Shown here: one piece after another, positions 1-64,000 of the stretch
How the letters are laid out: each line of letters opens with the position of its first letter
Position numbering within the stretch: position 1 is the first letter of the stretch
The notes under the pieces: model-generated
Databases searched by the model: none
What the model was told of the DNA's origin: nothing
What the model saw: the letters and a program-made list of their open reading frames with translations, nothing else
Position numbers and translations under genes: made by a program
Assembly: GCF_022662575.1 (NCBI RefSeq)
Contig: NZ_JALBFU010000001.1
Span: 880,642-944,641, forward strand
Length of the DNA: 64,000 bases
Direction: 5' to 3'
Source: Luteimonas aquatica
Lineage (GTDB): Bacteria; Pseudomonadota; Gammaproteobacteria; Xanthomonadales; Xanthomonadaceae

Positions 1-107
1 TGTCCTCGTCCAAGGACCGCATCGAGCAGGCCAAACAGGACTGGCGCGACGGCCGCTTCGGCAAGATCGCCGGCGACGACGAGTTCATCCCGCTACCGGA
101 TCGCTGA
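1..107 (+). CDS. pirin family protein, C-terminal end only
   Basis: Only the last 34 codons are inside the window; the gene starts upstream of base 1. Read in the frame that ends at the TGA at 105-107, the peptide contains KDRIEQAKQDWRDGRFGKI followed by GDDEFIPLPDR. This is the typical ending of the pirin C-terminal cupin domain (helix ERIEQAKxDW, then EFIPLP). Pirins are cupin-fold proteins; several bacterial members act as quercetinases or redox sensors, but the specific role here cannot be told from the tail. The next gene, the lipase effector, converges on it with about 40 bases between the stop codons, so the two genes are not an operon. The family call rests on the tail motif alone. 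Confidence 0.75.
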   Translation, partial: SSSKDRIEQAKQDWRDGRFGKIAGDDEFIPLPDR

Positions 108-148
108 GACCCCCGCCACGGCGCCGCGCGCCGTGGCGGGGACGGCGG

Positions 149-1378
149 TCAGACCGCCAGCGTCTGCCGCTGTTCGCGCTCGGGCTGCGCTTGCGCGGCA
201 GGCAGCTGCGCCAGCTGTGCGGCGCTCTGCTCCATCGGCTGGGTGCGCGCCTGCTCGGCGTCGACCAGCACGCGGCGGTGCCCCGGATCGCGCAGGTCGC
301 CCTCGATCAGGAAGAAGCCGCTGCCGCTGCGGTCGGGCACCAGGTGGTCGATCTGCTCCAGGCCGCCTTTCCTCGCCGCCAGCGCCGCGCTGGCGGCGGT
401 GTTGTGCATGTCCCGCTCGCCCTGCAGGCCGAGCGCCGCGGCGTCGGTGTTGCGCAGGCCCTGCAGCGACTGGTCGAACAGGGCGAAGCCGGGATGCGCC
501 GGATTGTCGAGCGGCGGCGCGGCGGGCGCGGGCGCGCCCTCGCCGGCGATGCGCATCCTGCCCTCGCCGCTCACCCATTCCGGGTGCGCCTGGGTCATGC
601 CGGCGATCACCGCGTCGATGTAATGGTTCTTGACGTCGTGCTTGAGGTCGCTGATCGGATTGATGCGCTGCCAGAAGCTTTGCGGGTTCGGGTCGGGCAG
701 CTCGATCTTGTGCCCGATCGCGTCCGGCATCGCCCATTTCAGCGGGATGCTGTGCTCCTGCAGGTCGGTAAGGATCTCGTTCTTCACCGCGTAGCGGCGG
801 ATCTGGCCTTCCTCGGCGTAGGCTTTCACCGCATCCGGATCCAGCCCCAGGCGGCGGATGGTGTTGTCGTGCAGGCCGGAGCCGTTGAAGGTGACCGCGG
901 GAATACCGCTGGCCACCGAAGCGGCCGTGGCCAGGCCGCCGCCGAGCGAATGCCCGGTGATCACCACCTGGTCGCCGAAGGCGGCGCGCGCTTCCTTGCC
1001 CAGGGCCATGGCCTGGTTGTACTGCGCGTCCTCGAAGCCCAGCCCCTGCCGGAAATTGGTCAGCCAGTCCTTGCCCTCGTCGGTGCCGGAGAACGCCAGC
1101 ACGTAATGGCCCTTGCCGTCGCCGTAGATCAGCGAGCGGAAACCGGAGTTCTCGTCCTGCAGCTTGCTCGGGTCGATGCCGGCGCCGGTCAGCTCCTCGT
1201 CGCTCAGCACGCTCCAGCCGTCGACATTGGACGGACGGTCGCGTCCGTAGTGATCGTCGTAGAGGTCGGCCATCAGCCGCGCGAGCGTCAGGTCGACCGG
1301 CCGGGCGTCCTGGCCGCGCACCTGCGAGGCGAACGAGGGCCCGTCCGCGGGCATGGCGATGCTGTCTTGCTGGCTCAT
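149..1378 (-). CDS. T4SS lipase effector (class 3 lipase fold + XVIPCD)
   Basis: Predicted antibacterial lipase or phospholipase, 409 aa, delivered by the X-T4SS. Residues 30-250 look like an alpha/beta hydrolase of the lipase class 3 type: AFSGTDEGKDW (95-105) is the oxyanion strand and GHSLGGG (142-148) is the nucleophile elbow with Ser144. There is no signal peptide, as expected for a cytoplasm-to-target effector. A Pro/Ala linker follows, then a divergent XVIPCD at about 289-409 (starts DNPAHP; contains GGLEQIDHLVPDRSG; ends in a Gln-rich tail). XVIPCD is the domain that VirD4 binds. The ATG is preceded by AAGGGGAAA. It lies 76 bases downstream of the ankyrin lipoprotein gene on the same strand, so the two are probably cotranscribed as antidote then toxin. 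The lipase fold and XVIPCD are read from motifs; the lipid substrate is unknown. Confidence 0.85.
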   Translation of the reverse strand: MSQQDSIAMPADGPSFASQVRGQDARPVDLTLARLMADLYDDHYGRDRPSNVDGWSVLSDEELTGAGIDPSKLQDENSGFRSLIYGDGKGHYVLAFSGTDEGKDWLTNFRQGLGFEDAQYNQAMALGKEARAAFGDQVVITGHSLGGGLATAASVASGIPAVTFNGSGLHDNTIRRLGLDPDAVKAYAEEGQIRRYAVKNEILTDLQEHSIPLKWAMPDAIGHKIELPDPNPQSFWQRINPISDLKHDVKNHYIDAVIAGMTQAHPEWVSGEGRMRIAGEGAPAPAAPPLDNPAHPGFALFDQSLQGLRNTDAAALGLQGERDMHNTAASAALAARKGGLEQIDHLVPDRSGSGFFLIEGDLRDPGHRRVLVDAEQARTQPMEQSAAQLAQLPAAQAQPEREQRQTLAV

Positions 1379-1454
1379 CCTGATTTCCCCTTATGTCCTT
1401 GCGTTGTCGAGAAGAAAATCATCACTGCCGGCGGCCGGGCGGCCGCCGGAAGCA

Positions 1455-2207
1455 TCAGCCCCCTTCCACCGTGATGCCGTGTTCGCGCAGCCAGGCCCGT
1501 ACGGCCTCGCGATCGCGCCGGCTCTCGTCCGTGAGCAGGTTGACGGGGGTCATGTCGAGGTAGCGCTGGAACGTGGCGCCTTGCGCGTTGCGCGCGGCCG
1601 GGTCGGCGCCGGCCCGGAGCAGTTCGAGCGCGTGCCCGGATTCGTTGATCTTGCCGGCCACGTGCAGCGGCGTGTTGCCCAGGCGGTCGGCGCGATTGGG
1701 ATCGGCGCCGGCGGCCAGCAGCGCCTTGAACTGGAGGGGACGCTCGCCCATCAGCGCGGTGCTCAGCGGCGTGGCGCCGGTCTGGCCATGCGGCGTGTCG
1801 GGGTTGGCGCCGTGCGCCAGCAGCGTCTGCAGGTAGATGGGATCCTTGGCCATCGCGGCCAGGTGCACCGCGTTGCTGCCGTCGATGCCCGGCTCGGCGG
1901 GATCGGCGCCCGCGACGAGCAGCGCGTTCAGGCCCTTCGGGCTCTGGTTGAGGATGGCCCACTCCAGCAGCGTGACGTTCTTGTCGCCGTGGGCGCGCAG
2001 GTCGGCGCCCTGGGCCAGGCGCTGCACGCGCGCGGCATCGCCCTCGGCGACCGCTTCGGCCAGCTCGGCGGCCCGCGGGTCGGCGAAGACCTGGTGAACA
2101 TCGACTTCCGACATCTTCGACTCCTCCTGAGCACAGCCCGAAGCGGCCAGCAACGCCAGCATCATCAGCATGGTCGTTGGCAAGGGACGACACGGATGGC
2201 AGGCCAT
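1455..2207 (-). CDS. ankyrin-repeat lipoprotein, probable immunity protein for the lipase effector
   Basis: Lipoprotein of 250 aa. The chosen ATG gives a signal peptide with lipobox AASGC and acylated Cys25; a later ATG at 2171 would leave a shorter signal, and an in-frame upstream ATG at 2300 would disrupt it. Residues 55-215 hold about four ankyrin repeats, seen as repeated units such as LLVAGADPAEPGIDGSNAVHL, TLLAHGANPDT and GNTPLHVAG. Ankyrin-repeat and similar solenoid lipoproteins are known partners of secreted lipases in toxin-antitoxin pairs. Position directly upstream of the lipase effector, on the same strand and with a periplasmic address, supports an immunity role against a toxin that enters the periplasm. 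The immunity function is inferred from context; the lipobox and repeats are seen directly. Confidence 0.8.
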   Translation of the reverse strand: MACHPCRPLPTTMLMMLALLAASGCAQEESKMSEVDVHQVFADPRAAELAEAVAEGDAARVQRLAQGADLRAHGDKNVTLLEWAILNQSPKGLNALLVAGADPAEPGIDGSNAVHLAAMAKDPIYLQTLLAHGANPDTPHGQTGATPLSTALMGERPLQFKALLAAGADPNRADRLGNTPLHVAGKINESGHALELLRAGADPAARNAQGATFQRYLDMTPVNLLTDESRRDREAVRAWLREHGITVEGG

Positions 2208-2286
2208 GGCCGCTCGCTCTTGCTCCCCGCGCAGCCTCCTGCCGCGACGTCCCGAGCATAACAGGATTCCGCGGATGCGCGCCAAT

Positions 2287-2314
2287 GTGACGTCCTTCAC
2301 ATAACAGCTACAAT
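2287..2314 (+). promoter_or_regulatory. candidate sigma-70 promoter of aqpZ
   Basis: GTGACG (2287-2292) as -35 and TACAAT (2309-2314) as -10, separated by 16 bases, about 75 bases before the aqpZ start. It lies in the only gap between the divergent ankyrin lipoprotein and aqpZ genes. Sequence match only. Confidence 0.4.
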
Positions 2315-2389
2315 CCTCGCACTAGCTTGCTTGGGTTTCGCATCGGCCGCCTTGCGGCCTCCTTCCACATTTCCACGGGGACATCTGCG

Positions 2390-3106
2390 ATGCAATTGAC
2401 GAAACGGTTGGCGGCCGAGTTCCTCGGCACCTTCTGGCTGGTGCTGGGCGGCTGCGGCAGCGCGGTGCTGGCCGCGAAATTCGGCGGCGACGGCAATCCG
2501 CTCGGCATTGGCCTGCTCGGCGTGTCGCTGGCCTTCGGCCTGACGGTGCTCACCGGCGCCTACGCCTTCGGCCACATCTCCGGCGGCCACTTCAATCCCG
2601 CCGTCAGCTTCGGCCTGTGGGCCGGCGGACGCTTCCCGCTCAAGGACCTGGTGCCGTACATCGTGGCCCAGGTGCTCGGCGCCATCGTCGCGGCCTGGGT
2701 GCTGTACCAGATCGCCAGCGGCACCGGCGGCTTCTCCATCGACCCGACCTCGGCCGGCGCCTTCGCCACCAACGGCGTGGGCGCGTTCTCGCCGGGCGGC
2801 TATTCGCCCGCGGCCGGCTTCCTCACCGAGGTGGTGCTGACGGCGGTGTTCCTGATCGTGATCATGGGCGCCACCCATGCCCGCGCGCCGGCCGGCTTCG
2901 CGCCGATCGCGATCGGCCTGGGCCTGACCCTGATCCACCTGATCAGCATCCCGGTGACCAACACCTCGGTGAATCCGGCCCGCTCCACCGGCGTGGCGGT
3001 GATCGTCGGCGGCGCGGCGGTCCAGCAGCTGTGGCTGTTCTGGGTGGCGCCGATCCTCGGCGGCCTGATCGGCGGCATCATCTACCGCTGGCTGGGACGC
3101 GACTGA
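2390..3106 (+). CDS. aqpZ: aquaporin Z
   Basis: Inner-membrane water channel, 238 aa, close in length to the E. coli family member. It starts [20 protein letters not shown], the typical first helix, and I chose this ATG because ACGGGGACA precedes it; an ATG 63 bases upstream adds residues unlike the family. Both pore half-helices are present: [11 protein letters not shown] and [10 protein letters not shown], each with the Asn-Pro-Ala signature. The segment [19 protein letters not shown] carries the His, Thr and Arg expected in the narrow water-selective filter, which favours aquaporin over glycerol facilitator. Six hydrophobic helices can be followed. It is monocistronic: dapE converges from the right with a shared hairpin terminator between them. 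Confidence 0.95.
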
Positions 3107-3129
3107 GCGCTGCCGCATTCGCGGTCGAA

Positions 3130-3158
3130 CGAAGGCGCGGACCGGTTCCGCGCCTTCG
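3130..3158. terminator. bidirectional hairpin terminator between aqpZ and dapE
   Basis: Inverted repeat CGAAGGCGCGG (3130-3140) and CCGCGCCTTCG (3148-3158) with a 7-base loop, followed on the plus strand by TCTT. It lies between two converging genes and can serve both. The T-run is short. Confidence 0.6.
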
Positions 3159-3197
3159 TCTTGATGGGGCAGCCGAAGACCGCGCTTGCGCGGACGG

Positions 3198-4325
3198 CTA
3201 GTCCAGCAGCTTGCGGATCAGATCCAAGTACAGGTCCGGCAGCGCTTCCAGGTCGGCCACGGCGACGTGCTCGTCGACCTTGTGGATGCTGGCGTTGACC
3301 GGCCCGACCTCGATGCACTGCGCGCCCAGCGGCGCGATGAAGCGCGCATCCGAGGTGCCGCCACCGGTGCTCTCCTCCGGCGCGCCGCCGGCGTATCGCG
3401 CCAGCACGTCGCGCGCGGCCGCGCGCAGTGGGCCCTCCGGCGTGTAGAACGGCTCGCCGCCGCGATGCCAACGGACGGCGTAGTCCAGCTTGTGCGCGCG
3501 CAGGACCGCCTCGCATTCGGCTTCCAGCCGCGGCGCGTCCCAGCGCGGGTTGTAGCGCAGGTTGAACAGCACCTGCAGCTCGCCGGGAATCACGTTGTTG
3601 GCGCCGGTGCCGGCATGGACGTTGCTGATCTGCAGGCTGGTCGGCGGAAACGTTTCGTAGCCCTCGTCCCAGCGGCGCGCGGCCAGCTCGGCCAGCGCCG
3701 GCAGCGCCTCGTGGATCGGATTGCGCGCCTTCTCGGGATAGGCGACGTGGCCCTGGACGCCCTTCACAGTCAGCGTCGCCGACAGCGTGCCGCGGCGTCC
3801 CACGCGCAGCAGGTCGCCGAGCCGCGCCTTCGAGGACGGCTCGCCGGTAATGCACCAGTCGATGCGCTCGCCGCGCTCGCGGAAGGTCTCGGCCACGCGG
3901 CGCACGCCGTCGATGGCATCGCCCTCCTCGTCCGAGGTGAGCAGCAGCGCCACCGTGCCCGGATGGTCCGGCCGCTCCGCCACGAAGCGTTCCAGCGCCA
4001 CCACGAAGGCGGCCACGCTGCCCTTCATGTCGGCCGCGCCGCGGCCGTACAGCACGCCGTCGCGGATCTCCGGGGCAAAGGGGTCGCTGGTCCAGGCCTC
4101 GCGCGGCCCGGACGGCACCACGTCGGTGTGCCCGAGCAGCACCAGCACCGGCCCGCCGCTGCCGTGCGTGGCCCAGAGATTGTCGACCTCGCCGTAGCGC
4201 AGGCGCTCGCAGGCGAAGCCGGCGCGTTGCAGGCGCTCGGCGAGCAGCGCCTGGCATCCGGCGTCCTCGGGCGTCACCGAGGCGCGCGCGATGAGGCTGC
4301 AGGCCAGCTGCAGGACGTCGGTCAT
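3198..4325 (-). CDS. dapE: succinyl-diaminopimelate desuccinylase
   Basis: Di-zinc M20-family hydrolase of 375 aa that removes succinate from N-succinyl-LL-diaminopimelate in lysine and peptidoglycan precursor synthesis. Metal-binding signatures are visible: GHTDVVP with His66 and Asp68, GRGAADMKG with Asp99, and the catalytic Glu pair in TSDEEGDA (133-134). Later, GGGTSDARF and a His in the C-terminal SIHKVDEHV segment complete the dapE pattern. The dimerisation domain lies in the middle. Length fits the family. The ArsC-like gene is 19 bases upstream and dapD is just beyond it, so three minus-strand genes form a run in which dapD and dapE catalyse steps of the same succinylase pathway. Confidence 0.95.
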
Positions 4326-4344
4326 GGCGATGTCCGGTGCGCGC

Positions 4345-4698
4345 TCAAAGGCCGAACCGCTTCTTGAAGTCGTTGTCGCTGAAGCCCTGCGTGACCGTGC
4401 CGTCGTCGGTCACCACCACCGGACGGCGGATCAGCTGCGGGTACTCGCGCAGCAGCAGCTTCCACTCGGCCTCGGAACCGGGCGTCTTGCGGCCCTCGGG
4501 CAGCTGCCGCCAGGTCGTGGAGGACTTGTTGACCAGCGTATCGAATCCCCCGGCCTGGCGCGCCCACTCCACCAGCGTATCCGGCGTGGGCTTGTGGTCG
4601 CGGTAGTCCACGAAGGTATAGGCGACGCCGAAGCGGTCCAGCCATTTCGTCGCCTTCTTGCAGGTGTCGCAATTCTTCAGGCCGTACAGCGTGGTCAT
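4345..4698 (-). CDS. ArsC/Spx-family thioredoxin-fold protein (YffB-like)
   Basis: Small thioredoxin-fold protein, 117 aa. It begins [20 protein letters not shown] with a CxxC pair (Cys10, Cys13) at the usual ArsC/Spx position. [11 protein letters not shown], near the end, is the conserved cis-Pro region of this family. In many gammaproteobacteria a YffB-type gene precedes dapE directly, and the same is true here (19 bases apart). The exact function of YffB-like proteins is not settled; a glutathione-dependent reductase role has been proposed. There is no ars operon context, so arsenate reduction is not implied. A strong family call, a weak functional one. Confidence 0.88.
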
Positions 4699-4837
4699 TC
4701 TCTGTTTCCCATCTTCGGAGCGTCCATGCCGCCATCCATGGCGGCGCGGCGCAGGCTTCGGGTCGTCCGGTCAGGCCGCGAACCGCGCCGGCGGCGCGGT
4801 TCTCCCTGGCCGGCCGTTGGCCGCGTGACGCGGTGCG

Positions 4838-5749
4838 TCAAGCGGCCAACCCGCGCAGCAGATCGTTCACCGACGTCTTGGCGCGCGTCTTGGCATCGAC
4901 CTGCTTGACGATCACCGCGCAGTACAGCGAGTGGGTGCCGTCCTGCGCCGGCAGCGAACCCGCCACCACCACGCTGCCCGGCGGCACGACGCCATAGGAG
5001 ATCTCCTTGGTGGCGCGGTTGTAGATGCGGGTCGACTGCCCCAGGAACACGCCCATGCCGATCACGCTGTGGTGGCCGACGATCACGCCCTCCACCACCT
5101 CGGACCGGGCGCCGATGAAGCAGTGGTCCTCGATGATGGTCGGCGTGGCCTGCAGCGGCTCGAGCACGCCGCCGATGCCGGCGCCGCCGGAGATGTGGCA
5201 GTGCTTGCCCACCTGCGCGCAGGAGCCGACCGTCGCCCAGGTGTCGACCATGGTGCCCGCGCCGACATGCGCGCCGATGTTGACGAAGCTCGGCATCAGC
5301 ACCACGTCCTTGCCGATGTGCGCGCCGCGCCGCGTCACCGCGCCGGGCACCACGCGCACGCCGAGCTTGCGGAAGGCCGGCTCGTCGAAGCCGGCGAAGC
5401 GCGCCGGGATCTTGTCCCAGAACGGCGCCGGATCGGCCTCGACGACTTCCATCTCCTGGGTGCGGAAGTACAGCAGCACCGCCTTCTTCAGCCACTCGTT
5501 GACGCTCCAGCCGCCCTTGCCGTCCGGCTCGGCGACGCGGAACTCGCCGTTCTCCAGGCCGTCGATCACCCGTTCCACCGTCGGCCGCGTGGAGCCGTCG
5601 ATCTCGTCGGGGGTGAGCATCGTGCGCCGCTCCCAGGCGCTTTCGATCATGAACTTCAGCTCGTCGACGCCCGGCGCCTTGGGTTCGGCCTTCTTCCTGG
5701 CCGTCTTCTTCTTCGCGGAGGCCGGCGTGGCCTTCTTTGCGGGACTCAT
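4838..5749 (-). CDS. dapD: 2,3,4,5-tetrahydropyridine-2,6-dicarboxylate N-succinyltransferase
   Basis: Left-handed beta-helix acyltransferase of 303 aa that succinylates tetrahydrodipicolinate with succinyl-CoA in the lysine/DAP pathway. Hexapeptide repeats run from about residue 140 to 250 ([40 protein letters not shown]). The last segment [16 protein letters not shown] matches the family end. A Lys/Ala-rich extension ([20 protein letters not shown]) precedes the usual start at about residue 28; it is unusual and could be a low-complexity addition. The ATG overlaps the glnD stop as ATGA, which indicates translational coupling and explains why no Shine-Dalgarno sequence is seen. Between its stop and the ArsC-like gene lie about 140 bases without a gene. 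Confidence 0.95.
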
Positions 5750-8400
5750 GGGGGGGATTCTCCGTCGATGTGAACGAGCAATGCGGTGTGCAGGGCCGCG
5801 CAGGCGGTTTCGTCCAGCGCGCGGTTGCCGGTGTCGCTGATGCGGAACACGTCCTCGGCGCGTTCGCCGAACGTGGCGATGCGCGCGTCGTGCACGCGCA
5901 CGCGCTGGCTGCGCAGGGCGTGGGCGATATCGGCCAACAGGCCCGGACGGTCGTTGCAGATCAGGCTGAGCACGGTGTTGCGGCCGTCGACGGCGGCGTC
6001 GAAGCTGATCCGCGGCGCGAGGCGGAAATGCCGCAGGTGGCGCGGCTGCGCGCGGCGCGCCGGCTGGATGCGCTCCAGCGGACCGTCGAGCGCCTCGCGC
6101 AGCCGGCGTTCGATCGCGCCCAGGTCGGGCGCGACGCGCGTGTCGCTCGGCAGCACCTGGAAATTGTCGAAGATGGTCTCGCCCGGCCCGTCCAGGGCGC
6201 GCGCCTGCTGGATGGCCAGGCCGAGGCGGTCGAGCGTGATGACGATCGCCGCGAACAGGCCGTCGCGGTCGGGCGAGTGCACGAACACTTCCAGGGCGTG
6301 GTCGCCGGCGGCCAGCGAGCGCACCGCCACCGCGGCCTGGCCGGGTCGGCAGCCGCGCAGTGCCAGCGCCTGCCAGGCGATCTGGTCGGGACGCGCGCGC
6401 AGGAAGCTGTATTCGGGAAACCGCCGGAACAGCGCGTCGATCTCCTGGAAGCCGACCTGCTGCAGCGCCAGCAGGCGGCGCGTCTCGGCGCGCGTCTCCT
6501 CGATGCGCTCGGCGGCGGCCACCGGATGCTCCAGCCCCTGGCGCAGGGCCAGCCGGGTGGAAATGCGCAGGTCGGCCAGCAGGCGATCCTTCCAGGCGTT
6601 CCACAGCTTGGGCGAGGTGCCGGCGATGTCGGCGCAGGTCAGCAGGTACAGGTAATCCAGCCGCTCGCGCTCGGCCACCTCGGCGGCGAAGCGATGGATC
6701 ACCGCCGGATCGGAGATGTCCTGCTTCTGCGCCGTCACCGACATCAGCAGGTGCTTGCGCACCAGCCACTCGACCAGCGCGGTATCGCTCTCGGACAGGC
6801 CGTGCGCCTGGCAGAACGCGCGCGCGTCGTCGGCGCCCAGCTCGGAATGGTCGCCGCCGCGCCCCTTGGCGATGTCGTGGAACAGGCCGGCGAGCAGCAG
6901 CAGTTCGGGCCGGCGCAGCGTCGGCCAGACCTCGTGCGCCATCGAGAAGCGCTCGTCGGCGCCTCCGGAGGAGAACGCGGCGAGGTTGCGCAGCACGGCC
7001 AGCGTGTGCTGGTCGACGGTGTAGACGTGGAACAGGTCGAACTGCATGCGCCCGGACACCTGCGCGAATGCCGGCAGCCAGCGCCCGAGCACGCCCAGCC
7101 GCGCCATGCGCTCGAGCGTCTTCACCGGCTGCGGGCCGCGCAACAGTGCCATGAACGCCTCGCGCGAGGCGGGCGCCGTCTGGTCGTAGGCCGGCAGCTT
7201 CGGCAGCGCCTCGGCCAGCGCGCGCGCCGTCTGCGAGTGCAGGCCGCGCAGGCCGTCGTGCGCGGCCCAGGCCGCGAACAGCGCGAACACCTCGTCGATG
7301 CGCTCGTGCGGCCAGTGCGCATCGCTGGCCGCAAGGTAATCGCGGCGCGACTCGAAGCGCGCGCCCGCAGGCAGCGTGTCCAGCGGCGTCGGCGCCGCGG
7401 CGCCGTCGAAATGCTCCTCGAAACGCTGCAGCAGGCGCTCGCTGATGCGGCGCACGATCGCCGCGCTGCGGTAGAAGCCCTGCATCATCTGTTCGACGCC
7501 GAGGTTCTGCGCGTCGTCGGCGTAGCCCAGGCGCGCGGCCAGCGCCTTCTGGTAGTCGAAGCCCAGGCGCTCCTCGTGGCGCCCGGCGATCAGGTGCAGG
7601 CCATAGCGCAGGCGGCCGTGATTGCGCCGCTCGCGCTCCAGCGCCGTGGCCTCGTCGGCGCCGAGGTGGCCGAGACCGATCAGCGGTTCGAGCTCACGCA
7701 CGCCGAAGCTGCGCAGCGCCATCCAGCCGAGCGTCTGCAGGTCGCGCAGACCGCCGGGCCCGTCCTTGAGGTTGGGCTCGAGATTGTCGGAAGTGTCGCC
7801 GAAACGGGCATGGCGCCTGCGCTGCTCCTCCACCTTGGCAAGGAAGAACTCGCGCGCCGGCCACGCCTTGTCGGGGGCGATGGCCTCGGCGAGCGCCGCG
7901 CGCTCGGCATCGCGCGCCGCCAGCGGGCGCGCTTCCAGCAACGCGGTGAGGACGGTCTGGTCGGCCGCCGCCTGCGTGCACTGCGCCAGCGAGCGCACGG
8001 CATGGCTGGCCTGCAGGCCGGCGTCCCAGAGCGAGGCGAAGAAGCGCGACAGGCGCTCGCCGCAGGCGTGCTGGACGCTTTCTTCGGCGAGCACCAGCAG
8101 ATCGATGTCCGACTGCGGAAACAGCTCGCCGCGCCCATATCCGCCGACCGCGAACAACGCCGGCAGGGCTTCGGCGCCGCTCTCGGCATGACGCTCGCCG
8201 CGCACGCAGCGCGCCCAGGCCTGGCGGATCAGCTCGTCCACGGCGCGCGCGCGCAGCGCCACCAGCCTTTCGACGCGCTCGCCCTGGTCGAAGCGCTTGG
8301 CCAGCCGCGCGTCGGTCTGGGCCAGCGCGGCGCGCGCCTGCTGCGCCCATTGCGTCTCCGCGCCCGTCGAGGCGGCCTCGTCGGAGACGTCGATGCTCAT
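5746..8400 (-). CDS. glnD: [protein-PII] uridylyltransferase / uridylyl-removing enzyme
   Basis: Nitrogen-status sensor of 884 aa that adds UMP to PII proteins when glutamine is low and removes it when glutamine is high. Domains in order: nucleotidyltransferase with [15 protein letters not shown] (86-100), whose Asp pair binds metal; a helical linker; an HD phosphohydrolase domain with [15 protein letters not shown] near residue 505-520; and two C-terminal ACT domains (about 700-780 and 805-884) that bind glutamine. Full family length. It lies between map, 45 bases upstream on the same strand, and dapD, which overlaps its stop by four bases. map-glnD-dapD is a common gammaproteobacterial order. 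Confidence 0.96.
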
Positions 8401-8445
8401 GCCGTCCGGACGCCGGCGCGCCGGCGCGCCGGGACGGCGCCGCCG

Positions 8446-9222
8446 TCAAAGGTCATTGTCGTCGCCCGGCAGCCGGGTGAGGATCTCCACGCCAGTCTCG
8501 GTCACCGCCACGGTGTGTTCCCACTGCGCCGACAGCTTGCGGTCCTTGGTGACCACCGTCCAGCCGTCGGGCAGCACCTTGGTATAGCGCGACCCCTCGT
8601 TGATCATCGGCTCGATCGTGAAGGTCATGCCCGGGCGCAGCACCACGCCGTCGCCCGGACGGCCGTAGTGCAGCACCTGCGGCTCGTCGTGGTAGACCTT
8701 GCCGATGCCGTGGCCGCAATACTCGCGCACCACGCTGAAACGCTCGCCCTCGGCGTAGCTCTGGATGGCATGGCCGACGTCGCCGAGCGTGGCGCCCGGC
8801 TTCACCGCGCGGATGCCGCGGAACATCGCCTCGCGCGTCACCTCCACCAGCCGCTTGGCCATCACCGACGGGGTGCCGACGTAGTACATGCGGCTGCTGT
8901 CGCCGTGCCAGCCGTCCTTGATGACGGTGACGTCGATGTTGACGATGTCGCCCTCGCGCAGCACCTTCGACTCGTTCGGGATGCCGTGGCAGATGACGTT
9001 GTTGACCGAGGTGCAGATGGTCTTCGGGTAGCCCCGGTAGCCCACGTTGGCGGGGATCGCCTGCTGCACGTTGACGATGTGGTCGTGGCAGATGCGGTCC
9101 AGCGCCTCGGTGGTGACGCCGGGCTTCACGTGCGGGGCGACGATCTGCAGCACCTCGGCGGCCAGGCGGCCGGCGACGCGCATCTTCTCGATCTCGTCGG
9201 GGGTTTTCGATTGGATGGACAT
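8446..9222 (-). CDS. map: type I methionine aminopeptidase
   Basis: Removes the initiator Met from new proteins. 258 aa, the usual length of the short bacterial type I enzyme without an N-terminal extension. Di-metal ligands are recognised in sequence: Asp in VNIDVTVIKDGWHGDSSRM (two Asp), His in YCGHGIGKVYHDEP, Glu in MTFTIEPMIN, and the last Glu in VAVTETGVEILT. It starts MSIQSKTPDEIEKMRVAGR. In related bacteria map stands back to back with rpsB; here about 5.8 kb containing a pilus operon separates them. Confidence 0.96.
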   Translation of the reverse strand: MSIQSKTPDEIEKMRVAGRLAAEVLQIVAPHVKPGVTTEALDRICHDHIVNVQQAIPANVGYRGYPKTICTSVNNVICHGIPNESKVLREGDIVNIDVTVIKDGWHGDSSRMYYVGTPSVMAKRLVEVTREAMFRGIRAVKPGATLGDVGHAIQSYAEGERFSVVREYCGHGIGKVYHDEPQVLHYGRPGDGVVLRPGMTFTIEPMINEGSRYTKVLPDGWTVVTKDRKLSAQWEHTVAVTETGVEILTRLPGDDNDL

Positions 9223-9672
9223 GACGGGAATTATCGCCGATCGCGCGGCGCCTGAACGGAGGGCGCCTGCCGTAGCCGTCTGCAGCCGGCGCCCCGACCG
9301 AAACTGCGCGATCGGCGGAGGCAGCTGGATGCATCACGGCGGAGCAAATCATTAAAATTTTGTCAAAAAGTGACATCGGTCGAACGAACAGCCGGACCGC
9401 CCTGTCGCCCGGCAGCGCAGCGAGAATACCGGCACTCCGGCCCCTACCAGCAGCGTAAGCCCCGTTTCGCTTCAAAAAAATCAACGGCTTATGACGTTTG
9501 CGTCACCTTTTCTTGTCAAAATCTTCATGTTCGGTTTCAGACACTCCGTTCCTGAATTCGCCCCGGGTCGTGCTCACCGTCAATCGAAAGCCCTGGCATG
9601 CAACCTGCTTCGGTTTCGGTGGCCGGCAATCCCGCCTGGCTTGCACTTCGGTCCACGCTTCGGAGACTTTTC
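9223..9672. other. 450-base AT-richer gap between map and the pilus operon
   Basis: No credible gene is seen. The part from about 9345 to 9540 is clearly richer in A and T than its surroundings, with runs such as ATTAAAATTTTGTCAAAAAG and TTCAAAAAAATCAACGG. It must hold the promoters for map (minus) and for the pilus operon (plus). No single promoter pair stands out enough to call. The composition change fits a junction with acquired DNA. Confidence 0.5.
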
Positions 9673-10197
9673 ATGCGCCTGTCGAAATCCGCCCTGCTCG
9701 CCACCGCCCTGCTTGCCGTCGGCGGCCAGGCCGCCGCAGCGGACACCACCCAGTTCAACGTCAAGATCATCATCCTCAAGGCCTGCACGATCACCGCCGC
9801 GGCCGCCACCGACGTCGATTTCGGCAGCGTAGCCGGCGACTCGACCGCCAACGCCGACGCCCAGGGCAGCGTGACCGCCAAGTGCAGCCCGCTCACCCCG
9901 TACAACATCGCCCTCAACGCCGGCCTGAACCCGTCCACGGCCAACGACGTCAACACCCGCCGCATGAAGAACATCGACGGCGCCGTCACCACCAACAACT
10001 TCGTCGCCTACCAGCTCTACCAGAACTCCCAGCGCACCACGGTCTGGGGCAGCACGGTCGGCACCAACACGCTCTCGGCCACCGGCACCGGCCTCAACCA
10101 GGTCTATCCGGTCTTTGGCCGCGTCGCCAATCCCAGCACCAACAACGCGGCGGCCGGCTCCTATCTCGATACGATCACCGCGACCATCGTCTATTGA
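9673..10197 (+). CDS. spore coat protein U domain major pilin of an archaic chaperone-usher pilus
   Basis: Secreted pilin subunit of 174 aa. Signal peptide MRLSKSALLATALLAVGGQAAAA, probably cut near residue 22-24. The mature part is one SCPU domain (about 25-174): a Cys in KACTITA near the start, a second in TAKCSPLTPYNIALNAG, RRMKNIDG in the middle, and the family ending AGSYLDTITATIVY. This ending is the strand that donates to a neighbouring subunit or chaperone. The ATG follows CGGAGACTTTT. An in-frame ATG 75 bases upstream would bury the signal peptide. It is first of four genes in the order subunit, chaperone, usher, tip subunit, the minimal form of a Csu-type pilus. Confidence 0.85.
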   Translation: MRLSKSALLATALLAVGGQAAAADTTQFNVKIIILKACTITAAAATDVDFGSVAGDSTANADAQGSVTAKCSPLTPYNIALNAGLNPSTANDVNTRRMKNIDGAVTTNNFVAYQLYQNSQRTTVWGSTVGTNTLSATGTGLNQVYPVFGRVANPSTNNAAAGSYLDTITATIVY

Positions 10198-10204
10198 GCG
10201 GCGC

Positions 10205-10978
10205 ATGATCCGGAACGGCCGCGGCCCGACGACGACGCATGCGCGCCTTCGGGCCCTGGCCGCCGCCCTGCTGTTGCTGGCGGCGGCATGGACCGGCGGC
10301 GCGCCGGCGGCGAGCCTGCAGGTCGCGCCCACCTCCCTGACGCTGCAGGGCCGCCAGAACGCCGATGTGCTCTGGCTCAGCAACAGCGGCAAGGAACCGG
10401 TGCAGGTGCAATTGCGCATGTTCCGCTGGACCCAGTCCGATGGCGCGGAATCGCTCGATCCCAGCCACGACCTGGTCGTCAGCCCGGCCATGCAGACGCT
10501 GCAGCCGGGAGAGAAGCAGGTGGTGCGGATCATCCGCACGGCGCCGCAACCGGTCGCCGCGGAAACCACCTATCGCGTCATCGTCGACGAGCTGCCGAGC
10601 GGCGCCCGCGATCGCCAGGGCCTGCAGTTCGTGCTGCGCTATTCGGTGCCGATCTTCGTCGTTCCCGATGCCGCGGCCGGGGCGCCGACGCCCGCGCCGG
10701 CGCTCGATGCGCGCCTGCTGGGCAGCGGCGACGGCGAGGCGATCCTCGAAGTCCGCAACCGCGGCACGCAGCATGCGCAGATCGCCGACCTCGCCTACGG
10801 CAAGGACGCGGCCTCGGCAGCGCCGGTCACGCCAGGCCTGCTGGGATACGCGCTGGCCGGACAGACCATGCGCTGGCCGCTGAAGTCTCCCGCTTCCCGC
10901 TTCACGGGCGGCATCTTCGTCGCGAGGATCAACGGTGCAGCCGCTCTTCAGCCGCTGGCGTTGTCGGCTTCGCCCTGA
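10205..10978 (+). CDS. periplasmic pilus chaperone (CsuC-like)
   Basis: PapD-like periplasmic chaperone, 257 aa, that folds and delivers pilin subunits to the usher. N-terminal signal with LAAALLLLAAAWTGGAPAAS; mature protein begins near SLQVAPTSLTLQG. Two immunoglobulin-like domains are expected: residues 35-150 with the conserved GEKQVVRIIR and TTYRVIVDELP, and 160-257 with GLQFVLRYSVPIFV just before the hinge. RIIR and TYRVIVDE are typical of the chaperone clamp region. It begins 7 bases after the pilin stop and its last 44 bases overlap the usher start, so the genes are coupled. Start codon choice is moderate because no strong ribosome site is seen. Confidence 0.88.
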   Translation: MIRNGRGPTTTHARLRALAAALLLLAAAWTGGAPAASLQVAPTSLTLQGRQNADVLWLSNSGKEPVQVQLRMFRWTQSDGAESLDPSHDLVVSPAMQTLQPGEKQVVRIIRTAPQPVAAETTYRVIVDELPSGARDRQGLQFVLRYSVPIFVVPDAAAGAPTPAPALDARLLGSGDGEAILEVRNRGTQHAQIADLAYGKDAASAAPVTPGLLGYALAGQTMRWPLKSPASRFTGGIFVARINGAAALQPLALSASP

Positions 10979-13364
10979 ACTGCTGCTGCCGTCCGCGCTG
11001 CTGCTGACGGGGGTGCCGCAGATCGCGGCGGCCGCGGATGCGGACGTCGGCGCGCGGCCGCTGACCGACGTCACGCTCGATCCCGCGCGCCCCCTTGCCG
11101 ATCCCGACGGCGACGAGGACCTGTATCTGCAGGTCACCCTCAACCGTACCGATACAGGCCGCCTGGCGCACTTCATGCGTTCGCGCGATTCGCTGCGCGC
11201 GAGCGTGGCGACGCTGCGCGAGATCGGGTTTGCCCTGCCCGGCCGCCAGCCTGCGGAACTGGTAGCGCTGGACTCGCTGCCGGGACTGTCCGTGCGCTAC
11301 GACGCGGCGCTGCAGCGCGTCCATCTCGACGCGCCGCTGTCGCTGCTCTCGCTGGACACGACGCTCTTGAATCGGCCCGATGGCATGTCGAGCAGCCCGG
11401 CCGGCGCCTCGCCCGGCGCGCTGTTCAACTACGACCTCTACGCAAGCCAGGAGCGCGGCGCCAGCAACCTCGCCGCCACCGCGGAGCTGCGGCTGTTCGG
11501 CGTCGGCGCCGGCGTGTTCAGCACTTCGGCGCTCACCCGCACCTATCGCGAAAAGGGCGAAGGCTGGCGCGGCGAGACCGTACGCCTGGACAGCAGCTGG
11601 CAATTGTCGTTCCCCGACTCCGCCGTCACGCTGACCCTCGGCGACAGCTACAGCGGCTTTCTCGACTGGACGCGCACGGTGCGCCTGGGCGGCATCCAGA
11701 TCGGGCGCAACTTCTCCCTGCAGCCGTACCGCATCACCACGCCCCTGCCCGCCTTTCTCGGCGAAGCCGCGGTGCCCTCAGCGGTCGACCTGTACGTCAA
11801 CGGCATCCGCCAGTACAGCGGCGAAGTGCCGCCCGGCCCGTTCCAGCTGGCGACGGTGCCGGGCATCAGCGGCGTGGGCAACGCGCAGATCGTCGTCACC
11901 GACGCCTTCGGCCGCACGCGCAGCATCGATTTCCCCTTCTACGCCACGCAGCAGCTGCTGGCCAAGGGGCTCTCGGACTGGTCGCTGGCCCTGGGCGTGG
12001 TGCGCGAGGACTACGGCATACGCTCCTTCTCCTACGGCAACGATCCGGTGGCCAGCGGCAACCTGCGCTACGGCATCAGCGACGACTTCACTTTCGAGGC
12101 GCATGCCGAGGGCGGCGGCGGCCTCGCCAGCGCCGGATTGGGCGGACTATGGCTGCTCGGCCGCGCCGGCGTGGCCAGCGCGTCCTACGCGCGCAGCAGC
12201 CTGGACGGGTTGCAGGGCGGCCAGACCTCGCTCGGCTACAGCTGGAACAACAACCGCTTCAACCTTTCCCTGCAAAGCCAGCGCACGCACGGCGACTACC
12301 GCGACATCGCCTCGCTCTACGGCGTGCCGCCGGCCGAGATCAGCGAGCGCGCCCTGGCCGGCGTCAACCTGTCGCGGCTGGGCAATTTCAGCGCCAGCTA
12401 TCTGCGGCTGCGCTATCCCGACCAGGAGGACACGCGCTACGCCGGCGTGTTCTGGACGCAGACCTTCGATCGCGGCTGGGCGGCGAACCTGTCGTACAAC
12501 CAGAACCTGGACGACCACGACGACCGCACGCTCTATCTGGGCGTCAGCATCGCGCTCGGCGACGAGCGCCAGGCCAGCGTGTCCTTCCAGCGCAACGGCC
12601 GGCGCGACAACGCCGTGCTCGACGTTTCCAAGCCGGTGCCGGGCGACGGCGACATCGATCGCGGCTACGGCTGGCGCCTGCAGGCGCGCGGCGGCGACGA
12701 CGGCGAGGGCGGACTGGCGGAGGTCGGCTGGATTTCCCCGGTCGGCCGCTACGGTGCCGGCGTCGCCAGCTTCGACGGCCACGCCTACGGCTACGCCAGC
12801 GCCAGCGGCAGCCTGGTGTGGATGGGGGGCCATGCCTTCGCGGCGCGCAGCATCACCGACGCCTTCGCGGTGGTCTCCACCGACGGCATCGCCGGCGTGC
12901 CGGTGAAGCTGGAGAACCGCCTGGTGGGCCGCACCGACGCCGACGGCATGCTGCTGGTCACGCCGCTGCAGGCCTGGCAGGACAACAAGCTCTCGATCGA
13001 TCCGCTCGACCTGCCGGCCAACCTGCGCATCGACCGCGTCGACGTCCTGGCCGCGCCGCGCGACCGCTCGGGCGTCGGCGTTCGCTTCGGCCTGACGCCG
13101 GTGCGGGCGGCCGTGCTCGTCCTGCGCGACGCCTCCGGCGCGCCGCTGCCGCTGGGCAGCCGGGTGCACGCGCCCGGCTCGGCCGAGCCGGCGGTGGTGG
13201 GCTACGACGGCGAGACCTACCTCGACGCGCTCCAGCCGCACAATCGCCTGCGCATCGATTTCCCGGAAGGCGGCGGCTGCGCCGTGGACTTCGATTATCC
13301 GTCCGGCCAGCCCTCGATTCCCCGCATCGGACCGTTGCAGTGCGCGAAGGAGCCCTCGCCATGA
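10935..13364 (+). CDS. outer membrane usher protein (CsuD-like)
   Basis: Fimbrial usher of 809 aa that forms the outer-membrane pore for pilus assembly. It begins at a GTG inside the chaperone gene; the start of the protein carries a hydrophobic signal (LLLPSALLLTGVPQIAAAAD). An N-terminal chaperone-binding domain is followed by the long beta-barrel with many alternating strands and by the plug region in the middle (VDLYVNGIRQYSGEVPPGPF matches the conserved usher motif near the plug). C-terminal domains end PSIPRIGPLQCAKE. FimD/PapC family length and the flanking genes fit. Its stop overlaps the next start as ATGA. Confidence 0.92.
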   Translation: MQPLFSRWRCRLRPELLLPSALLLTGVPQIAAAADADVGARPLTDVTLDPARPLADPDGDEDLYLQVTLNRTDTGRLAHFMRSRDSLRASVATLREIGFALPGRQPAELVALDSLPGLSVRYDAALQRVHLDAPLSLLSLDTTLLNRPDGMSSSPAGASPGALFNYDLYASQERGASNLAATAELRLFGVGAGVFSTSALTRTYREKGEGWRGETVRLDSSWQLSFPDSAVTLTLGDSYSGFLDWTRTVRLGGIQIGRNFSLQPYRITTPLPAFLGEAAVPSAVDLYVNGIRQYSGEVPPGPFQLATVPGISGVGNAQIVVTDAFGRTRSIDFPFYATQQLLAKGLSDWSLALGVVREDYGIRSFSYGNDPVASGNLRYGISDDFTFEAHAEGGGGLASAGLGGLWLLGRAGVASASYARSSLDGLQGGQTSLGYSWNNNRFNLSLQSQRTHGDYRDIASLYGVPPAEISERALAGVNLSRLGNFSASYLRLRYPDQEDTRYAGVFWTQTFDRGWAANLSYNQNLDDHDDRTLYLGVSIALGDERQASVSFQRNGRRDNAVLDVSKPVPGDGDIDRGYGWRLQARGGDDGEGGLAEVGWISPVGRYGAGVASFDGHAYGYASASGSLVWMGGHAFAARSITDAFAVVSTDGIAGVPVKLENRLVGRTDADGMLLVTPLQAWQDNKLSIDPLDLPANLRIDRVDVLAAPRDRSGVGVRFGLTPVRAAVLVLRDASGAPLPLGSRVHAPGSAEPAVVGYDGETYLDALQPHNRLRIDFPEGGGCAVDFDYPSGQPSIPRIGPLQCAKEPSP

Positions 13365-14404
13365 CGATATCCGCATCCTGCCTGCGCGCGGCGCTGTCCC
13401 TGCTCCTGCTCGCAGCAGGCGCGGCGTGGCTGCCGGCCGCGAGCGCCGCCACCAATTGCAGCGCCACCTCCTCCACCCTGGCCTTCGGCAATGTCTCCAC
13501 CAGCACCAACACGGACACCTCGACGACCTTCACCGTGACGTGCTCCTCGTCCGGCCTCACCCTCAGCCTCGCCGGCAGAACCCGGGTCCGGTTGTGCCTG
13601 AACATCGGCGATGGCGCGCAGGGCGGCGGCAATTTCAATCCCAGGCGCATGACCAGCACCCTGGACGCGCTGCAGTTCCAGATGTACACCGATCCGGCAC
13701 GCTCCCAGATCTGGGGTTCGCGGCTGGTCAGCAGCATTCCTACTCCGCTGCTGCTGGACATGGAATATCCCGTGAGCGTGCTTACCGGCATCGGCAGCGG
13801 CAGCACCACGGTCACGATCTATGGGCGCGTCCCCGGGGCGCAGACCTTCTTCGCCGGCATCTACGGCAATGCCTTCTCCGGCAACCACACCTCGATGGAC
13901 TACCGCTTCGACGAGCCGTCCTTGCTGGGCGGCTCCAGCTATCCGGCCAGTTGCACCAGCGGCGGCGACGGCGGCACGAGCGTGAACGGCGCGTTCCCGA
14001 TCACGACTTCCGCCCGGGTGCCCGCGAGTTGCCGGGCCTATGCCACCACCGACCTGGACTTCGGCAGCGTTCCCGGCGTGATCGACAGCGCGATCGATCA
14101 GACCTCGACCATCGGCCTGACCTGCACCGGCCGCACCAGCTGGCTGATCGGCCTCAACGACGGCCAGAACGCCAGCGGCGGCATCCGCCGCATGCGCCAG
14201 GGGACGACGGCGAACTATGTCTCCTATGACCTCTACCAGGACGTCGGCCGCACCCAGCGCTGGGGCAACGGCGGCACCGACAGCGTCCTGGGCACCGGGA
14301 CCGGCGCGGCGCAGACACTGGTGGTCTATGGCCGCGTTCCGCCCGCGCAGGCGCCGGCAGCCGGCAGCTACAGCGACGTCATCACCGTCACCATCACCTA
14401 TTGA
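13361..14404 (+). CDS. two-domain spore coat protein U protein, probable pilus tip adhesin (CsuE-like)
   Basis: Secreted protein of 347 aa with signal peptide LRAALSLLLLAAGAAWLPAASAA. It holds two SCPU domains in tandem: about 30-185 (ATNCSATSSTLAFGNVST onwards) and about 215-347 (ARVPASCRAYATTDLDFG, ending AAGSYSDVITVTITY). Tip adhesins of archaic chaperone-usher pili have this two-domain form, with the N-terminal domain binding surfaces and the C-terminal one linking to the shaft. The final strand is very similar to that of the first pilin gene. The ATG overlaps the usher stop. It closes the operon; the next plus-strand gene is rpsB. Tip role is inferred from domain order and position. Confidence 0.82.
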   Translation: MTISASCLRAALSLLLLAAGAAWLPAASAATNCSATSSTLAFGNVSTSTNTDTSTTFTVTCSSSGLTLSLAGRTRVRLCLNIGDGAQGGGNFNPRRMTSTLDALQFQMYTDPARSQIWGSRLVSSIPTPLLLDMEYPVSVLTGIGSGSTTVTIYGRVPGAQTFFAGIYGNAFSGNHTSMDYRFDEPSLLGGSSYPASCTSGGDGGTSVNGAFPITTSARVPASCRAYATTDLDFGSVPGVIDSAIDQTSTIGLTCTGRTSWLIGLNDGQNASGGIRRMRQGTTANYVSYDLYQDVGRTQRWGNGGTDSVLGTGTGAAQTLVVYGRVPPAQAPAAGSYSDVITVTITY

Positions 14405-14475
14405 GTGGCCGGTCGCGCGACGGACGGCACCGCGCCTGCCGGCGTTGGCGCCGCTCGGCCTCGTCCCGCACGGTC

Positions 14476-14789
14476 CTACTGCAGGACGTAGCCGGCCAGC
14501 TGCCAGGTTCCGGGCGCTTCCTGGCGATAGGTGGTGATGAGTTCCGTTCCCACCTGACCCGACGCGAACTGGACGGCGAAGCGCACACTGATGTAATCGC
14601 CCGGTGGCGGGGTTCCCGGTTCGGCGACGCCGCCCTGCGGCGCGCCGATGGCCTGCCGCACCACCGAAATCCAGGCACGCGCCTGCGGGCGTCCCCGGGT
14701 GGGTATGCCTGGCCGGTCTGCTTGGCGAAGGCGTCCTTGGCGATCAAGCGCTTGAACACCGGCGAACTTGCGTGAATTTCAAGAAACGG
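14476..14789 (-). pseudogene. DUF4019-type gene remnant, frameshifted and 5'-truncated
   Basis: On the minus strand the first part reads SSPVFKRLIAKDAFAKQTGQ in one frame and then, after about base 14700, RGRPQARAWISVVRQAIG continuing to PPGDYISVRFAVQF and QLAGYVLQ in another frame. Together these follow the order of DUF4019 proteins, small secreted xanthomonad proteins whose end is typically PPGxYVxVxYxTxF...WxxxGYxxR. A one-base loss or two-base gain near 14700 would explain the break. Upstream, the frame meets a TAA at 14790-14792, so the signal peptide part is missing. A shorter intact frame (14476-14664) lacks the N-terminal half and a start in context. A sequencing error could explain the shift but not the missing 5' end. 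Confidence 0.6.
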
Positions 14790-14796
14790 TTAACAT
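14768..14796 (+). promoter_or_regulatory. candidate sigma-70 promoter of rpsB-tsf
   Basis: TTGCGT (14768-14773) and TAACAT (14791-14796) with a 17-base spacer; transcription would start near 14803, giving a leader of about 260 bases before rpsB. It overlaps the 5' end of the DUF4019 remnant on the other strand. Sequence match only, but spacing and position are good. Confidence 0.5.
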
Positions 14797-14802
14797 GAAC
14801 AG

Positions 14803-15060
14803 GTTCGATCGGCAGTTTTTCGCCGGCCGACCGCCGACACCGGGCGTCAACCGGTGAATCCACACCCTTCGCACACCACCGCACCGGGGTGTCCACTGGT
14901 CTGAGTACCGGCGGATCTGGCTGCGGCGCGCAGGGGAGGCCCAACCCCGGAATTGTCTTGCACAGGTTGCTCTGCAAGAGCCCGCGCACTCCCATCGTGC
15001 GGACTCGAATCAATGCAAAGCCCGCTGTGCCGGCGATTCCCCATCAGGAGTTACCAAGCA
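14803..15060 (+). ncRNA. rpsB 5' leader, possible S2 autoregulatory element
   Basis: About 260 bases without a gene between the candidate promoter and rpsB. It contains complementary blocks, for example CACACC (14870-14875) and GGGGTGT (14885-14891), that could pair around the CCGCACC loop. In gammaproteobacteria the S2 protein represses its own operon through a structured rpsB leader; a comparable element is expected here. I can see local pairing but cannot confirm the conserved fold. Confidence 0.35.
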
Positions 15061-15885
<825 letters not shown>

Positions 15886-16079
15886 TCGGCGCGTCACGCG
15901 GCCGCGCGATAGTGCGCGGCTGCGCCACGGCCGTCTCCATCGCCGAACGCGCCGCAGGCGCCCCGGCCATGCGCCGGCGCGGAGCCCACCCGCTCCCCGC
16001 CCGCGCGAAGCAGACGGCTCTCATCGCCGGCCGCCCTGGTGCGGCCGCTCACGAATACCGAAACATATCGAGGTCCACA
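15886..16079 (+). promoter_or_regulatory. rpsB-tsf intergenic region with hairpin
   Basis: A GC hairpin GCCGCGC (15901-15907) / GCGCGGC (15914-15920) lies just after the rpsB stop with no T-run. A hairpin between rpsB and tsf is also known in E. coli and may tune the ratio of S2 to EF-Ts. No other feature is seen in these 194 bases. Confidence 0.3.
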
Positions 16080-16961
16080 ATGGCTGAAATCACCGCTTCC
16101 CTGGTCAAGGAACTGCGCGAGCGCACCGGCGCCGGCATGATGGAGTGCAAGAAGGCGCTGACCGAAAACAACGGCGACATCGACGCCGCCGCCGAGTGGC
16201 TGCGCAAGTCGGGCCTGGCCAAGGCCGACAAGAAGGCCGGCCGCGTCGCCGCCGAGGGCCGCATCTCCTCCGCGCAGGACGGCGGCAAGGCCGTGCTGGT
16301 GGAAATCAACTCCGAGACCGACTTCGTCGCCAAGGACGGCAACTTCGTTGCCTTCACCGACGAGGTCGCCAAGACCGCGCTCGACAGCGGCGCCCAGGAC
16401 GCCGAGGCGCTGAAGGCCGCCAAGACTTCCGGCGGCAACACCGTCGAGGAAGCGCGCGCGCTGCTGATCGCCAAGGTCGGCGAGAACGTGCAGGTGCGCC
16501 GCCTGGCCCGCATCGACAGCGCCAACAATGTCGCCGCCTACGTGCACGGCGGGCGTATCGGCGTGCTGGTCGAGGTCAAGGGCGGCGACGCCGAACTGGC
16601 GCGCGGCCTGGCCATGCACATCGCGGCGATGAACCCGCCGCACAACAAGGCCTCCGATGTCCCGGCCGACTTCATCGCCAAGGAAAAGGAAATCGAGCTG
16701 GCCAAGATGTCCGAGAAGGACAAGGCCAAGCCGGCCGAGATCCTGGAGAAGATCATCGGCGGTAAGATCGCCAAGATCGTCAACGAGGTCACCCTGTACG
16801 GCCAGCCCTACGTGCTCGACACGGACAAGAACGTCGAGGCCGTGCTCAAGGCCGCCGGCGCGGACGTCGTCTCCTTCCAGCGCCTGGCCGTCGGCGAAGG
16901 CATCGAGAAGGTGGTCGAGGACTACGCCGCCGAAGTGATGAAGCAGGCCGGCCTGGCGTAA
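16080..16961 (+). CDS. tsf: translation elongation factor Ts
   Basis: Guanine nucleotide exchange factor for EF-Tu, 293 aa. It starts [19 protein letters not shown] and continues [14 protein letters not shown], the UBA-like N-terminal domain that contacts EF-Tu. [14 protein letters not shown] holds the TDFV motif that enters the EF-Tu G domain and is diagnostic. The coiled-coil region and C-terminal module follow. The ATG is preceded by GAGGTCCACA. A strong terminator follows. Confidence 0.98.
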
Positions 16962-16987
16962 CCGCCGACCGACATCGCTCGACACCG

Positions 16988-17017
16988 GAAGCCGCGGTCA
17001 TCCGCGGCTTCTTTTTT
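16988..17017 (+). terminator. Rho-independent terminator of rpsB-tsf
   Basis: Perfect 10-bp stem GAAGCCGCGG (16988-16997) / CCGCGGCTTC (17002-17011), 4-base loop, then six T (17012-17017). A textbook terminator, 27 bases after the tsf stop. Confidence 0.92.
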
Positions 17018-17025
17018 GGGCGTCG

Positions 17026-17817
17026 CTACGTCTTCTTGTCCGGCGTGACGGGTGGCGCGACAGGCGCCGCCTGCTTCGCATCCGGAATCGCCTGCAGCTT
17101 GTCCTCCACCCGCACCGGCACCGGCGAGGACGCCTCCAGCACTTCGCCGATCTGCGCCGAAGTCACCTTCTCGGCGACCGAGGCGGTCAGTTTCTCCATC
17201 CAGCCCAGCGTACAGGTGGAAGCGTAGAAGTTGATCCGCGATTGCGCCTGGGCGACATTGCCGACCTGGGCCGTGCTCAGGCTGTCGAGCAATTGTCCGC
17301 GCGCCTTGCGGAAGAGATCGTAGTTCTTCCTCACGCTCTCGGACGGCATGTACGCCGTCGAGTAGTTGCGAAAGAGGTTGTCCGCGAAAGCGAAGCCGCC
17401 GGCGGTCAGCGAAACGATCTGCGCCGAGTTCTTCAACAGCCCCAATCCGAGTGCCGCCAGGCCGCCGACGTCCGAGGTGGTGCTGCGCGCGAAGCGCTGG
17501 TGGTTCTCGGCATTGCCGAGCTGTCCCAGGTAGACGGCGCAATAGACATCGGACAGGGCGAGCCCCAGGTGCAGGTAGCGCTGCAGGTCCGCGCTGGCCG
17601 GCGCCGGGGCCCAGGCCTTGCGCTCGGCATCCTGGAAATTGCCGATCAGCTGCGAAGGATCGCCGTAGTAGCGCAGCACGTCGTGATCCTTGCTGGCGAT
17701 GTCGACGGACGTGGAGACCGCAAGCGGCCCGATGTCGGGCCGCGCGTCGCGCACGGCCATGGCGCTGCAGCCGGACAGCCACAGGGCGCCCAGCAAGACG
17801 ATCGTTCGAATGTGCAT
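17026..17817 (-). CDS. lipoprotein of unknown function
   Basis: Predicted lipoprotein of 263 aa; I do not recognise the family. The ATG chosen follows CTGGGGGGAG and gives MHIRTIVLLGALWLSGC with lipobox LSGC and acylated Cys17. Visible features: a mixed alpha-helical body rich in Ala and Leu, a hydrophobic stretch GGLAALGLGLLKNSAQIVSL near residue 118, four Cys after the lipobox region, and a Pro/Lys-rich tail ending VTPDKKT. It lies alone between the tsf terminator and the effector cluster, downstream of an effector terminator, so it is a separate transcription unit. Its lipoprotein nature matches the neighbouring immunity proteins, but no effector is paired with it in this window. Confidence 0.7.
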   Translation of the reverse strand: MHIRTIVLLGALWLSGCSAMAVRDARPDIGPLAVSTSVDIASKDHDVLRYYGDPSQLIGNFQDAERKAWAPAPASADLQRYLHLGLALSDVYCAVYLGQLGNAENHQRFARSTTSDVGGLAALGLGLLKNSAQIVSLTAGGFAFADNLFRNYSTAYMPSESVRKNYDLFRKARGQLLDSLSTAQVGNVAQAQSRINFYASTCTLGWMEKLTASVAEKVTSAQIGEVLEASSPVPVRVEDKLQAIPDAKQAAPVAPPVTPDKKT

Positions 17818-18030
17818 CTCTCCCCCCAGGAGATCGTTTTGACGGAACTTCCACCTCGATAGAGTCAACGCAGTCCGGCGGGCAAAGCAGACATCGCCGC
17901 GGACGCGCCGTTTCCCCGACGCCGCGCCCGCATCCCGCCTGGCGCGATTATGCGGCGGCGCCGGCTGCCCGGACGCGGAAATGCGTCGCGAAACGCCGGC
18001 AAGAATCCCGGCACGCGCGCCGGAGACGCA

Positions 18031-18060
18031 AACAAAAAGGCCCCCGCCGAGGCGGGGGCC
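18031..18060 (-). terminator. Rho-independent terminator after the last effector gene
   Basis: Read on the minus strand: GGCCCCCGCC pairs with GGCGGGGGCC (18039-18060), followed by TTTTTGTT (18031-18038). It lies 28 bases after the stop of the 18.1-19.5 kb effector and ends that transcript. Confidence 0.85.
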
Positions 18061-18087
18061 TGTTGGTGGCGACCGGACCGGCGCGGA

Positions 18088-19473
18088 TCAGGGGCCGCCG
18101 GGCGTGGGCGCGGACTGCGTCGGCTGCGGCTGCTGGCGCGTCTGCGCCTCCTGCGTCTGGCGCTGCATCTCGGCGCTGATCTGCTGCTGGCTTTGCTCCA
18201 GCGGCACGGCAGCGGCCTGCTGCCTGTCCACGTAGGTGCGGTTCACGTCGAGCGCGTTGTTCGGGTTGCGCTCGACCGCGATGATGCCCTTGCCGTCGGT
18301 GCTGGCCACCACCTCGTCGATCCGCGACATGCCGCGCACCGTCGCCTCGAACGCCACCTGCCCGGCCGCGCGCTGCATCTCGTCGCGGTTCTTGAAGCCG
18401 CCGTTCGGGCCCTGCTTTTCCAGCTGCTCGACGGCCTGGCGGTACAGCGGATTGTCGATGCCCGCGCTGCCCCCGTTCTGCGCCGGCTTGTTGACGCCCT
18501 CGACCTCGGTGCTGGCGGTGGTCTTGCCTTCGAGCAGGGTGCGGTTGATCGACCCCAGCGTATCCTTGCCGGCGATGCCGTCCACGGCCAGGCCGGGATG
18601 CGCGCGCTGGTAGGCCTCCACTGCTTCCTTGGTGTGCTGGCCGTACTTGCCGTCGGTCTCCAGCGGCTGGTTGCGGGCGTCGCGGAAGCCGAGCTGGTTC
18701 AGCGTCTTCTGCAGCTCCTCGATGGACTTGCCCTCCTCGCCCTTCTTCAGCATGCCGTCGGCCATCGGATCAGCCGGGGCGCGCGCCGGCTGCGACTGGC
18801 CGCCCGGCTGCGTCTGGCTGCCGCCGGGCTGCTGCGCGCCCTCCGGCTGCTGGCGGCCGTTCTGGCCCGGCCACTGCGAACGGGTGATGCGGTCGTTGAG
18901 GACGTCGCCCAGATAGCGGCGGAACTGGTCCGGCTCGACCTCGACATGCGCGTGCACGGCCTTGGTGCCGGTGTTGGACTGGGTCACCAGCGGCGCGCCG
19001 TACGGCACGAACTGGCCCTCGGTGAAGGGCGAGCTGCCCTTGGCGCCGTGCAGCACGCGGCCGACCAGCTCCCGGTTGCGATCGGTCGGCGGTCCGCTCC
19101 AGATATTGATCGTGTTGGAGCTGTCGCCGGTGAACTGCACGTAGCCTTCCACCGGGCTCGGCACCATCATGTTGCGGCTGCCGCGGTCGGTCTGCAGGAT
19201 CAGGTCCTTCTTCACCAGCGGGATGCCGTCCTTGTCGCCGACGAAGGAGACCTCCTCCATCGCGCCCTCGACCACGCGGCCCGTGCGCGGGACGCCCTTG
19301 CTGTTGCGTTCCATCAGGTCCGGGTCCTGCGTGCGCTCGGCGCGCGCATTGGAATTCGGATGATGGATCTTCAGAAGATCGTACGCCTGCGCGCCGGTCA
19401 TCCCGTGCGGGACGGTGCGGTTGCTGCTGACGTTTCCATACGGCTCGATTACTGTGATGCGATCGTTCGGCAT
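18088..19473 (-). CDS. T4SS effector: M23-like domain + peptidoglycan-binding domain + XVIPCD
   Basis: Probable wall-targeting effector of 461 aa without signal peptide. Residues about 75-190 resemble an M23/LytM peptidase: RVLHGAKGSSPFTEGQFVPYG and then HAHVEV (His174, His176) match the family's second half (HLHFEV). The usual first zinc ligand, the His of HxxxD, is not in its expected place: PLVKKD has the Asp only. A Gln/Pro-rich linker (200-235) leads to a PG_binding_1 domain (about 240-315) with LQKTLNQLGF and DGIAGKDTLGSI. The XVIPCD is at 338-430 (IDNPLYRQAVEQLEKQG; GGFKNRDEMQRAAG) with a Gln-rich tail. ATG follows GGAG. The upstream lipoprotein gene (72 bases) is its likely antidote. 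Secretion is well supported; peptidase activity is uncertain. Confidence 0.85.
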   Translation of the reverse strand: MPNDRITVIEPYGNVSSNRTVPHGMTGAQAYDLLKIHHPNSNARAERTQDPDLMERNSKGVPRTGRVVEGAMEEVSFVGDKDGIPLVKKDLILQTDRGSRNMMVPSPVEGYVQFTGDSSNTINIWSGPPTDRNRELVGRVLHGAKGSSPFTEGQFVPYGAPLVTQSNTGTKAVHAHVEVEPDQFRRYLGDVLNDRITRSQWPGQNGRQQPEGAQQPGGSQTQPGGQSQPARAPADPMADGMLKKGEEGKSIEELQKTLNQLGFRDARNQPLETDGKYGQHTKEAVEAYQRAHPGLAVDGIAGKDTLGSINRTLLEGKTTASTEVEGVNKPAQNGGSAGIDNPLYRQAVEQLEKQGPNGGFKNRDEMQRAAGQVAFEATVRGMSRIDEVVASTDGKGIIAVERNPNNALDVNRTYVDRQQAAAVPLEQSQQQISAEMQRQTQEAQTRQQPQPTQSAPTPGGP

Positions 19474-19545
19474 GAGTAATGCTCCATTCCTTGAAGTGAA
19501 ATTAAGTGGTGTCCGTTCCGGCCTTGCGCCAGCCGCGGACCGGCA

Positions 19546-20409
19546 TCAGGGTGCGGCGACAGGATCCGCGGTCATCCTCCAGCAGCCCCGGTAGGGTTCG
19601 AATCGGTAGGAAATCCCCTCGACGTCGTCGGGAATGCCGACGAGATAGGCGCCGCCAGCCTCCGGCTTGATGTCCAGCGTGATCGGATCGGGCCCCATCT
19701 CGCCGGCGCTGTTGACGATGCGGAAGGCGCCGTCGCGGTAGCGGAGGAAGAACTCGTTGTAGTCCTTCGCCGCCACGGCGATCTTCTGCTCGACATAGCC
19801 GGCCTCGCCCTGGTCGGACATCTGCGCGACCTGCAGCACCGGCGCCGTGTAGCTGGCGCGGAGCTTCTCGTCGCCCGCGAACGCCTTCAGGAACCCGTTG
19901 AAGTCCTTGGCCGGACACTGCCCGCTCGCGGGCGCGGCAGGCGCGGCCGCGAACTTCCAGGACCGCAGGGCGCCGAAGCCCGAGCCGCCCTCCTGCCAGG
20001 CAACGCTGAGCACCGCGACCTGCTGGCTGGCCGTATCGGCGAACTGCACCACGCAGGTCTGCGTTTCCGCGCCGCAGGACGCGAGCTCGGGCGTCTGCTC
20101 GCACAGATCGCGCCGGGCGCCGAGCCCTTTCCGGCAGCCTTCCCAATCCTGCAGCGGCAACCAGCCTTCCGCCGTCAGCGCATCCCGGGTGTCGGCATAG
20201 GAAGCGCCCGCTTTCAGCTTGGCGGCGACCGCCGGCGCGGCCGGGGCCGCTTGTGCCGGCGCTTCCGCCGCCGCCTTCGGTTCCGCCGCCTGCGGTGCCT
20301 GGCCCGCCCCGCTGTCGCAGGCGGCCAGGATCATGGGCGCCGACAGCAGGAGCGCGAATCCCTTCGCAGCCATGGGCACGGACAGGGGCGAGCGGAACTT
20401 CATGGTCAT
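19546..20409 (-). CDS. lipoprotein, probable immunity protein for the M23-like effector
   Basis: Predicted lipoprotein of 287 aa with signal sequence ending LAAC (acylated Cys31), then an Ala/Pro-rich linker (to about 65). The folded part has several Cys (CRKG, LCEQ, ASCG, QTCV, QCPAK, GCW) and no domain that I can name. The start at 20409 was chosen because AGGA lies 14-17 bases upstream (20423-20426); the Met two codons later is an alternative. It is directly upstream of the effector at 18.1-19.5 kb on the same strand, the same layout as the other pairs here. Immunity role is inferred from lipoprotein address, position and pairing. Confidence 0.72.
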   Translation of the reverse strand: MTMKFRSPLSVPMAAKGFALLLSAPMILAACDSGAGQAPQAAEPKAAAEAPAQAAPAAPAVAAKLKAGASYADTRDALTAEGWLPLQDWEGCRKGLGARRDLCEQTPELASCGAETQTCVVQFADTASQQVAVLSVAWQEGGSGFGALRSWKFAAAPAAPASGQCPAKDFNGFLKAFAGDEKLRASYTAPVLQVAQMSDQGEAGYVEQKIAVAAKDYNEFFLRYRDGAFRIVNSAGEMGPDPITLDIKPEAGGAYLVGIPDDVEGISYRFEPYRGCWRMTADPVAAP

Positions 20410-20456
20410 GGGACGTCCTATTCCTGAGGCGTGGCGGTCGGGCGGGAAGGTCCAGG

Positions 20457-22250
20457 TCAGGCCGGCAAGGTCGGCCCGGACGACTTCTGCGTTTGCTGCT
20501 GGTCGTTCCTGCTCTGCTCCTGCGCGCGCGCCTCGGCATCGAAGCTCTGCAGGCGCTCGGCCACCGGCTGCGCCACCGCCTGCTGCCGGTCCACGTACAC
20601 GCGCTGGGTATCCAGCGGGTTGTTCGGGTTGGTCTGCGTGGCGATCAGGCCCTGGCCGTTGGTGCTGGGCACCAGCCCGTCGATCCGCTCCAGGCCGCTG
20701 ACCTTGGCTTCGAAGGCGGTGGTGGCCGCCGCACGCTGCATCTCGTCGCGGTTGCGGAAGCCGCCGTTGGCGCCCAGGCGCTCCAGCTGCGACAGCGCCT
20801 GGTTGTAGAGCGGATTGTCGCGCCCCAGTTCGGCGTTGCCCGGCTGCTGCGGCGTGGGCTGGACGGCGCCCTGGCGCTGCTCGCGGCCCGGCACGGTCAG
20901 GTAGTCCATCGGGTCGACGGCGCGGCCGTTGCGATGCATCTCGAAATGCAGGTGCGTATCGCCCTGGCGCGGCGTGTTGCCGGTGCGGCCCATGGTGCCG
21001 ACCTGCTGGCCGGCCTGCACCTGCTGCCCGTCCTCGACGTTGATGTCCTTCAGGTGGAAATAGCGCGTCACCACGCCGTTGCCGTGATCGATGGTCACCG
21101 TGTTGCCCGCCGCGCCGTTGTTGGGCTGGACGCGGACGGTACCGCTGCCGTAGGCCACGATCGGATCGCCGACATCGCCCTGGATGTCGACGCCGCGGTG
21201 CGTACGCGCGCCGCCGCCGCGCGAGGTGCCGAACTCGCCGCGCCCTTCGCCGGCCTTGTCGGCGCGGTTGATGCCGGTGTTGCCCGGCGCGGGCCAGGTG
21301 CCTTCGGCCTGCGCCGGCGGCGCCGGGCGATTGCGGCTGGCTTCGGGCAGCTGCAGCTGCGCGCCGATGGCATCGCGGGTGCGGCGGTCGGCCACGCCCG
21401 TGGGCTCCAGGTTGTTCGCCTGCTGGAAGCTGCGCACCGACTCGGCGGTACGGTCGCCGTAGATGCCGGAACTGGTCTCCAGCGGTCGATTGCGCGCGTC
21501 GTGGAAACCGAGCTGGTTCAGCGACTGCTGCAGGCTCACCACTTCCGCGCCGCGCTCGCCCTTGCGCAGGACGTCGTCGGCGAGCGGCGATGCCGCAGGC
21601 TGGCCGGGCGTCTGCCTCTGCTGCTGGCCCTGGGTCGGCTGGCGGCCGTCCGTGACCGGCTCGATGCCCTTCTCCGGGATGCGCACGCGATCGAACTTGG
21701 CGTCCCAGTACTGGGTGAAGGCGGTCGCCATCTCGCGCGGCTGCATGCCGCGGAACTCGCTGTAGCGATGGCCGGTGAGGCGCTCGAAATCGTCCGAGCT
21801 GACGTTGGCCAGGATGTTGCGCCGCGTGCTGGGCAGGCTGAACTCGTTGGTGGCGATGGCGTTCTGCAGCGAACGGTAGCCGCCCGAGCCCTGCTGATGG
21901 GCCAGGTACATGTCCAGCCCGTTGGGCTGACCCTCGCCGGACAGGTACGGCCGGCCGTTGCGCGTGTGCGCATTGACCAGGTCGCGGCGGTTGTCCAGGT
22001 ACAGGCGCGCCGCGGCGTCGGTGTTGACCACCGGGTCGAACTCGCGGCCGCTGATGCCGTACTGCGCCGCCGTGCTCGGCATGAACTGGAACAGGCCCTT
22101 GGCGCCGCTGTCGTTGCGGGCGCGCTCGTTGAAGCCGCCGCCGGTTTCGATATAGGCGAAGCGCAGGAAATCGTCGCGCGGAATGCCGCGCTCGTTCGCT
22201 TCGCGTTCTACGATGTCGAGAACTTCCCTTCTGCTGTAATCGCGTGCCAT
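20457..22250 (-). CDS. T4SS effector: transglycosylase + peptidoglycan-binding + M23 peptidase + XVIPCD
   Basis: Effector of 597 aa joining two wall-degrading enzymes. Residues 1-190: lytic transglycosylase/lysozyme-like domain with catalytic Glu35 in AYIETGGGF and the motif GAKGLFQFMPSTAAQYG (49-65). Residues 224-300: PG_binding_1 (LQQSLNQLGFHDARN; RTRDAIGAQL). Residues 318-452: complete M23 peptidase with HRGVDI (His351, Asp355), YFHL (His399) and THLHFEM (His433, His435), so all zinc ligands are present. Residues 476-597: XVIPCD (RDNPLYNQALSQLERLG; GGFRNRDEMQRAA; DRQQAVAQP) with Gln-rich tail. There is no signal peptide. It would cut both glycan strands and peptide bridges. The probable antidote gene is 93 bases upstream. 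Start ATG at 22250 is the only one before the first domain. Confidence 0.92.
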   Translation of the reverse strand: MARDYSRREVLDIVEREANERGIPRDDFLRFAYIETGGGFNERARNDSGAKGLFQFMPSTAAQYGISGREFDPVVNTDAAARLYLDNRRDLVNAHTRNGRPYLSGEGQPNGLDMYLAHQQGSGGYRSLQNAIATNEFSLPSTRRNILANVSSDDFERLTGHRYSEFRGMQPREMATAFTQYWDAKFDRVRIPEKGIEPVTDGRQPTQGQQQRQTPGQPAASPLADDVLRKGERGAEVVSLQQSLNQLGFHDARNRPLETSSGIYGDRTAESVRSFQQANNLEPTGVADRRTRDAIGAQLQLPEASRNRPAPPAQAEGTWPAPGNTGINRADKAGEGRGEFGTSRGGGARTHRGVDIQGDVGDPIVAYGSGTVRVQPNNGAAGNTVTIDHGNGVVTRYFHLKDINVEDGQQVQAGQQVGTMGRTGNTPRQGDTHLHFEMHRNGRAVDPMDYLTVPGREQRQGAVQPTPQQPGNAELGRDNPLYNQALSQLERLGANGGFRNRDEMQRAAATTAFEAKVSGLERIDGLVPSTNGQGLIATQTNPNNPLDTQRVYVDRQQAVAQPVAERLQSFDAEARAQEQSRNDQQQTQKSSGPTLPA

Positions 22251-22343
22251 CGCTGGCTCCTCTCAGTGATATGCGGCTTTCGCCACGATGCGCCAACCGA
22301 ACTCTTCCGTGAGTTGCGTGTTCTCGGTCAACATAGAATTCGA

Positions 22344-23267
22344 TCAGGGGTTGTAGCTGTTTTGTTCCTTGTCGTAGGCATACGTGGCCGCATCCTGCGC
22401 GCCCAGCGCGCGGGTCTTGCCCGGTGCCTCGATCGTGGTGCCCGACTTGGCCACATGCAGGGCCGGCAGGCCGCCGCCGTCCTTCGCCGCCTGGAACGCC
22501 AGCGTTCCGGTGCTGGACACGCACGGCATCACCTTGCCCTCGTCGCAGGCCGCCGCGTTGTCCTCGCCGGCGACGATACTGCCCACGTAGGCCCAATGCT
22601 GGTCGCGCAGCTTGTCCACCTCGGACGGGTCGAAGACGAACAAGGCGAAACCGGTGGTCGCCACGCCCGAGGCGAAGCCGCTGGTCGGCACGGCCAGCAG
22701 CAGGCGCCCGTCCTGGGTCTCGAAGGTCTGCGGCTGGCGCTGGTCGTCGATGTCCACGGCCTTGCCGTTGTCGCCGAATTCGCCGACGAAGCCGTCGGTC
22801 TCCAGCAGCTTCCACGGCGCCTTGTCCTGCGGCTTGGTCAGCTCGAACGTCGCCTGCGAGATCGCTACCTTGCCCTCGGGCGCCTCCTTTTCCTCTTCGC
22901 CGACCTTTTCCGCGGTCTTGTAGGCGAAGCCGGTGAAGTAATGCTTGCCCTTGAAGTCGAACTGATGGCCGTACCAGTACGTCACCCGGCTGCCGAAGTC
23001 GACCTCGTAGGAAGTGGCCCCGTCTCCATCCTTCTTGTAGATGACGTAGAGCACGCTGTCCGCGGCGGGCGGCTTGATGGCGGTGGCATTCTGGTTGTCG
23101 TTCGGCACGGTCGGAACATCCTGTTTTTTTGTTGAAGAAGCGGGGCTGTCGGCTTGCGAGGCCGTGGCCCCGCTCTCCGCAGCCGCGGTACTGCCCTCGG
23201 GCGCCTTGGCGCAGGCGCCTGACAGCAATACCACCAGCGCGAGGACCAGCGTTTTACTCTGCGTCAT
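22344..23267 (-). CDS. lipoprotein, probable immunity protein for the double-enzyme effector
   Basis: Lipoprotein of 307 aa: signal MTQSKTLVLALVVLLSGAC with acylated Cys19, then a low-complexity Ala/Ser/Thr linker to about residue 70. The rest seems beta-rich, with repeated short segments such as VLYVIYKKDGDG, SYEVDFGSRVTYWYG and GKHYFTGFAYK; two Cys occur late (AAACDEG, MPCVS). I do not recognise a family. It is encoded just upstream of the transglycosylase/M23 effector, same strand. Because that effector has two enzymes, the antidote may bind both or target one; this is inference. Confidence 0.72.
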   Translation of the reverse strand: MTQSKTLVLALVVLLSGACAKAPEGSTAAAESGATASQADSPASSTKKQDVPTVPNDNQNATAIKPPAADSVLYVIYKKDGDGATSYEVDFGSRVTYWYGHQFDFKGKHYFTGFAYKTAEKVGEEEKEAPEGKVAISQATFELTKPQDKAPWKLLETDGFVGEFGDNGKAVDIDDQRQPQTFETQDGRLLLAVPTSGFASGVATTGFALFVFDPSEVDKLRDQHWAYVGSIVAGEDNAAACDEGKVMPCVSSTGTLAFQAAKDGGGLPALHVAKSGTTIEAPGKTRALGAQDAATYAYDKEQNSYNP

Positions 23268-23614
23268 GCCGTTGCATCCCGAAAGAAAGAGAGGATGAAA
23301 GCACCCCTGGCGAAGACTCGCCAGCCGGGATCATAAACACGCCATCCGGAAATGGGCACCTCGGTCGCTGCGGCGAGTCTGCTGATCATTTCCGACACCC
23401 CTGTTCCGTCCCAAAAACCGGCTGACGCCCTGCGCACCGGCGCGCCCGCCGGGAGGCGGCCCATCGCCCATCCCGCGGACACGGCATCGCCCGCGCGGCA
23501 GATCTCGCGGACTCGGCCTTCGGGGCGGAAAAGGAATACGGCCCACCCCGAGTTCGAGGCGGCGATGGCGGCTGCGCATGGCAGACCGCAGACCGGTCAT
23601 CCTTGTCCGGCTTT

Positions 23615-23710
23615 CGGGCGAGCGCAGCATCCCATGCCGCTCACGAAGAAACCCGCCTGATCATCAGGCCCCGTCCGATTATCTTACTCAGGTCCTGCGA
23701 CGGGCACCAG
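23615..23710 (-). repeat. intergenic repeat copy 1 (shared promoter segment)
   Basis: Aligns with 26066-26161 over 96 bases with two single-base gaps; the outer parts CGGGCGAG-CAGCAT-CCATGCCGCTC and GGCACCAG are nearly the same. Each copy stands upstream of an effector-immunity gene pair on the minus strand, so it probably carries their common promoter. Confidence 0.75.
23656..23686 (-). promoter_or_regulatory. palindromic operator candidate and -10 box, copy 1
   Basis: CCTGATCATCAGG (23656-23668) is a perfect inverted repeat of 5 bases around a 3-base centre. Twelve bases away, upstream in the minus-strand sense, is TAAGAT (complement of 23681-23686), a -10-like box. The palindrome would therefore cover the transcription start, a place typical for a repressor site. 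The second copy at 26108-26137 keeps both elements and the spacing. Confidence 0.5.
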
Positions 23711-23868
23711 GGGCGCCAGCCAGCTGCCCCCTCCCCGCCGGCCGAGAAGCGACGACCTGGCAAGACGATCGGGACAGGGCCCCCTGCCGCCACGTCCCAT
23801 GGACCGAAACAGCCTGAGGGGATCCGGTGATCCCGGCCAGGACGGCCTCCCCATCCCCATCCCAACGA

Positions 23869-23895
23869 AATGCCCCCGCTCGGGGCGGGGGCATT
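23869..23895 (-). terminator. hairpin terminator after the lysozyme-like effector gene
   Basis: AATGCCCCCGC (23869-23879) / GCGGGGGCATT (23885-23895), 11-bp stem and 5-base loop, 28 bases after the effector stop. The T-run on the minus strand is weak (TTCGTT). Similar in sequence to the hairpin at 26224-26252. Confidence 0.65.
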
Positions 23896-23922
23896 CGGCC
23901 ACGCCGGTTCGGCCGCCCAGGC

Positions 23923-25278
23923 TTACTGGGTCGGACCGCTCTGCGTCGGCTGGGACTGCTGGCGGGCCTGCGCTTCCTGCGTCTGGCGCTGCGCCTCGGC
24001 GTTGAACTGCTGCTGGCTCTGCTCCAGCGGCACCTGCGCCGCCTGCTCCCTGTCCACGTAGGCCCGGTTCACGTCGAGCGGGTTGTTCGGATTGCGCTCC
24101 ACCGCGATCAGGCCCTTCTCGTCCTTGCTCGGCACCAGTTCGTCGATGCGCGACATGCCGCTGACCTTCGCCTCGAACGCCACCTGGCTGGCGGCCCGCT
24201 CCATGTCCTCGCGGCTCTTGAAGCCGCCGTTCGGACCCTGCTTCTCCAGCTCCTTCACCGCCTGGTCGAACATCGGGTTGTCGCGGCGCAGCTGGTCGGT
24301 GCCTTGCTGGGTCTCCTGCTGGGCACCTTGCCGGGTTTCCTGCTGCGTCCCCTGTTGCTGCTGCAGCTTCTGGTCGATCGACTTCAGCGTCTCCGGGCCG
24401 GCCTTGCCGTCCACGCCCTTGAGATTGTTGTCTTCCTGGAATTTCCGTACTGCCGTCTCGGTGTCCTTGCCGTACTTCCCGTCCGCGCCTGCCGCTTCCA
24501 GCAAGCCGAGCTTCACCAGCTTCTCCTGCATTTCCTTCACCGCGGGGCCTTCTTCCTTGAGACGAAGGACGCCGTCACCGTTCTCCGGACGCCAACTGCT
24601 CCCGCCTCCCTTGCCACGCGCGGCCTCCTCGCGCACCTTGCCGTTTTCGGCCAGGTACAGGAGGTCGTCTTTCTCGTTCTTGGCCCGATCGAGCAGATTC
24701 TTCCGCCATTCGTCCGAGGAACTGCGGAACAGCGACTCGTTGTGCGCGATCTTGTAGTCCTGGACCGCTTCGATGATCTGCTTGTCCGACAGATCGGAAA
24801 GCTTGTATTCGTCGCCGAACTTCTCGTTCAGCGCCTTCTGGAAAAGCTCCGGCCCATCGATCCTTTTCTTGGCGTTGTTGGGGCCGAACTGGATAGCGGT
24901 GCTCCACATCGCGTCCTGGACCGCGGGACCGCGATCCGACAGGTCGATGCCCTTTTCCTTGAGGTTGTCGACCATCACCCCGTAGTACTTGTCCTTGAAG
25001 AACTGGTCCTGGGCCTTGCCGAAACCCGGATCGTTCGCCGCCAGCTCCTTCCACTTCGCGTTGAACTCCGGGGTAGCCGGCTTCATGCCCGCGAAATCGT
25101 CGGCATAGGCGGATTGCTTGACGAACTCCTGCACGCTGCCTTCGTTGGTCGACAACTGGTGCGTTCCGTAGGACACGCCGCCGTGATCGCCGACGCCGCT
25201 CGACACCGCTCCGGGGCCGGCCTTGCTGCTTTCATATTTTTCGGAAGTGATCCCGAGATGCCATTCTCTATCAGCCAC
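23923..25278 (-). CDS. T4SS effector: lysozyme-like N-terminal domain + peptidoglycan-binding + XVIPCD
   Basis: Effector of 451 aa starting at GTG after AAGGAGACAGAC. Residues 1-205 have the pattern KYESSKAGPGAVSSGVGDHG (14-33) followed by GVSYGTHQLS; the YES...GPGxVSSGxGDxGGVSYGxxQ pattern is met in phage-endolysin-like and VgrG-linked proteins thought to cut peptidoglycan, with Glu16 the probable catalytic acid. I cannot name the family with certainty. PG_binding_1 spans about 235-305 (MQEKLVKLGLL; VDGKAGPETLKSI), then a Gln-rich linker with repeats of QQET-RQGA, then XVIPCD from 331 (RRDNPMFDQAVKELEKQG; GGFKSREDMERAAS) and a Gln-rich tail. The last 508 bases of its gene are nearly identical to those of the GH19 effector. 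Its LprI-like antidote gene is 68 bases upstream. Confidence 0.87.
   Translation of the reverse strand: MADREWHLGITSEKYESSKAGPGAVSSGVGDHGGVSYGTHQLSTNEGSVQEFVKQSAYADDFAGMKPATPEFNAKWKELAANDPGFGKAQDQFFKDKYYGVMVDNLKEKGIDLSDRGPAVQDAMWSTAIQFGPNNAKKRIDGPELFQKALNEKFGDEYKLSDLSDKQIIEAVQDYKIAHNESLFRSSSDEWRKNLLDRAKNEKDDLLYLAENGKVREEAARGKGGGSSWRPENGDGVLRLKEEGPAVKEMQEKLVKLGLLEAAGADGKYGKDTETAVRKFQEDNNLKGVDGKAGPETLKSIDQKLQQQQGTQQETRQGAQQETQQGTDQLRRDNPMFDQAVKELEKQGPNGGFKSREDMERAASQVAFEAKVSGMSRIDELVPSKDEKGLIAVERNPNNPLDVNRAYVDREQAAQVPLEQSQQQFNAEAQRQTQEAQARQQSQPTQSGPTQ
23925..24432 (-). repeat. direct repeat copy 1: shared effector C-terminal module
   Basis: 508 bases coding for the linker end, XVIPCD and tail. 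It aligns without any gap with 26280-26787; by eye I count about 21 mismatches. Identity falls off sharply beyond 24432 into the peptidoglycan-binding domain and N-terminal domain. This points to recent duplication or gene conversion. Confidence 0.9.
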
Positions 25279-25346
25279 GTCTGTCTCCTTTCGTTAGATT
25301 TTTCGCCTCGCGCGATCCGCCTGCCCATCGGCCGGCGATGTCGCCC

Positions 25347-25895
25347 TCAGCGCGCTTCCAATTCGGCTGCTCGCTTTGCCACCACTTTCAACGCACACTC
25401 GTTCGACTCCAGGCGCTGCGCCTGGCCGCCATAAGGCTCGAGAGGACAGGCGGCATCGCGCTCGGCAAGCCACTTTCTCTCCTCCTCGCGCAGCTTCGTC
25501 TTCTCCGCGTCCGGCAGCTTCGCCATCAGGACTTTGTATGCCTTGTTCAGGCGCGCGTCCTGGTATTCGTACTCCTTCGAGATGCAGTCCTGCATCGCCG
25601 GCGTCACCGCACCGGCGGCGCCGATGCATTCGTCGTAGGACGGGCGCAGCACGGCCGAATCCTCTGCGGGCTGCGGCTCCGGCGCTGCGGCCTCCTCCTG
25701 GGAGGACGACGGGTCGGAAGCAGGCTGCGCGCTGTCGGCGGGCATGGTCGGCGCCGGCTCGGCCGCCGCTGCGGCGGGCGCCGGCGCGGGTTCCGGCGCC
25801 TGTACCTGGCCCGCGGCGGGAGAGTCGCCACCGCATGCCGCCAGTCCGCACAGCGTCAGCAGGCAGCAGAATTGAAAAGCCTTGATGGTCGTCAT
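25347..25895 (-). CDS. LprI/DUF1311-like lipoprotein, probable lysozyme-inhibitor immunity protein
   Basis: Lipoprotein of 182 aa, signal ending GLAAC (Cys21), after AGGAAG ribosome site. An Ala/Pro/Glu linker (30-80) leads to a LprI-like domain, residues 86-170: PSYDECIGAAGAVTPAMQDC, then LNKAYKVLMAKLPDAEKTKL and REEERKWLAERDAAC. Four Cys (90, 104, 150, 167) match the pattern of the DUF1311 family. LprI of Mycobacterium tuberculosis is a lysozyme inhibitor, which fits protection against the lysozyme-like effector encoded 68 bases downstream. Domain call is from sequence pattern; the specific pairing is inferred from position. Confidence 0.85.
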   Translation of the reverse strand: MTTIKAFQFCCLLTLCGLAACGGDSPAAGQVQAPEPAPAPAAAAAEPAPTMPADSAQPASDPSSSQEEAAAPEPQPAEDSAVLRPSYDECIGAAGAVTPAMQDCISKEYEYQDARLNKAYKVLMAKLPDAEKTKLREEERKWLAERDAACPLEPYGGQAQRLESNECALKVVAKRAAELEAR

Positions 25896-26065
25896 GATGG
25901 AAACTTCCTTGCCATGCAACACACGGGAAACCGGCGTGGCTCGATCGGCGGATCGGAACCACGACATAGCCGGTTGGATTGAGAAGCCACGATCACTGAT
26001 GGATACGACGATTCGTATCGCCACGGGACTGGCATGACCGCATACCGGCAATCCGTTCCGGCGCC

Positions 26066-26161
26066 CGGGCGAGTGCAGCATTCCATGCCGCTCGCGAAAA
26101 TGACTCGCCTGATCGTCAGGCCCGCCCAGGCATCTTAATCAGTTCCACAGCCCGGCACCAG
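26066..26161 (-). repeat. intergenic repeat copy 2 (shared promoter segment)
   Basis: Second copy of the segment at 23615-23710, same length, two compensating one-base gaps. It lies upstream of the LprI-like / lysozyme-like pair. Confidence 0.75.
26108..26137 (-). promoter_or_regulatory. palindromic operator candidate and -10 box, copy 2
   Basis: CCTGATCGTCAGG (26108-26120): same half-sites as copy 1 but a different centre. TAAGAT is the complement of 26132-26137, 11 bases from the palindrome. The half-sites and -10 box are kept while bases around them differ, which suggests they matter. Confidence 0.5.
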
Positions 26162-26223
26162 TCACTCCGATCGGCATGTCCACAGCCGGCCACTCGCCCC
26201 TGTCCCGCGATCCGTCGGCAACG

Positions 26224-26252
26224 GAATGCCCCCGAACATGCCGGGGGCATTC
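26224..26252 (-). terminator. hairpin terminator after the GH19 effector gene
   Basis: GAATGCCCCCG (26224-26234) / CGGGGGCATTC (26242-26252) with a 7-base loop, 26 bases beyond the effector stop on the minus strand. No long T-run. Confidence 0.65.
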
Positions 26253-26277
26253 GCAGCGGACAGGATCTATCCGGACA

Positions 26278-27615
26278 TCACTGCGTCGGGCCGCTTTGCG
26301 TGGGCTGGGACTGCTGGCGGGTCTGCGCTTCCTGCGTCTGGCGCTGCGCCTCGGCGTTGAACTGCTGCTGGCTCTGCTCCAGCGGCACCTGCGCCGCCTG
26401 CTCCTTGTCCACGTAGGCCCGGTTCACGTCGAGCGGATTGTTCGGATTGCGCTCCACCGCGATCAGGCCCTTCTCGTCCCTGCTCGGCACCAGCTCGTCG
26501 ATGCGCGACATGCCGCCCATCTTCGCCTCGAACGCGATCTGGCCGGCAGCCCGCTCCATGTCCTCGCGGCTCTTGAAACCGCCGTTCGGGCCCTGCTTCT
26601 CCAGCTCCTTCACCGCCTGGTCGAACATCGGGTTGTCGCGGCGCAGCTGGTCAGTGCCTTGCTGGGTCTCCTGCGGGGCGCCTTGACGGGTTTCCTGCTG
26701 CGTCCCCTGTTGCTGCTGCAGCTTCTGGTCGATCGACTTCAGCGTCTCCGGGCCGGCCTTGCCGTCCACGCCCTTGAGGTTGTTGTCCTGCTGGTACTTC
26801 TCCACCGCCGCCTCGGTCTTGGGGCCGTAGGTGCCGATGGCGTCCTTCGGTTCCATGTATCCGAGCTTGGCCAGCTTCTCCTGCAGCTCCTTCACCGCGG
26901 GGCCCTGCTCGTTGCGTTCGAGCACGCCGTTGCCGTCTTCCGCGCGCGGGCCGCCGCCTCCCTGCTTGGAGGACTGCGTGATGGGCAGGCCGACTTCGCC
27001 CTTGGAGAGCTTTTCCATGATCTCCGGCGTCAGGGCACGCTCCCACTTGTCGAACTCGCCCTGGCGGTGCTTCAGGCCGTTCGGGGTGTTGCCCATCTCG
27101 CCGGTGTTGATGATCGAGCCGGCTTCCTTCACGCTTTCCGGCGCCAGCTTCTGGACGTTCTGCTTCCAATACCAGACGGCGATCTTCGACGCGTTCTCGG
27201 GATCGGCGGCGAGTTCGGGCTTGTTGACGAGATCCATGCCGAGCGCTTCGCCGGCCTCGCGGTACTGGTTCTTTCCGGTGAGCTGGATGTAGCCGCGGCC
27301 GTGGTACTTGAAGCCGTCACCGGGCTCGGTGTTGCCCATGCGGCCGCCGTACATCAGCTCCGCCAGCTTCTCCGGCTTGCCGTTCATGGCCTCCTGCCAC
27401 GCCGCCTTCAGGGCTTCCGGACCCTCACGCCCCGCGGATTTCACGTTCTTTTCGACGGTCTCGGGGCCGCCCGTATAGCGGAACCCCTCGTTCAAGCGGC
27501 TCAGGCCGCCGGACTCGGCGCTGACCTGCGCCATGAAATTCGCCAATTCCTTCGGCGAGGTGATGCCCGCCGCATAGGCGGCCTTCAACAACAGTGCTTC
27601 GCGATCTGTCGCCAT
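26278..27615 (-). CDS. T4SS effector: GH19 lysozyme/chitinase-like domain + peptidoglycan-binding + XVIPCD
   Basis: Effector of 445 aa, closely like the known X-T4SS lysozyme effector of Xanthomonas citri (Xac2609 type) in domain order. Residues 1-200 are GH19-like: ANFMAQVSAESGGLSRLNEG with probable catalytic Glu34 and Glu43, and YHGRGYIQLTGKNQYREAG (104-122), the conserved substrate-cleft motif. No signal peptide. PG_binding_1 at about 228-300 (LQEKLAKLGY; VDGKAGPETLKSI), Gln-rich linker, XVIPCD from 325 with GGFKSREDMERAAG and DVNRAYVDKEQAAQVPLEQS, and a Gln-rich tail. ATG at 27615 follows TGAGGAG. It is expected to cleave peptidoglycan glycan strands in a rival's periplasm. The antidote gene is 78 bases upstream and beyond that lies the virB operon. 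Confidence 0.93.
   Translation of the reverse strand: MATDREALLLKAAYAAGITSPKELANFMAQVSAESGGLSRLNEGFRYTGGPETVEKNVKSAGREGPEALKAAWQEAMNGKPEKLAELMYGGRMGNTEPGDGFKYHGRGYIQLTGKNQYREAGEALGMDLVNKPELAADPENASKIAVWYWKQNVQKLAPESVKEAGSIINTGEMGNTPNGLKHRQGEFDKWERALTPEIMEKLSKGEVGLPITQSSKQGGGGPRAEDGNGVLERNEQGPAVKELQEKLAKLGYMEPKDAIGTYGPKTEAAVEKYQQDNNLKGVDGKAGPETLKSIDQKLQQQQGTQQETRQGAPQETQQGTDQLRRDNPMFDQAVKELEKQGPNGGFKSREDMERAAGQIAFEAKMGGMSRIDELVPSRDEKGLIAVERNPNNPLDVNRAYVDKEQAAQVPLEQSQQQFNAEAQRQTQEAQTRQQSQPTQSGPTQ
26280..26787 (-). repeat. direct repeat copy 2: shared effector C-terminal module
   Basis: Partner of 23925-24432, same length, about 21 mismatches by eye and no gaps. The copies are in the same orientation with 2,355 bases between equivalent points, the length of one promoter-antidote-effector unit. 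Confidence 0.9.
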
Positions 27616-27693
27616 GTCAGTAACTCCTCATGGTAGTGATGGAAAAAATGAACCCATCCGTGGTTCATTGCCTCTTTCGTCATGAAAGAGGTC

Positions 27694-28383
27694 TTAGGGC
27701 AGGACCACCTCCGGGATTGTCGAGGGATCGAAATCCGCGAAGGCAACCTGCCCGAAGTCCTTCGATGTGAACGTCTTCGAGACGCTCTCCTGTGAAATCT
27801 GATCGTATGCGGTGCGCTCCACCTTCTGAAGGCGCCAATCGCTCGATGCCGCCGCGTACTCGAACTTGTACTCGCTCGACCAGCGCTGGCGCGAACCGCC
27901 CTCGATCAGCACCGTGAAGCCGTCCTTGTCGATGCGGACATAGCCGAACGGATCGCCGGCGATGCCTCCGCACTTCGCGCAGGGCACGATCCTGTCGTTC
28001 TGCCCGGCCTTCTGCAGCCGTCCGCCCGCATCGCGGACGAGCAGAAGCACCGTGCGCGACGCGCGCTCGTCCGGCTTCCCGGCCGTGGCCGGATCCAGAA
28101 CGAGGATGGCGTCAGGCCTGCCGTCGCCGTTGAGATCGCCCGTCTTGGAGGCAAGAAGTGTTTTGCCGTCGGTGGCGAAGGCGTTCAGATCATCCATCGT
28201 TCCGTCCTGGGGGCGCTCGGAAGGCTGCGCCGCCTCAGGCGCTGCGTTGGCGGCCGGCTGCGGCTGCTCGGAAACGCCGGCCTGCGCAGCCGTTGGCGCA
28301 GGCGTTTCCGCGCTGCACGCGACTGACAATGCGCAAAGCAGCAGCACCTGTACGGGCCGAGAGAAGTCCAATTTCGATGTCAC
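27694..28383 (-). CDS. lipoprotein immunity protein of Xac2610 type
   Basis: Predicted periplasmic lipoprotein of 229 aa. I place the start at GTG 28383 because AAGGAT and GGCGG precede it and the signal peptide VQVLLLCALSVAC (Cys23) follows closely; an upstream ATG at 28488 would put a long extension before the signal. Residues 83-91, DLNGDGRPD, form a calcium-binding-type loop. The known antidote of the Xac2609 lysozyme effector, Xac2610, is a beta-propeller lipoprotein with such a loop, and here the gene is directly upstream of the GH19 effector. QRWSSEYKFEYAAASSDWRL is typical of the later strands. Function inferred by analogy and position. Confidence 0.82.
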   Translation of the reverse strand: MTSKLDFSRPVQVLLLCALSVACSAETPAPTAAQAGVSEQPQPAANAAPEAAQPSERPQDGTMDDLNAFATDGKTLLASKTGDLNGDGRPDAILVLDPATAGKPDERASRTVLLLVRDAGGRLQKAGQNDRIVPCAKCGGIAGDPFGYVRIDKDGFTVLIEGGSRQRWSSEYKFEYAAASSDWRLQKVERTAYDQISQESVSKTFTSKDFGQVAFADFDPSTIPEVVLP

Positions 28384-28415
28384 TGATCCGCCTATCCTTA
28401 CCCAACCAATCGGTC

Positions 28416-28895
28416 TCAATTGACTTGAACTGCCGTACTGCAACCCGAGTAGTAGACGTTGCACTTTTCGCCCGTGCTCTTCTCGCATCGTCCAACCGCC
28501 AGATCTTCAGCCTCTTTTTGCGTCGGCGCACTAAAAGAAAAGGAGTTCTTCGAGTTCGCGCCGACAGCGGCACATTGATTGTAGTAAGCAAGATCAACGA
28601 CACATGCCCCGCCGCCTCTGTTCTTGCATTCTTGAATAGCGGACTTCTGCGCTTTTCGCTTGCTCGTCATGTCACTGACGATACCGAAGACGCCATTGCC
28701 ATCTGCCGCAATCGCACCCCAACGGTCTGCCCAGACCGGCTGCGGCGCGGCCGGCTGTTGCGTCGTTCCACCCACATAGTACGACGAGTTTGTGTTGTGG
28801 CGCGCGTGGTATTCCGCCGAGTTGGGATTTTCCTGGGCAGCAACAGTACCTGTCGCCAACATGAGACCAATCACCGGCCAAGCTTGCCTTTTCAT
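28416..28895 (-). CDS. DUF4189 secreted protein at the end of the virB operon
   Basis: Exported protein of 159 aa. ATG at 28895 follows GAGGTTAGTG; an ATG four codons earlier lacks this. Signal peptide MKRQAWPVIGLMLATGTVAAQ. Mature part is a DUF4189 domain: WGAIAADGNGVFGIVSDMTS, AQKSAIQECKNRGGGACVV and YYNQCAAVGA, with Cys pairs that could form disulfides. DUF4189 proteins are common next to xanthomonad T4SS genes; their role is not established. The gene is visibly lower in GC than its neighbours. It lies between virB6 and the Xac2610-like antidote gene, which is also its place in the Xanthomonas citri locus as far as I recall. Confidence 0.82.
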   Translation of the reverse strand: MKRQAWPVIGLMLATGTVAAQENPNSAEYHARHNTNSSYYVGGTTQQPAAPQPVWADRWGAIAADGNGVFGIVSDMTSKRKAQKSAIQECKNRGGGACVVDLAYYNQCAAVGANSKNSFSFSAPTQKEAEDLAVGRCEKSTGEKCNVYYSGCSTAVQVN

Positions 28896-28967
28896 CACTA
28901 ACCTCAACCGTGCTGTGGCTTTCCCATGCTATCTACTGCCTTCTCCCTGAGCTATCGCTGAAGAGGG

Positions 28968-30188
28968 TCACCCATTGGAATTTTGGTTGGAGGCGCGATT
29001 GCCATGGATATTGGTCGGAGAGCTGTAAGAGCTATTCTGAACACCTCCGGTTCCTCCCCCTGACCCGCCTTGGGTATTAGGATTTGACGGCGCTCCCCCT
29101 CCCATGCCAGCCCGGCCGGCCGGGGTATTCGGATCAGCCCCCCCTCGTGGCGCTTGGCCGAACTGAGAATATGCGCTGAATCCGTTCACGACCGCGCCCT
29201 GGAAGAAGGCAGCAGCCATCGGCGGGATCGAAATCAGCATGACCGTCATCAGCATTCCGAGCCCGCCCTGCTGCATCGCCAGGCTCGTCACGCCGCCGGG
29301 AACGCCGTCACCCAGACTGATCCCGCCGCCGCCACTGCTCATGGCGCCAATCGCGGCGGCGGCGATGATCTTGACCAGCATGACGCCCAGCACGCCGAGC
29401 ATGACCTTCTGCACGATGGCCACCATCAGCGCCAGCACCGCCAGGCTGAACATAGTGCCTACGCCATACCATAGCCATCGTTGGAACATGCCCTTTGTCT
29501 GCTCGAAGAGCAGACTCAGGATGAATATCGGCCCCAGGCCGACAAACAGCGCCATTGCCATCTTGTACATGAACAGCAATGCGCCCGAGACCACCGAAGG
29601 TCCGGCCACGCCAAGACCAAGCCACATCTGCGCATCGTCCTTGTCGCCCTTCAGTGCATCGACGTTGTTGGCGTCCATCGAGGCGGCGATCGCAGGCACC
29701 GCATCGATCGCGGTCATCGCCGCTTGCACCTGGGTCATCATGTTGTCGATGTTCTTGTAGGGATTTTCCTTCCCCTCGCCGACAACGGAACTCGTGATCA
29801 ACCCGAGCAGGGACGTCTTCACGTCATTGTCGCTCTGGCTGAATCCGCACAGCATCTGATAGAGAGGGCCGCCGCTGATGGCCAGCGTCGTGGCCGCCAC
29901 CACGATCACCACCTGACGCCCGGAATTGGCCACGAGCGCCATCATCGATTCCTTCGACCGGCCGGTGACGATCAAGAAGCCCTGCCACATGATCCAGATG
30001 CTCAGAAGGACCAGCGCGACGCTGCCGACCCATCGCCCCAGATCGCGGCTCAAGGCCTGCTGGAAGGCGATGACCTCCCGATCCAGATACGAAAACAGGG
30101 CGTCGAAGAACACCCACTGCCCGATGTTGCCCCATAGGCTTGCCTGCATCCCGTGCAGCAAGTCCAACAATCCGCCCGTCATATCCAT
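28968..30188 (-). CDS. virB6: T4SS polytopic inner membrane protein VirB6
   Basis: Inner-membrane channel component, 406 aa. Several hydrophobic helices are visible: VALVLLSIWIMWQGFLIVTG, VVIVVAATTLAIS, GALLFMYKMAMALFVGLGPI, and a long run FSLAVLALMVAIVQKVMLGVLG. TrbL/VirB6 family pattern: periplasmic N-terminus, five or more TM segments. FVGLGPIFILSLLF is characteristic. The C-terminal tail from about 335 is Gly/Asn/Gln-rich and disordered. ATG at 30188 follows GGAAGGCG. An upstream ATG adds only eight residues. Downstream of virB5 by about 80 bases. Confidence 0.9.
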   Translation of the reverse strand: MDMTGGLLDLLHGMQASLWGNIGQWVFFDALFSYLDREVIAFQQALSRDLGRWVGSVALVLLSIWIMWQGFLIVTGRSKESMMALVANSGRQVVIVVAATTLAISGGPLYQMLCGFSQSDNDVKTSLLGLITSSVVGEGKENPYKNIDNMMTQVQAAMTAIDAVPAIAASMDANNVDALKGDKDDAQMWLGLGVAGPSVVSGALLFMYKMAMALFVGLGPIFILSLLFEQTKGMFQRWLWYGVGTMFSLAVLALMVAIVQKVMLGVLGVMLVKIIAAAAIGAMSSGGGGISLGDGVPGGVTSLAMQQGGLGMLMTVMLISIPPMAAAFFQGAVVNGFSAYSQFGQAPRGGADPNTPAGRAGMGGGAPSNPNTQGGSGGGTGGVQNSSYSSPTNIHGNRASNQNSNG

Positions 30189-30266
30189 CGTCGTTCGCCT
30201 TCCGCCGCGCACGCTGCGCGGCTGTTCGTCTATCTGTCCGTTGCGCCTGTAATGCCGCGTCGGTTC

Positions 30267-31040
30267 CTATCGAACCGTGTCCATGCTGCTGAAGATGGCC
30301 TGCAATGCCACGCCGGTCAGCGCATCGCTGCCCATGTCGGTCAGCGTCTTGTTCACCGGGCCGTTGGTTGCGGCGTTCGCCAGCGTGTCGCGCGCCGTCT
30401 GCAGATAGCGGATGCGCGCATCGAAGGCATACATCGCCGACTGCTGTTGCTGCTTGTCGACTTCCATCTTGGCCATCAGCGTCATCAGTCGATTGGTGTT
30501 GGCCTGGATCTTGCCCTGCTCCTCGTCGCCGATGTTATTGCGCTCCTCCTGGATTTCCTTCAATTCCTTGATGCGCTTCTGCGTGATGTGCTTGTAGACG
30601 GCAACGGAATAGTTGTACTTCGCCATCTCGGTGTTGTAGATCAGCTCGCAAATCTTGTCGCCGCTCTTGCAACGCTTGTCCAGCTCCACCTTCTGGGCAT
30701 CGCCCTCGGGCTTGTCCTTGTCGATCGTGAAAGTCGGGTAATCCTGGATCTCGTCCTTGGGATTGTCCTTGTACACTTCCGACTTCTTGGCGTTCTTGAA
30801 CGTCTGCTGCTCGTAGAGATCTTTCAGGCGCTGATTGATGCTTTTGCCATCCTCATTGCCAAGGTAGTCGTTGGTCTTGTCGATCTTGCCCTTGATGTCC
30901 TCGAGCTTGTTCTGCGCCTTGTCGTCCGAGACCTTCCAGTCCGCGCTGGCCGGAGCCGCGGCGGACATGAGGACGCCGGCCACGGCCATGCACAGCAGCA
31001 GCGGCAGGGAGCGTTGACGGGTGATAGCTTTGGCTTCCAT
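30267..31040 (-). CDS. virB5: T4SS minor pilus component VirB5
   Basis: Secreted alpha-helical protein, 257 aa, thought to sit at the pilus tip. I choose ATG 31040, after ACAGGTGACTCTC, because it gives a normal signal peptide (MEAKAITRQRSLPLLLCMAVAG and on to APASADW). An alternative ATG at 31133 overlaps the virB4 stop as ATGA and would add 31 residues before the signal. The mature part has long charged helices (NKLEDIKGKIDKTNDYLG; ERNNIGDEEQGKIQANTNRL) as in VirB5/TraC. IDs by position between virB4 and virB6 and by helical pattern; sequence conservation is low in this family. Confidence 0.8.
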   Translation of the reverse strand: MEAKAITRQRSLPLLLCMAVAGVLMSAAAPASADWKVSDDKAQNKLEDIKGKIDKTNDYLGNEDGKSINQRLKDLYEQQTFKNAKKSEVYKDNPKDEIQDYPTFTIDKDKPEGDAQKVELDKRCKSGDKICELIYNTEMAKYNYSVAVYKHITQKRIKELKEIQEERNNIGDEEQGKIQANTNRLMTLMAKMEVDKQQQQSAMYAFDARIRYLQTARDTLANAATNGPVNKTLTDMGSDALTGVALQAIFSSMDTVR

Positions 31041-31129
31041 GAGAGTCACCTGTTGGATCCGAGTCTGATTCGGCGTGGCTTCGCGCCACCGTGTGGTTGA
31101 AGGAGTCGGCGTCACGGCTGTTTGCATGC

Positions 31130-33583
31130 TCATGCCGCGTTCCCCAATCGCGTGTTCGACGGGCGTCCTTTGCCCGACCCTTTGCGTTGCTCGTAAAACT
31201 GCGGCAGCCATTCGTCCGGCGTAAGGTCGTCTGCCGCCTTGCCATAGCGCTCGGCCTGCTGCGCCAGGACCCGATGCATGATCTCGATGTTGTCGGTACT
31301 CGCCGAGATCACCGACAGCGCATCGTCCAGACCGCGCAGGTTGAGCTGGCAGACGCTGGAAGCATGGCCCTGCTTGACGAGGAAGCAGCGCGAACGCTCG
31401 TCCAGGCCCTTGACCACCTGGTATTCGGCGTCGGTCAGCTTCAGGCCGTCGACGTAGTCGTCCCGGTTCGCGTTCGGGTTCGGCAGCAGGATCAGGGTCG
31501 CCGTCTGCTCGATCAACGCCGCGGCGATGTCGCTCTGCAGCGCGTCCTCCGGGCTCTGCGTGGCGAAGATGCCCAGGCCGTTCTGCTTACGGATGGTCTT
31601 CTGCTTGTTCTTGGCGAATTCCTTCAGCGCACCGCCGCCGTCGAGGATCTTCCAGAACTCGTCCATCACGTAGATCAATGGGCGGCCGTCGATCAGCTCC
31701 TCGAGCCTGTGCAGCAGGTAGTTCACCACTGGCACGCGGACTTCGTCGTTTTCCAGGATATCGGTGTAGTCGAAGCCGATGATGTTCGCCTTGGTCAGGT
31801 CGATGCTGTCCACGGGGTTGTCGAATACCCACCCCAGCGAGTTGCCCGTCGTCCATTTGCGCAGGCGCGAATACAGGCCGTCGTCGCCCATGTTCGGCAG
31901 GCTCTTCTGGAAATTGGTCATGCTGCGCAGCCGCATGGGCGTATCGAGCATGTTCTCCACCGCGCGGTAGATGTCCTCCTCCTCGCGCGAGGTGTACACC
32001 GTCTTGCCGGCCAGCACCTTGATCAGGTCGGCCAGGAACTGCACGTTCGATTCGTTGCGCTCGCACTGGAACGGGTTGAACCCGGTGGGCTGGCCGCTCT
32101 CCAGCGACAGGTAGTTGCCGCCGCAGGCGCGCACGAAGATCTCGGCGCCGCGGTCCTTGTCGAAGAAGAAGATGGTCGGCGACGGTTCGAGCTTCTGCAC
32201 CTGGCTCAGCAGGAAATTGATCAGCGCGGTCTTGCCGGTACCCGACTTACCGATCACCATCGTGTTGGCGATCGCCTTCTCGCCGAGCGAATTCTCGCCC
32301 GGGTGCGTGGCGTGGAAATTGAAGTAGTACGGCTGGCCGTTGGTGGTCTGCAGCGTGGTGACGCAGTCGCCCCAGGGATTGTTGGTCTGCTTGCCCGTGG
32401 CGAAGTTGTGCAGCGGCGACAGGCCGAGGAAGTTCAGCGAACTCACGTTGGCCAGGCGGGTGCGGAACTTCCAGTTGCCCGGGAACTGCGAATAGAAGGA
32501 GGACACGATCGCCAGGTCTTCCTTCGCCGATACGAAACCGGCGTTGGACAATTCGGCGCGTGTGGTCGCCAGCTGCTGCGCGAGCGCCTGCTGGCTGTCG
32601 GCGTAGACCGCGATGATGAAGTGGTACTGGCCCAGGATGAAGTTGCCCGAGGCCACCTGGTCCATGGCGTAGTCGAGCTCGACGATCTGGCTGACCGCCT
32701 TGTCGCCCGAGGAGATCATCATGCCGCGCGTGCGATCCAGCACCTTGAGCGCGTCCTGCCGGCCCACCGGGCTGAAGGAATGCGTGATGACATATTCGAA
32801 ATCGAGGTATTTCAGCCCGTTCAGGATGCCGGGATAGGTGCTGTCGGCGTATTCCTTCACGTTGAGGATGCCGCCGAAGCGGTTCGTGCCGTTCGGCGTC
32901 CGAATGACGTAGTCGCCGGTCTTGTCCGAGAACATCAGCCTGCTGACGGGCAGGTAGGCGCCGACCGGGGCCTTCAGCACCGGAACCGGCTCGTCCACGC
33001 GGTTGAGGATATAGCCGTACAGCTCCAGCGCCTCGGAGAACACCACGCCGTTCGACGCCTCGTACATGCCCAGCTGCCGCGGCGCATAATCCTTCAGCAC
33101 GGCCTCCAGATTGGTCGCGAGCTCCTGGATCTTGGAAATCGCCTGGTCCTGCTCCGACTGCAGTCGCGTCGTGTCGCCGGATTTCTCGATGAAGCGCTTG
33201 CCGGCCACCACCGGACGATAGAGCATCGTCAGGTACAGCTCGTTCTGCATGATCTTCTGCGCCGACAGCGCGGCGTAGTAGTCGTCCGACATCGACTGGT
33301 TGAACTGGTGCTCGAACTTCGGCTGGTCGTTGACCCGCCCGCGGCGGCGCACGTCGTGCACCCAGAAGGCCACGTTGACGTAGTCCGGCGCGCGCAGCGT
33401 CTGCAGCATGCGGTTGAAGGTGTTGTGGCGGTGCTCGATCTCCCACTCCTCCCGGCCCACGAACGGCAAGCCGCCCAGCCGCCACACCATCAGGAAGTCG
33501 CCGCCCGTGGTCTTGAGCACGTTCGGCGCGACGTGGGTGGAAAGCGGGATGAACTCGTTGATCGGGGCGTCGGGAGTGAACAT
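31130..33583 (-). CDS. virB4: T4SS ATPase VirB4
   Basis: Large T4SS motor ATPase of 817 aa. N-terminal domain binds the inner-membrane complex; the C-terminal RecA-like domain has Walker A VIGKSGTGKTALINF near 444-452 and Walker B RPLIYVMDEFWKI near 640. QSPEDAL matches the conserved glutamine segment of VirB4 (ATQSPEDAL). Length agrees with the family. The ATG at 33583 lacks a ribosome site; the frame stays open upstream to about 33649 and reads VPTYGYRRAASDT just before it, so translation could begin at a non-ATG codon further up. Confidence 0.95.
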   Translation of the reverse strand: MFTPDAPINEFIPLSTHVAPNVLKTTGGDFLMVWRLGGLPFVGREEWEIEHRHNTFNRMLQTLRAPDYVNVAFWVHDVRRRGRVNDQPKFEHQFNQSMSDDYYAALSAQKIMQNELYLTMLYRPVVAGKRFIEKSGDTTRLQSEQDQAISKIQELATNLEAVLKDYAPRQLGMYEASNGVVFSEALELYGYILNRVDEPVPVLKAPVGAYLPVSRLMFSDKTGDYVIRTPNGTNRFGGILNVKEYADSTYPGILNGLKYLDFEYVITHSFSPVGRQDALKVLDRTRGMMISSGDKAVSQIVELDYAMDQVASGNFILGQYHFIIAVYADSQQALAQQLATTRAELSNAGFVSAKEDLAIVSSFYSQFPGNWKFRTRLANVSSLNFLGLSPLHNFATGKQTNNPWGDCVTTLQTTNGQPYYFNFHATHPGENSLGEKAIANTMVIGKSGTGKTALINFLLSQVQKLEPSPTIFFFDKDRGAEIFVRACGGNYLSLESGQPTGFNPFQCERNESNVQFLADLIKVLAGKTVYTSREEEDIYRAVENMLDTPMRLRSMTNFQKSLPNMGDDGLYSRLRKWTTGNSLGWVFDNPVDSIDLTKANIIGFDYTDILENDEVRVPVVNYLLHRLEELIDGRPLIYVMDEFWKILDGGGALKEFAKNKQKTIRKQNGLGIFATQSPEDALQSDIAAALIEQTATLILLPNPNANRDDYVDGLKLTDAEYQVVKGLDERSRCFLVKQGHASSVCQLNLRGLDDALSVISASTDNIEIMHRVLAQQAERYGKAADDLTPDEWLPQFYEQRKGSGKGRPSNTRLGNAA

Positions 33584-33719
33584 CGTGTCGGAGGCTGCGC
33601 GTCGGTAACCGTAGGTAGGGACTTTCAGTTGTGGAACCGGGCCGGCACCTCAACGAGCGCTTGCGCACCCGTTGCGGAACCGGCCCAGCGCGACAACGCG
33701 AGCCGCAGGACTGCCGCCG

Positions 33720-34028
33720 TTATTTCTTGGCGGCCGTCTTGCGGTAGTCGTTGGGCGTGAACACCCACATCTTTCCGTGCTTCTGCTGATTGCGCACCTT
33801 GAAGCGGAATTGCAGGCGCAGGCCGAGCAGACGAAAGATCATTTCGTCGCGCTTGGCCATCATCCGCATCACGAAGATGACGATCGGCATCAGCAACAGG
33901 AAGAACATGTTGCCGGAGTACATGGACAGCAGCAGCACGCCACCCGCCCCGATGAAGAAGGGGATGTAGGGCACCCCCAGGAACATGGGCGGGCGCGTGC
34001 AGCCGCGGAACAGTACGTTTTTATGCAT
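33720..34028 (-). CDS. virB3: T4SS inner membrane protein VirB3
   Basis: Small membrane protein, 102 aa. Starts MHKNVLFRGCTRPPMFLGVP, the VirB3 pattern, with two TM segments in YIPFFIGAGGVLLLSMYSGN and MFFLLLMPIVIFVMRMMAKR, then RDEMIFRLLGLRL. It stabilises VirB4 and pilus assembly in the model system. The start overlaps the virB2 stop by 8 bases. About 135 bases separate its end from the virB4 ATG. Confidence 0.93.
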   Translation of the reverse strand: MHKNVLFRGCTRPPMFLGVPYIPFFIGAGGVLLLSMYSGNMFFLLLMPIVIFVMRMMAKRDEMIFRLLGLRLQFRFKVRNQQKHGKMWVFTPNDYRKTAAKK

Positions 34029-34458
34029 AAACCATCTGCGCGAGGTTGCTCACCATCGCCATGCCGCCACCGCTGGTGGTTTCGCAGCTGGAGCCGGTGT
34101 CGCCGATCAGCATGGTGGCGATCTGGGCCGCGGCGCCGATCATCACGCCGCCGAGCAGGATCGGCAGCACGTCGGCGATGCGCTTGTTGGCGAACGCGAT
34201 CTGGTAGCCGCAGATGATCACGGCCAGGGTGACGACCACGATCGACACCATGTTGAGGATGGTGTTGATGTTGGTGAAGAAGCCGCAGACCCTTTCGCCG
34301 GTGTCGGTGAAGGTACCGCCCGAGCCGGGCCCTTCGGCCATGGCGGCCAGCGGCATCGCCACGGTCATGAAAAGCAGCGCCTTGAGCAGGGCCTTGGTGC
34401 GGGCGGCCTGCGCATTGCGGCGGGTCATCATCGTGTAGCTGGTATCGATCATTTTCAT
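34021..34458 (-). CDS. virB2: T4SS major pilin VirB2
   Basis: Major pilus subunit precursor of 145 aa. ATG at 34458 follows GAGGGAAC. Long signal region (KALLKALLFMTVAMPLAAMAEG), then mature pilin with two hydrophobic helices: NTILNMVSIVVVTLAVIICG and VLPILLGGVMIGAAAQIATM. A Cys pair (VCGFF and SSCETT) may form a disulfide. Size and TM pattern fit VirB2, and it precedes virB3 as usual. Confidence 0.92.
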   Translation of the reverse strand: MKMIDTSYTMMTRRNAQAARTKALLKALLFMTVAMPLAAMAEGPGSGGTFTDTGERVCGFFTNINTILNMVSIVVVTLAVIICGYQIAFANKRIADVLPILLGGVMIGAAAQIATMLIGDTGSSCETTSGGGMAMVSNLAQMVYA

Positions 34459-34543
34459 TGCTGTTCCCTCAGTGGAGTGGTGGAAAAACTCGGTAGATGT
34501 TGCGTGCCGCACCTTCGTCGTATCGCTCGGCATCCTTACCGGG

Positions 34544-35320
34544 CTAGAACACGAAGGCGTTGTCGACACCCGAGACCTGGGATGCCGCAGGTTTGGCGCC
34601 GGGCTGCAGGTCGGCCAGCCGGACGACTTCCGACTGCGCGGCCTGCGGGGCCGGGATTGCGGTGGGCGACGGCTGCACCATGGCGGCCATCAGGTCGGCC
34701 TGGCTCAGCCCTCCGGAAGCGGCGTTGGCGGCATTCTGCGGCGCCGCCGCAAGGGCAGCCTGCGGCATCTGCTGCGCCTGGGCGACGGGCGCATCGGAAA
34801 TGATGCGGCGCGTCACCGTCGCGGCCTGTGCCTGCGGCCGCGCGCGCTCGCCCGCCAGGGCGATCGCCGGCACCCCGTAGGGGTCGGCGGCCCGCTGCTG
34901 GTAGCCCTTGCGGATCGAGGCGTAGACCTTCTGCACGTAGCCGTGCTGGAAGCCGGTGGTGAAATTGCCGGAGTAGTAGCAACTGAAGGACTTGCCCCAG
35001 TCGCGGGAGCGGTTGTAGCACTCGGCCAGGATGCGCGAGCCGGCCTGCAGGTTCGGGCAGACCTGGAAAGCCTTGGCGTAGTCGAGGCCGTACTTGGCCA
35101 GGTTGTAGCGATTGACCTGGGCCAGTCCGAGCGAGAAGTTGTAGCCGCGCTCCTCGAGCATGCGCACGGTGGCGAGCGCTTCCGGGAGATTCTTGGGCTG
35201 CCTGACCAAGCGGCCGCCGACCACGCCGATGGCGTAGGGGTTGTAGGAGGATTCGACCGTGACGACGTGATGCATCACGTCCATCGAAACCGCCATGCTT
35301 GGGCAATTCATCATGTCCAT
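34544..35320 (-). CDS. virB1: T4SS lytic transglycosylase VirB1
   Basis: Muramidase that opens peptidoglycan for apparatus assembly; 258 aa from the chosen ATG. SLT domain: HHVVTVESSYNPYAIGVVGG with catalytic Glu23, then GYNFSLGLAQVNRYNLAKYG (the conserved GLxQVN), and CYNRSRDW, FSCYYSGNF. C-terminal third (about 170-258) is Ala/Gln-rich. Start is uncertain: ATG 35320 gives MDMMNCPSMAV, as in related VirB1 proteins; ATG 35383 or 35446 would extend the protein. None has a good ribosome site. Confidence 0.9.
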   Translation of the reverse strand: MDMMNCPSMAVSMDVMHHVVTVESSYNPYAIGVVGGRLVRQPKNLPEALATVRMLEERGYNFSLGLAQVNRYNLAKYGLDYAKAFQVCPNLQAGSRILAECYNRSRDWGKSFSCYYSGNFTTGFQHGYVQKVYASIRKGYQQRAADPYGVPAIALAGERARPQAQAATVTRRIISDAPVAQAQQMPQAALAAAPQNAANAASGGLSQADLMAAMVQPSPTAIPAPQAAQSEVVRLADLQPGAKPAASQVSGVDNAFVF

Positions 35321-35515
35321 ATCAGGCAACAAATCGCACCCCCGAATACGATTCACGGCTTCCTGCCGTGGTGGCGTCGACATCAAGATAACAAATCGCG
35401 CCGCTTCCGAGAAGCCTTCCGGCAGCTTTGCCACGGCAGGCGCCAAATGTCAACGGCCGCCGGGAGGCGGGGCCGCGAAAAGCGGACCACGGCCGCAAAT
35501 CGGCGTCATTCGCGG

Positions 35516-36553
35516 TCATTGCGCGAAGCTCCTGGCCGGATCGAAGTCGATGCCGGTGATGTAGCGGCGGCCGCCGTGGGCCTGGATGTGCACGACGATG
35601 TCGATGGTCATCATCAGCAGCCGCTTGATCACCGCGAACTCGAGGCCCGACCCCTCCGCCGAGGCCTTCACCATCAGCGCCAGCTGGTCCCAGGTCTGGG
35701 CCGGGCTGCCGGCATGGCAACTGGTGATCGATCCCGGATGGCCCGAGGCGCAGTTGCGGATGAAGTAGAAGGATTCGTCGCCGCGCAGCTCGGCCAGGAT
35801 GATCCGGTCGGGCTTCATGCGCAGGCAGGCTTCCATGCAGCTCTTGGCGGTGATGTTGCTGGTGCTCTGCCCGCCCTTGGAATACAGCAGATGGACGACG
35901 TTGGGCTGGTTGATGAACAGCTCGCGCGCGTCCTCGATCGTCACCAGGCGCTCGACCGCGGGAATATGCTCCACCAGCGACTTCATGAAGGTGGTCTTGC
36001 CGCTGCCGGTCGCTCCCGAGACCACCACGTTCTTCTTGTACAGGACCGCCTTCTTGAAGAAGTCGGCGTACTTGCGCTCGCGGCGCAGCTCGAGTAGCTC
36101 CTGGTCGTGGTCGCTGACCTGGCCGGTCTGCTCGATGATCTCGTCGAAGAAGCCGCTCTCCTGGTACTGCTGCAGGGTGCGGGTCTGCTTGGACGGCAGG
36201 CGGATGGTGATCGAGACCTTGCCCGCGTCGCATGCCGGCGGGATCACGAACTGCGCGCGCTGTCCGGTCGGAAAGGTCAGCGACACCACCGGATCGGCGT
36301 CGGTGATGCGCTGGCCGGTATTGCTTTCGTTGACGACCGCGGTGCAGAACTGCCGGGCGCGCTCGAAATTCAGCGTCGGCACCTCGACCCGCTGCCAGCC
36401 GTCGCGGTTTTCCAGGTAGATCTCGCCCGGACGGTTGATGCAGATTTCGGTGACGTTGGGATCGCCCATGTAGCCAAGGATGCCGAGGACCTCGTATTGG
36501 TATTCGAGGAACTCGTTGGAAACCTTGGCTATGGGCGAATCATCGACGTCCAT
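35516..36553 (-). CDS. virB11: T4SS ATPase VirB11
   Basis: Hexameric traffic ATPase, 345 aa. N-terminal domain GDPNVTEICINRPGEIYLE; C-terminal motor with Walker A SGATGSGKTTFMK near residue 178-190, Asp box VTIEDARELFI, Walker B LRMKPDRIILAELRG and His box CASGHPGSITSCHAG. These are the diagnostic motifs of the VirB11/GspE superfamily. It probably directs substrate transfer and pilus growth with VirB4 and VirD4. Stops 19 bases before... the upstream gene virB10 ends only 18 bases ahead of the start. Confidence 0.96.
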   Translation of the reverse strand: MDVDDSPIAKVSNEFLEYQYEVLGILGYMGDPNVTEICINRPGEIYLENRDGWQRVEVPTLNFERARQFCTAVVNESNTGQRITDADPVVSLTFPTGQRAQFVIPPACDAGKVSITIRLPSKQTRTLQQYQESGFFDEIIEQTGQVSDHDQELLELRRERKYADFFKKAVLYKKNVVVSGATGSGKTTFMKSLVEHIPAVERLVTIEDARELFINQPNVVHLLYSKGGQSTSNITAKSCMEACLRMKPDRIILAELRGDESFYFIRNCASGHPGSITSCHAGSPAQTWDQLALMVKASAEGSGLEFAVIKRLLMMTIDIVVHIQAHGGRRYITGIDFDPARSFAQ

Positions 36554-36571
36554 CAGGCTACGCGCTGCAAA

Positions 36572-37720
36572 TCAGCCCTCGTTGGGGATCACGCCGACGA
36601 AGTCCACATCCTTGGAGACGTAGATGTTCAGCAGCGTTCCCTGGTTGATGGTGACGGTCGGCGGACGGCTCATGCTGCGCTGCAGGGCCTGGTTGGCCAG
36701 GTTCTCCATGGTGCGGGCGGTCGCGCTCTCGTAGGGCGACTGCACGATGACGCCGCCCTGCGAGATCTCGTTCCTGGTCGGACCATGCTCGGCCGCGGCG
36801 TACTTGAAGGCGTCCGCGATCAGGCTGATCATCAGCGCGGAAGCGATCTTGCTCGGCCAGTGCGCGTTGAACTTGCCGGGATGGCCGGCGCTGCCGAGAT
36901 TGTCGACGCCGGGGCTGCGCATGCTGATGTCGAACCCGTTCGGCGTGGTGATCCGGTCCCAGATCACCGCGATCCGCGGCCCGGAAGGCTCGGTATCGTA
37001 GGCGCCGAGCACCTTGGAACCCTTGGGCAGCAGCAGCTTGCGGCCGTTGATCGAGTACACCGGCTCGGTGACGATGCAGGACGTGAAGCCCGGAACGTCG
37101 GTGATGATGCGGGTTTCCAGGATGCAGCGGATGTAGGTGCCGCGCACCAGCAGGGTATCCGGGTTGCGGATCACCTGGGCCTGCGAGACGTCCTCGCCGT
37201 CGCCTCCGAGGAGGCCGCCGGGACCCGCGCCCTGCGGCGGCGGCGCGACGCCGGAAGACGGGCTGTTGTTGCTCCCTTCGGCCAGGAGGCGGCGCTCCAG
37301 CAGCGTGGGCTGGCGCGGGCCGTCCGAGTAGGCGTCCTGCTGCTGGCCGGCCCCGGCGGGCGGCGGCGGCAGCGGCGGCACCTCGCGCAGCGCGATCGGT
37401 TCCGCCGTGTCAGCCCCCGGCACCTGCGGCGCGCCCTGCGGGAGGTCGGGCACGACGACGGCCTGCTGCGGCTTCTTCGGCGCCTCGTCCTTCTTGTCGC
37501 CGGAACCGCCGAAGAACAGGAAGTAGATCAGCGGGATCAGCAGCACCAGCAAGAGCAACAGGAAGATCATTGCCTTGCGGTTGACGCGCTGGTCCTCGTT
37601 CGACTTCAGCTCGGGCGCCTGGGCATCCAGATCCGGAGCGGCGTCCTCGTTCTGCGAGCCGCCGTAGTACGGATTGTTGGTGTCGTTTTCGTTTTCGTTC
37701 GGCGGTAGGTTCTGGTTCAC
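36572..37720 (-). CDS. virB10: T4SS core channel protein VirB10
   Basis: Core complex scaffold that spans both membranes, 382 aa. The GTG start overlaps the virB9 stop (GTGA). Cytoplasmic Asn-rich N-terminus, TM helix KAMIFLLLLLVLLIPLIYFL (about 49-68), Pro-rich periplasmic linker (74-125), then the TrbI/VirB10 beta-barrel domain: LLVRGTYIRCILETRIITD, GRKLLLPKGSKVLG, and RPPTVTINQGTLLNIYVSKD near the end, the conserved C-terminal signature. All family landmarks are present. Confidence 0.95.
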   Translation of the reverse strand: MNQNLPPNENENDTNNPYYGGSQNEDAAPDLDAQAPELKSNEDQRVNRKAMIFLLLLLVLLIPLIYFLFFGGSGDKKDEAPKKPQQAVVVPDLPQGAPQVPGADTAEPIALREVPPLPPPPAGAGQQQDAYSDGPRQPTLLERRLLAEGSNNSPSSGVAPPPQGAGPGGLLGGDGEDVSQAQVIRNPDTLLVRGTYIRCILETRIITDVPGFTSCIVTEPVYSINGRKLLLPKGSKVLGAYDTEPSGPRIAVIWDRITTPNGFDISMRSPGVDNLGSAGHPGKFNAHWPSKIASALMISLIADAFKYAAAEHGPTRNEISQGGVIVQSPYESATARTMENLANQALQRSMSRPPTVTINQGTLLNIYVSKDVDFVGVIPNEG

Positions 37721-38472
37721 TTTTCAGTCTTCCTGTGCAGGCCGACAACGGTCTTGCCGTGGCGAATGACCAAGTAGTTGTAAGTTCCGTGGACGATGAT
37801 CGTGTTGTTCTCGACCGTCGTGTTCACCACGAAGTCTTCGCTGCTTTCCCTTTCACGCCCGAACACCGCGGGGAAGTTGCCCGTGGGGATATTCTTGAGA
37901 TCGCTCATCTTGAGGTAGGTGAACCGGCCGTCGTCGTAGACGTTGACCGGCACCAGCCAGGCCGCTTTCTTGCGCGCGGAGTAGTCGTAGTTGAAGTTGT
38001 ACGACCGGTCCTTGTTGAGACTGGTGTCGAGTTCCGGCGCGTTGGCGGCGTCGGCGACGAACTTGGTCTCGTTGGGATACTTGAAGGTGATCTTGTACTG
38101 CACGCCCTCGCCCTTGGCCTGCTCCAGCGAGCGCCAGTCGGTGGCGACCACCTTCAGCTCGAAGACGTAGGAATGCGTCGCGGTGCGCACCATCATGTTG
38201 GTGTCGACGTCGACGTTCTTGGGCTTGAGGTAGAACACGTTGTCGCGGCGCATCAGCTCCCAGCCACCGGTATAGCCGGTGCTGTAGTCCAGGATCTTCT
38301 CGTTCGGACTCAGCTCGATCTGCGTGGTGATTCCAAGGCCCGCGCGCACCGGATAGACGCGCCCCGGCTGGTACTCGTACTCCTGAATAGCCTGCGCGGC
38401 CGCCGGAAGCGCGGCGCTGGACAGCGCCGCAAACAGCACCCCGGCAAGGCAGCGGTGATCAAGACGATTCAT
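37717..38472 (-). CDS. virB9: T4SS outer core protein VirB9
   Basis: Periplasmic and outer-membrane-associated core protein, 251 aa. Signal peptide MNRLDHRCLAGVLFAALSSA and on to ALPAAAQAIQEY. IELSPNEKILDYSTGYTGGW and NMMVRTATHSYVFEL are VirB9 N-terminal domain signatures; the C-terminal part NYDYSARKKAAWLVPVNVYD and YNYLVIRHGKTVVGLHRK contacts VirB7. It forms the outer ring with VirB7 and VirB10. A GGAG ribosome site precedes the ATG. Confidence 0.95.
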   Translation of the reverse strand: MNRLDHRCLAGVLFAALSSAALPAAAQAIQEYEYQPGRVYPVRAGLGITTQIELSPNEKILDYSTGYTGGWELMRRDNVFYLKPKNVDVDTNMMVRTATHSYVFELKVVATDWRSLEQAKGEGVQYKITFKYPNETKFVADAANAPELDTSLNKDRSYNFNYDYSARKKAAWLVPVNVYDDGRFTYLKMSDLKNIPTGNFPAVFGRERESSEDFVVNTTVENNTIIVHGTYNYLVIRHGKTVVGLHRKTEK

Positions 38473-38493
38473 CGGTCAGTGGCTCCATTCACA

Positions 38494-39363
38494 TTAATTG
38501 GTAGCCGGCAGTGGCTGCTGCGGCACAGTTCCGGGGGGCGGTGGGATCACGCCCGCGTCCCCGACCGCCGGCTGGGCGGCGTCGGGCGAGGCGGCGGCGG
38601 GCGGCGCGGCCTGGGGCGCCGGCGCCGTCGGCACCTCGGGCACCGCCGGCGAGGCGTAGTCGTTGTCGGTGCGGTAGCTGGTCACCTGGAAGCCGAGCGG
38701 GTTCTCGATGCGCGCCTGGTCGCTCATCTGCAGGTTCGAGTCGTAGGTGAACTCGAGCGTGGCGATCTTGTTGTCCAGCGGCGAGGTGCCGCCGTTGACC
38801 TTGTTGTAGATGCTGCGCTGCAGGCGCACCGTCGCGCCCTTGTAGGGCTTGCCGTTGCCGCCGATCAGCACGATGCTGTTGATCTTGACGCGGATGGCGC
38901 GCTCCTTGCCGTAGATCTTGTACGGGCTGGCGGCGCTTCCGTAGAGCTGCTTCAGGCTCGACAGCACGTCGCCCTCGGACATGGTGTAGACGGTGGTCCA
39001 GTCGCGCAGGTTCATGATCGAGTAGTCGTAGGACTCTCGCGCCAGCACGTAATGGGCGACGTTGCTGCGATTGATCGCCTCGCTGGTGGTGATCGAATTG
39101 TTGCGGAAGTCGTCGCGCAGCCTGGCGACGGTGCTGGTGCCCGTGTAGGCGTCGGCCATCACCAGGTACGGCACCTTCTCCTTGAGCGGGAGCACGTAGA
39201 AATAGCTGCACGCCATGATCAGGCACAGCACCAGCGCGCTGCCCGCCACCCACCAGGCACGACGCTCGCTGCGGCGCGCGATGTCGGCGATCGTGATTTC
39301 GAAGTTGACCGACTTCGAGACGGTATCCTTGACTTTCGACGTGGCTGTCTTGTTATTGGACAT
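38494..39363 (-). CDS. virB8: T4SS inner membrane complex protein VirB8
   Basis: Bitopic inner-membrane protein, 289 aa: cytoplasmic N-terminus, TM helix AWWVAGSALVLCLIMACSYF (about 36-55), then periplasmic NTF2-like domain with VPYLVMADAYTGTSTVARL, AHYVLARESYDYSIM and YNKVNGGTSPLDNKIATLEF. The final 50 residues are Pro/Ala-rich and disordered, longer than in Agrobacterium VirB8. Sits between virB7 and virB9. Confidence 0.94.
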   Translation of the reverse strand: MSNNKTATSKVKDTVSKSVNFEITIADIARRSERRAWWVAGSALVLCLIMACSYFYVLPLKEKVPYLVMADAYTGTSTVARLRDDFRNNSITTSEAINRSNVAHYVLARESYDYSIMNLRDWTTVYTMSEGDVLSSLKQLYGSAASPYKIYGKERAIRVKINSIVLIGGNGKPYKGATVRLQRSIYNKVNGGTSPLDNKIATLEFTYDSNLQMSDQARIENPLGFQVTSYRTDNDYASPAVPEVPTAPAPQAAPPAAASPDAAQPAVGDAGVIPPPPGTVPQQPLPATN

Positions 39364-39447
39364 CTTGGAGGTTCCGGACTGCAGGTCCCGCTAGGGGCTC
39401 GTATCGCCATGCGCCACGGGGCGCGCGAGGCTTCGGCGGGAAGCCGG

Positions 39448-39873
39448 TCAGGGCGCGGCGGGCGCGGCCTGTGCCTCGGAACCGCCCGAGGGGCGCACCA
39501 CGATCTGCCTGCCGTCGCTGGAGATCGACACGCCCTGCGCGGCATAGGCCGTGTTGAGCTGCGAGATCGCCTCCTGCAGGTTGAGCGTGTGGATGTCCGA
39601 GACCTGCGCGTACAGGGTGAAGTCCGACGGGTGCAGGTAGGACAGCGTCAGCTTCGAGTCCCGCGCCCAGCGGGTGAGCATGTTCTTCAGCGTGCCGTCC
39701 ATCGGCGACGGGTAGAAGGCGTAGTTCTGGTAGAGCGGGATCGCCTCGGTCGTCTCGGAGAAGCGGTTGACCGGCTTCCAGCGCCCGCTGATGTCCGGCG
39801 CGGGGCGCGTCGCGCAGCTCGCCAGCACGAGCGCGAGCGGGATGAGGGCCAGGAGTGAGATACGTTTCTTCAC
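39448..39873 (-). CDS. virB7: T4SS outer membrane lipoprotein VirB7 with N0 domain
   Basis: Lipoprotein of 141 aa starting at GTG (after GGTGGAAGC). Signal MKKRISLLALIPLALVLASC, Cys20. Residues 25-50 hold the VirB9-binding segment. Residues about 55-130 form a globular N0-type domain: DGTLKNMLTRWARDSKLTL, TLYAQVSDIHTLNLQEAIS, SISSDGRQIVVRP. Classical VirB7 is short; the extra N0 domain, similar to secretin domains, is the mark of the xanthomonad T4SS. First gene of the virB operon, with its likely promoter upstream. Confidence 0.92.
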   Translation of the reverse strand: MKKRISLLALIPLALVLASCATRPAPDISGRWKPVNRFSETTEAIPLYQNYAFYPSPMDGTLKNMLTRWARDSKLTLSYLHPSDFTLYAQVSDIHTLNLQEAISQLNTAYAAQGVSISSDGRQIVVRPSGGSEAQAAPAAP

Positions 39874-40289
39874 GCTTCCACCGGTCGAAGATTGGAAATA
39901 GGGAATGCCCGCAAGCGCGTTGCGGGAATGGCGGGGCGCCAGCCGGACGTCGCGACGAGCGCGCCGACAAGGCCCGAAAGATGTCTTGGATGAACCAGGG
40001 ACGCCGCATGGGAGTCGACCTTCAGGGCCGGACGGCAGCGCCAGGCGCCGGAACGTCCCGCCGTTCGGGTTCTACCCGCCATCCCCTGTTGCAGTGCCCT
40101 TGGCCGCTGCTTTGGAAAGTACAACTGAACCCCCTGCCGAACTCGGCTCCCTGTTCGCCCACAAATCCTGCCGGCCAAACGTGACGACTATCACAATCCG
40201 GCCGGGTATGTTCACGAGAAGTTATCCTGTAAGTGAACCGTTGGTCAAGATGCATTAATTGTTAAGAGACGCCGGAACCCCGTTTCGAC
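39874..40289. other. 416-base gap between virD4 and virB7
   Basis: No gene is seen. It contains the candidate virB7 promoter near 40221-40248 and a leader of about 340 bases in which I see no convincing terminator or riboswitch. Being long, it is a natural site for control of the secretion system. Confidence 0.5.
40221..40248 (-). promoter_or_regulatory. candidate sigma-70 promoter of the virB operon
   Basis: On the minus strand: TTGACC (40248-40243) as -35 and GATAAC (40226-40221) as -10, 16-base spacer. Transcription would begin near 40213. This is the best match in the gap upstream of virB7. A virD4 read-through transcript is also possible since virD4 is on the same strand. Confidence 0.5.
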
Positions 40290-41975
40290 TCAGAAAGATA
40301 GCTTCGGGACGTCAACCTTGGGCAGCAGTCTCTGGGTGAAGTACTTGTCCTTGTAGTACTTGATCTTGTCGCACATCACCGGATGCGGGATGCCCTCGTA
40401 CAGGAACACCTCCCGGTCGAACCCCATCGCCTTGAGTTCCTGGGGCAGCATCAGCGCCCGCCTCTCCTCGCTCTCGGAGATGGTCACGCTGCCCTGCTGG
40501 CCGTGCGAGCGCGAGCGGTTGCGCTTGCGCAAGGTGGTGTAGCCCAGCATCTCGGAATAGTCGTTGGCGTCCTGCTGCTCGCGCGGGGCGTAGATGATCT
40601 GCAGGGCATGGTTGGTGATGATGGTGCGCGAGACGTCCTTGCCGTAGGTGGCGTCGAGCTGCGACATGCTCTGGATGATCGGCAGCAGGCGCACGTTGTA
40701 GCCGGCCATGTACGAGACCGCCGAGGCGATGATGTCCACCTTGCCGATGGAGGTGAACTCGTCCATCAGCAGCAGGCACTGGTGCTTGAGCTCCGGGTTG
40801 TTCTGCGGCAATTCCTTGGTGTTGACGTTGATCAGCTGGCTGAAGAACAGGTTGATGATCAGCCGCGACTCGGACAGCTTGTTGGGCTGGATGCCGATGT
40901 AGATGGTCATCTTCTTCCTGCGCACGTCGGTGAGCAGGAAGTCGTCGGCGCCGGTGGCCGCGTCCAGGATGGGGTTGATCCAGGGATTGAGCGGCTCCTT
41001 GAACGTGCCCATGATCGAGGCGAACGTCTCGTCGGCCTGGGAGAGCATGTTGGCGAAGGCGCTCTTGGCGTTGCTGCTGAGGAAGCGGCGCTGCGACAGG
41101 CCGGTCAGGTATTTCTTCAGGTCGGTGCCGTCGCCCGAGGAGAGCCGGTAGATCGCGCCGAGGGTCGGCGCGCCGTGCGCCCCGGGGAAGCCGGTCTGGA
41201 TCTCGTCGTCCCAGTTCTCGAACAGGTACAGGGTGAACGCCATGAAGGCGTTGCGGGCCTGGCTGACCCAGAACTTCTGGTCGTCCGAGCCGTCCGGGTA
41301 CAGCATCGCAGCGATGCTCATCAGGTCGGAGACGCGGAAGGCCGGATCGCTGGAGACGTAGCTGAGCGGGTTCCAGCGGTGGGTGCGCCGGTCCTCGGCG
41401 AAGGGGTTGAACAGGAAGATCTCGTGCCCGATCGACTTGCGCCAGCCCGAGGTCAGGTCGAAGTTTTCCTGCTTGATGTCCAGCACCACCATCGATTCCT
41501 GGTAGTCGAGCAGGTTCGGGATCACCACGCCCACGCCCTTGCCCGATCGGGTGGGCGCGGCCAGGATCACGAACTGCTGGCCGCCCAGGCGCACCAGGTC
41601 GCCCTTGAACTTGCCCACCACCACGCCGTTCTTGGAGGGCTTGAGCAGGCCCTGCTTGGACAGGTCCCCGCTGGTGGCGAAACGCGCCTCGCCGTGGGTG
41701 GACTTGGGCTTGGGCTTGAGGATCAGGATCAGCAGCGTGGCATAGGCCAGCAATGGCAGCCCGAAGCCGATCGCGCCGGCCGCCTTGATCTTGCCCACGT
41801 ACGGCTTGACCTGCGGCAGGTCCATCGCCTGGACGTAGGTCCAGTAGACGTTCCACTTCATGCCTCCCGAATTGAGCTTCAGGAACAGCAGCGTCAGATA
41901 GCCGGAAAGATAGAGCCCCACGAAAACCGCAAGCAGCCCCAGCGCTGCCGCGAAAACGACCTTGCCTTTATTCAC
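40290..41975 (-). CDS. virD4: T4SS coupling protein VirD4
   Basis: Effector receptor ATPase, 561 aa from a GTG after GGGGAT. Two N-terminal TM helices (about 6-32 and 64-86), then the nucleotide-binding domain with Walker A APTRSGKG (140-147) and Walker B CLLLMDEFTSIG. An all-alpha domain lies between them (about 245-400), which binds the XVIPCD in the known system. Conserved end LPQELKAMGFDREVF. An in-frame extension to 42398 overlaps another gene and is not coding. It is transcribed before virB7 but separated from it by 416 bases. Confidence 0.95.
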   Translation of the reverse strand: MNKGKVVFAAALGLLAVFVGLYLSGYLTLLFLKLNSGGMKWNVYWTYVQAMDLPQVKPYVGKIKAAGAIGFGLPLLAYATLLILILKPKPKSTHGEARFATSGDLSKQGLLKPSKNGVVVGKFKGDLVRLGGQQFVILAAPTRSGKGVGVVIPNLLDYQESMVVLDIKQENFDLTSGWRKSIGHEIFLFNPFAEDRRTHRWNPLSYVSSDPAFRVSDLMSIAAMLYPDGSDDQKFWVSQARNAFMAFTLYLFENWDDEIQTGFPGAHGAPTLGAIYRLSSGDGTDLKKYLTGLSQRRFLSSNAKSAFANMLSQADETFASIMGTFKEPLNPWINPILDAATGADDFLLTDVRRKKMTIYIGIQPNKLSESRLIINLFFSQLINVNTKELPQNNPELKHQCLLLMDEFTSIGKVDIIASAVSYMAGYNVRLLPIIQSMSQLDATYGKDVSRTIITNHALQIIYAPREQQDANDYSEMLGYTTLRKRNRSRSHGQQGSVTISESEERRALMLPQELKAMGFDREVFLYEGIPHPVMCDKIKYYKDKYFTQRLLPKVDVPKLSF

Positions 41976-42031
41976 AACGTATCGATCCCCGAAATTCTTG
42001 GCGCCGCTTCGACCTGAGCCCGTCCGCCGTC

Positions 42032-42340
42032 CTAGCCAAGGAACCGCAGCAGCTTGCGGCCCACGCCCACACCCTTGCCGCGCTTGGAGGCGCGCCGCTT
42101 GCTCGTCCGCTCGACCGGCGGCAGCTGCGGATCCTGCTCCTGCTGCTGGGTCTCCTCCCCGGCCAGCCGCTCCAGCCAGACCCGGGCGCTCTCCAGCGTC
42201 AGCTCGTGCCGGATCTTGGCGCCGGACAGGGTCATGACCTCGTAAGCGAGGATCTCGCTCGGATCGTATTCCCGGCCGTCCGTGATGGCCATGACCTGAT
42301 ACCCGCCCTGGATGAGGATGGGATGCCTGTATTCCGTCAT
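42032..42340 (-). CDS. small hypothetical protein upstream of virD4
   Basis: Protein of 102 aa that I do not recognise. Very strong ribosome site AAGGAGGACGACCCG before the ATG. The first 65 residues look like a compact fold (HPILIQGGYQVMAITDGREY; AYEVMTLSGAKIRHELTLES). The end is strongly basic (TSKRRASKRGKGVGVGRKLL) and could touch nucleic acid or membrane lipid. No signal peptide or TM. It ends 56 bases before virD4 on the same strand and is probably cotranscribed with it, so a role in T4SS expression or effector handling is possible but not shown. Confidence 0.7.
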   Translation of the reverse strand: MTEYRHPILIQGGYQVMAITDGREYDPSEILAYEVMTLSGAKIRHELTLESARVWLERLAGEETQQQEQDPQLPPVERTSKRRASKRGKGVGVGRKLLRFLG

Positions 42341-42478
42341 CGGGTCGTCCTCCTTGGATCGCCTGCGATGATAGTACCCGAACGCCGCGGGCCGCCACTT
42401 GTCACGCCCCGGTCATCCGGCGCGTGGCCGCGCTTCGGTTCCCGGAGCAGCGGCGTTCATGCGAAAATTGCCGGCCAA

Positions 42479-42555
<77 letters not shown>

Positions 42556-42667
42556 TAGGCGGATTCCCCCACGAGAACCTGCCCTGCGGCCCCCTCCGCC
42601 ACGAGCCTGCGCGCGCCCGCGCACGGGCTTTCCAACGCTTTCCACAGTTTTCAGGAGCCATCGCGCC

Positions 42668-44203
42668 ATGACCCACCCCGTCCTCACCGCCCTCGGCCTC
42701 GGCGACAACGAATCCGGCACCTATCTCGGCAACGGCGAATGGTCCAAGACCCGCGATGCCGGCGTGCTGGAGCCGGTCAACCCGACCGACGGCAGCGTGC
42801 TGGCGAAGGTGCAGGCCTCCTCGGCGGCCGACTACGAGACCCTGGTCGGCCGCGCCCAGGCCGCCTTCAAGGTCTGGCGCACCACGCCCGCGCCGCGCCG
42901 CGGCGAGGCGATCCGCCTGTGCGCCGAGGCGCTGCGCGCGCACAAGGATGCGCTGGGCTCGCTGGTGGCGCTGGAGATGGGCAAGTCGAAGCCCGAGGGC
43001 GACGGCGAGGTGCAGGAGATGATCGACATCGGCGAGTTCGCCGTCGGCCTGTCGCGCCAGCTCTACGGCCTGACCATGCACAGCGAGCGCCCGGGCCACC
43101 GCATGTACGAGCAGTGGCACCCGATCGGCCTGGTGGGCATCATCAGCGCCTTCAACTTCCCGGTCGCGGTCTGGGCCTGGAACAGCTTCGTGGCCGCGGT
43201 CTGCGGCGACATCTCAATCTGGAAGCCCTCGCCCAAGACCCCGCTGTCGGCGATCGCCTCGATGAAGATCTGCAACGAGGCGCTGCGCAAGGGCGGCTTC
43301 CCCGACATCTTCTTCCTGTTCAACGACGCCGGCACCGAGCTGGCGCAGGCCTTCGTCGACGACCGCCGCATCCCGCTGATCAGCTTCACCGGCTCGACCC
43401 GGGTCGGCCGCGACGTCGGCGAGCGCGTGGCCCAGCGCATGGGCCGCTCGCTGCTGGAGCTGGGCGGCAACAACGCCATCATCGTCGACCAGACCGCCGA
43501 CCTGAAGCTGGCGATCCCGGCCATCGTCTTCGGCGCGGTCGGCACCGCCGGCCAGCGCTGCACCACCACGCGCCGCCTGTTCGTGCACGAGTCGATCTTT
43601 GATGAGGTGCTGGAGAAGCTGGTCAAGGCCTACGCCCAGGTCGAGAAGAAGATCGGCGATCCCACCGATCCGGCCAACCTGATGGGCCCGCTCAACAGCC
43701 AGGACGCGGTGAAGGCCTACCTGGGCGCGATCGAGAAGGCCAAGGCCTCCGGCGGCACCATCGCCAGCGGCGGCCGCGCGCTCGAGGACCGCAAGGGCAA
43801 CTTCGTGCTGCCGGCCATCGTCACCGGCCTGTCCAACGACGCCGAGGTGGTGCAGACCGAAACCTTCGCGCCGATCCTGTACGTGATGCAGTACCGCGAC
43901 CTGGACGAGGCGATCTTCCTGCAGAACGACGTGCCGCAGGGCCTGTCGTCGTCGATCTTCACCACCAACCTCAAGGCGGCCGAGGCGTTCCTGGCCGCCT
44001 CCGGCTCGGACTGCGGCATCGCCAACGTCAACATCGGCACCAGCGGCGCCGAGATCGGCGGCGCCTTCGGCGGCGAGAAGGAAACCGGCGGCGGACGCGA
44101 GTCCGGCTCGGACGCCTGGAAGGCCTACATGCGCCGCCAGACCAACACCATCAACTACTCCGACGCGCTGCCGCTGGCGCAGGGCATCAAGTTCGACCTC
44201 TGA
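42668..44203 (+). CDS. aldehyde dehydrogenase, ALDH7 type (probable aminoadipate-semialdehyde dehydrogenase)
   Basis: NAD(P)-dependent aldehyde dehydrogenase of 511 aa. Catalytic Cys298 in [11 protein letters not shown] and general base Glu264 in [23 protein letters not shown] is the conserved Asn-Phe-Pro motif. The overall sequence (starts with [29 protein letters not shown]; the end [12 protein letters not shown]) matches the ALDH7/antiquitin group, which oxidises L-2-aminoadipate 6-semialdehyde in lysine breakdown. It begins 113 bases after the tRNA. Substrate is inferred from group membership. Confidence 0.88.
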
Positions 44204-44222
44204 GTTCCGCGGCCGCAAGCGC

Positions 44223-44996
44223 ATGACGCCCCCTCCCCCACCCTTCGATCTGCGCGGGCACCGGGTCGTCGTGGCCGGCGGCAGCAGGGGGATCGGCCGC
44301 GCCATCGCCCTGGCCTTCGCCGCGGCCGGGGCGTCGGTGTCGGTCTGCGCGCGCGGCGCCGCGGCGCTGGCCGACACCCGGGACGCGATCGCCGCCCGCG
44401 GCGTGGCGGCGCATGCGCAATCCTGCGACCTGGCCGACGCCGAGGCGATCGCCGCGTACATCGGCGATGCCGCCCGGGCCCTGGGCGGGATCGACGTGCT
44501 GGTCAACAACGCCAGCGGCTACGGCTTCCGGGACGGCCGGGACGAGGACTGGAGCGCCAATTTCCAGGTCGACCTGATGGCGGCGGTACGCGCCTCGCGC
44601 GCGGCCATTGCCCACCTGCAGGCCTCCGCCCATCCGTGCATCCTGCACACCAGTTCGATCTCCGCCTTCCATCCCAATGTCCGCACCGCGGCCTATGCCG
44701 CCCTGAAGGCGGCCCTGGTGCAGTACACGCGCTCGCAGGCCCTGGCGCTGGCGCCGCAGCGCATCCGCGTCAACGCCATCGCGCCGGGGTCGATCGAGTT
44801 TCCGGACGGTTTGTGGGACCGCCTCAAGCGCGAGCAGCCGGACCTCTACGCCGCGACGCTGTCGAAGATCCCCTTCGGCCGCTTCGGCACGCCGGAGGAG
44901 GTGGCCAATGCCGCGGTCTTCCTCGCCTCGCCCTGGGCCGGCTGGATCACCGGGCAGACGTTGATCGTCGACGGCGGCCAGTTGTTGAATGGATAG
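44223..44996 (+). CDS. SDR family oxidoreductase
   Basis: Short-chain dehydrogenase/reductase of 257 aa. NAD(P)-binding GGSRGIGRAIALAF (about 19-32), NNAS in DVLVNNASGYG, Ser in HTSSISAF, and catalytic Tyr158 and Lys162 in AYAALKAAL. C-terminal PWAGWITGQTLIVDGGQLLN is the classical end. Likely a 3-oxoacyl-type reductase, but substrate unknown. It ends 4 bases before the methyltransferase gene and follows the ALDH by 19 bases, so the four genes to pyrD may be one transcript. Confidence 0.9.
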   Translation: MTPPPPPFDLRGHRVVVAGGSRGIGRAIALAFAAAGASVSVCARGAAALADTRDAIAARGVAAHAQSCDLADAEAIAAYIGDAARALGGIDVLVNNASGYGFRDGRDEDWSANFQVDLMAAVRASRAAIAHLQASAHPCILHTSSISAFHPNVRTAAYAALKAALVQYTRSQALALAPQRIRVNAIAPGSIEFPDGLWDRLKREQPDLYAATLSKIPFGRFGTPEEVANAAVFLASPWAGWITGQTLIVDGGQLLNG

Positions 44997-44999
44997 ACC

Positions 45000-45764
45000 A
45001 TGACGGCCGAGCCCACCGAGCGTTTCAGCAACCGCGTCGACGACTACGTCCGCTACCGTCCGGGCTACCCGCCGGCGTTGCTGGCCTGGCTGCGCCAGGC
45101 CGAAGGCGTCACTCCGGACCGGGTGGTCGCCGATATCGGCGCCGGCACCGGCATCTCCACGCGCATGTGGCTGGAGGCGGGCCATCCGGTGGTCGGCGTG
45201 GAACCGAACGCGGCGATGCGCGAGGCCGCGCGCGAGTGGCTGCGCGCATTCCCCGGCCTGCGCTGGGTCGCGGCGCCGGCCGAGGCCACCACCCTGGCCG
45301 ACGCCAGCGTCGACCTGGTCTCGGCGGCGCAGGCCTTCCACTGGTTCGACACCGACAAGGTGCGCGGCGAATGGGCGCGCATCCTGCGGCCCGGCGGGCT
45401 GGCGGTGGTCTACTGGAACTCGCGCGTGCTCGAGGGGTCCGCCTTCCTGGAAGGCTACGAGCGGCTGCTGCGCGACTTCGGCACCGACTACGAGAGCGTC
45501 GCCGAACGCTACCAGGACGACGAGACCATGCGGCGCTGGTTCGGCGCCGGCTTCCACGGCATGGCCAGCTTCCCCAACCGCCAGCGCGTGGATTTCGACG
45601 GCCTGCGCGGACGCCTGCTGTCCTCCTCCTACGCGCCGCGCCCCGGCCATCCCCGCTTCGAGCCGATGCTCGCGGCGCTGCGCGAACTGTTCGACGCCAG
45701 CGCGACCGATGGCTGCGTCGACTTCGACTACCGGACCCGCGTCTTCGCGGGCGCGCTGCACTAG
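45000..45764 (+). CDS. class I SAM-dependent methyltransferase
   Basis: Methyltransferase of 254 aa. SAM-binding motif [15 protein letters not shown] (42-56) with the GxGxG core, then an acidic residue in GVEPNAAM, and [14 protein letters not shown], which is the post-I region of the methyltransferase-11 type. [17 protein letters not shown] follows. No substrate can be assigned. Starts 4 bases after the SDR stop. Confidence 0.88.
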
Positions 45765-45771
45765 GCCCGCC

Positions 45772-46830
45772 GTGTACCGGCTCGCCCGCCCCTTCCTGTT
45801 CGGCCTCGACGCCGAACGCGCGCACGGGATCGGCCTGTCCTCGCTCGAGGCCGCCTACCGCACCGGGATGACCCCGCTGCTGGCGCGGCGGCCGCCCGCC
45901 TTCCCCACCCGCGCCTTCGGCCTGACCTTCCCCAACCCGGTCGGCCTGGCCGCCGGCCTGGACAAGAACGGCGCGCACATCGACGCCCTGCTCGCGCTCG
46001 GCTTCGGCTTCGTCGAGATCGGCACGGTCACGCCCAAGGCGCAGCCGGGCAATCCGATGCCGCGCATGTTCCGCCTGCCCGGGCAGCGGGCGATCATCAA
46101 CCGCCTCGGCTTCAACAACGAGGGCGTCGACGCGCTCGTCGCCAACGTCGCGCGCGCCCGGCGCCGCAACGGGCTGCTCGGCATCAACATCGGCAAGAAC
46201 AAGGACACGCCCAACGAGCTGGCCGTCTCCGACTACCTGTTCTGCCTGGAGCGCGTCTATGCGCTGGCCGACTACATCACCGTCAACATCTCCTCGCCCA
46301 ACACCGCCGGCCTGCGCGAGCTGCAGGAGGAACAGGCGCTGCGCCGCCTGGTCGGCGCCCTGCGCGAGGCGCAGGAGCGGCTGGGCGCGCGCCACGGCAA
46401 GCGCGTGCCGATGCTGGTGAAGGTCGCGCCCGACCTCTCCGACGACGACATCGCCGCCGCCGCGCGCGTGCTCGCCGACCTGCAGGTCGACGGCGTGATC
46501 GCGACCAACACCACGGTGGCGCGCCCCGGCCTGCAGGAGCACCCGCTCGCCGGCGAGGCCGGCGGCCTGTCCGGCGCGCCGCTGATGGAAAAATCGACCG
46601 CGGTGCTGCGCATGCTGCGTACCCGCCTGCCCGACGGGATCCCGCTGATCGGCGTCGGCGGCATCCTCTCCGGCGCCGACGCGGTGCAGAAGATGGCCGC
46701 CGGCGCGACGCTGGTGCAGTGCTACAGCGGGCTGATCTACCGCGGCCCGGGCCTGATCGCCGAGTGCAACGCCGCGATCCGCCGCCGCAAGGAAATGCCC
46801 AGCCGCGGCAACCTGCCGATCGTGAAATGA
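45772..46830 (+). CDS. pyrD: dihydroorotate dehydrogenase (quinone), class 2
   Basis: Membrane-associated flavoenzyme of pyrimidine synthesis, 352 aa. GTG start 8 bases after the previous stop, giving [19 protein letters not shown], the amphipathic membrane-binding start of class 2. FMN and substrate motifs: [35 protein letters not shown], and catalytic Ser in [29 protein letters not shown] and [13 protein letters not shown] bind FMN. The stop overlaps the murB start as ATGA. Confidence 0.96.
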
Positions 46831-47867
46831 CCGCGGGCTATCGACTGGTCACCGACGCCGACCTGCGCGCGCGCAACACCTTCGGCGTGGCCGCGCGCGC
46901 GCGCCTGCTGGCCGAGGTGCGCGAGGTGGCCAGCCTGCCGGCGCTGTTCGCCGCCGAGCTGGCCGGCGCCACGCCGCTGGTGCTGGGCGGCGGCAGCAAC
47001 CTGCTGTTCGCCGGCGATCCGCAGGCGCCGCTCGTCTCGATCGAGGCGCGCGGGATTTCCGTCCTCGCCGACGCCGACGACCGCGTCATCGTCCGCGCGG
47101 ACGCCGGCGTGCCCTGGCACGGCCTGGTCATGGACACGCTGGCGCGCGGCCTGGCCGGCCTGGAGAACCTGGCGCTGATTCCCGGCACCGTGGGCGCGGC
47201 GCCGATCCAGAACATCGGCGCCTACGGCGTGGAGGTGGAAACGCGCATCCACCGCGTCGAGGCGTTCGAGCGCGCCACCGGCGCACTGCGCCGGTTCGAG
47301 CCGCGCGATTGCGCCTTCGCCTACCGCGACAGCGTCTTCAAGCGCGAACCGGAGCGCTGGATCGTCACCGCGGTCGAGTTCGCGCTCGCGCGCCGCGCCG
47401 CGCCGGTGCTCGACTACGCCGGGCTGCGCGAGGAGCTCGCCGCGATGGAGATCGCCGCGCCGAGCGCGGCGCAGGTCGCCGAGGCGGTGATCCGCATCCG
47501 CCGCCGCAAGCTGCCCGACCCGGCGCTGATCGGAAACGCCGGCAGCTTCTTCAAGAATCCGATCGTGCCCGACGCGCTCGCGCAGGCCTTGCGGGCCGAG
47601 CATCCCACGCTGCCCGTCTTCCCCGGCGCGGGGACGGACACGCGCAAGCTCTCCGCGGCCTGGCTGATCGATGCCTGCGGCTGGAAGGGCTTCCGCGACG
47701 GCGACGCAGGCGTGTCCGACCGGCACGCGCTGGTGCTAGTCAACCACGGCCGGGCCACCGGCGCGCAGTTGCTGGCGCTGGCGCGGCGGATCGCCGGCTC
47801 CGTGCGCGAGCGCTTCGGCGTGGCGCTGGAACCCGAACCACGCATCGTGCAGGACAGCTGGAACTGA
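46827..47867 (+). CDS. murB: UDP-N-acetylenolpyruvoylglucosamine reductase
   Basis: FAD enzyme of peptidoglycan precursor synthesis, 346 aa, the longer type I form. [16 protein letters not shown] and [13 protein letters not shown] bind [23 protein letters not shown] and [11 protein letters not shown], with the catalytic Ser, are diagnostic. C-terminal [20 protein letters not shown] completes the family. Coupled to pyrD by a 4-base overlap, an arrangement seen in related bacteria. Confidence 0.96.
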
Positions 47868-47948
47868 GCGGCCGGACACGCCGATCGCGAACGCCCTCCC
47901 AATCCCACCCGCCGGTACGCAAGCGCGCGCCGGCCCGAAGACCCTCCG

Positions 47949-48860
47949 ATGTCCGCCCCCCTCTCCACGCCCGTCCGCGCCGCCCTGCTGATGCTGGCGA
48001 GCACGTTCTGCTTCGGCCTGATGGCGGTGGCGATCCGCTTCGCCTCGCAGACGCTGCCGACGCTGGAAATCGCCTTCTTCCGCAACGCCTTCGGCCTGCT
48101 GGCGCTGCTGCCGCTGCTGCTGCGCGCCGGGCGCCCGCTGCCGCGCACGCGGCAGCTGCCGCGCTATCTGCTGCGCAGCGCCATCGGCATGGGATCGATG
48201 CTGGCCGGTTTCTGGGCCATCGGCCACCTGCCGATGGCGCAGGCGATCTCCCTGTCCTACTCGACTCCGCTGTTCGTCACCATCGCCGCCGTGCTCTGGC
48301 TCAACGAGGTCGTGCGCATGCGCCGCTGGGCAGCGGTCTTCGTCGGCTTCCTCGGCGTGCTGGTGGTGGTGCAGCCTTGGTCGCACGCCTTCAGCGCCGG
48401 CAGCCTGGTGGCGGTGCTGGCGGCCGTGCTCAGCGCGGTGGTCGCGATCCAGATCAAGCAGCTCTCGGCGGTGGATTCCGCCGACACCATCGTGTTCTAC
48501 ACCTACCTGTTCTGGGTGCCGCTGTCGTTCGTGCCCGCGCTGTTCGTCTGGCAATGGCCGCAGGGCATCGCCTGGGTCTGGCTGCTGGCCACCGGCGTCT
48601 TCGGCACCGGCGGGCAGCTGCTGTGGACGCGCGCGCTCAAGCTCGGCGACGTCTCGGCGCTGACGCCGATCAGCTTCATGCAGCTGCCGATCGTCTCGCT
48701 GGCCGGCTGGCTGCTGTTCGACGAATCGCTCGGCCGGACGACCCTGATCGGCGCCGCCATCATCCTCGCCGCCAACGCCTACATCGCCCACCGCGAGGCC
48801 GTGCTGGCGCAGCGCGCGGCCACCGCCGCCCCGGTGGAGGCGGCCAAGCCCGGCGAGTGA
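47949..48860 (+). CDS. EamA/DMT family membrane transporter
   Basis: Inner-membrane protein of 303 aa with about ten TM helices in two EamA repeats (first about 15-140, second about 155-285). Features: LASTFCFGLMAVAIRFASQT, PMAQAISLSYSTPLFVTIAA and the parallel segment in the second half DVSALTPISFMQLPIVSLAG. The substrate of such permeases cannot be predicted. Short Ala-rich cytoplasmic tail. Separate from murB by about 80 bases. Confidence 0.88.
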   Translation: MSAPLSTPVRAALLMLASTFCFGLMAVAIRFASQTLPTLEIAFFRNAFGLLALLPLLLRAGRPLPRTRQLPRYLLRSAIGMGSMLAGFWAIGHLPMAQAISLSYSTPLFVTIAAVLWLNEVVRMRRWAAVFVGFLGVLVVVQPWSHAFSAGSLVAVLAAVLSAVVAIQIKQLSAVDSADTIVFYTYLFWVPLSFVPALFVWQWPQGIAWVWLLATGVFGTGGQLLWTRALKLGDVSALTPISFMQLPIVSLAGWLLFDESLGRTTLIGAAIILAANAYIAHREAVLAQRAATAAPVEAAKPGE

Positions 48861-49106
48861 TCGCCGCAAAACCATGTTGCAGCGCACGAAGCCCGGCGCC
48901 GCGACCTGGGCCCCGGCGGGGGGCAAAACGGCAATGCAGCGTGGCATTTCCGGACACCTAGGCTCCGAACGCACGTCCTTGTTGACCCTTTCACGAGGAC
49001 GGTGCTACTCCATACGCCGCCGTACGACACGGATGCAGGCAATCGGACTGCGACGCATCCGTCTCATCCCAAGCTGTCATTCAATCCATTTCAGGAGGTA
49101 TGGATC

Positions 49107-50525
49107 ATGGCCCTACGCAAGCGCGCGCCCCAACATCTGCCCCTGGTCCTGGCGACCGCCGCCGTCACCGTGCTCGCCGCGCAAACCGCGCATGCCGAGG
49201 CGGGCGACTACAGCTTCTGGCAAACCCTGGTGAACCTGGTCTCGCCGCCGGCCGCCGACAACAAGGTCCAGCCGCGTGACCGGCAAGGCGCCTATCCGCT
49301 GCTCAGCAACCCGACCGCCGGCTTCGACGACGGCTTCAGTCCCGGCGCCTACGGCACCTGGCAGACCGTGCAGCTCGCGCCGGGCACCGGGGCGGTGTGC
49401 GGCAACGGCTCGCCGTACAAGTTCTTCGTCAACCGCGTCGCCAACACGCGCAACACCATCATCTACATGGAAGGCGGCGGCGCGTGCTGGGACTACGCCA
49501 GCTGCACCGGCCAGACCGGCATCCGCGGCGCGCGCAACCCCAACGGCATCCCCGACGACTACATGAGCCTGCTCAACCCGGGCTCCAGCCTGGTCAGCCC
49601 GTTCGTCACCCGCGTCAGCCCGTTCGACGCGGTGAAGACGCAGCAGTGGAACATGGTCTACGTGCCCTACTGCACTGGCGACATCTACAGCGGCGACAAG
49701 GTCGCCGTGTACGACGATCCCACCGGGCAGAACGCGCCGCTGATCTGGCACCACAACGGCCTGCGCAACGTGCGCGCGGTGACGGCGTGGCTGAAGGACA
49801 ACCTGCCGCGCCCGACGCAGATGCTGTCCACCGGCTGCAGCGCCGGCGGCGTCGGCAGCCTGACCAACTATGTCGGCCTGCGCAACGACATCGCCCCCGA
49901 CAAGGGCTTCCTGATCGACGATTCCGGCCCGGTGTATTCGGCGCCGCTCGACGCCGATCCGCAGCAATATCCCTCGCAGCCGCTGAACCTGAAGATTCGC
50001 GACGCCTGGGGCCTGGACGCGCCCGACGGGCCGCTGTGGTACCTGTCGAGCCTGCTGCCCCAGCTCGACCGCAACGACCTCGGCTCGCTGTACCCGGCGC
50101 TGTCGGGCAAGTTCGCCCAGGACCGCCTCGGCCATACCCACTTCTGGCAGGACCTGAACTTCTCCAGCTATTCCTACGAGCGCTTCTATCCCGAAATCGA
50201 GAACGCGCCCGACCAGGCCACCAAGGAGCAGCTGATCCACGCCAAGTGGTCCGTCGACACCGGCCGCCTGCGCTTCACCCTGGACGGCCTGGACAACTTC
50301 GGCGGCTATTTCCCGCAGTACCGCGCCGTCAACGAAAGCCACTGCACCACCATCGTCGACTTCAAGAACGGCGACATCCAGGCGCAGGACCTGGAGCTGA
50401 AGAACTTCATCGACAGCGTCCTCGACGGCCAGGGCAAGGTGCTCGACGCCTCCGAGAACGACGACACCGCCGACCGCAACAAGCCCTTCAACCTGCTCTA
50501 TTGGCTGGTCGATCAGTTAATCTGA
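49107..50525 (+). CDS. pectinacetylesterase-family secreted hydrolase
   Basis: Exported serine hydrolase, 472 aa. ATG at 49107 follows AGGAGG (49093-49098). Signal peptide LVLATAAVTVLAAQTAHAEA. IIYMEGGGACWDYASC is the oxyanion-hole motif and STGCSAGGVGSL holds the nucleophile Ser245; both are hallmarks of the pectinacetylesterase/Notum family. Most bacterial members have no known substrate; removal of acetyl or acyl groups from a polysaccharide or lipid is likely. Followed by a perfect hairpin (50543-50575). Confidence 0.85.
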   Translation: MALRKRAPQHLPLVLATAAVTVLAAQTAHAEAGDYSFWQTLVNLVSPPAADNKVQPRDRQGAYPLLSNPTAGFDDGFSPGAYGTWQTVQLAPGTGAVCGNGSPYKFFVNRVANTRNTIIYMEGGGACWDYASCTGQTGIRGARNPNGIPDDYMSLLNPGSSLVSPFVTRVSPFDAVKTQQWNMVYVPYCTGDIYSGDKVAVYDDPTGQNAPLIWHHNGLRNVRAVTAWLKDNLPRPTQMLSTGCSAGGVGSLTNYVGLRNDIAPDKGFLIDDSGPVYSAPLDADPQQYPSQPLNLKIRDAWGLDAPDGPLWYLSSLLPQLDRNDLGSLYPALSGKFAQDRLGHTHFWQDLNFSSYSYERFYPEIENAPDQATKEQLIHAKWSVDTGRLRFTLDGLDNFGGYFPQYRAVNESHCTTIVDFKNGDIQAQDLELKNFIDSVLDGQGKVLDASENDDTADRNKPFNLLYWLVDQLI

Positions 50526-50542
50526 CCGGCGACGCCACCCTG

Positions 50543-50575
50543 CGCGCGGGAGCGGACCGGATCCGCTCCCGCGCG
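50543..50575 (+). terminator. 14-bp perfect hairpin after the esterase gene
   Basis: Arms 50543-50556 and 50562-50575 pair perfectly with a CCGGA loop. No T-run follows, so it may be a weak terminator or a stabilising 3' structure. It lies 18 bases after the stop. Confidence 0.45.
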
Positions 50576-50594
50576 AACGCCCATTAAAATCCGA

Positions 50595-51206
50595 TTGCTG
50601 ATCTTCCTGCTGGTCCTGGCCGTGTCCGGCGCGTTCGGCTGGCACGCGCTGCGCACGCGTGCGCCCGCCGGAGCCTTCTCCGACGCCGGCCCCTCGGCCG
50701 CGCCCGCCGCGGTGCCCGCCTCCGCCACCGAGCTCGCCGCCTTGCGGGCCACGCCGCAGGCGCGGGACTACGCCGCGCGCAGGGCTTTCGACGCCGACAT
50801 CCGCGCCTACCTGCGCGAGGCGTCCGCCATGAACGCCGTGCAGCGCTCCGAGCGCGCGCGCGCGCTCAGCGCGCAGATCGACGCCTACGAGCGGGCGCGG
50901 CAGCTCTCCGCCGGCGAGGCGCTGCTGCTGCGCGCCGCCCTGATCCAGGCCAGCGGCGCCGAGGAGCCGGCGCGCGCCGAGCAGATGGCGGCGCTGGTGC
51001 AGCGCTACCGGGACACTGCGCAGCGGCGCGAGGCCGAATGGAACGCGCAGCTGCAGCACGATCCGAAATTCCGCGACTACAAATCCCGCGAACGCGAGAT
51101 CGTCGCCGAGGTGATGGCGATGCCGCACATCCCCGGCGGCCTCAGCCGCGATGCGTATCTGCGCCAGCGCCTGCTGCAGGCGCGCGAACAGGCCTACAGG
51201 CAGTAG
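50595..51206 (+). CDS. membrane-anchored helical protein, resembling lipase-chaperone type proteins
   Basis: Protein of about 203 aa with an N-terminal hydrophobic anchor (LLIFLLVLAVSGAFGW) and a long charged helical body. The end YKSREREIVAEVMAMPHIPG and LSRDAYLRQRLLQAREQAY resembles accessory or lipase-foldase-like proteins, but I cannot name a family with certainty. Start is unclear: TTG at 50595 is the first usual start; an ATT at 50583 would give KIRLLIFLL, which looks like a natural N-terminus. Being next to a secreted esterase, it might help fold it; this is inference. Confidence 0.6.
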   Translation: MLIFLLVLAVSGAFGWHALRTRAPAGAFSDAGPSAAPAAVPASATELAALRATPQARDYAARRAFDADIRAYLREASAMNAVQRSERARALSAQIDAYERARQLSAGEALLLRAALIQASGAEEPARAEQMAALVQRYRDTAQRREAEWNAQLQHDPKFRDYKSREREIVAEVMAMPHIPGGLSRDAYLRQRLLQAREQAYRQ

Positions 51207-51225
51207 CGCCGGCCCGGCGCGACGC

Positions 51226-51928
51226 CTAGCCGGGCGCGGTGCCCGGGCGCTGCCGCCACGGCCGCAGCCCGCCGCGGAACACCAGCGCATAGACGCCGAC
51301 CGTCCACACCGCCGCCGCGGCCCAGCCGGCGAGGATGTCGGACGGGTAATGCACCCCGAGGTAGATCCGCGACAAGCCGACCATCGGCACGAACACCGCC
51401 ATCCCCGCCACCGCCCAGCGGCGCCAGCGCGTCGGCCAGGCCAGCAGGATCAGCACCAGGGCCAGCGTCATCGAGCCCATCGCGTGGCCGCTGGGGAAAC
51501 TGAAATTGTGCTCGGGCGCGATCGATTCCCACAGGCTGGGCCGCTCGCGCGCGAAGAACTGCTTGGCCGCGATATTCAGCAGCGCCGAGCCGCCCAGCGC
51601 CACCGCGGCGAAGATGCCCTCGGCCAGGCGCCGGCGCAGCGCCAGTCCCAGCACCAGCAGCAGGTCGACCGGGACCACGCCGTACTCGTAGCCGAGCGCG
51701 GAAAAGACCAGGAACACGCGGTCGAAACCCGAGCGCGCGACCTCGTGGGCGAACAGCAGCATGGGTTCGTCGAAGGCGAAAGCCTCGGCTTCGTGCACCT
51801 CGTCGGCCAGTTCCACGAACAGCCACAGCGGCAGCAGCACGCCGGCGAACAGCAGCAGCAACCGCCAGCCGCGGCGACGCAGGAAGCCGGCGCCGGCCCG
51901 CGCCTCCTCGCGCAGGGCCGAGGACGCC

Positions 51929-51948
<20 letters not shown>
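51226..51948 (-). CDS. PAP2-family phosphatase
   Basis: Integral membrane phosphatase, 240 aa, with about six TM helices. The three phosphatase motifs are present: KQFFARERP, then FPSGHAMGS and [16 protein letters not shown], with catalytic His in PSGH and in YLGVHYPSD. Members remove phosphate from lipid phosphates such as undecaprenyl diphosphate or phosphatidylglycerophosphate; which one is unknown. The start overlaps the ispG end by 20 bases, so both are in one minus-strand transcript. Confidence 0.9.
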
Positions 51949-53206
<1,258 letters not shown>

Positions 53207-53384
53207 GGCGACATTCTAGCCTGGGACATGGACGCCGGAATCCGCGCGCGCGCCGCCGTTGCGCTCCGATGCGGGAAGCGGGGAGGCGTCTGCAACGCAG
53301 CTTCCCGCCCCGGTGCCGCGGCCGGCCTTGCAATCGCCGCCGCGCCCCAGATGTAGGGGAACGCCCCCCACGCAGGAACCGTTC

Positions 53385-53675
53385 ATGGCCACCACGTCCG
53401 CCTCCATCCCCACCGCCGACGGCGCCCGCCTCGTCAAGCGCCTGTGCGCCCACTGGGGCCACAAGTTTCAGGTCGAATCCGGCGAGGGTCATGGTCGCAT
53501 CGCCTTCGACGCGCACACCCAGGTGCGGCTGGACGCCTCCGACGCCGCGCTGGAGGCGGTCATCGACGCCGCCGATCCGGCGCGCGCGGCGCAACTGCAG
53601 CCGGTGGTCGCCGAACACCTGAACCGCATGGCGCGCGGCGAGGTGCTGGCCGTCGCCTGGTCCGCCATCGCCTGA
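53385..53675 (+). CDS. DUF2218 family protein
   Basis: Small cytoplasmic protein of 96 aa. ATG after GCAGGAACC. VKRLCAHWGHKFQVESGEGHG is the DUF2218 signature (LCxHxxHK), followed by ALEAVIDAADPARAAQLQPV and LNRMARGEVLAVAW. Members often stand near iron or siderophore genes, but no such context is visible here and the function is unknown. Encoded alone between ispG and xseA. Confidence 0.85.
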   Translation: MATTSASIPTADGARLVKRLCAHWGHKFQVESGEGHGRIAFDAHTQVRLDASDAALEAVIDAADPARAAQLQPVVAEHLNRMARGEVLAVAWSAIA

Positions 53676-53862
53676 GGCATGACGCCGGCGGCGTCCTGAT
53701 CCGGCGGATTGCTCAAAGCGCACCCGCCGTGCGTTTTTCATGTCGCCGGCCCGGTCCATGCCCGGACTCGTTCGCGCCGAATCGAGCCCTTGCGCGCTTT
53801 GCCTGGTCGTCGCGGCCATCCCACCGGCGGCCTGTTTTCCAGCGGCCTGCTAGGCTGTCGCG

Positions 53863-55215
53863 ATGCAGCCTTCCTCCCGCGACGTCCTCACCCCCAGCCA
53901 ACTCAATGCCCTGGCGCGCGGCCTGCTGGAGGACGCCTTTCCGGTGGTGCTGGTGGAAGGCGAACTCGGCAACCTGTCGCGGCCGGCCTCGGGGCACCTG
54001 TATTTCACCCTCAAGGACGCGCGCGCCCAGGTGCGCTGCGCCCTGTTCAAGCCCAAGAGCCAGTGGCTGCCTTTCCAGCCGCGCGAGGGCCTGCGCGTGC
54101 TCGCGCGCGGCCGGCTCACGCTGTACGAGGCGCGCGGCGACTATCAGCTGATCCTCGATTCGCTGGAGGAGGCCGGCGAAGGCGCCCTGCGCCGCGCCTT
54201 CGAGCAGCTCAAGGCCAAGCTGCAGGCCGAGGGCCTGTTCGACGCCGAGCGCAAGCGCCCCCTGCCCGCCTACGTGCGCCGCCTGGGCGTGCTCACCTCG
54301 CCGAGCGGCGCGGCGGTGCGCGACGTGCTGAGCGTGCTGGCGCGGCGCTTCCCGCTGCTCGAGGTGGACGTGCTGCCGGTGCCCGTGCAGGGCGAGACGG
54401 CGGCCGCTCAGATCGCAGCGATGCTGGCGCGCGCCAACGCCTCGGGCCGCTACGACGCGCTGCTGCTCGCGCGCGGCGGCGGCTCGCTGGAGGACCTGTG
54501 GGCCTTCAACGACGAGGCGCTGGCGCGCGCGATCGCGGCCTCGCCCACGCCCGTGGTGTCCGCGGTGGGCCACGAGACCGATTTCACCCTCGCCGACTTC
54601 GCCGCCGACCTGCGCGCACCCACGCCCTCGGTCGCCGCGGAATTGCTGGCCCCCGACCGGCGCGACCTGCTGACGCGGCTCGCCGGCCTGCAGCGGCGCC
54701 TGCAGACCCTGCACCTGCACCGGCTGCGCAACGCCATGCAGCGCGCCGACCGCGCCGCGCTGCGGCTGAACGCCCTGCGCCCGCAGGCGCGGCTGCGAGC
54801 GCTGCGCGAACGCCAGCGCGAGGCGCTGCGGCGCCTGTCGGCGGCCTGGCGCGCGCGCGCCGATCGCGACCTCGCCGCGCTGCGCCACGCCGACGCCGTG
54901 CTGCGCGCCACGCACCCGCGGCGGCGCCTGGCGCTGCTGCGCGAACGGCTGGCCGGGCTCGCGCCGCGCCCGCGCGCGGCGATCGTCCGGCAGTTGCAGC
55001 GCGAGGCGCTGCGCGCGCGCGGGCTGGCGCGCTCGCTGGAGGCGGTGAGTCCGCTGGCGACGGTGGCGCGCGGCTACGCGATCCTGCGGCACGAGGACGG
55101 CCGCGTGGTGCGCGCGGTCGCCGACGCGCGTCCCGGCGATCGCCTCGATGCGCGCCTGAGCGACGGGCATCTGCGCGTGCGCGTGGAATCCCCCGCGCGG
55201 GACGAGGACGGCTGA
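53863..55215 (+). CDS. xseA: exodeoxyribonuclease VII large subunit
   Basis: Large subunit, 450 aa, of the exonuclease that trims single-stranded DNA. N-terminal OB-fold: [20 protein letters not shown] and [17 protein letters not shown] are diagnostic. The catalytic region has [33 protein letters not shown] and [15 protein letters not shown]. Long Arg/Leu coiled coil (about 270-400), then C-terminal [13 protein letters not shown]. Length fits. The small subunit gene is not next to it in this window. Confidence 0.96.
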
Positions 55216-55333
55216 CAAGATCCGCCGAGGCTCGGCGATGCGAAGCGGCGCCGGATTTTCACACTGACTTTTTACGCCGCATGCGCGATCCTGTCGGCCG
55301 GAACGCCCCCTCCGCGCATCGAACGGATCCCGC

Positions 55334-56761
55334 ATGCTGAAGAAACGCTATCCCTACTACCTCGCCGGCAAGCCGGTGGCCGCCAATGCCGACCTCGAGG
55401 TACTCGACAAGTACTCGGGCAAGCGCGCCACCCGCGTGGCCTTCGCCGACGCGGTCGCGGTGCGCAAGGCGATCGTCGCCGCGCACAAGGCCGCCCCGGC
55501 GATGGCGGCGATGCCGCACGACGCGCGGCGCGACGTGCTCGAGCATTGCGTGCGCCGTTTCAGCGAGCGCCAGGAGGAACTCGCGCTGGCGCTGTGCATC
55601 GAGGCCGGCAAGCCGATCAGGGACGCGCGCGGCGAGGTCACCCGCCTGATCGACACCTTCCGCATCGCCGCCGGCGAGGCCACGCGCCTGGGCGGCGAGG
55701 TGATCGACCTGGAAATCTCCCCGCGCACGCGCGGCTACCGCGGCATGGTCAAGCGCGTGCCGATCGGGGCCTGCGCGTTCATCACGCCGTTCAACTTCCC
55801 CTTGAACCTGGTCGCGCACAAGGTGGCCCCGGCCATCGCCGCCGGCTGCCCGTTCGTGCTCAAGCCGGCGCCGAAGACGCCGATCGGCGCGCTGATCATC
55901 GGCGAGGTGCTGGCCGAGACCGACCTGCCCGCCGGCGCGTTCTCGGTACTGGCCTGCAGCAACGAGGACGCCGGCCTGCTGGTGGAGGACGAGCGCATCA
56001 GGCTGCTCAGCTTCACCGGCGGCCTGGTCGGCTGGGACCTGAAGGCGCGCGCCGGCCGCAAGAAGGTGACGCTGGAGCTGGGCGGCAACGCCGCGTGCAT
56101 CGTCGATGACGACCCGGGCATCGCTCTCGACGCCGTGGTCGAGCGCCTGGTCTTCGGCGCCTACTACCAGTCGGGACAAAGCTGCATCAGCGTGCAGCGC
56201 ATCCTCGTCCATGCCGACATCTACGAGAAGCTGCGGCGCAAGCTCAAGGCGGCGGTCGCCGGGCTCAGGACCGGCGATCCGCGCGAGGAAAAGACCTTCA
56301 TCGGCCCGATGGTCGACGAAGCGGCCGCCAGGCGCGTCGAATCCTGGATCAAGGCCGCGAGGAAGAGCGGCGCCAAGGTGCTGGTCGGCGGCGAGCGCGT
56401 GGGCAACCTGCTGCCCGCCGCGCTGCTGGAGAACGTGCCGCGCGAGGCCGACCTGTACCGCAAGGAGGCCTTTGGTCCCGTCGCCTGCCTGGAGCCCTTC
56501 GACGATTTCGAGGACGCCATCGCGCGCGTCAACGACAGCGACTTCGGCCTGCAGGCCGGCGTCTTCAGCGGCCGCCTCGCGCACGCCATGCGCGCCTGGG
56601 ACGCGCTGGAGGTGGGCGGCGTGATCGTCGGCGACGTGCCGAGCTTCCGCGTCGACAACATGCCCTACGGTGGCGTGAAGCATTCCGGCCTCGGCCGCGA
56701 GGGCGTGCGCTACGCGATGGAGGACATGTCCGAGCCGCGCCTGCTGGTGATCCGCGGCTGA
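55334..56761 (+). CDS. aldehyde dehydrogenase family protein
   Basis: NAD(P)-dependent aldehyde dehydrogenase of 475 aa. ITPFNFPLNLVAHKVAPAIA (Asn-Phe-Pro motif), Glu248 in TLELGGNAAC, catalytic Cys284 in QSGQSCISVQR. SFRVDNMPYGGVKHSGLGRE near the end is the conserved C-terminal motif. It resembles lactaldehyde / sulfolactaldehyde-type or non-phosphorylating GAPDH-like dehydrogenases; substrate not resolved. Starts about 120 bases after xseA, alone. Confidence 0.87.
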   Translation: MLKKRYPYYLAGKPVAANADLEVLDKYSGKRATRVAFADAVAVRKAIVAAHKAAPAMAAMPHDARRDVLEHCVRRFSERQEELALALCIEAGKPIRDARGEVTRLIDTFRIAAGEATRLGGEVIDLEISPRTRGYRGMVKRVPIGACAFITPFNFPLNLVAHKVAPAIAAGCPFVLKPAPKTPIGALIIGEVLAETDLPAGAFSVLACSNEDAGLLVEDERIRLLSFTGGLVGWDLKARAGRKKVTLELGGNAACIVDDDPGIALDAVVERLVFGAYYQSGQSCISVQRILVHADIYEKLRRKLKAAVAGLRTGDPREEKTFIGPMVDEAAARRVESWIKAARKSGAKVLVGGERVGNLLPAALLENVPREADLYRKEAFGPVACLEPFDDFEDAIARVNDSDFGLQAGVFSGRLAHAMRAWDALEVGGVIVGDVPSFRVDNMPYGGVKHSGLGREGVRYAMEDMSEPRLLVIRG

Positions 56762-57114
56762 CGGGACGGTCACGGCGCACCGTTGCGCCGTGACGGCCGA
56801 CACGCAACATCCCGGCGATGCCTCGCGCGCGCGTGACGATCCGCGTCGCGCGCCTGCGCATCGCCGGACACGCGCCTTCACCTCGTCTACACATCGATCG
56901 TGATGATTCTGCGCATGTCGTTTCTGCGCGTGTAATGCCGGTTTCCGATGATTGCTGCGTCTGCACACGCATGGCGCGTCAACGCGGCTTCACAATCGCC
57001 GACGCGGATGCTATCTAGCGCGCAGGGGGATCCATCACATCGCCGCGATCGCGGGGAGCGCGCCCATCCGGGCGCCGGCGTTCGCGCGCGCTGCCACCGG
57101 GAGTCCAATCCAAG
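56762..57114. other. 353-base gap with the TonB receptor promoter
   Basis: No gene is seen. Contains the candidate promoter 56989-57017. The rest has inverted GC patches (for example GCGCGCG near 56826 and CGCGCGC near 56848) without a T-run. Confidence 0.5.
56989..57017 (+). promoter_or_regulatory. candidate sigma-70 promoter of the TonB-dependent receptor
   Basis: TTCACA (56989-56994) and TATCTA (57012-57017) with a 17-base spacer. Transcription would begin near 57024, about 90 bases before the start codon. Confidence 0.55.
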
Positions 57115-59628
57115 ATGTCCAAACGCCACGCCACGTCCGCACGCGCGTTGATGCCGCTGAGCACGCTCGCCCTCGCACTGCTCGCCGCGCTGCCCGCCGC
57201 CGCCCAGGAGACGGCCACGGCCACGCAGGCCGAACCGCCCGCCGCCGCGCAACCCACCGAACTGGACACCATCGAGGTCATCGGTTCGCGCGCGCGCGGC
57301 CGCACCGCCGCCGAAGCCGCGGCGCCGGTGGACGTGATCAGCCGCGAACAGCTGCAAAGCGCCGGCGTGCAGGAAATCGGCCAGGCGCTGCAGATGCTGG
57401 AGCCGAGCTTCAACTTCTCGCGCACCTTCGTCAGCGACGGCACCGACATCATCCGCCCCGCCACGCTGCGTGCGCTCGGCCCCGACCAGGTGCTGGTGCT
57501 GGTCAACGGCAAGCGCCGCCACCAGCAGGCGCTGGTCAACGTGCAGCAGACCATCGGCCGCGGCTCGGCCGGCACCGACATCAACGCGATCCCGATCTCG
57601 GCGATCGAACGCATCGAGGTGCTGCGCGACGGCGCGGCGGCGCAGTACGGCTCCGACGCCATCTCCGGCGTCATCAACATCGTGCTCAAGCGCAGCACCG
57701 ACACCTCGGGATCGCTGGAAGTCGGCCAGACCTATGCCGGCGACGGCGAGGTGCTGCATGGCGGCCTCAACACCGGCTTCGGCCTGGCCGACGGCGGCTT
57801 CCTGAACTTCACCTTCGAATACCGCGACCGCGGCGAGACCAACCGCGCCGGCCCGAACCTCGACCTGAACCCGCCGCGCGTGGCGCTGCGCCTGGGCGAC
57901 GCGGATTCCACCGACGCCTACCTGTGGACCAACGCGGCGGTGCCGATCGGCCCAGGCGAGCTGTACTGGTTCGGCGGCTACTCCAAGCGCAAGGGCGACT
58001 CCTCCGGCATCTTCCGCGCCGCCGGCGACGAGCGCGCGGTGCCCGAGGTCTACCCGGACGGCTTCCTGCCCAACCTGCTGACCAGCGTCGAGGATGCGTC
58101 GCTGGCCTTCGGCTACCGCGCGCCGCTGGGCGAGAACTGGGACTGGGACGTGTCGGTCAACCGCGGCCGCAGCAAGTTCGACTTCGCCGAAGGCAACTCG
58201 ATCAACGTGAGCTGGTGGTACGAGCCCAAGCCCGATGGCAGCGGCATCTATGCGCAGTCGCCCAACAGCGCCTACACCGGCGGTCTGCAGTTCGACCAGA
58301 CCACCTTCAACCTGGATTTCCGCGGCACCGTCAAGGGCTTCAACGACAATCCGCTGTCGCTGGCCGCCGGCTTCGAATGGCGCGAGGACAACTACAAGAT
58401 CAAGGCCGGCGATCCGGTCTCCTACAGCTACGGCCGCACCAACAGCGGCGCGATCCCGATCCTTACCCCGAGCGGCGCCGTCGCGCCTCCCGGCATCCAG
58501 GGCTTCCCCGGCTTCACGCCCGGTACCGCGGTGGACGACGGCCGCCACAGCATGGCGGTGTACCTCGACGCCGAGGCCAAGCTGACCCAGCGCTTCCTGC
58601 TCGGCGCGGCGGTGCGCTTCGAGGACTATTCCGACTTCGGCAACACCACCACCGGCAAGCTGTCCGCGCGCTTCGACGCCACCGAGAAATTCGCCATCCG
58701 CGGCACGCTGTCCACCGGCTTCCGCGCGCCTGGCGTGCAGCAGCAGTTCTACAGCCAGGTGTCCACCAACTTCGACACCGCCGGCAACCTCACCGACACC
58801 CTGACCGCGCGCCAGGACAGCGCGGTGACGCGCGCGCTGGGCATCAAGCCGCTCAAGGAGGAGACCTCCACCAGCGGCACGCTGGGCCTGGTCTACAAGC
58901 CGAGCGAGAACACCACCTTCACCGTCGACGTGTTCCGCATCGACATCAAGGACCGCATCATCTTCTCCGGCAGCATCGGCCCCGAGCCGGTCGGCACCGA
59001 CGACCTGCCCTGCCGGCCCGACAACGGCAACTGCCCGATCCGCGGCGTGCTCGAACCCTTCCGCGTCGGCCAGGCACAGTTCTTCACCAACGCCATCGAC
59101 ACCAAGACCCAGGGCATCGACATCGTCGCCGAGCACGGCATCGATTTCGACGGCGGCTCGCGCCTGGACCTGACCGCGCTGGTGCACTGGAACAAGACCG
59201 AGGTCACCAAGCGCAAGTCGCAGTCGGACATCATCGGCGTCGACAAGCTGTTCGGCGACGAGCAGGTGCTGCTGGTCGAACGCGGCCAGCCGCGTGCGCA
59301 CCACGTGCTGCAGGGCGTGTACACCACCGGCAACTGGAGTTTCCTGGCGCGAGCCAACTACTTCGGCAGCGTCGCCGGCAAGGGCTTCACCCTGGTCAAG
59401 CAGACCTGGGGCGGCGAGTGGCTGGGCGACGTCGCGGTCGGCTACCGCTTCAACAAGAACCTCAAGCTGACCGTCGGCGCCAACAACGTCTTCGACGCCT
59501 ATCCCGACAAGTGGGATCCGGTCGGCGGCGCGCCGTTCCCGCAGATGGGCTTCAAGTACGGCTGGGAAACCCTGCCCTTCGGCACCAACGGCGGCTACTA
59601 CTACGCCAAGGTCGATTTCAGGTTCTAG
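57115..59628 (+). CDS. TonB-dependent outer membrane receptor
   Basis: Outer-membrane active transporter of 837 aa. Signal peptide [20 protein letters not shown] and on to ALPAAAQ. TonB-box-like DTIEVIGSR (51-59), plug domain with [20 protein letters not shown] and [20 protein letters not shown] (the plug motif), then 22-strand barrel ending [12 protein letters not shown] with terminal Phe, as outer-membrane barrels do. Ligand unknown; no siderophore genes are near. The genes to the right encode a VWA lipoprotein, an ECF sigma factor and a membrane protein, so a signalling link is possible, though not shown. Confidence 0.93.
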
Positions 59629-59767
59629 TCGCCGCTTGCGTCCGCGCCGTCCGCCACGGCGGAGGCGCGGAGCGCCCTGAACGGGCGATCGCGGCCGCGC
59701 GCCGCGATCGCCAACCCCGTTCGCGGCGGCCGCGCGTTAGCTCTCCCGTCCATTCCGGGAGACACCC

Positions 59768-61525
59768 ATGCAACGCCGCACGCTCGCTTCCGCCCTGCTC
59801 TGCGCCCTGGCGCTCTCCGCCTGCACGACCGTCGGGCCGGCCCAGAAACAGCAACCGACCGCCCGGCAGCCCGCCGACGAAGCCGACCGGGATATCGCGG
59901 CCGTCGCCCCGACCGCTCCGCCCGCCCCGCCGGCGCCGCTGGCGGAACAGCGCTCGCTCGAGCGCATCGTGGTCACCGGCGCAAAGCGCAGCAAGCGCGC
60001 CGTCGCCGATGGCGGCGCCCCGGCCTACGCGCCGGCCGCCGCCCTCGCCATGCCGGCGCCGCCGCCGTACTGGCAGCCGAGCAATACCGAGAAGTACGCC
60101 GATCACGAGGACAACCCGGTGCACCGCGCCAGCGAGCAGCCGGTCTCCACCTTCTCCATCGACGTCGATACCGGCAGCTACAGCAACGTGCGCCGCATGC
60201 TGCGCCAGGGCGTGCGCCCGCCGGCCGATGCGGTGCGCGCGGAAGAGATGATCAACTACTTCAGCTACGGCCATCCGGCGCCGGCGTCGCGGCAGACGCC
60301 CTTCCGCGTCACCACCGAACTCAGTCCGGCCCCCTGGAACGGCAAGCGCCAGCTGCTGATGGTCGGCATCAAGGGCTACGACGTGCCCAAGGCGACGCTG
60401 CCGCCGGCCAACCTGGTGTTCCTGATCGATACCTCGGGTTCGATGGAGTCGCCCGACAAGCTGCCGCTGCTCAAGCAGGCCTTCACCCAGCTGGCGCGCG
60501 AGCTGCGGGCGCAGGACAAGGTGTCGATCGTGGTCTATGCCGGTTCCGCCGGCCTGGTGCTGCCGCCCACCCCGGGCGACCGGCAGGGCGAGATCCTCGC
60601 CGCGCTCGACCGCCTGCAGGCCGGCGGCAGCACCAACGGCGGCGACGGCATCCGCCTGGCTTATGCGACGGCCAGGCAGGGCTTCGTCGCCGGCGGCGTC
60701 AACCGCGTGATCCTGGCCACCGACGGCGACTTCAACGTCGGCACCGTCGACCAGGGCGCGCTGGAGACGCTGGTCGCCGACCAGCGCAAGTCCGGCATCG
60801 CGCTGACCACGCTCGGCTTCGGCGAGGGCAACTACAACGACGCGATGGCCGAGAAGCTGGCCGACGTCGGCGACGGCAACCATGCCTACATCGACACGCC
60901 GCGCGAAGCGCGCAAGGTGCTGGTCGAGCAGATGGGCGCCACCCTGCTCACCATCGCCAAGGACGTGAAGATCCAGATCGAATTCAATCCGGCGCAGGTC
61001 GCCGAGTACCGCCTGATCGGCTACGAGAACCGCGTGCTGCGCCGCGAGGACTTCGCCAACGACAAGGTCGACGCCGGCGACATCGGCGCCGGGCACGAGG
61101 TGACGGCCCTGTACGAGATCACGCCGGCGGGCTCGGGCGCCGAGCAGTTGCCGCCGCTGCGCTACGGTACCGAGGCCGGGCCGGCGACCGGCGCCAAGGC
61201 CGGCGAGCTGGCGGAACTGCGCCTGCGCTACAAGCGTCCCGGAGAGCAGACCAGCCAGCTGATCGCCACGCCGATCCTGCGCAGCGCGCTGCGCGCGCAG
61301 CCGAGCCCGACGCTGCGCTTCGCCGCCGCCGTGGCCGCCTACGCCGACGCGTTGCGCGGCGGCACGCACCTGGCGAACTGGAACTGGGGCGACATCGCCC
61401 GCGAGGCGCGCGGCGCGCTGGGCGAGGACCGCACGCAGCAGCGCGCCGAATTCGTGCAGCTGGTCGAGCAGGCGCGCGCGCTGACCGACGGCGACGCGCC
61501 GAAGGTCGGCATGGTCGCCGAGTGA
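59768..61525 (+). CDS. von Willebrand factor A domain lipoprotein (YfbK-like)
   Basis: Lipoprotein of 585 aa: signal MQRRTLASALLCALALSAC, Cys19. Pro-rich linker with a TonB-box-like segment LERIVVTGAKR (64-74). N-terminal YfbK-type region (HRASEQPVSTFSIDVDTGSY) leads to a VWA domain with complete MIDAS: VFLIDTSGSMESPDKLP, then GGSTNGGDGIRLAY and ATDGDFNVG. C-terminal DUF3520-like domain (GAGHEVTALYEI to the end). VWA proteins bind partners through metal; role here unknown. It is 34 bases from the next possible start, and probably one operon with the sigma factor. Confidence 0.88.
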   Translation: MQRRTLASALLCALALSACTTVGPAQKQQPTARQPADEADRDIAAVAPTAPPAPPAPLAEQRSLERIVVTGAKRSKRAVADGGAPAYAPAAALAMPAPPPYWQPSNTEKYADHEDNPVHRASEQPVSTFSIDVDTGSYSNVRRMLRQGVRPPADAVRAEEMINYFSYGHPAPASRQTPFRVTTELSPAPWNGKRQLLMVGIKGYDVPKATLPPANLVFLIDTSGSMESPDKLPLLKQAFTQLARELRAQDKVSIVVYAGSAGLVLPPTPGDRQGEILAALDRLQAGGSTNGGDGIRLAYATARQGFVAGGVNRVILATDGDFNVGTVDQGALETLVADQRKSGIALTTLGFGEGNYNDAMAEKLADVGDGNHAYIDTPREARKVLVEQMGATLLTIAKDVKIQIEFNPAQVAEYRLIGYENRVLRREDFANDKVDAGDIGAGHEVTALYEITPAGSGAEQLPPLRYGTEAGPATGAKAGELAELRLRYKRPGEQTSQLIATPILRSALRAQPSPTLRFAAAVAAYADALRGGTHLANWNWGDIAREARGALGEDRTQQRAEFVQLVEQARALTDGDAPKVGMVAE

Positions 61526-61688
61526 ATCCGGCCGGCCCGAACGAGCGATTCGCAAGCACATGCCGCTGCCAGCGCACTCCACGGCCCTCGCCGCCCCCGT
61601 CCCGGCCGCCGCCGGCGGGGGCCGGCGGCCCGTCGGCGCCCGTGCCCCGGGCTTCACCTGGGGCGCGGCAACGCTTACCCTGCCGCGG

Positions 61689-62285
61689 ATGGACGATGTC
61701 GCCGCCGCCAGCGCCGCAGTCAATGACGACACCAGCGACGAATCGCTGATGGCGGCCTACGCCGGCGGCGACGTGGCGGCGTTCGAGCAGCTCTATGCCC
61801 GCCACCGCCTGCGCCTGCACCGCTTCCTGCTGCGCCAGCTGCGCGATGCGGCGCTGGCCGACGAGTTCTTCCAGGACGTCTGGCAGCGCGTGATCGCCGC
61901 GCGCCTGGACTGGAAACCCGACGGATCCTTCTCCAGCTGGCTGTACCGCATCGCCCACAACCGCCTCGGCGACCATTGGCGCGCGCTCAAGCACCGTCCG
62001 CCGGCGCCGGACAACGCCGACGAGCGCGCCGCGCGTATACCCGATCCCGACACGCCCGAGCGTAGCCTGTCGGAATTCGAGCAGCGGCGCCTGGTGCAGC
62101 TGGCGCTGGACGAGCTGCCCGAGGAACAGCGCGAAGTGATCCTGCTGCGCCTGGAGCAGGAACTGACCCTGGAGGAAATCGGCGCCGTCACCGGCGTCGG
62201 CCGCGAAACCGTCAAATCGCGATTGCGCTACGCGATGGACAAGCTCCGTACCCGACTGGGGCCCGCCGAGGCCTCGCACGCATGA
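61689..62285 (+). CDS. RNA polymerase ECF sigma factor
   Basis: Sigma-70 family ECF factor, 198 aa. Region 2: LMAAYAGGDVAAFEQLYARH, FFQDVWQRVIAARLDW and GSFSSWLYRIAHNRLGDHWR; region 4: LDELPEEQREVILLRLEQEL, TLEEIGAVTGVGRETVKSRL, a helix-turn-helix for -35 binding. Start uncertain: ATG 61689 gives MDDVAAASAAVND; an upstream ATG (61560) would add 43 low-complexity residues. It overlaps the next gene by 4 bases (ATGA), typical for sigma/anti-sigma pairs. Confidence 0.92.
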   Translation: MDDVAAASAAVNDDTSDESLMAAYAGGDVAAFEQLYARHRLRLHRFLLRQLRDAALADEFFQDVWQRVIAARLDWKPDGSFSSWLYRIAHNRLGDHWRALKHRPPAPDNADERAARIPDPDTPERSLSEFEQRRLVQLALDELPEEQREVILLRLEQELTLEEIGAVTGVGRETVKSRLRYAMDKLRTRLGPAEASHA

Positions 62286-63415
62286 ACACCCCGCACGACA
62301 TTCCCGGCCCCGATCGCGATTCCGACGCGGCGTTGACGCCCGAAGAGCGCGAGCTCGCCGCGCAGATCGCCCGCGCCGCGCCGCAGCGCGGGCCGTCGCC
62401 GGCGTTGGATGCCAGCATCCTGCGCGCCGCGCGCGTGGCGGTCGCCGCGCCGCAGCCTGCGCCGCCCTCGACGGCCGCGCGCGCCGCGACCGCGCGCCGG
62501 CGCGCGCGGCGGCGCTGGCCGGCTGTGTTCGGCGTCGCCGCGACGCTGGCGCTCGCCTTCGGCCTGGCCTGGCAGCTGCGCCCGAGCGAGGAATTGCAGA
62601 TCGTCAGCGTCTCGGAGATCCCGCCGACGGGCGCGGGAGCCGCGGGCGGCCCGTCGGCCGATGCCGCGGCACCGCCCGAGGCCGACGCGCAGGCCGCCGA
62701 CGCCGCGCCCGTGATCGAGCCGGCGCCGGTCGCTGAGCAGCCCGCCGAGGCCCATGAGACCCCACAGAACGGCGACGAGCCAGGCGCGGCCGCCGCCCAG
62801 GCCGCCATCATCGACACGCCGGCGCCGCCCGAACCTGCGCAAGCCGACGCGGCACCCGATCTCGAGCGCGTCGTGACCGCGCCGCCGATCCCCCCGGCGC
62901 CGGTCGCGGCCCCACCCCCCGCGCCGCCGGCACCGCCATCGCCGCAGGCTTCCGCGCGGGACGCGGCGCAGATGCCGGCCGAACTGTCCGCGGTGCCGCC
63001 GGCCATGGAACCGCTCGAACAGCGCGCCAAGAGCCGCCGCGCCCCTGCGCAGGCCGAGGCGGTGGCGCCGTCCGCCGATGCCTCCGCCGACGGCAATGCG
63101 GCCGCCAGCGCGTACGGCGCCGCGGTGCCTCCGCCTCCGCCGCCCCCGCGCCAGGAAGCCGAGCAGAAAAAGGAACTGGACCGGATCGAGGTCAGCGGCG
63201 CGCGCGTCGTGCGCGGCTTCGAGGACCAGCCGCTCGACGACGAGCCGCCCGCCTCCGCCGACTCCCCGCAGGTGCGCGAGGCCTGGCTGCGGCGCGTGCG
63301 CGAACTGGTCGCGCGCGGCGAGCGCGACGCCGCGCGCGACAGCCTGCGCGAATACCATCGCCGCTATCCCGAGGCCGAGATCCCGGACGACCTGCGCCAA
63401 CTGCTGCCGGAATAG
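62282..63415 (+). CDS. membrane-anchored probable anti-sigma factor
   Basis: Protein of 377 aa coupled to the ECF gene by ATGA. N-terminal region (1-75) with LTPEERELAAQIARAAPQRG, likely the cytoplasmic sigma-binding part; one TM helix WPAVFGVAATLALAFGLAWQ (about 80-99); a long Pro/Ala-rich linker (110-295); then TonB-box-like LDRIEVSGARV (299-309) and a compact helical end (VREAWLRRVRELVARGERDA to LRQLLPE). No ASD zinc motif is seen, so anti-sigma role is inferred from position and topology. Confidence 0.7.
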   Translation: MNTPHDIPGPDRDSDAALTPEERELAAQIARAAPQRGPSPALDASILRAARVAVAAPQPAPPSTAARAATARRRARRRWPAVFGVAATLALAFGLAWQLRPSEELQIVSVSEIPPTGAGAAGGPSADAAAPPEADAQAADAAPVIEPAPVAEQPAEAHETPQNGDEPGAAAAQAAIIDTPAPPEPAQADAAPDLERVVTAPPIPPAPVAAPPPAPPAPPSPQASARDAAQMPAELSAVPPAMEPLEQRAKSRRAPAQAEAVAPSADASADGNAAASAYGAAVPPPPPPPRQEAEQKKELDRIEVSGARVVRGFEDQPLDDEPPASADSPQVREAWLRRVRELVARGERDAARDSLREYHRRYPEAEIPDDLRQLLPE

Positions 63416-63419
63416 GCCG

Positions 63420-64000
63420 ATGGCGGCGGACAGACACGTGCCCGGCGGCGGCGTGCCGGACAGAAGCACGCTCGCGGCCGCGTCCAGCCATGCGGTGGAG
63501 ATCAAGCACAGCCGCTTCCTCGCCCAGGCCGCGCCGGCGGCGAGCGCGCAGGCCGCGCTCGCCTTCGTCGAGGCGGTCTCGGCCGCCGACGCCACCCACA
63601 ACTGCTGGGCCTATCGCATCGGCGACCACTACCGCTCCAGCGACGACGGCGAGCCGGCCGGCACCGCCGGACGGCCGATTCTGGCCGCCATCGACGGCCA
63701 GGGCCTCGACGGCGCCGTGGTGGTGGTCACGCGCTGGTACGGCGGGATCAAGCTCGGCGCCGGCGGACTGATCCGCGCCTACGGCGGCGCCGCGGCCGAG
63801 TGCCTGCGCCGCGCCGAACGCGTGCAGCTGATCGTCCTGGCCGAGCTGGAGGTCCACGCCGGCTTCGACGACCTCGGCCACGTGCACGCGGCGCTGGGCG
63901 CCTTGGCGGCGGAAAAACTCGAGGAACGCTTCGACGTCGGCGGCGCCGTGCTGCGCCTGCGCCTGCCCGCCGATCGCGTCGACGCCTTGAAAACGCTGTT
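63420..64000 (+). CDS. YigZ/IMPACT (UPF0029) family protein, partial
   Basis: The gene runs past the window end; at least 193 codons are seen. ATG 5 bases after the previous stop. SHAVEIKHSRFLAQAAPAAS, ATHNCWAYRIG, SDDGEPAGTAGRPIL and VVVVTRWYGGIKLGAGGLIR are the strict signatures of the N-terminal UPF0029/impact domain. The C-terminal DUF1949-type region follows (LAELEVHAGFDDLGHVHAAL). Family function is unclear; a role near translation has been suggested. Confidence 0.92.
   Translation, partial: MAADRHVPGGGVPDRSTLAAASSHAVEIKHSRFLAQAAPAASAQAALAFVEAVSAADATHNCWAYRIGDHYRSSDDGEPAGTAGRPILAAIDGQGLDGAVVVVTRWYGGIKLGAGGLIRAYGGAAAECLRRAERVQLIVLAELEVHAGFDDLGHVHAALGALAAEKLEERFDVGGAVLRLRLPADRVDALKTL

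What the first reader, a model, noticed from the sequence alone, without database searches (positions are those of the whole stretch)
17026..42340. Bacteria-killing T4SS with a four-pair effector arsenal fused to its operon end
The strand, order and content (virD4, virB7-11, virB1-6, DUF4189, then lipoprotein and effector genes) show a T4SS dedicated to killing and not to DNA transfer: no relaxase, and every secreted protein has an XVIPCD and peptidoglycan-related domains. Known from Xanthomonas and relatives (X-T4SS); what is new here is the specific set of effectors and how they are arranged.
Basis: partly seen in the sequence, partly recalled or inferred. Interest (0 to 1): 0.75.

Follow-up and report, generated by a model that had tools for sequence, protein, structure and literature searches.

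The report
Bacteria-killing secretion system with four toxins
A bacterium carries a known kind of needle that injects wall-cutting toxins into rival bacteria; comparing it with relatives suggests that such needles come in two versions that read different cargo tags on the same kinds of toxin.

Summary
Window 17026-42340 (minus strand) is a complete bacteria-killing T4SS (X-T4SS), probably in a Luteimonas: virD4, virB7-11, virB1-6, a DUF4189 gene, then four lipoprotein/effector pairs. All four effectors carry the XVIPCD secretion tag; VirB7 matches Xanthomonas citri VirB7 with its N0 domain. The kind is known. Corrections: the effector array may not be one transcript, and there is a fifth, unpaired lipoprotein.

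The new part came from relatives. Of 41 genomes of the genus, 23 have this T4SS; 10 of the 23 have no XVIPCD match, and all 10 have proteins ending in an unrelated short tail that Pfam and NCBIfam do not hold. Of 25 tail proteins scanned, 18 have toxin-type domains; 35 of 55 tail genes follow a lipoprotein gene (18 of 176 control genes do). VirD4 splits into two deep clades. XVIPCD-type VirD4 follows a gene for an 80-102 aa protein (19 of 20 loci; window 42032-42340). Tail-type VirD4 follows an unrelated, longer gene (16 of 16). I propose two cargo-recognition types sharing one channel and one toxin pool, with the small protein helping VirD4 take XVIPCD cargo. None of this is shown experimentally.

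The parts
42032..42340 (-). 102-aa protein gene directly upstream of virD4; conserved, family unknown; proposed helper of VirD4 for XVIPCD cargo
   Evidence: Homologues on the same strand just before virD4 in 19 of 20 XVIPCD-type VirD4 loci, none in 16 tail-type loci; 80-102 aa in the 22 read out, one genome twice; alignment A5; no family in Pfam or NCBIfam; third codon positions vary most against L. panaciterrae (18, 15, 29)
40290..41975 (-). virD4, coupling protein (GTG start at 41975 likely; the open frame runs on to 42398)
   Evidence: PF02534 E 4e-110; frame and starts
39448..39873 (-). virB7 lipoprotein with N0 domain
   Evidence: 6GYB chain a E 4e-38, 3OV5 E 5e-21
38494..39363 (-). virB8
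   Evidence: PF04335
37717..38472 (-). virB9
   Evidence: PF03524; 60-76% identity in the 80 loci kept
36572..37720 (-). virB10
   Evidence: PF03743; only match in the genome
35516..36553 (-). virB11
   Evidence: PF00437
34544..35446 (-). virB1 (SLT); start uncertain
   Evidence: PF01464
34021..34569 (-). virB2 pilin
   Evidence: PF04956
33720..34028 (-). virB3
   Evidence: PF05101
31130..33583 (-). virB4
   Evidence: PF03135
30267..31211 (-). virB5 by position (start uncertain)
   Evidence: No Pfam match; 24-33% identity to the same slot in some relatives
28968..30212 (-). virB6
   Evidence: PF04610
28416..28907 (-). DUF4189 protein with an apparent signal peptide (read from sequence); usual neighbour of virB6
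   Evidence: PF13827; within 2 kb after virB6 on the same strand in 55 of 55, 39 of 41 and 11 of 11 loci in which both were found (of 80, 60 and 20 loci)
27694..28488 (-). lipoprotein A, putative immunity protein in the place of X. citri XAC2610
   Evidence: lipobox-like end of a signal peptide read from sequence; weak FG-GAP; no match in PDB sequences at E 0.1
26278..27615 (-). effector A: GH19 + PG_binding_1 + XVIPCD
   Evidence: first 214 residues match 7R6S (E 1e-79), XVIPCD matches 7MU9 (E 2e-19)
25347..26081 (-). lipoprotein B with LprI lysozyme-inhibitor domain
   Evidence: PF07007 E 8e-21
23923..25278 (-). effector B: VgrG3-like lysozyme + PG_binding_1 + XVIPCD
   Evidence: PF21277 E 8e-67; 3' half 88.5% identical in DNA to effector A over 687 nt
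22344..23267 (-). lipoprotein C, putative immunity protein
   Evidence: no family; homologue beside the effector-C homologue in G123 and in four tail-type genomes
20457..22250 (-). effector C: SLT + PG_binding_1 + M23 + XVIPCD
19546..20358 (-). lipoprotein D, putative immunity protein (start uncertain)
   Evidence: LAAC lipobox; no family
18088..19473 (-). effector D: M23-like N-terminal domain not in Pfam + PG_binding_1 + XVIPCD
   Evidence: profile A4 hits the end of phage hub 8KEA E 7e-13; conserved HHP, Asp, LH and HxH
17026..17868 (-). lipoprotein E, unpaired; beyond a terminator-like hairpin
   Evidence: LSGC lipobox; hairpin 18061-18038; homologue in 2 of 297 family genomes, own included
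149..1378 (-). separate XVIPCD effector with Lipase_3 domain, outside the finding

Best explanation
This is a chromosomal X-T4SS. VirB1-11 form the envelope channel and pilus; VirD4 at its base picks up cytoplasmic effectors by their C-terminal XVIPCD and hands them to the channel, which delivers them into a neighbouring Gram-negative cell. There the four locus-encoded effectors cut peptidoglycan: glycan strands (GH19, VgrG3-like lysozyme, SLT) and cross-link peptides (M23 and an M23-like domain). The lipoprotein gene in front of each effector encodes its immunity protein, held in the periplasm. Ten further XVIPCD matches elsewhere in the genome add to the arsenal. Shown here: gene content, order, domains, tag and VirB7 N0. 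Inferred from the family: VirD4-dependent delivery, killing and immunity pairing. My own addition: the 102-aa protein encoded before virD4 belongs to the XVIPCD-reading module, because it travels with XVIPCD-type VirD4 and an unrelated protein stands in its place where VirD4 is of the tail type.
For: Twelve-subunit locus; XVIPCD in 4 of 4 locus effectors and 14 PF20410 matches in the genome, none in 14 control genomes; effector A matches the solved VirD4-interacting domain 7MU9; same order as the X. citri virB7-xac2609 transcript (passages of PMC7286519); single VirB10 match in the genome; no T6SS VipA match in this genome. For the small gene: 19 of 20 against 0 of 16 loci; in stretches from 82 genomes small 21, long 19, both 0.
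Against: No experiment. VirB5 is named by position. Effector D's catalytic competence is unclear: its family lacks the usual first M23 histidine. Lipoprotein E has no partner, so pairing by adjacency is not perfect. A relaxase elsewhere in the genome was not excluded. The small-gene association follows one deep split of VirD4 and so may be shared ancestry and not function; 8 of 26 named loci with virD4 had neither neighbour gene detected, and one XVIPCD-type VirD4 locus (G038) lacked the small gene.
Confidence: 0.92

Rival explanations
1. A conjugative or mobilising T4SS that also carries toxins.
For: VirD4 also scores against conjugal TraG/TraD models; T4SS and conjugation genes share ancestry.
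Against: No relaxase domain in 37 window proteins scanned; the locus sits between tsf and a tRNA-Arg/aldehyde dehydrogenase pair on a 1.3-Mb contig with housekeeping genes; VirB7 N0 and XVIPCD effectors are X-T4SS marks.
Confidence: 0.03
2. The effector array is not one unit with the T4SS operon: pairs C and D and lipoprotein E are separately transcribed and only lie nearby.
For: 655-nt gap before lipoprotein C; terminator-like hairpins after effectors B and D (but 13 such sites were found with 10.0 expected in shuffles); lipoprotein E lies beyond the second hairpin.
Against: All on one strand; gaps of 196 nt or less (with overlaps) from virB6 through effector B; no promoter-like site in 16900-29000 (a weak test); the X. 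citri transcript runs through its effector.
Confidence: 0.45
3. The short tail in relatives is not a T4SS tag but a T6SS or unrelated C-terminal module, and its link with VirD4 is shared ancestry.
For: 17 of 174 family genomes without a VirB9 match have tail matches; 7 of 20 genomes with XVIPCD-type VirD4 also have some; tail-type loci form one clade, so genomes are not independent.
Against: In the genus, tails do not follow T6SS (4 of 13 genomes with VipA, 15 of 28 without) but do follow VirB9 (17 of 23 against 2 of 18); nine loci have tail genes downstream of virB6 on the operon strand; the homologous toxin and lipoprotein pair C occurs with either tag.
Confidence: 0.2

Closest known systems
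X. citri X-T4SS with X-Tfe/X-Tfi XAC2609-XAC2610
   Same: VirB7 with N0; virD4, virB7-11, virB1-6, one extra gene, immunity, GH19 effector; a conserved ORF of unknown function before virD4 is noted there (PMC7286519 passages; that it is the homologue of the window's small gene is inferred from Xanthomonas loci)
   Different: Four pairs instead of one at the locus; effector B (VgrG3-like lysozyme with LprI partner), SLT-M23 and M23-like effectors; an unpaired fifth lipoprotein
Luteimonas panaciterrae Gsoil 068 locus (G123/L115)
   Same: Closest relative with both locus halves read: VirD4 84%, VirB4 81%, pair C 74-85%, lipoprotein E 57%, small gene 70%
   Different: No pair-D homologue seen in the stretches read (L083, L084); an XVIPCD effector with two PG-binding domains stands where pairs A and B are here
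Tail-type X-T4SS of other genus members (G266/L097, G178/L102, G316/L098, G312/L111)
   Same: Same channel genes, DUF4189 gene, lipoprotein-effector pairs, homologous SLT-M23 effector at 60-64% identity
   Different: No PF20410 match in these four genomes; short unrelated tail; VirD4 of another clade; unrelated longer gene before virD4

Membership tests
X-T4SS (criteria of PMC6536674, Table 1 note) | chromosomal location | tested here: met
   1.3-Mb contig G000:C2 with rpsB, tsf, GlnD and MurB genes around the locus
X-T4SS (criteria of PMC6536674, Table 1 note) | VirB7 with C-terminal N0 domain | tested here: met
   6GYB and 3OV5 matches
X-T4SS (criteria of PMC6536674, Table 1 note) | all twelve class A subunits | tested here: met
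   eleven by family or structure match, VirB5 by position only
X-T4SS (criteria of PMC6536674, Table 1 note) | effectors with C-terminal XVIPCD | tested here: met
   4 of 4 locus effectors, 14 matches in the genome
X-T4SS | VirD4-dependent, contact-dependent killing | not testable with these tools
   needs competition assays
X-T4SS | no relaxase or oriT at the locus | tested here: inconclusive
   no relaxase among 37 window proteins scanned; oriT and the rest of the genome not searched
Conjugative T4SS | relaxase linked to the locus | tested here: not met
   none in the locus proteins or in the flank proteins scanned
Tail-type X-T4SS (proposed here) | proteins with the short tail in the genome | tested here: not met
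   own genome has 0 matches to A1 at E 0.01 and 0 to A2 at E 0.001 (20 of 50 candidates scored)

The most novel reading that the evidence does not exclude
X-T4SSs come in two cargo-recognition types that share one channel and one pool of toxin and immunity modules. Type X (this window): XVIPCD tag, one VirD4 clade, and a small 80-102 aa protein encoded before virD4 that acts as a still missing adaptor. Type T (12 of the 14 genus loci in which VirD4 was read, and loci in at least three other genera): a short C-terminal tail of about 40 conserved residues plus a variable end, a deeply separate VirD4 clade, and an unrelated 190-240 aa coiled-coil/membrane protein in the same slot. Toxins change type by swapping their C-terminal tag.
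Probability: 0.55. Interest if true: 0.75.

Novelty: new member of a known kind. Interest (0 to 1): 0.52.

Why it matters
The window's system is another example of a known weapon. The comparison matters more. If a second tag exists, effector lists built only on XVIPCD miss the arsenal of many genomes (10 of 23 T4SS-bearing genomes of the genus had no XVIPCD match). How VirD4 of a minimal T4SS selects cargo is open: a 2025 review describes the X. citri coupling complex as VirD4 alone (PMC12624023 passage), while another paper says that Oka et al. 2022 proposed an unidentified adaptor (PMC10432156 passage; Oka 2022 itself not read). The gene at 42032-42340 is a concrete candidate, and homologous toxins that carry either tag are a natural domain-swap experiment.

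Tried and rejected
Effector D fold: AlphaFold2 on the single window sequence gave mean pLDDT 36; discarded, no fold search made. The fold of the small protein (alignment A5, window and named loci only) was never accepted because the machine was full.

tRNA-Arg as integration site: the tRNA lies with its 5' end towards the locus, the wrong side for usual tRNA integration; not pursued.

VirD4 exchanged onto another channel: in a first VirB11 tree of 64 rows the loci now known to be tail-type fell in two places. A cleaner set of 29 rows put all 10 tail-type rows on one side, support 98/95, so I dropped the claim of an exchange; the two types look like two lineages whose VirD4s differ more (stem 0.77) than their VirB11s (about 0.08).

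A residue-by-residue comparison of VirD4 between types gave a long list of separating positions, but its XVIPCD-only side held one sequence, so I drew nothing from it.

Tail as a piece of XVIPCD: profile comparison found no similarity (probability 0.06%). Tail in libraries: at most 2 of 55 members hit any one Pfam family at E 0.01, none hit NCBIfam; PDB hits (best E 0.007) were short helical stretches, mostly of designed proteins.

Named loci searched for both tags (80 loci): 0 XVIPCD and 0 tail hits, because they end near virB6; uninformative. Rows dropped before counts: G298 (VirB9 E 1.6e-11) from the 24 VirB9-positive genus genomes; G158 (branch 4.38) and the partial VirD4s of G255 and G214 from the VirD4 counts; loci in which no VirD4 was found.
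Full report
WHAT IS THERE. The window is G000:C2:880642-944641 of a 3.8-Mb genome. On the minus strand, from 42340 down: a 102-aa gene, virD4, virB7, B8, B9, B10, B11, B1, B2, B3, B4, B5, B6, a DUF4189 gene, then lipoprotein A / effector A (GH19), lipoprotein B (LprI) / effector B (VgrG3-like lysozyme), lipoprotein C / effector C (SLT, M23), lipoprotein D / effector D, and lipoprotein E, which ends 64 nt from the convergent tsf gene. All four effectors have PG_binding_1 and PF20410.

EFFECTORS. Effectors A and B share a 3' half that is 88.5% identical in DNA over 687 nt, while their N-terminal halves gave no match to each other; this points to shuffling of the PG-binding/XVIPCD module. Effector D's N-terminal 200 residues match no Pfam model, yet relatives occur in 53 of 297 family genomes, in open frames of 312-1370 aa. 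A profile of 31 members hits the end of a phage hub (8KEA, E 7e-13) and, at E 0.19 or worse, M23 peptidases such as ShyA. Members keep a C-terminal HxH, an LH and an Asp; the usual first zinc histidine of M23 (recalled) is absent and an HHP motif lies far upstream. That HHP supplies the missing ligand is a guess. The genome holds 14 PF20410 matches, so the four pairs are a minority of the arsenal.

OPERON. Gaps from virB6 through effector B are 196 nt or less. Then come 655 nt with a terminator-like hairpin after effector B, and another hairpin after effector D. These scans are weak evidence (13 sites, 10.0 expected). Transcription as one unit through all four pairs is unproven.

THE TAG IS NOT UNIVERSAL. 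In 41 genomes of the genus, VirB9 relatives at E below 1e-40 occur in 23 and PF20410 matches in 14. Ten VirB9-positive genomes have no PF20410 match. In six of these (L093, L094, L097, L098, L102, L111) a gene downstream of virB6 and the DUF4189 gene encodes an effector that ends in a different short tail. It is Lipase_3-like in the three that were scanned (L093, L094, L097); four of the six also have a homologue of effector C with such a tail. Profile A1 (11 tails from these six loci) finds tails in 19 of 41 genomes. All 10 VirB9-positive genomes without XVIPCD have tail matches; all 6 without tail matches, this one included, have XVIPCD; 7 have both; none has neither. Two of 18 VirB9-negative genomes (G162, G320) have tail matches.

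IS THE TAIL REAL. In the loci fetched, 55 of 55 proteins that match A1 at domain E below 0.05 do so within 45 residues of the stop; the one weaker match does not. Eleven of the 55 are the seeds, which were cut from C-termini, so the free test is 44 of 44. The loci were fetched because A1 matched there, but the place in the protein was not a condition. Of 25 tail proteins scanned with Pfam, 18 have toxin-type domains (Lipase_3, Tle1, SLT, M23, GH19, VgrG3-like lysozyme, M91, calpain; a few below the curated cut-off), 3 only PG-binding or LysM domains, and 4 none. By a crude pattern, an upstream lipoprotein gene precedes 35 of 55 tail genes and 18 of 176 control genes. The tail has no similarity to the XVIPCD profile. 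In the family, profile A2 (55 tails) matches 88 of 297 genomes (at most 20 candidates scored in each, so a lower bound) and VirB9 123 of 297: 71 have both, 52 VirB9 only, 17 tail only, 157 neither. I assume that the two draws of 297 are the same genomes. A T6SS marker is not linked with tails in the genus: 4 of 13 genomes with it and 15 of 28 without it have tails.

TWO VirD4 TYPES AND TWO NEIGHBOUR GENES. I read stretches around virB9 in 82 genomes: 60 family genomes (about 20 kb, less where contigs end), 20 of the genus (an upstream and a downstream stretch each), G123 and the window. In these stretches 24 loci hold XVIPCD effectors, 9 hold tail effectors, 0 hold both and 49 neither; six of the nine were used to make the tail profile. 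VirD4 of tail loci falls in one clade of 16 of the 37 rows, with a long stem (0.77, support 100/97). All 16 of those genomes have tail matches; of 20 genomes with the other VirD4, 7 also have tail matches. Median identity to the window's VirD4 is 67% for the tail clade (n 16) and 77% for the others (n 19), against 79% (n 8) and 81% (n 18) for VirB4. Just before virD4 on its strand, the 102-aa family of this window is found in 19 of 20 loci of its own VirD4 type and in none of 16 of the other. All 16 tail-type loci instead have there an unrelated protein of about 190-240 aa with a coiled-coil-like start, one hydrophobic segment and a Cys-containing end (read from sequence). Over the 82 genomes: small 21, long 19, both 0; in two of the small and two of the long cases no virD4 was seen in the stretch. 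Neither family has a convincing match in Pfam or NCBIfam.

READING. The two types look like sister lineages (VirB11 tree, support 98/95), so the strong counts above largely reflect one old split, not many independent events. Still, three things that should meet at the entry of the channel - tag, coupling protein and its neighbour - differ between the lineages more than VirB4 or VirB11 do, while homologous toxin/lipoprotein pairs occur in both with different tags. The simplest account is a change of cargo recognition. That the small protein is an adaptor is the least secure step (I would put it near 0.35); that the tail is a T4SS tag is firmer (near 0.8).

AGAINST. Tail matches occur in 17 genomes without a VirB9 match and in some XVIPCD-type genomes. 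Where I read tail genes of genomes with XVIPCD-type VirD4 or an XVIPCD effector at the locus (G123, G116, G159), 1 of 6 had an upstream lipoprotein (counted afterwards), so these tails may be another class. Three genomes with tail-type VirD4 (G144, G305, G306) still have one or two PF20410 matches. Eight of 26 named loci with virD4 had neither neighbour gene detected.

LITERATURE. PMC6536674: outline, section 4, section 12 part 1, and passages. PMC7286519, PMC10432156, PMC10933484, PMC6759196, PMC10025392, PMC12624023: passages only. PMC10989847: outline with abstract. PMC11253643: a term search without a hit. Souza 2015 and Oka 2022 were not read. I found no second tag for X-T4SS in the listings; no paper held both DUF4189 and 'type IV secretion'. 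The library lacks most subscription journals.

Noticed in passing
L093, L094, L097, L098, L102, L111; matches in 20 of 54 genera of the family sample: Short C-terminal tail on toxin-like proteins, not in Pfam or NCBIfam, found where XVIPCD is missing in many genus members with this T4SS.
   Followed up: yes
window 42032-42340; long counterpart e.g. L354:1577-2155 (-), L236:4044-4625 (-): Two unrelated gene families, never found together, occupy the slot before virD4 and match the two VirD4 clades.
   Followed up: yes
window 28416-28907: DUF4189 gene is a usual neighbour downstream of virB6 in X-T4SS loci; no role found in the one paper search made.
   Followed up: partly
window 17026-17868: Unpaired lipoprotein E, with a homologue in one other of 297 family genomes, there too next to an XVIPCD effector.
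   Followed up: partly
window 149-1378: Lipase_3 effector with XVIPCD at the window edge.
   Followed up: partly
window 18865-19473; alignment A4: M23-like domain family of effector-type proteins without a Pfam model, related to a phage tail-hub domain.
   Followed up: partly
G000:C33:206835-207637: Two XVIPCD matches about 0.3 kb apart, in open frames of 1370 and 245 aa; perhaps a split or duplicated effector.
   Followed up: no
window 42479-42555 and 24-42 kb: tRNA-Arg (CCT) next to the locus; GC is 61-66% between 24 and 42 kb against 66-76% in the rest of the window.
   Followed up: partly
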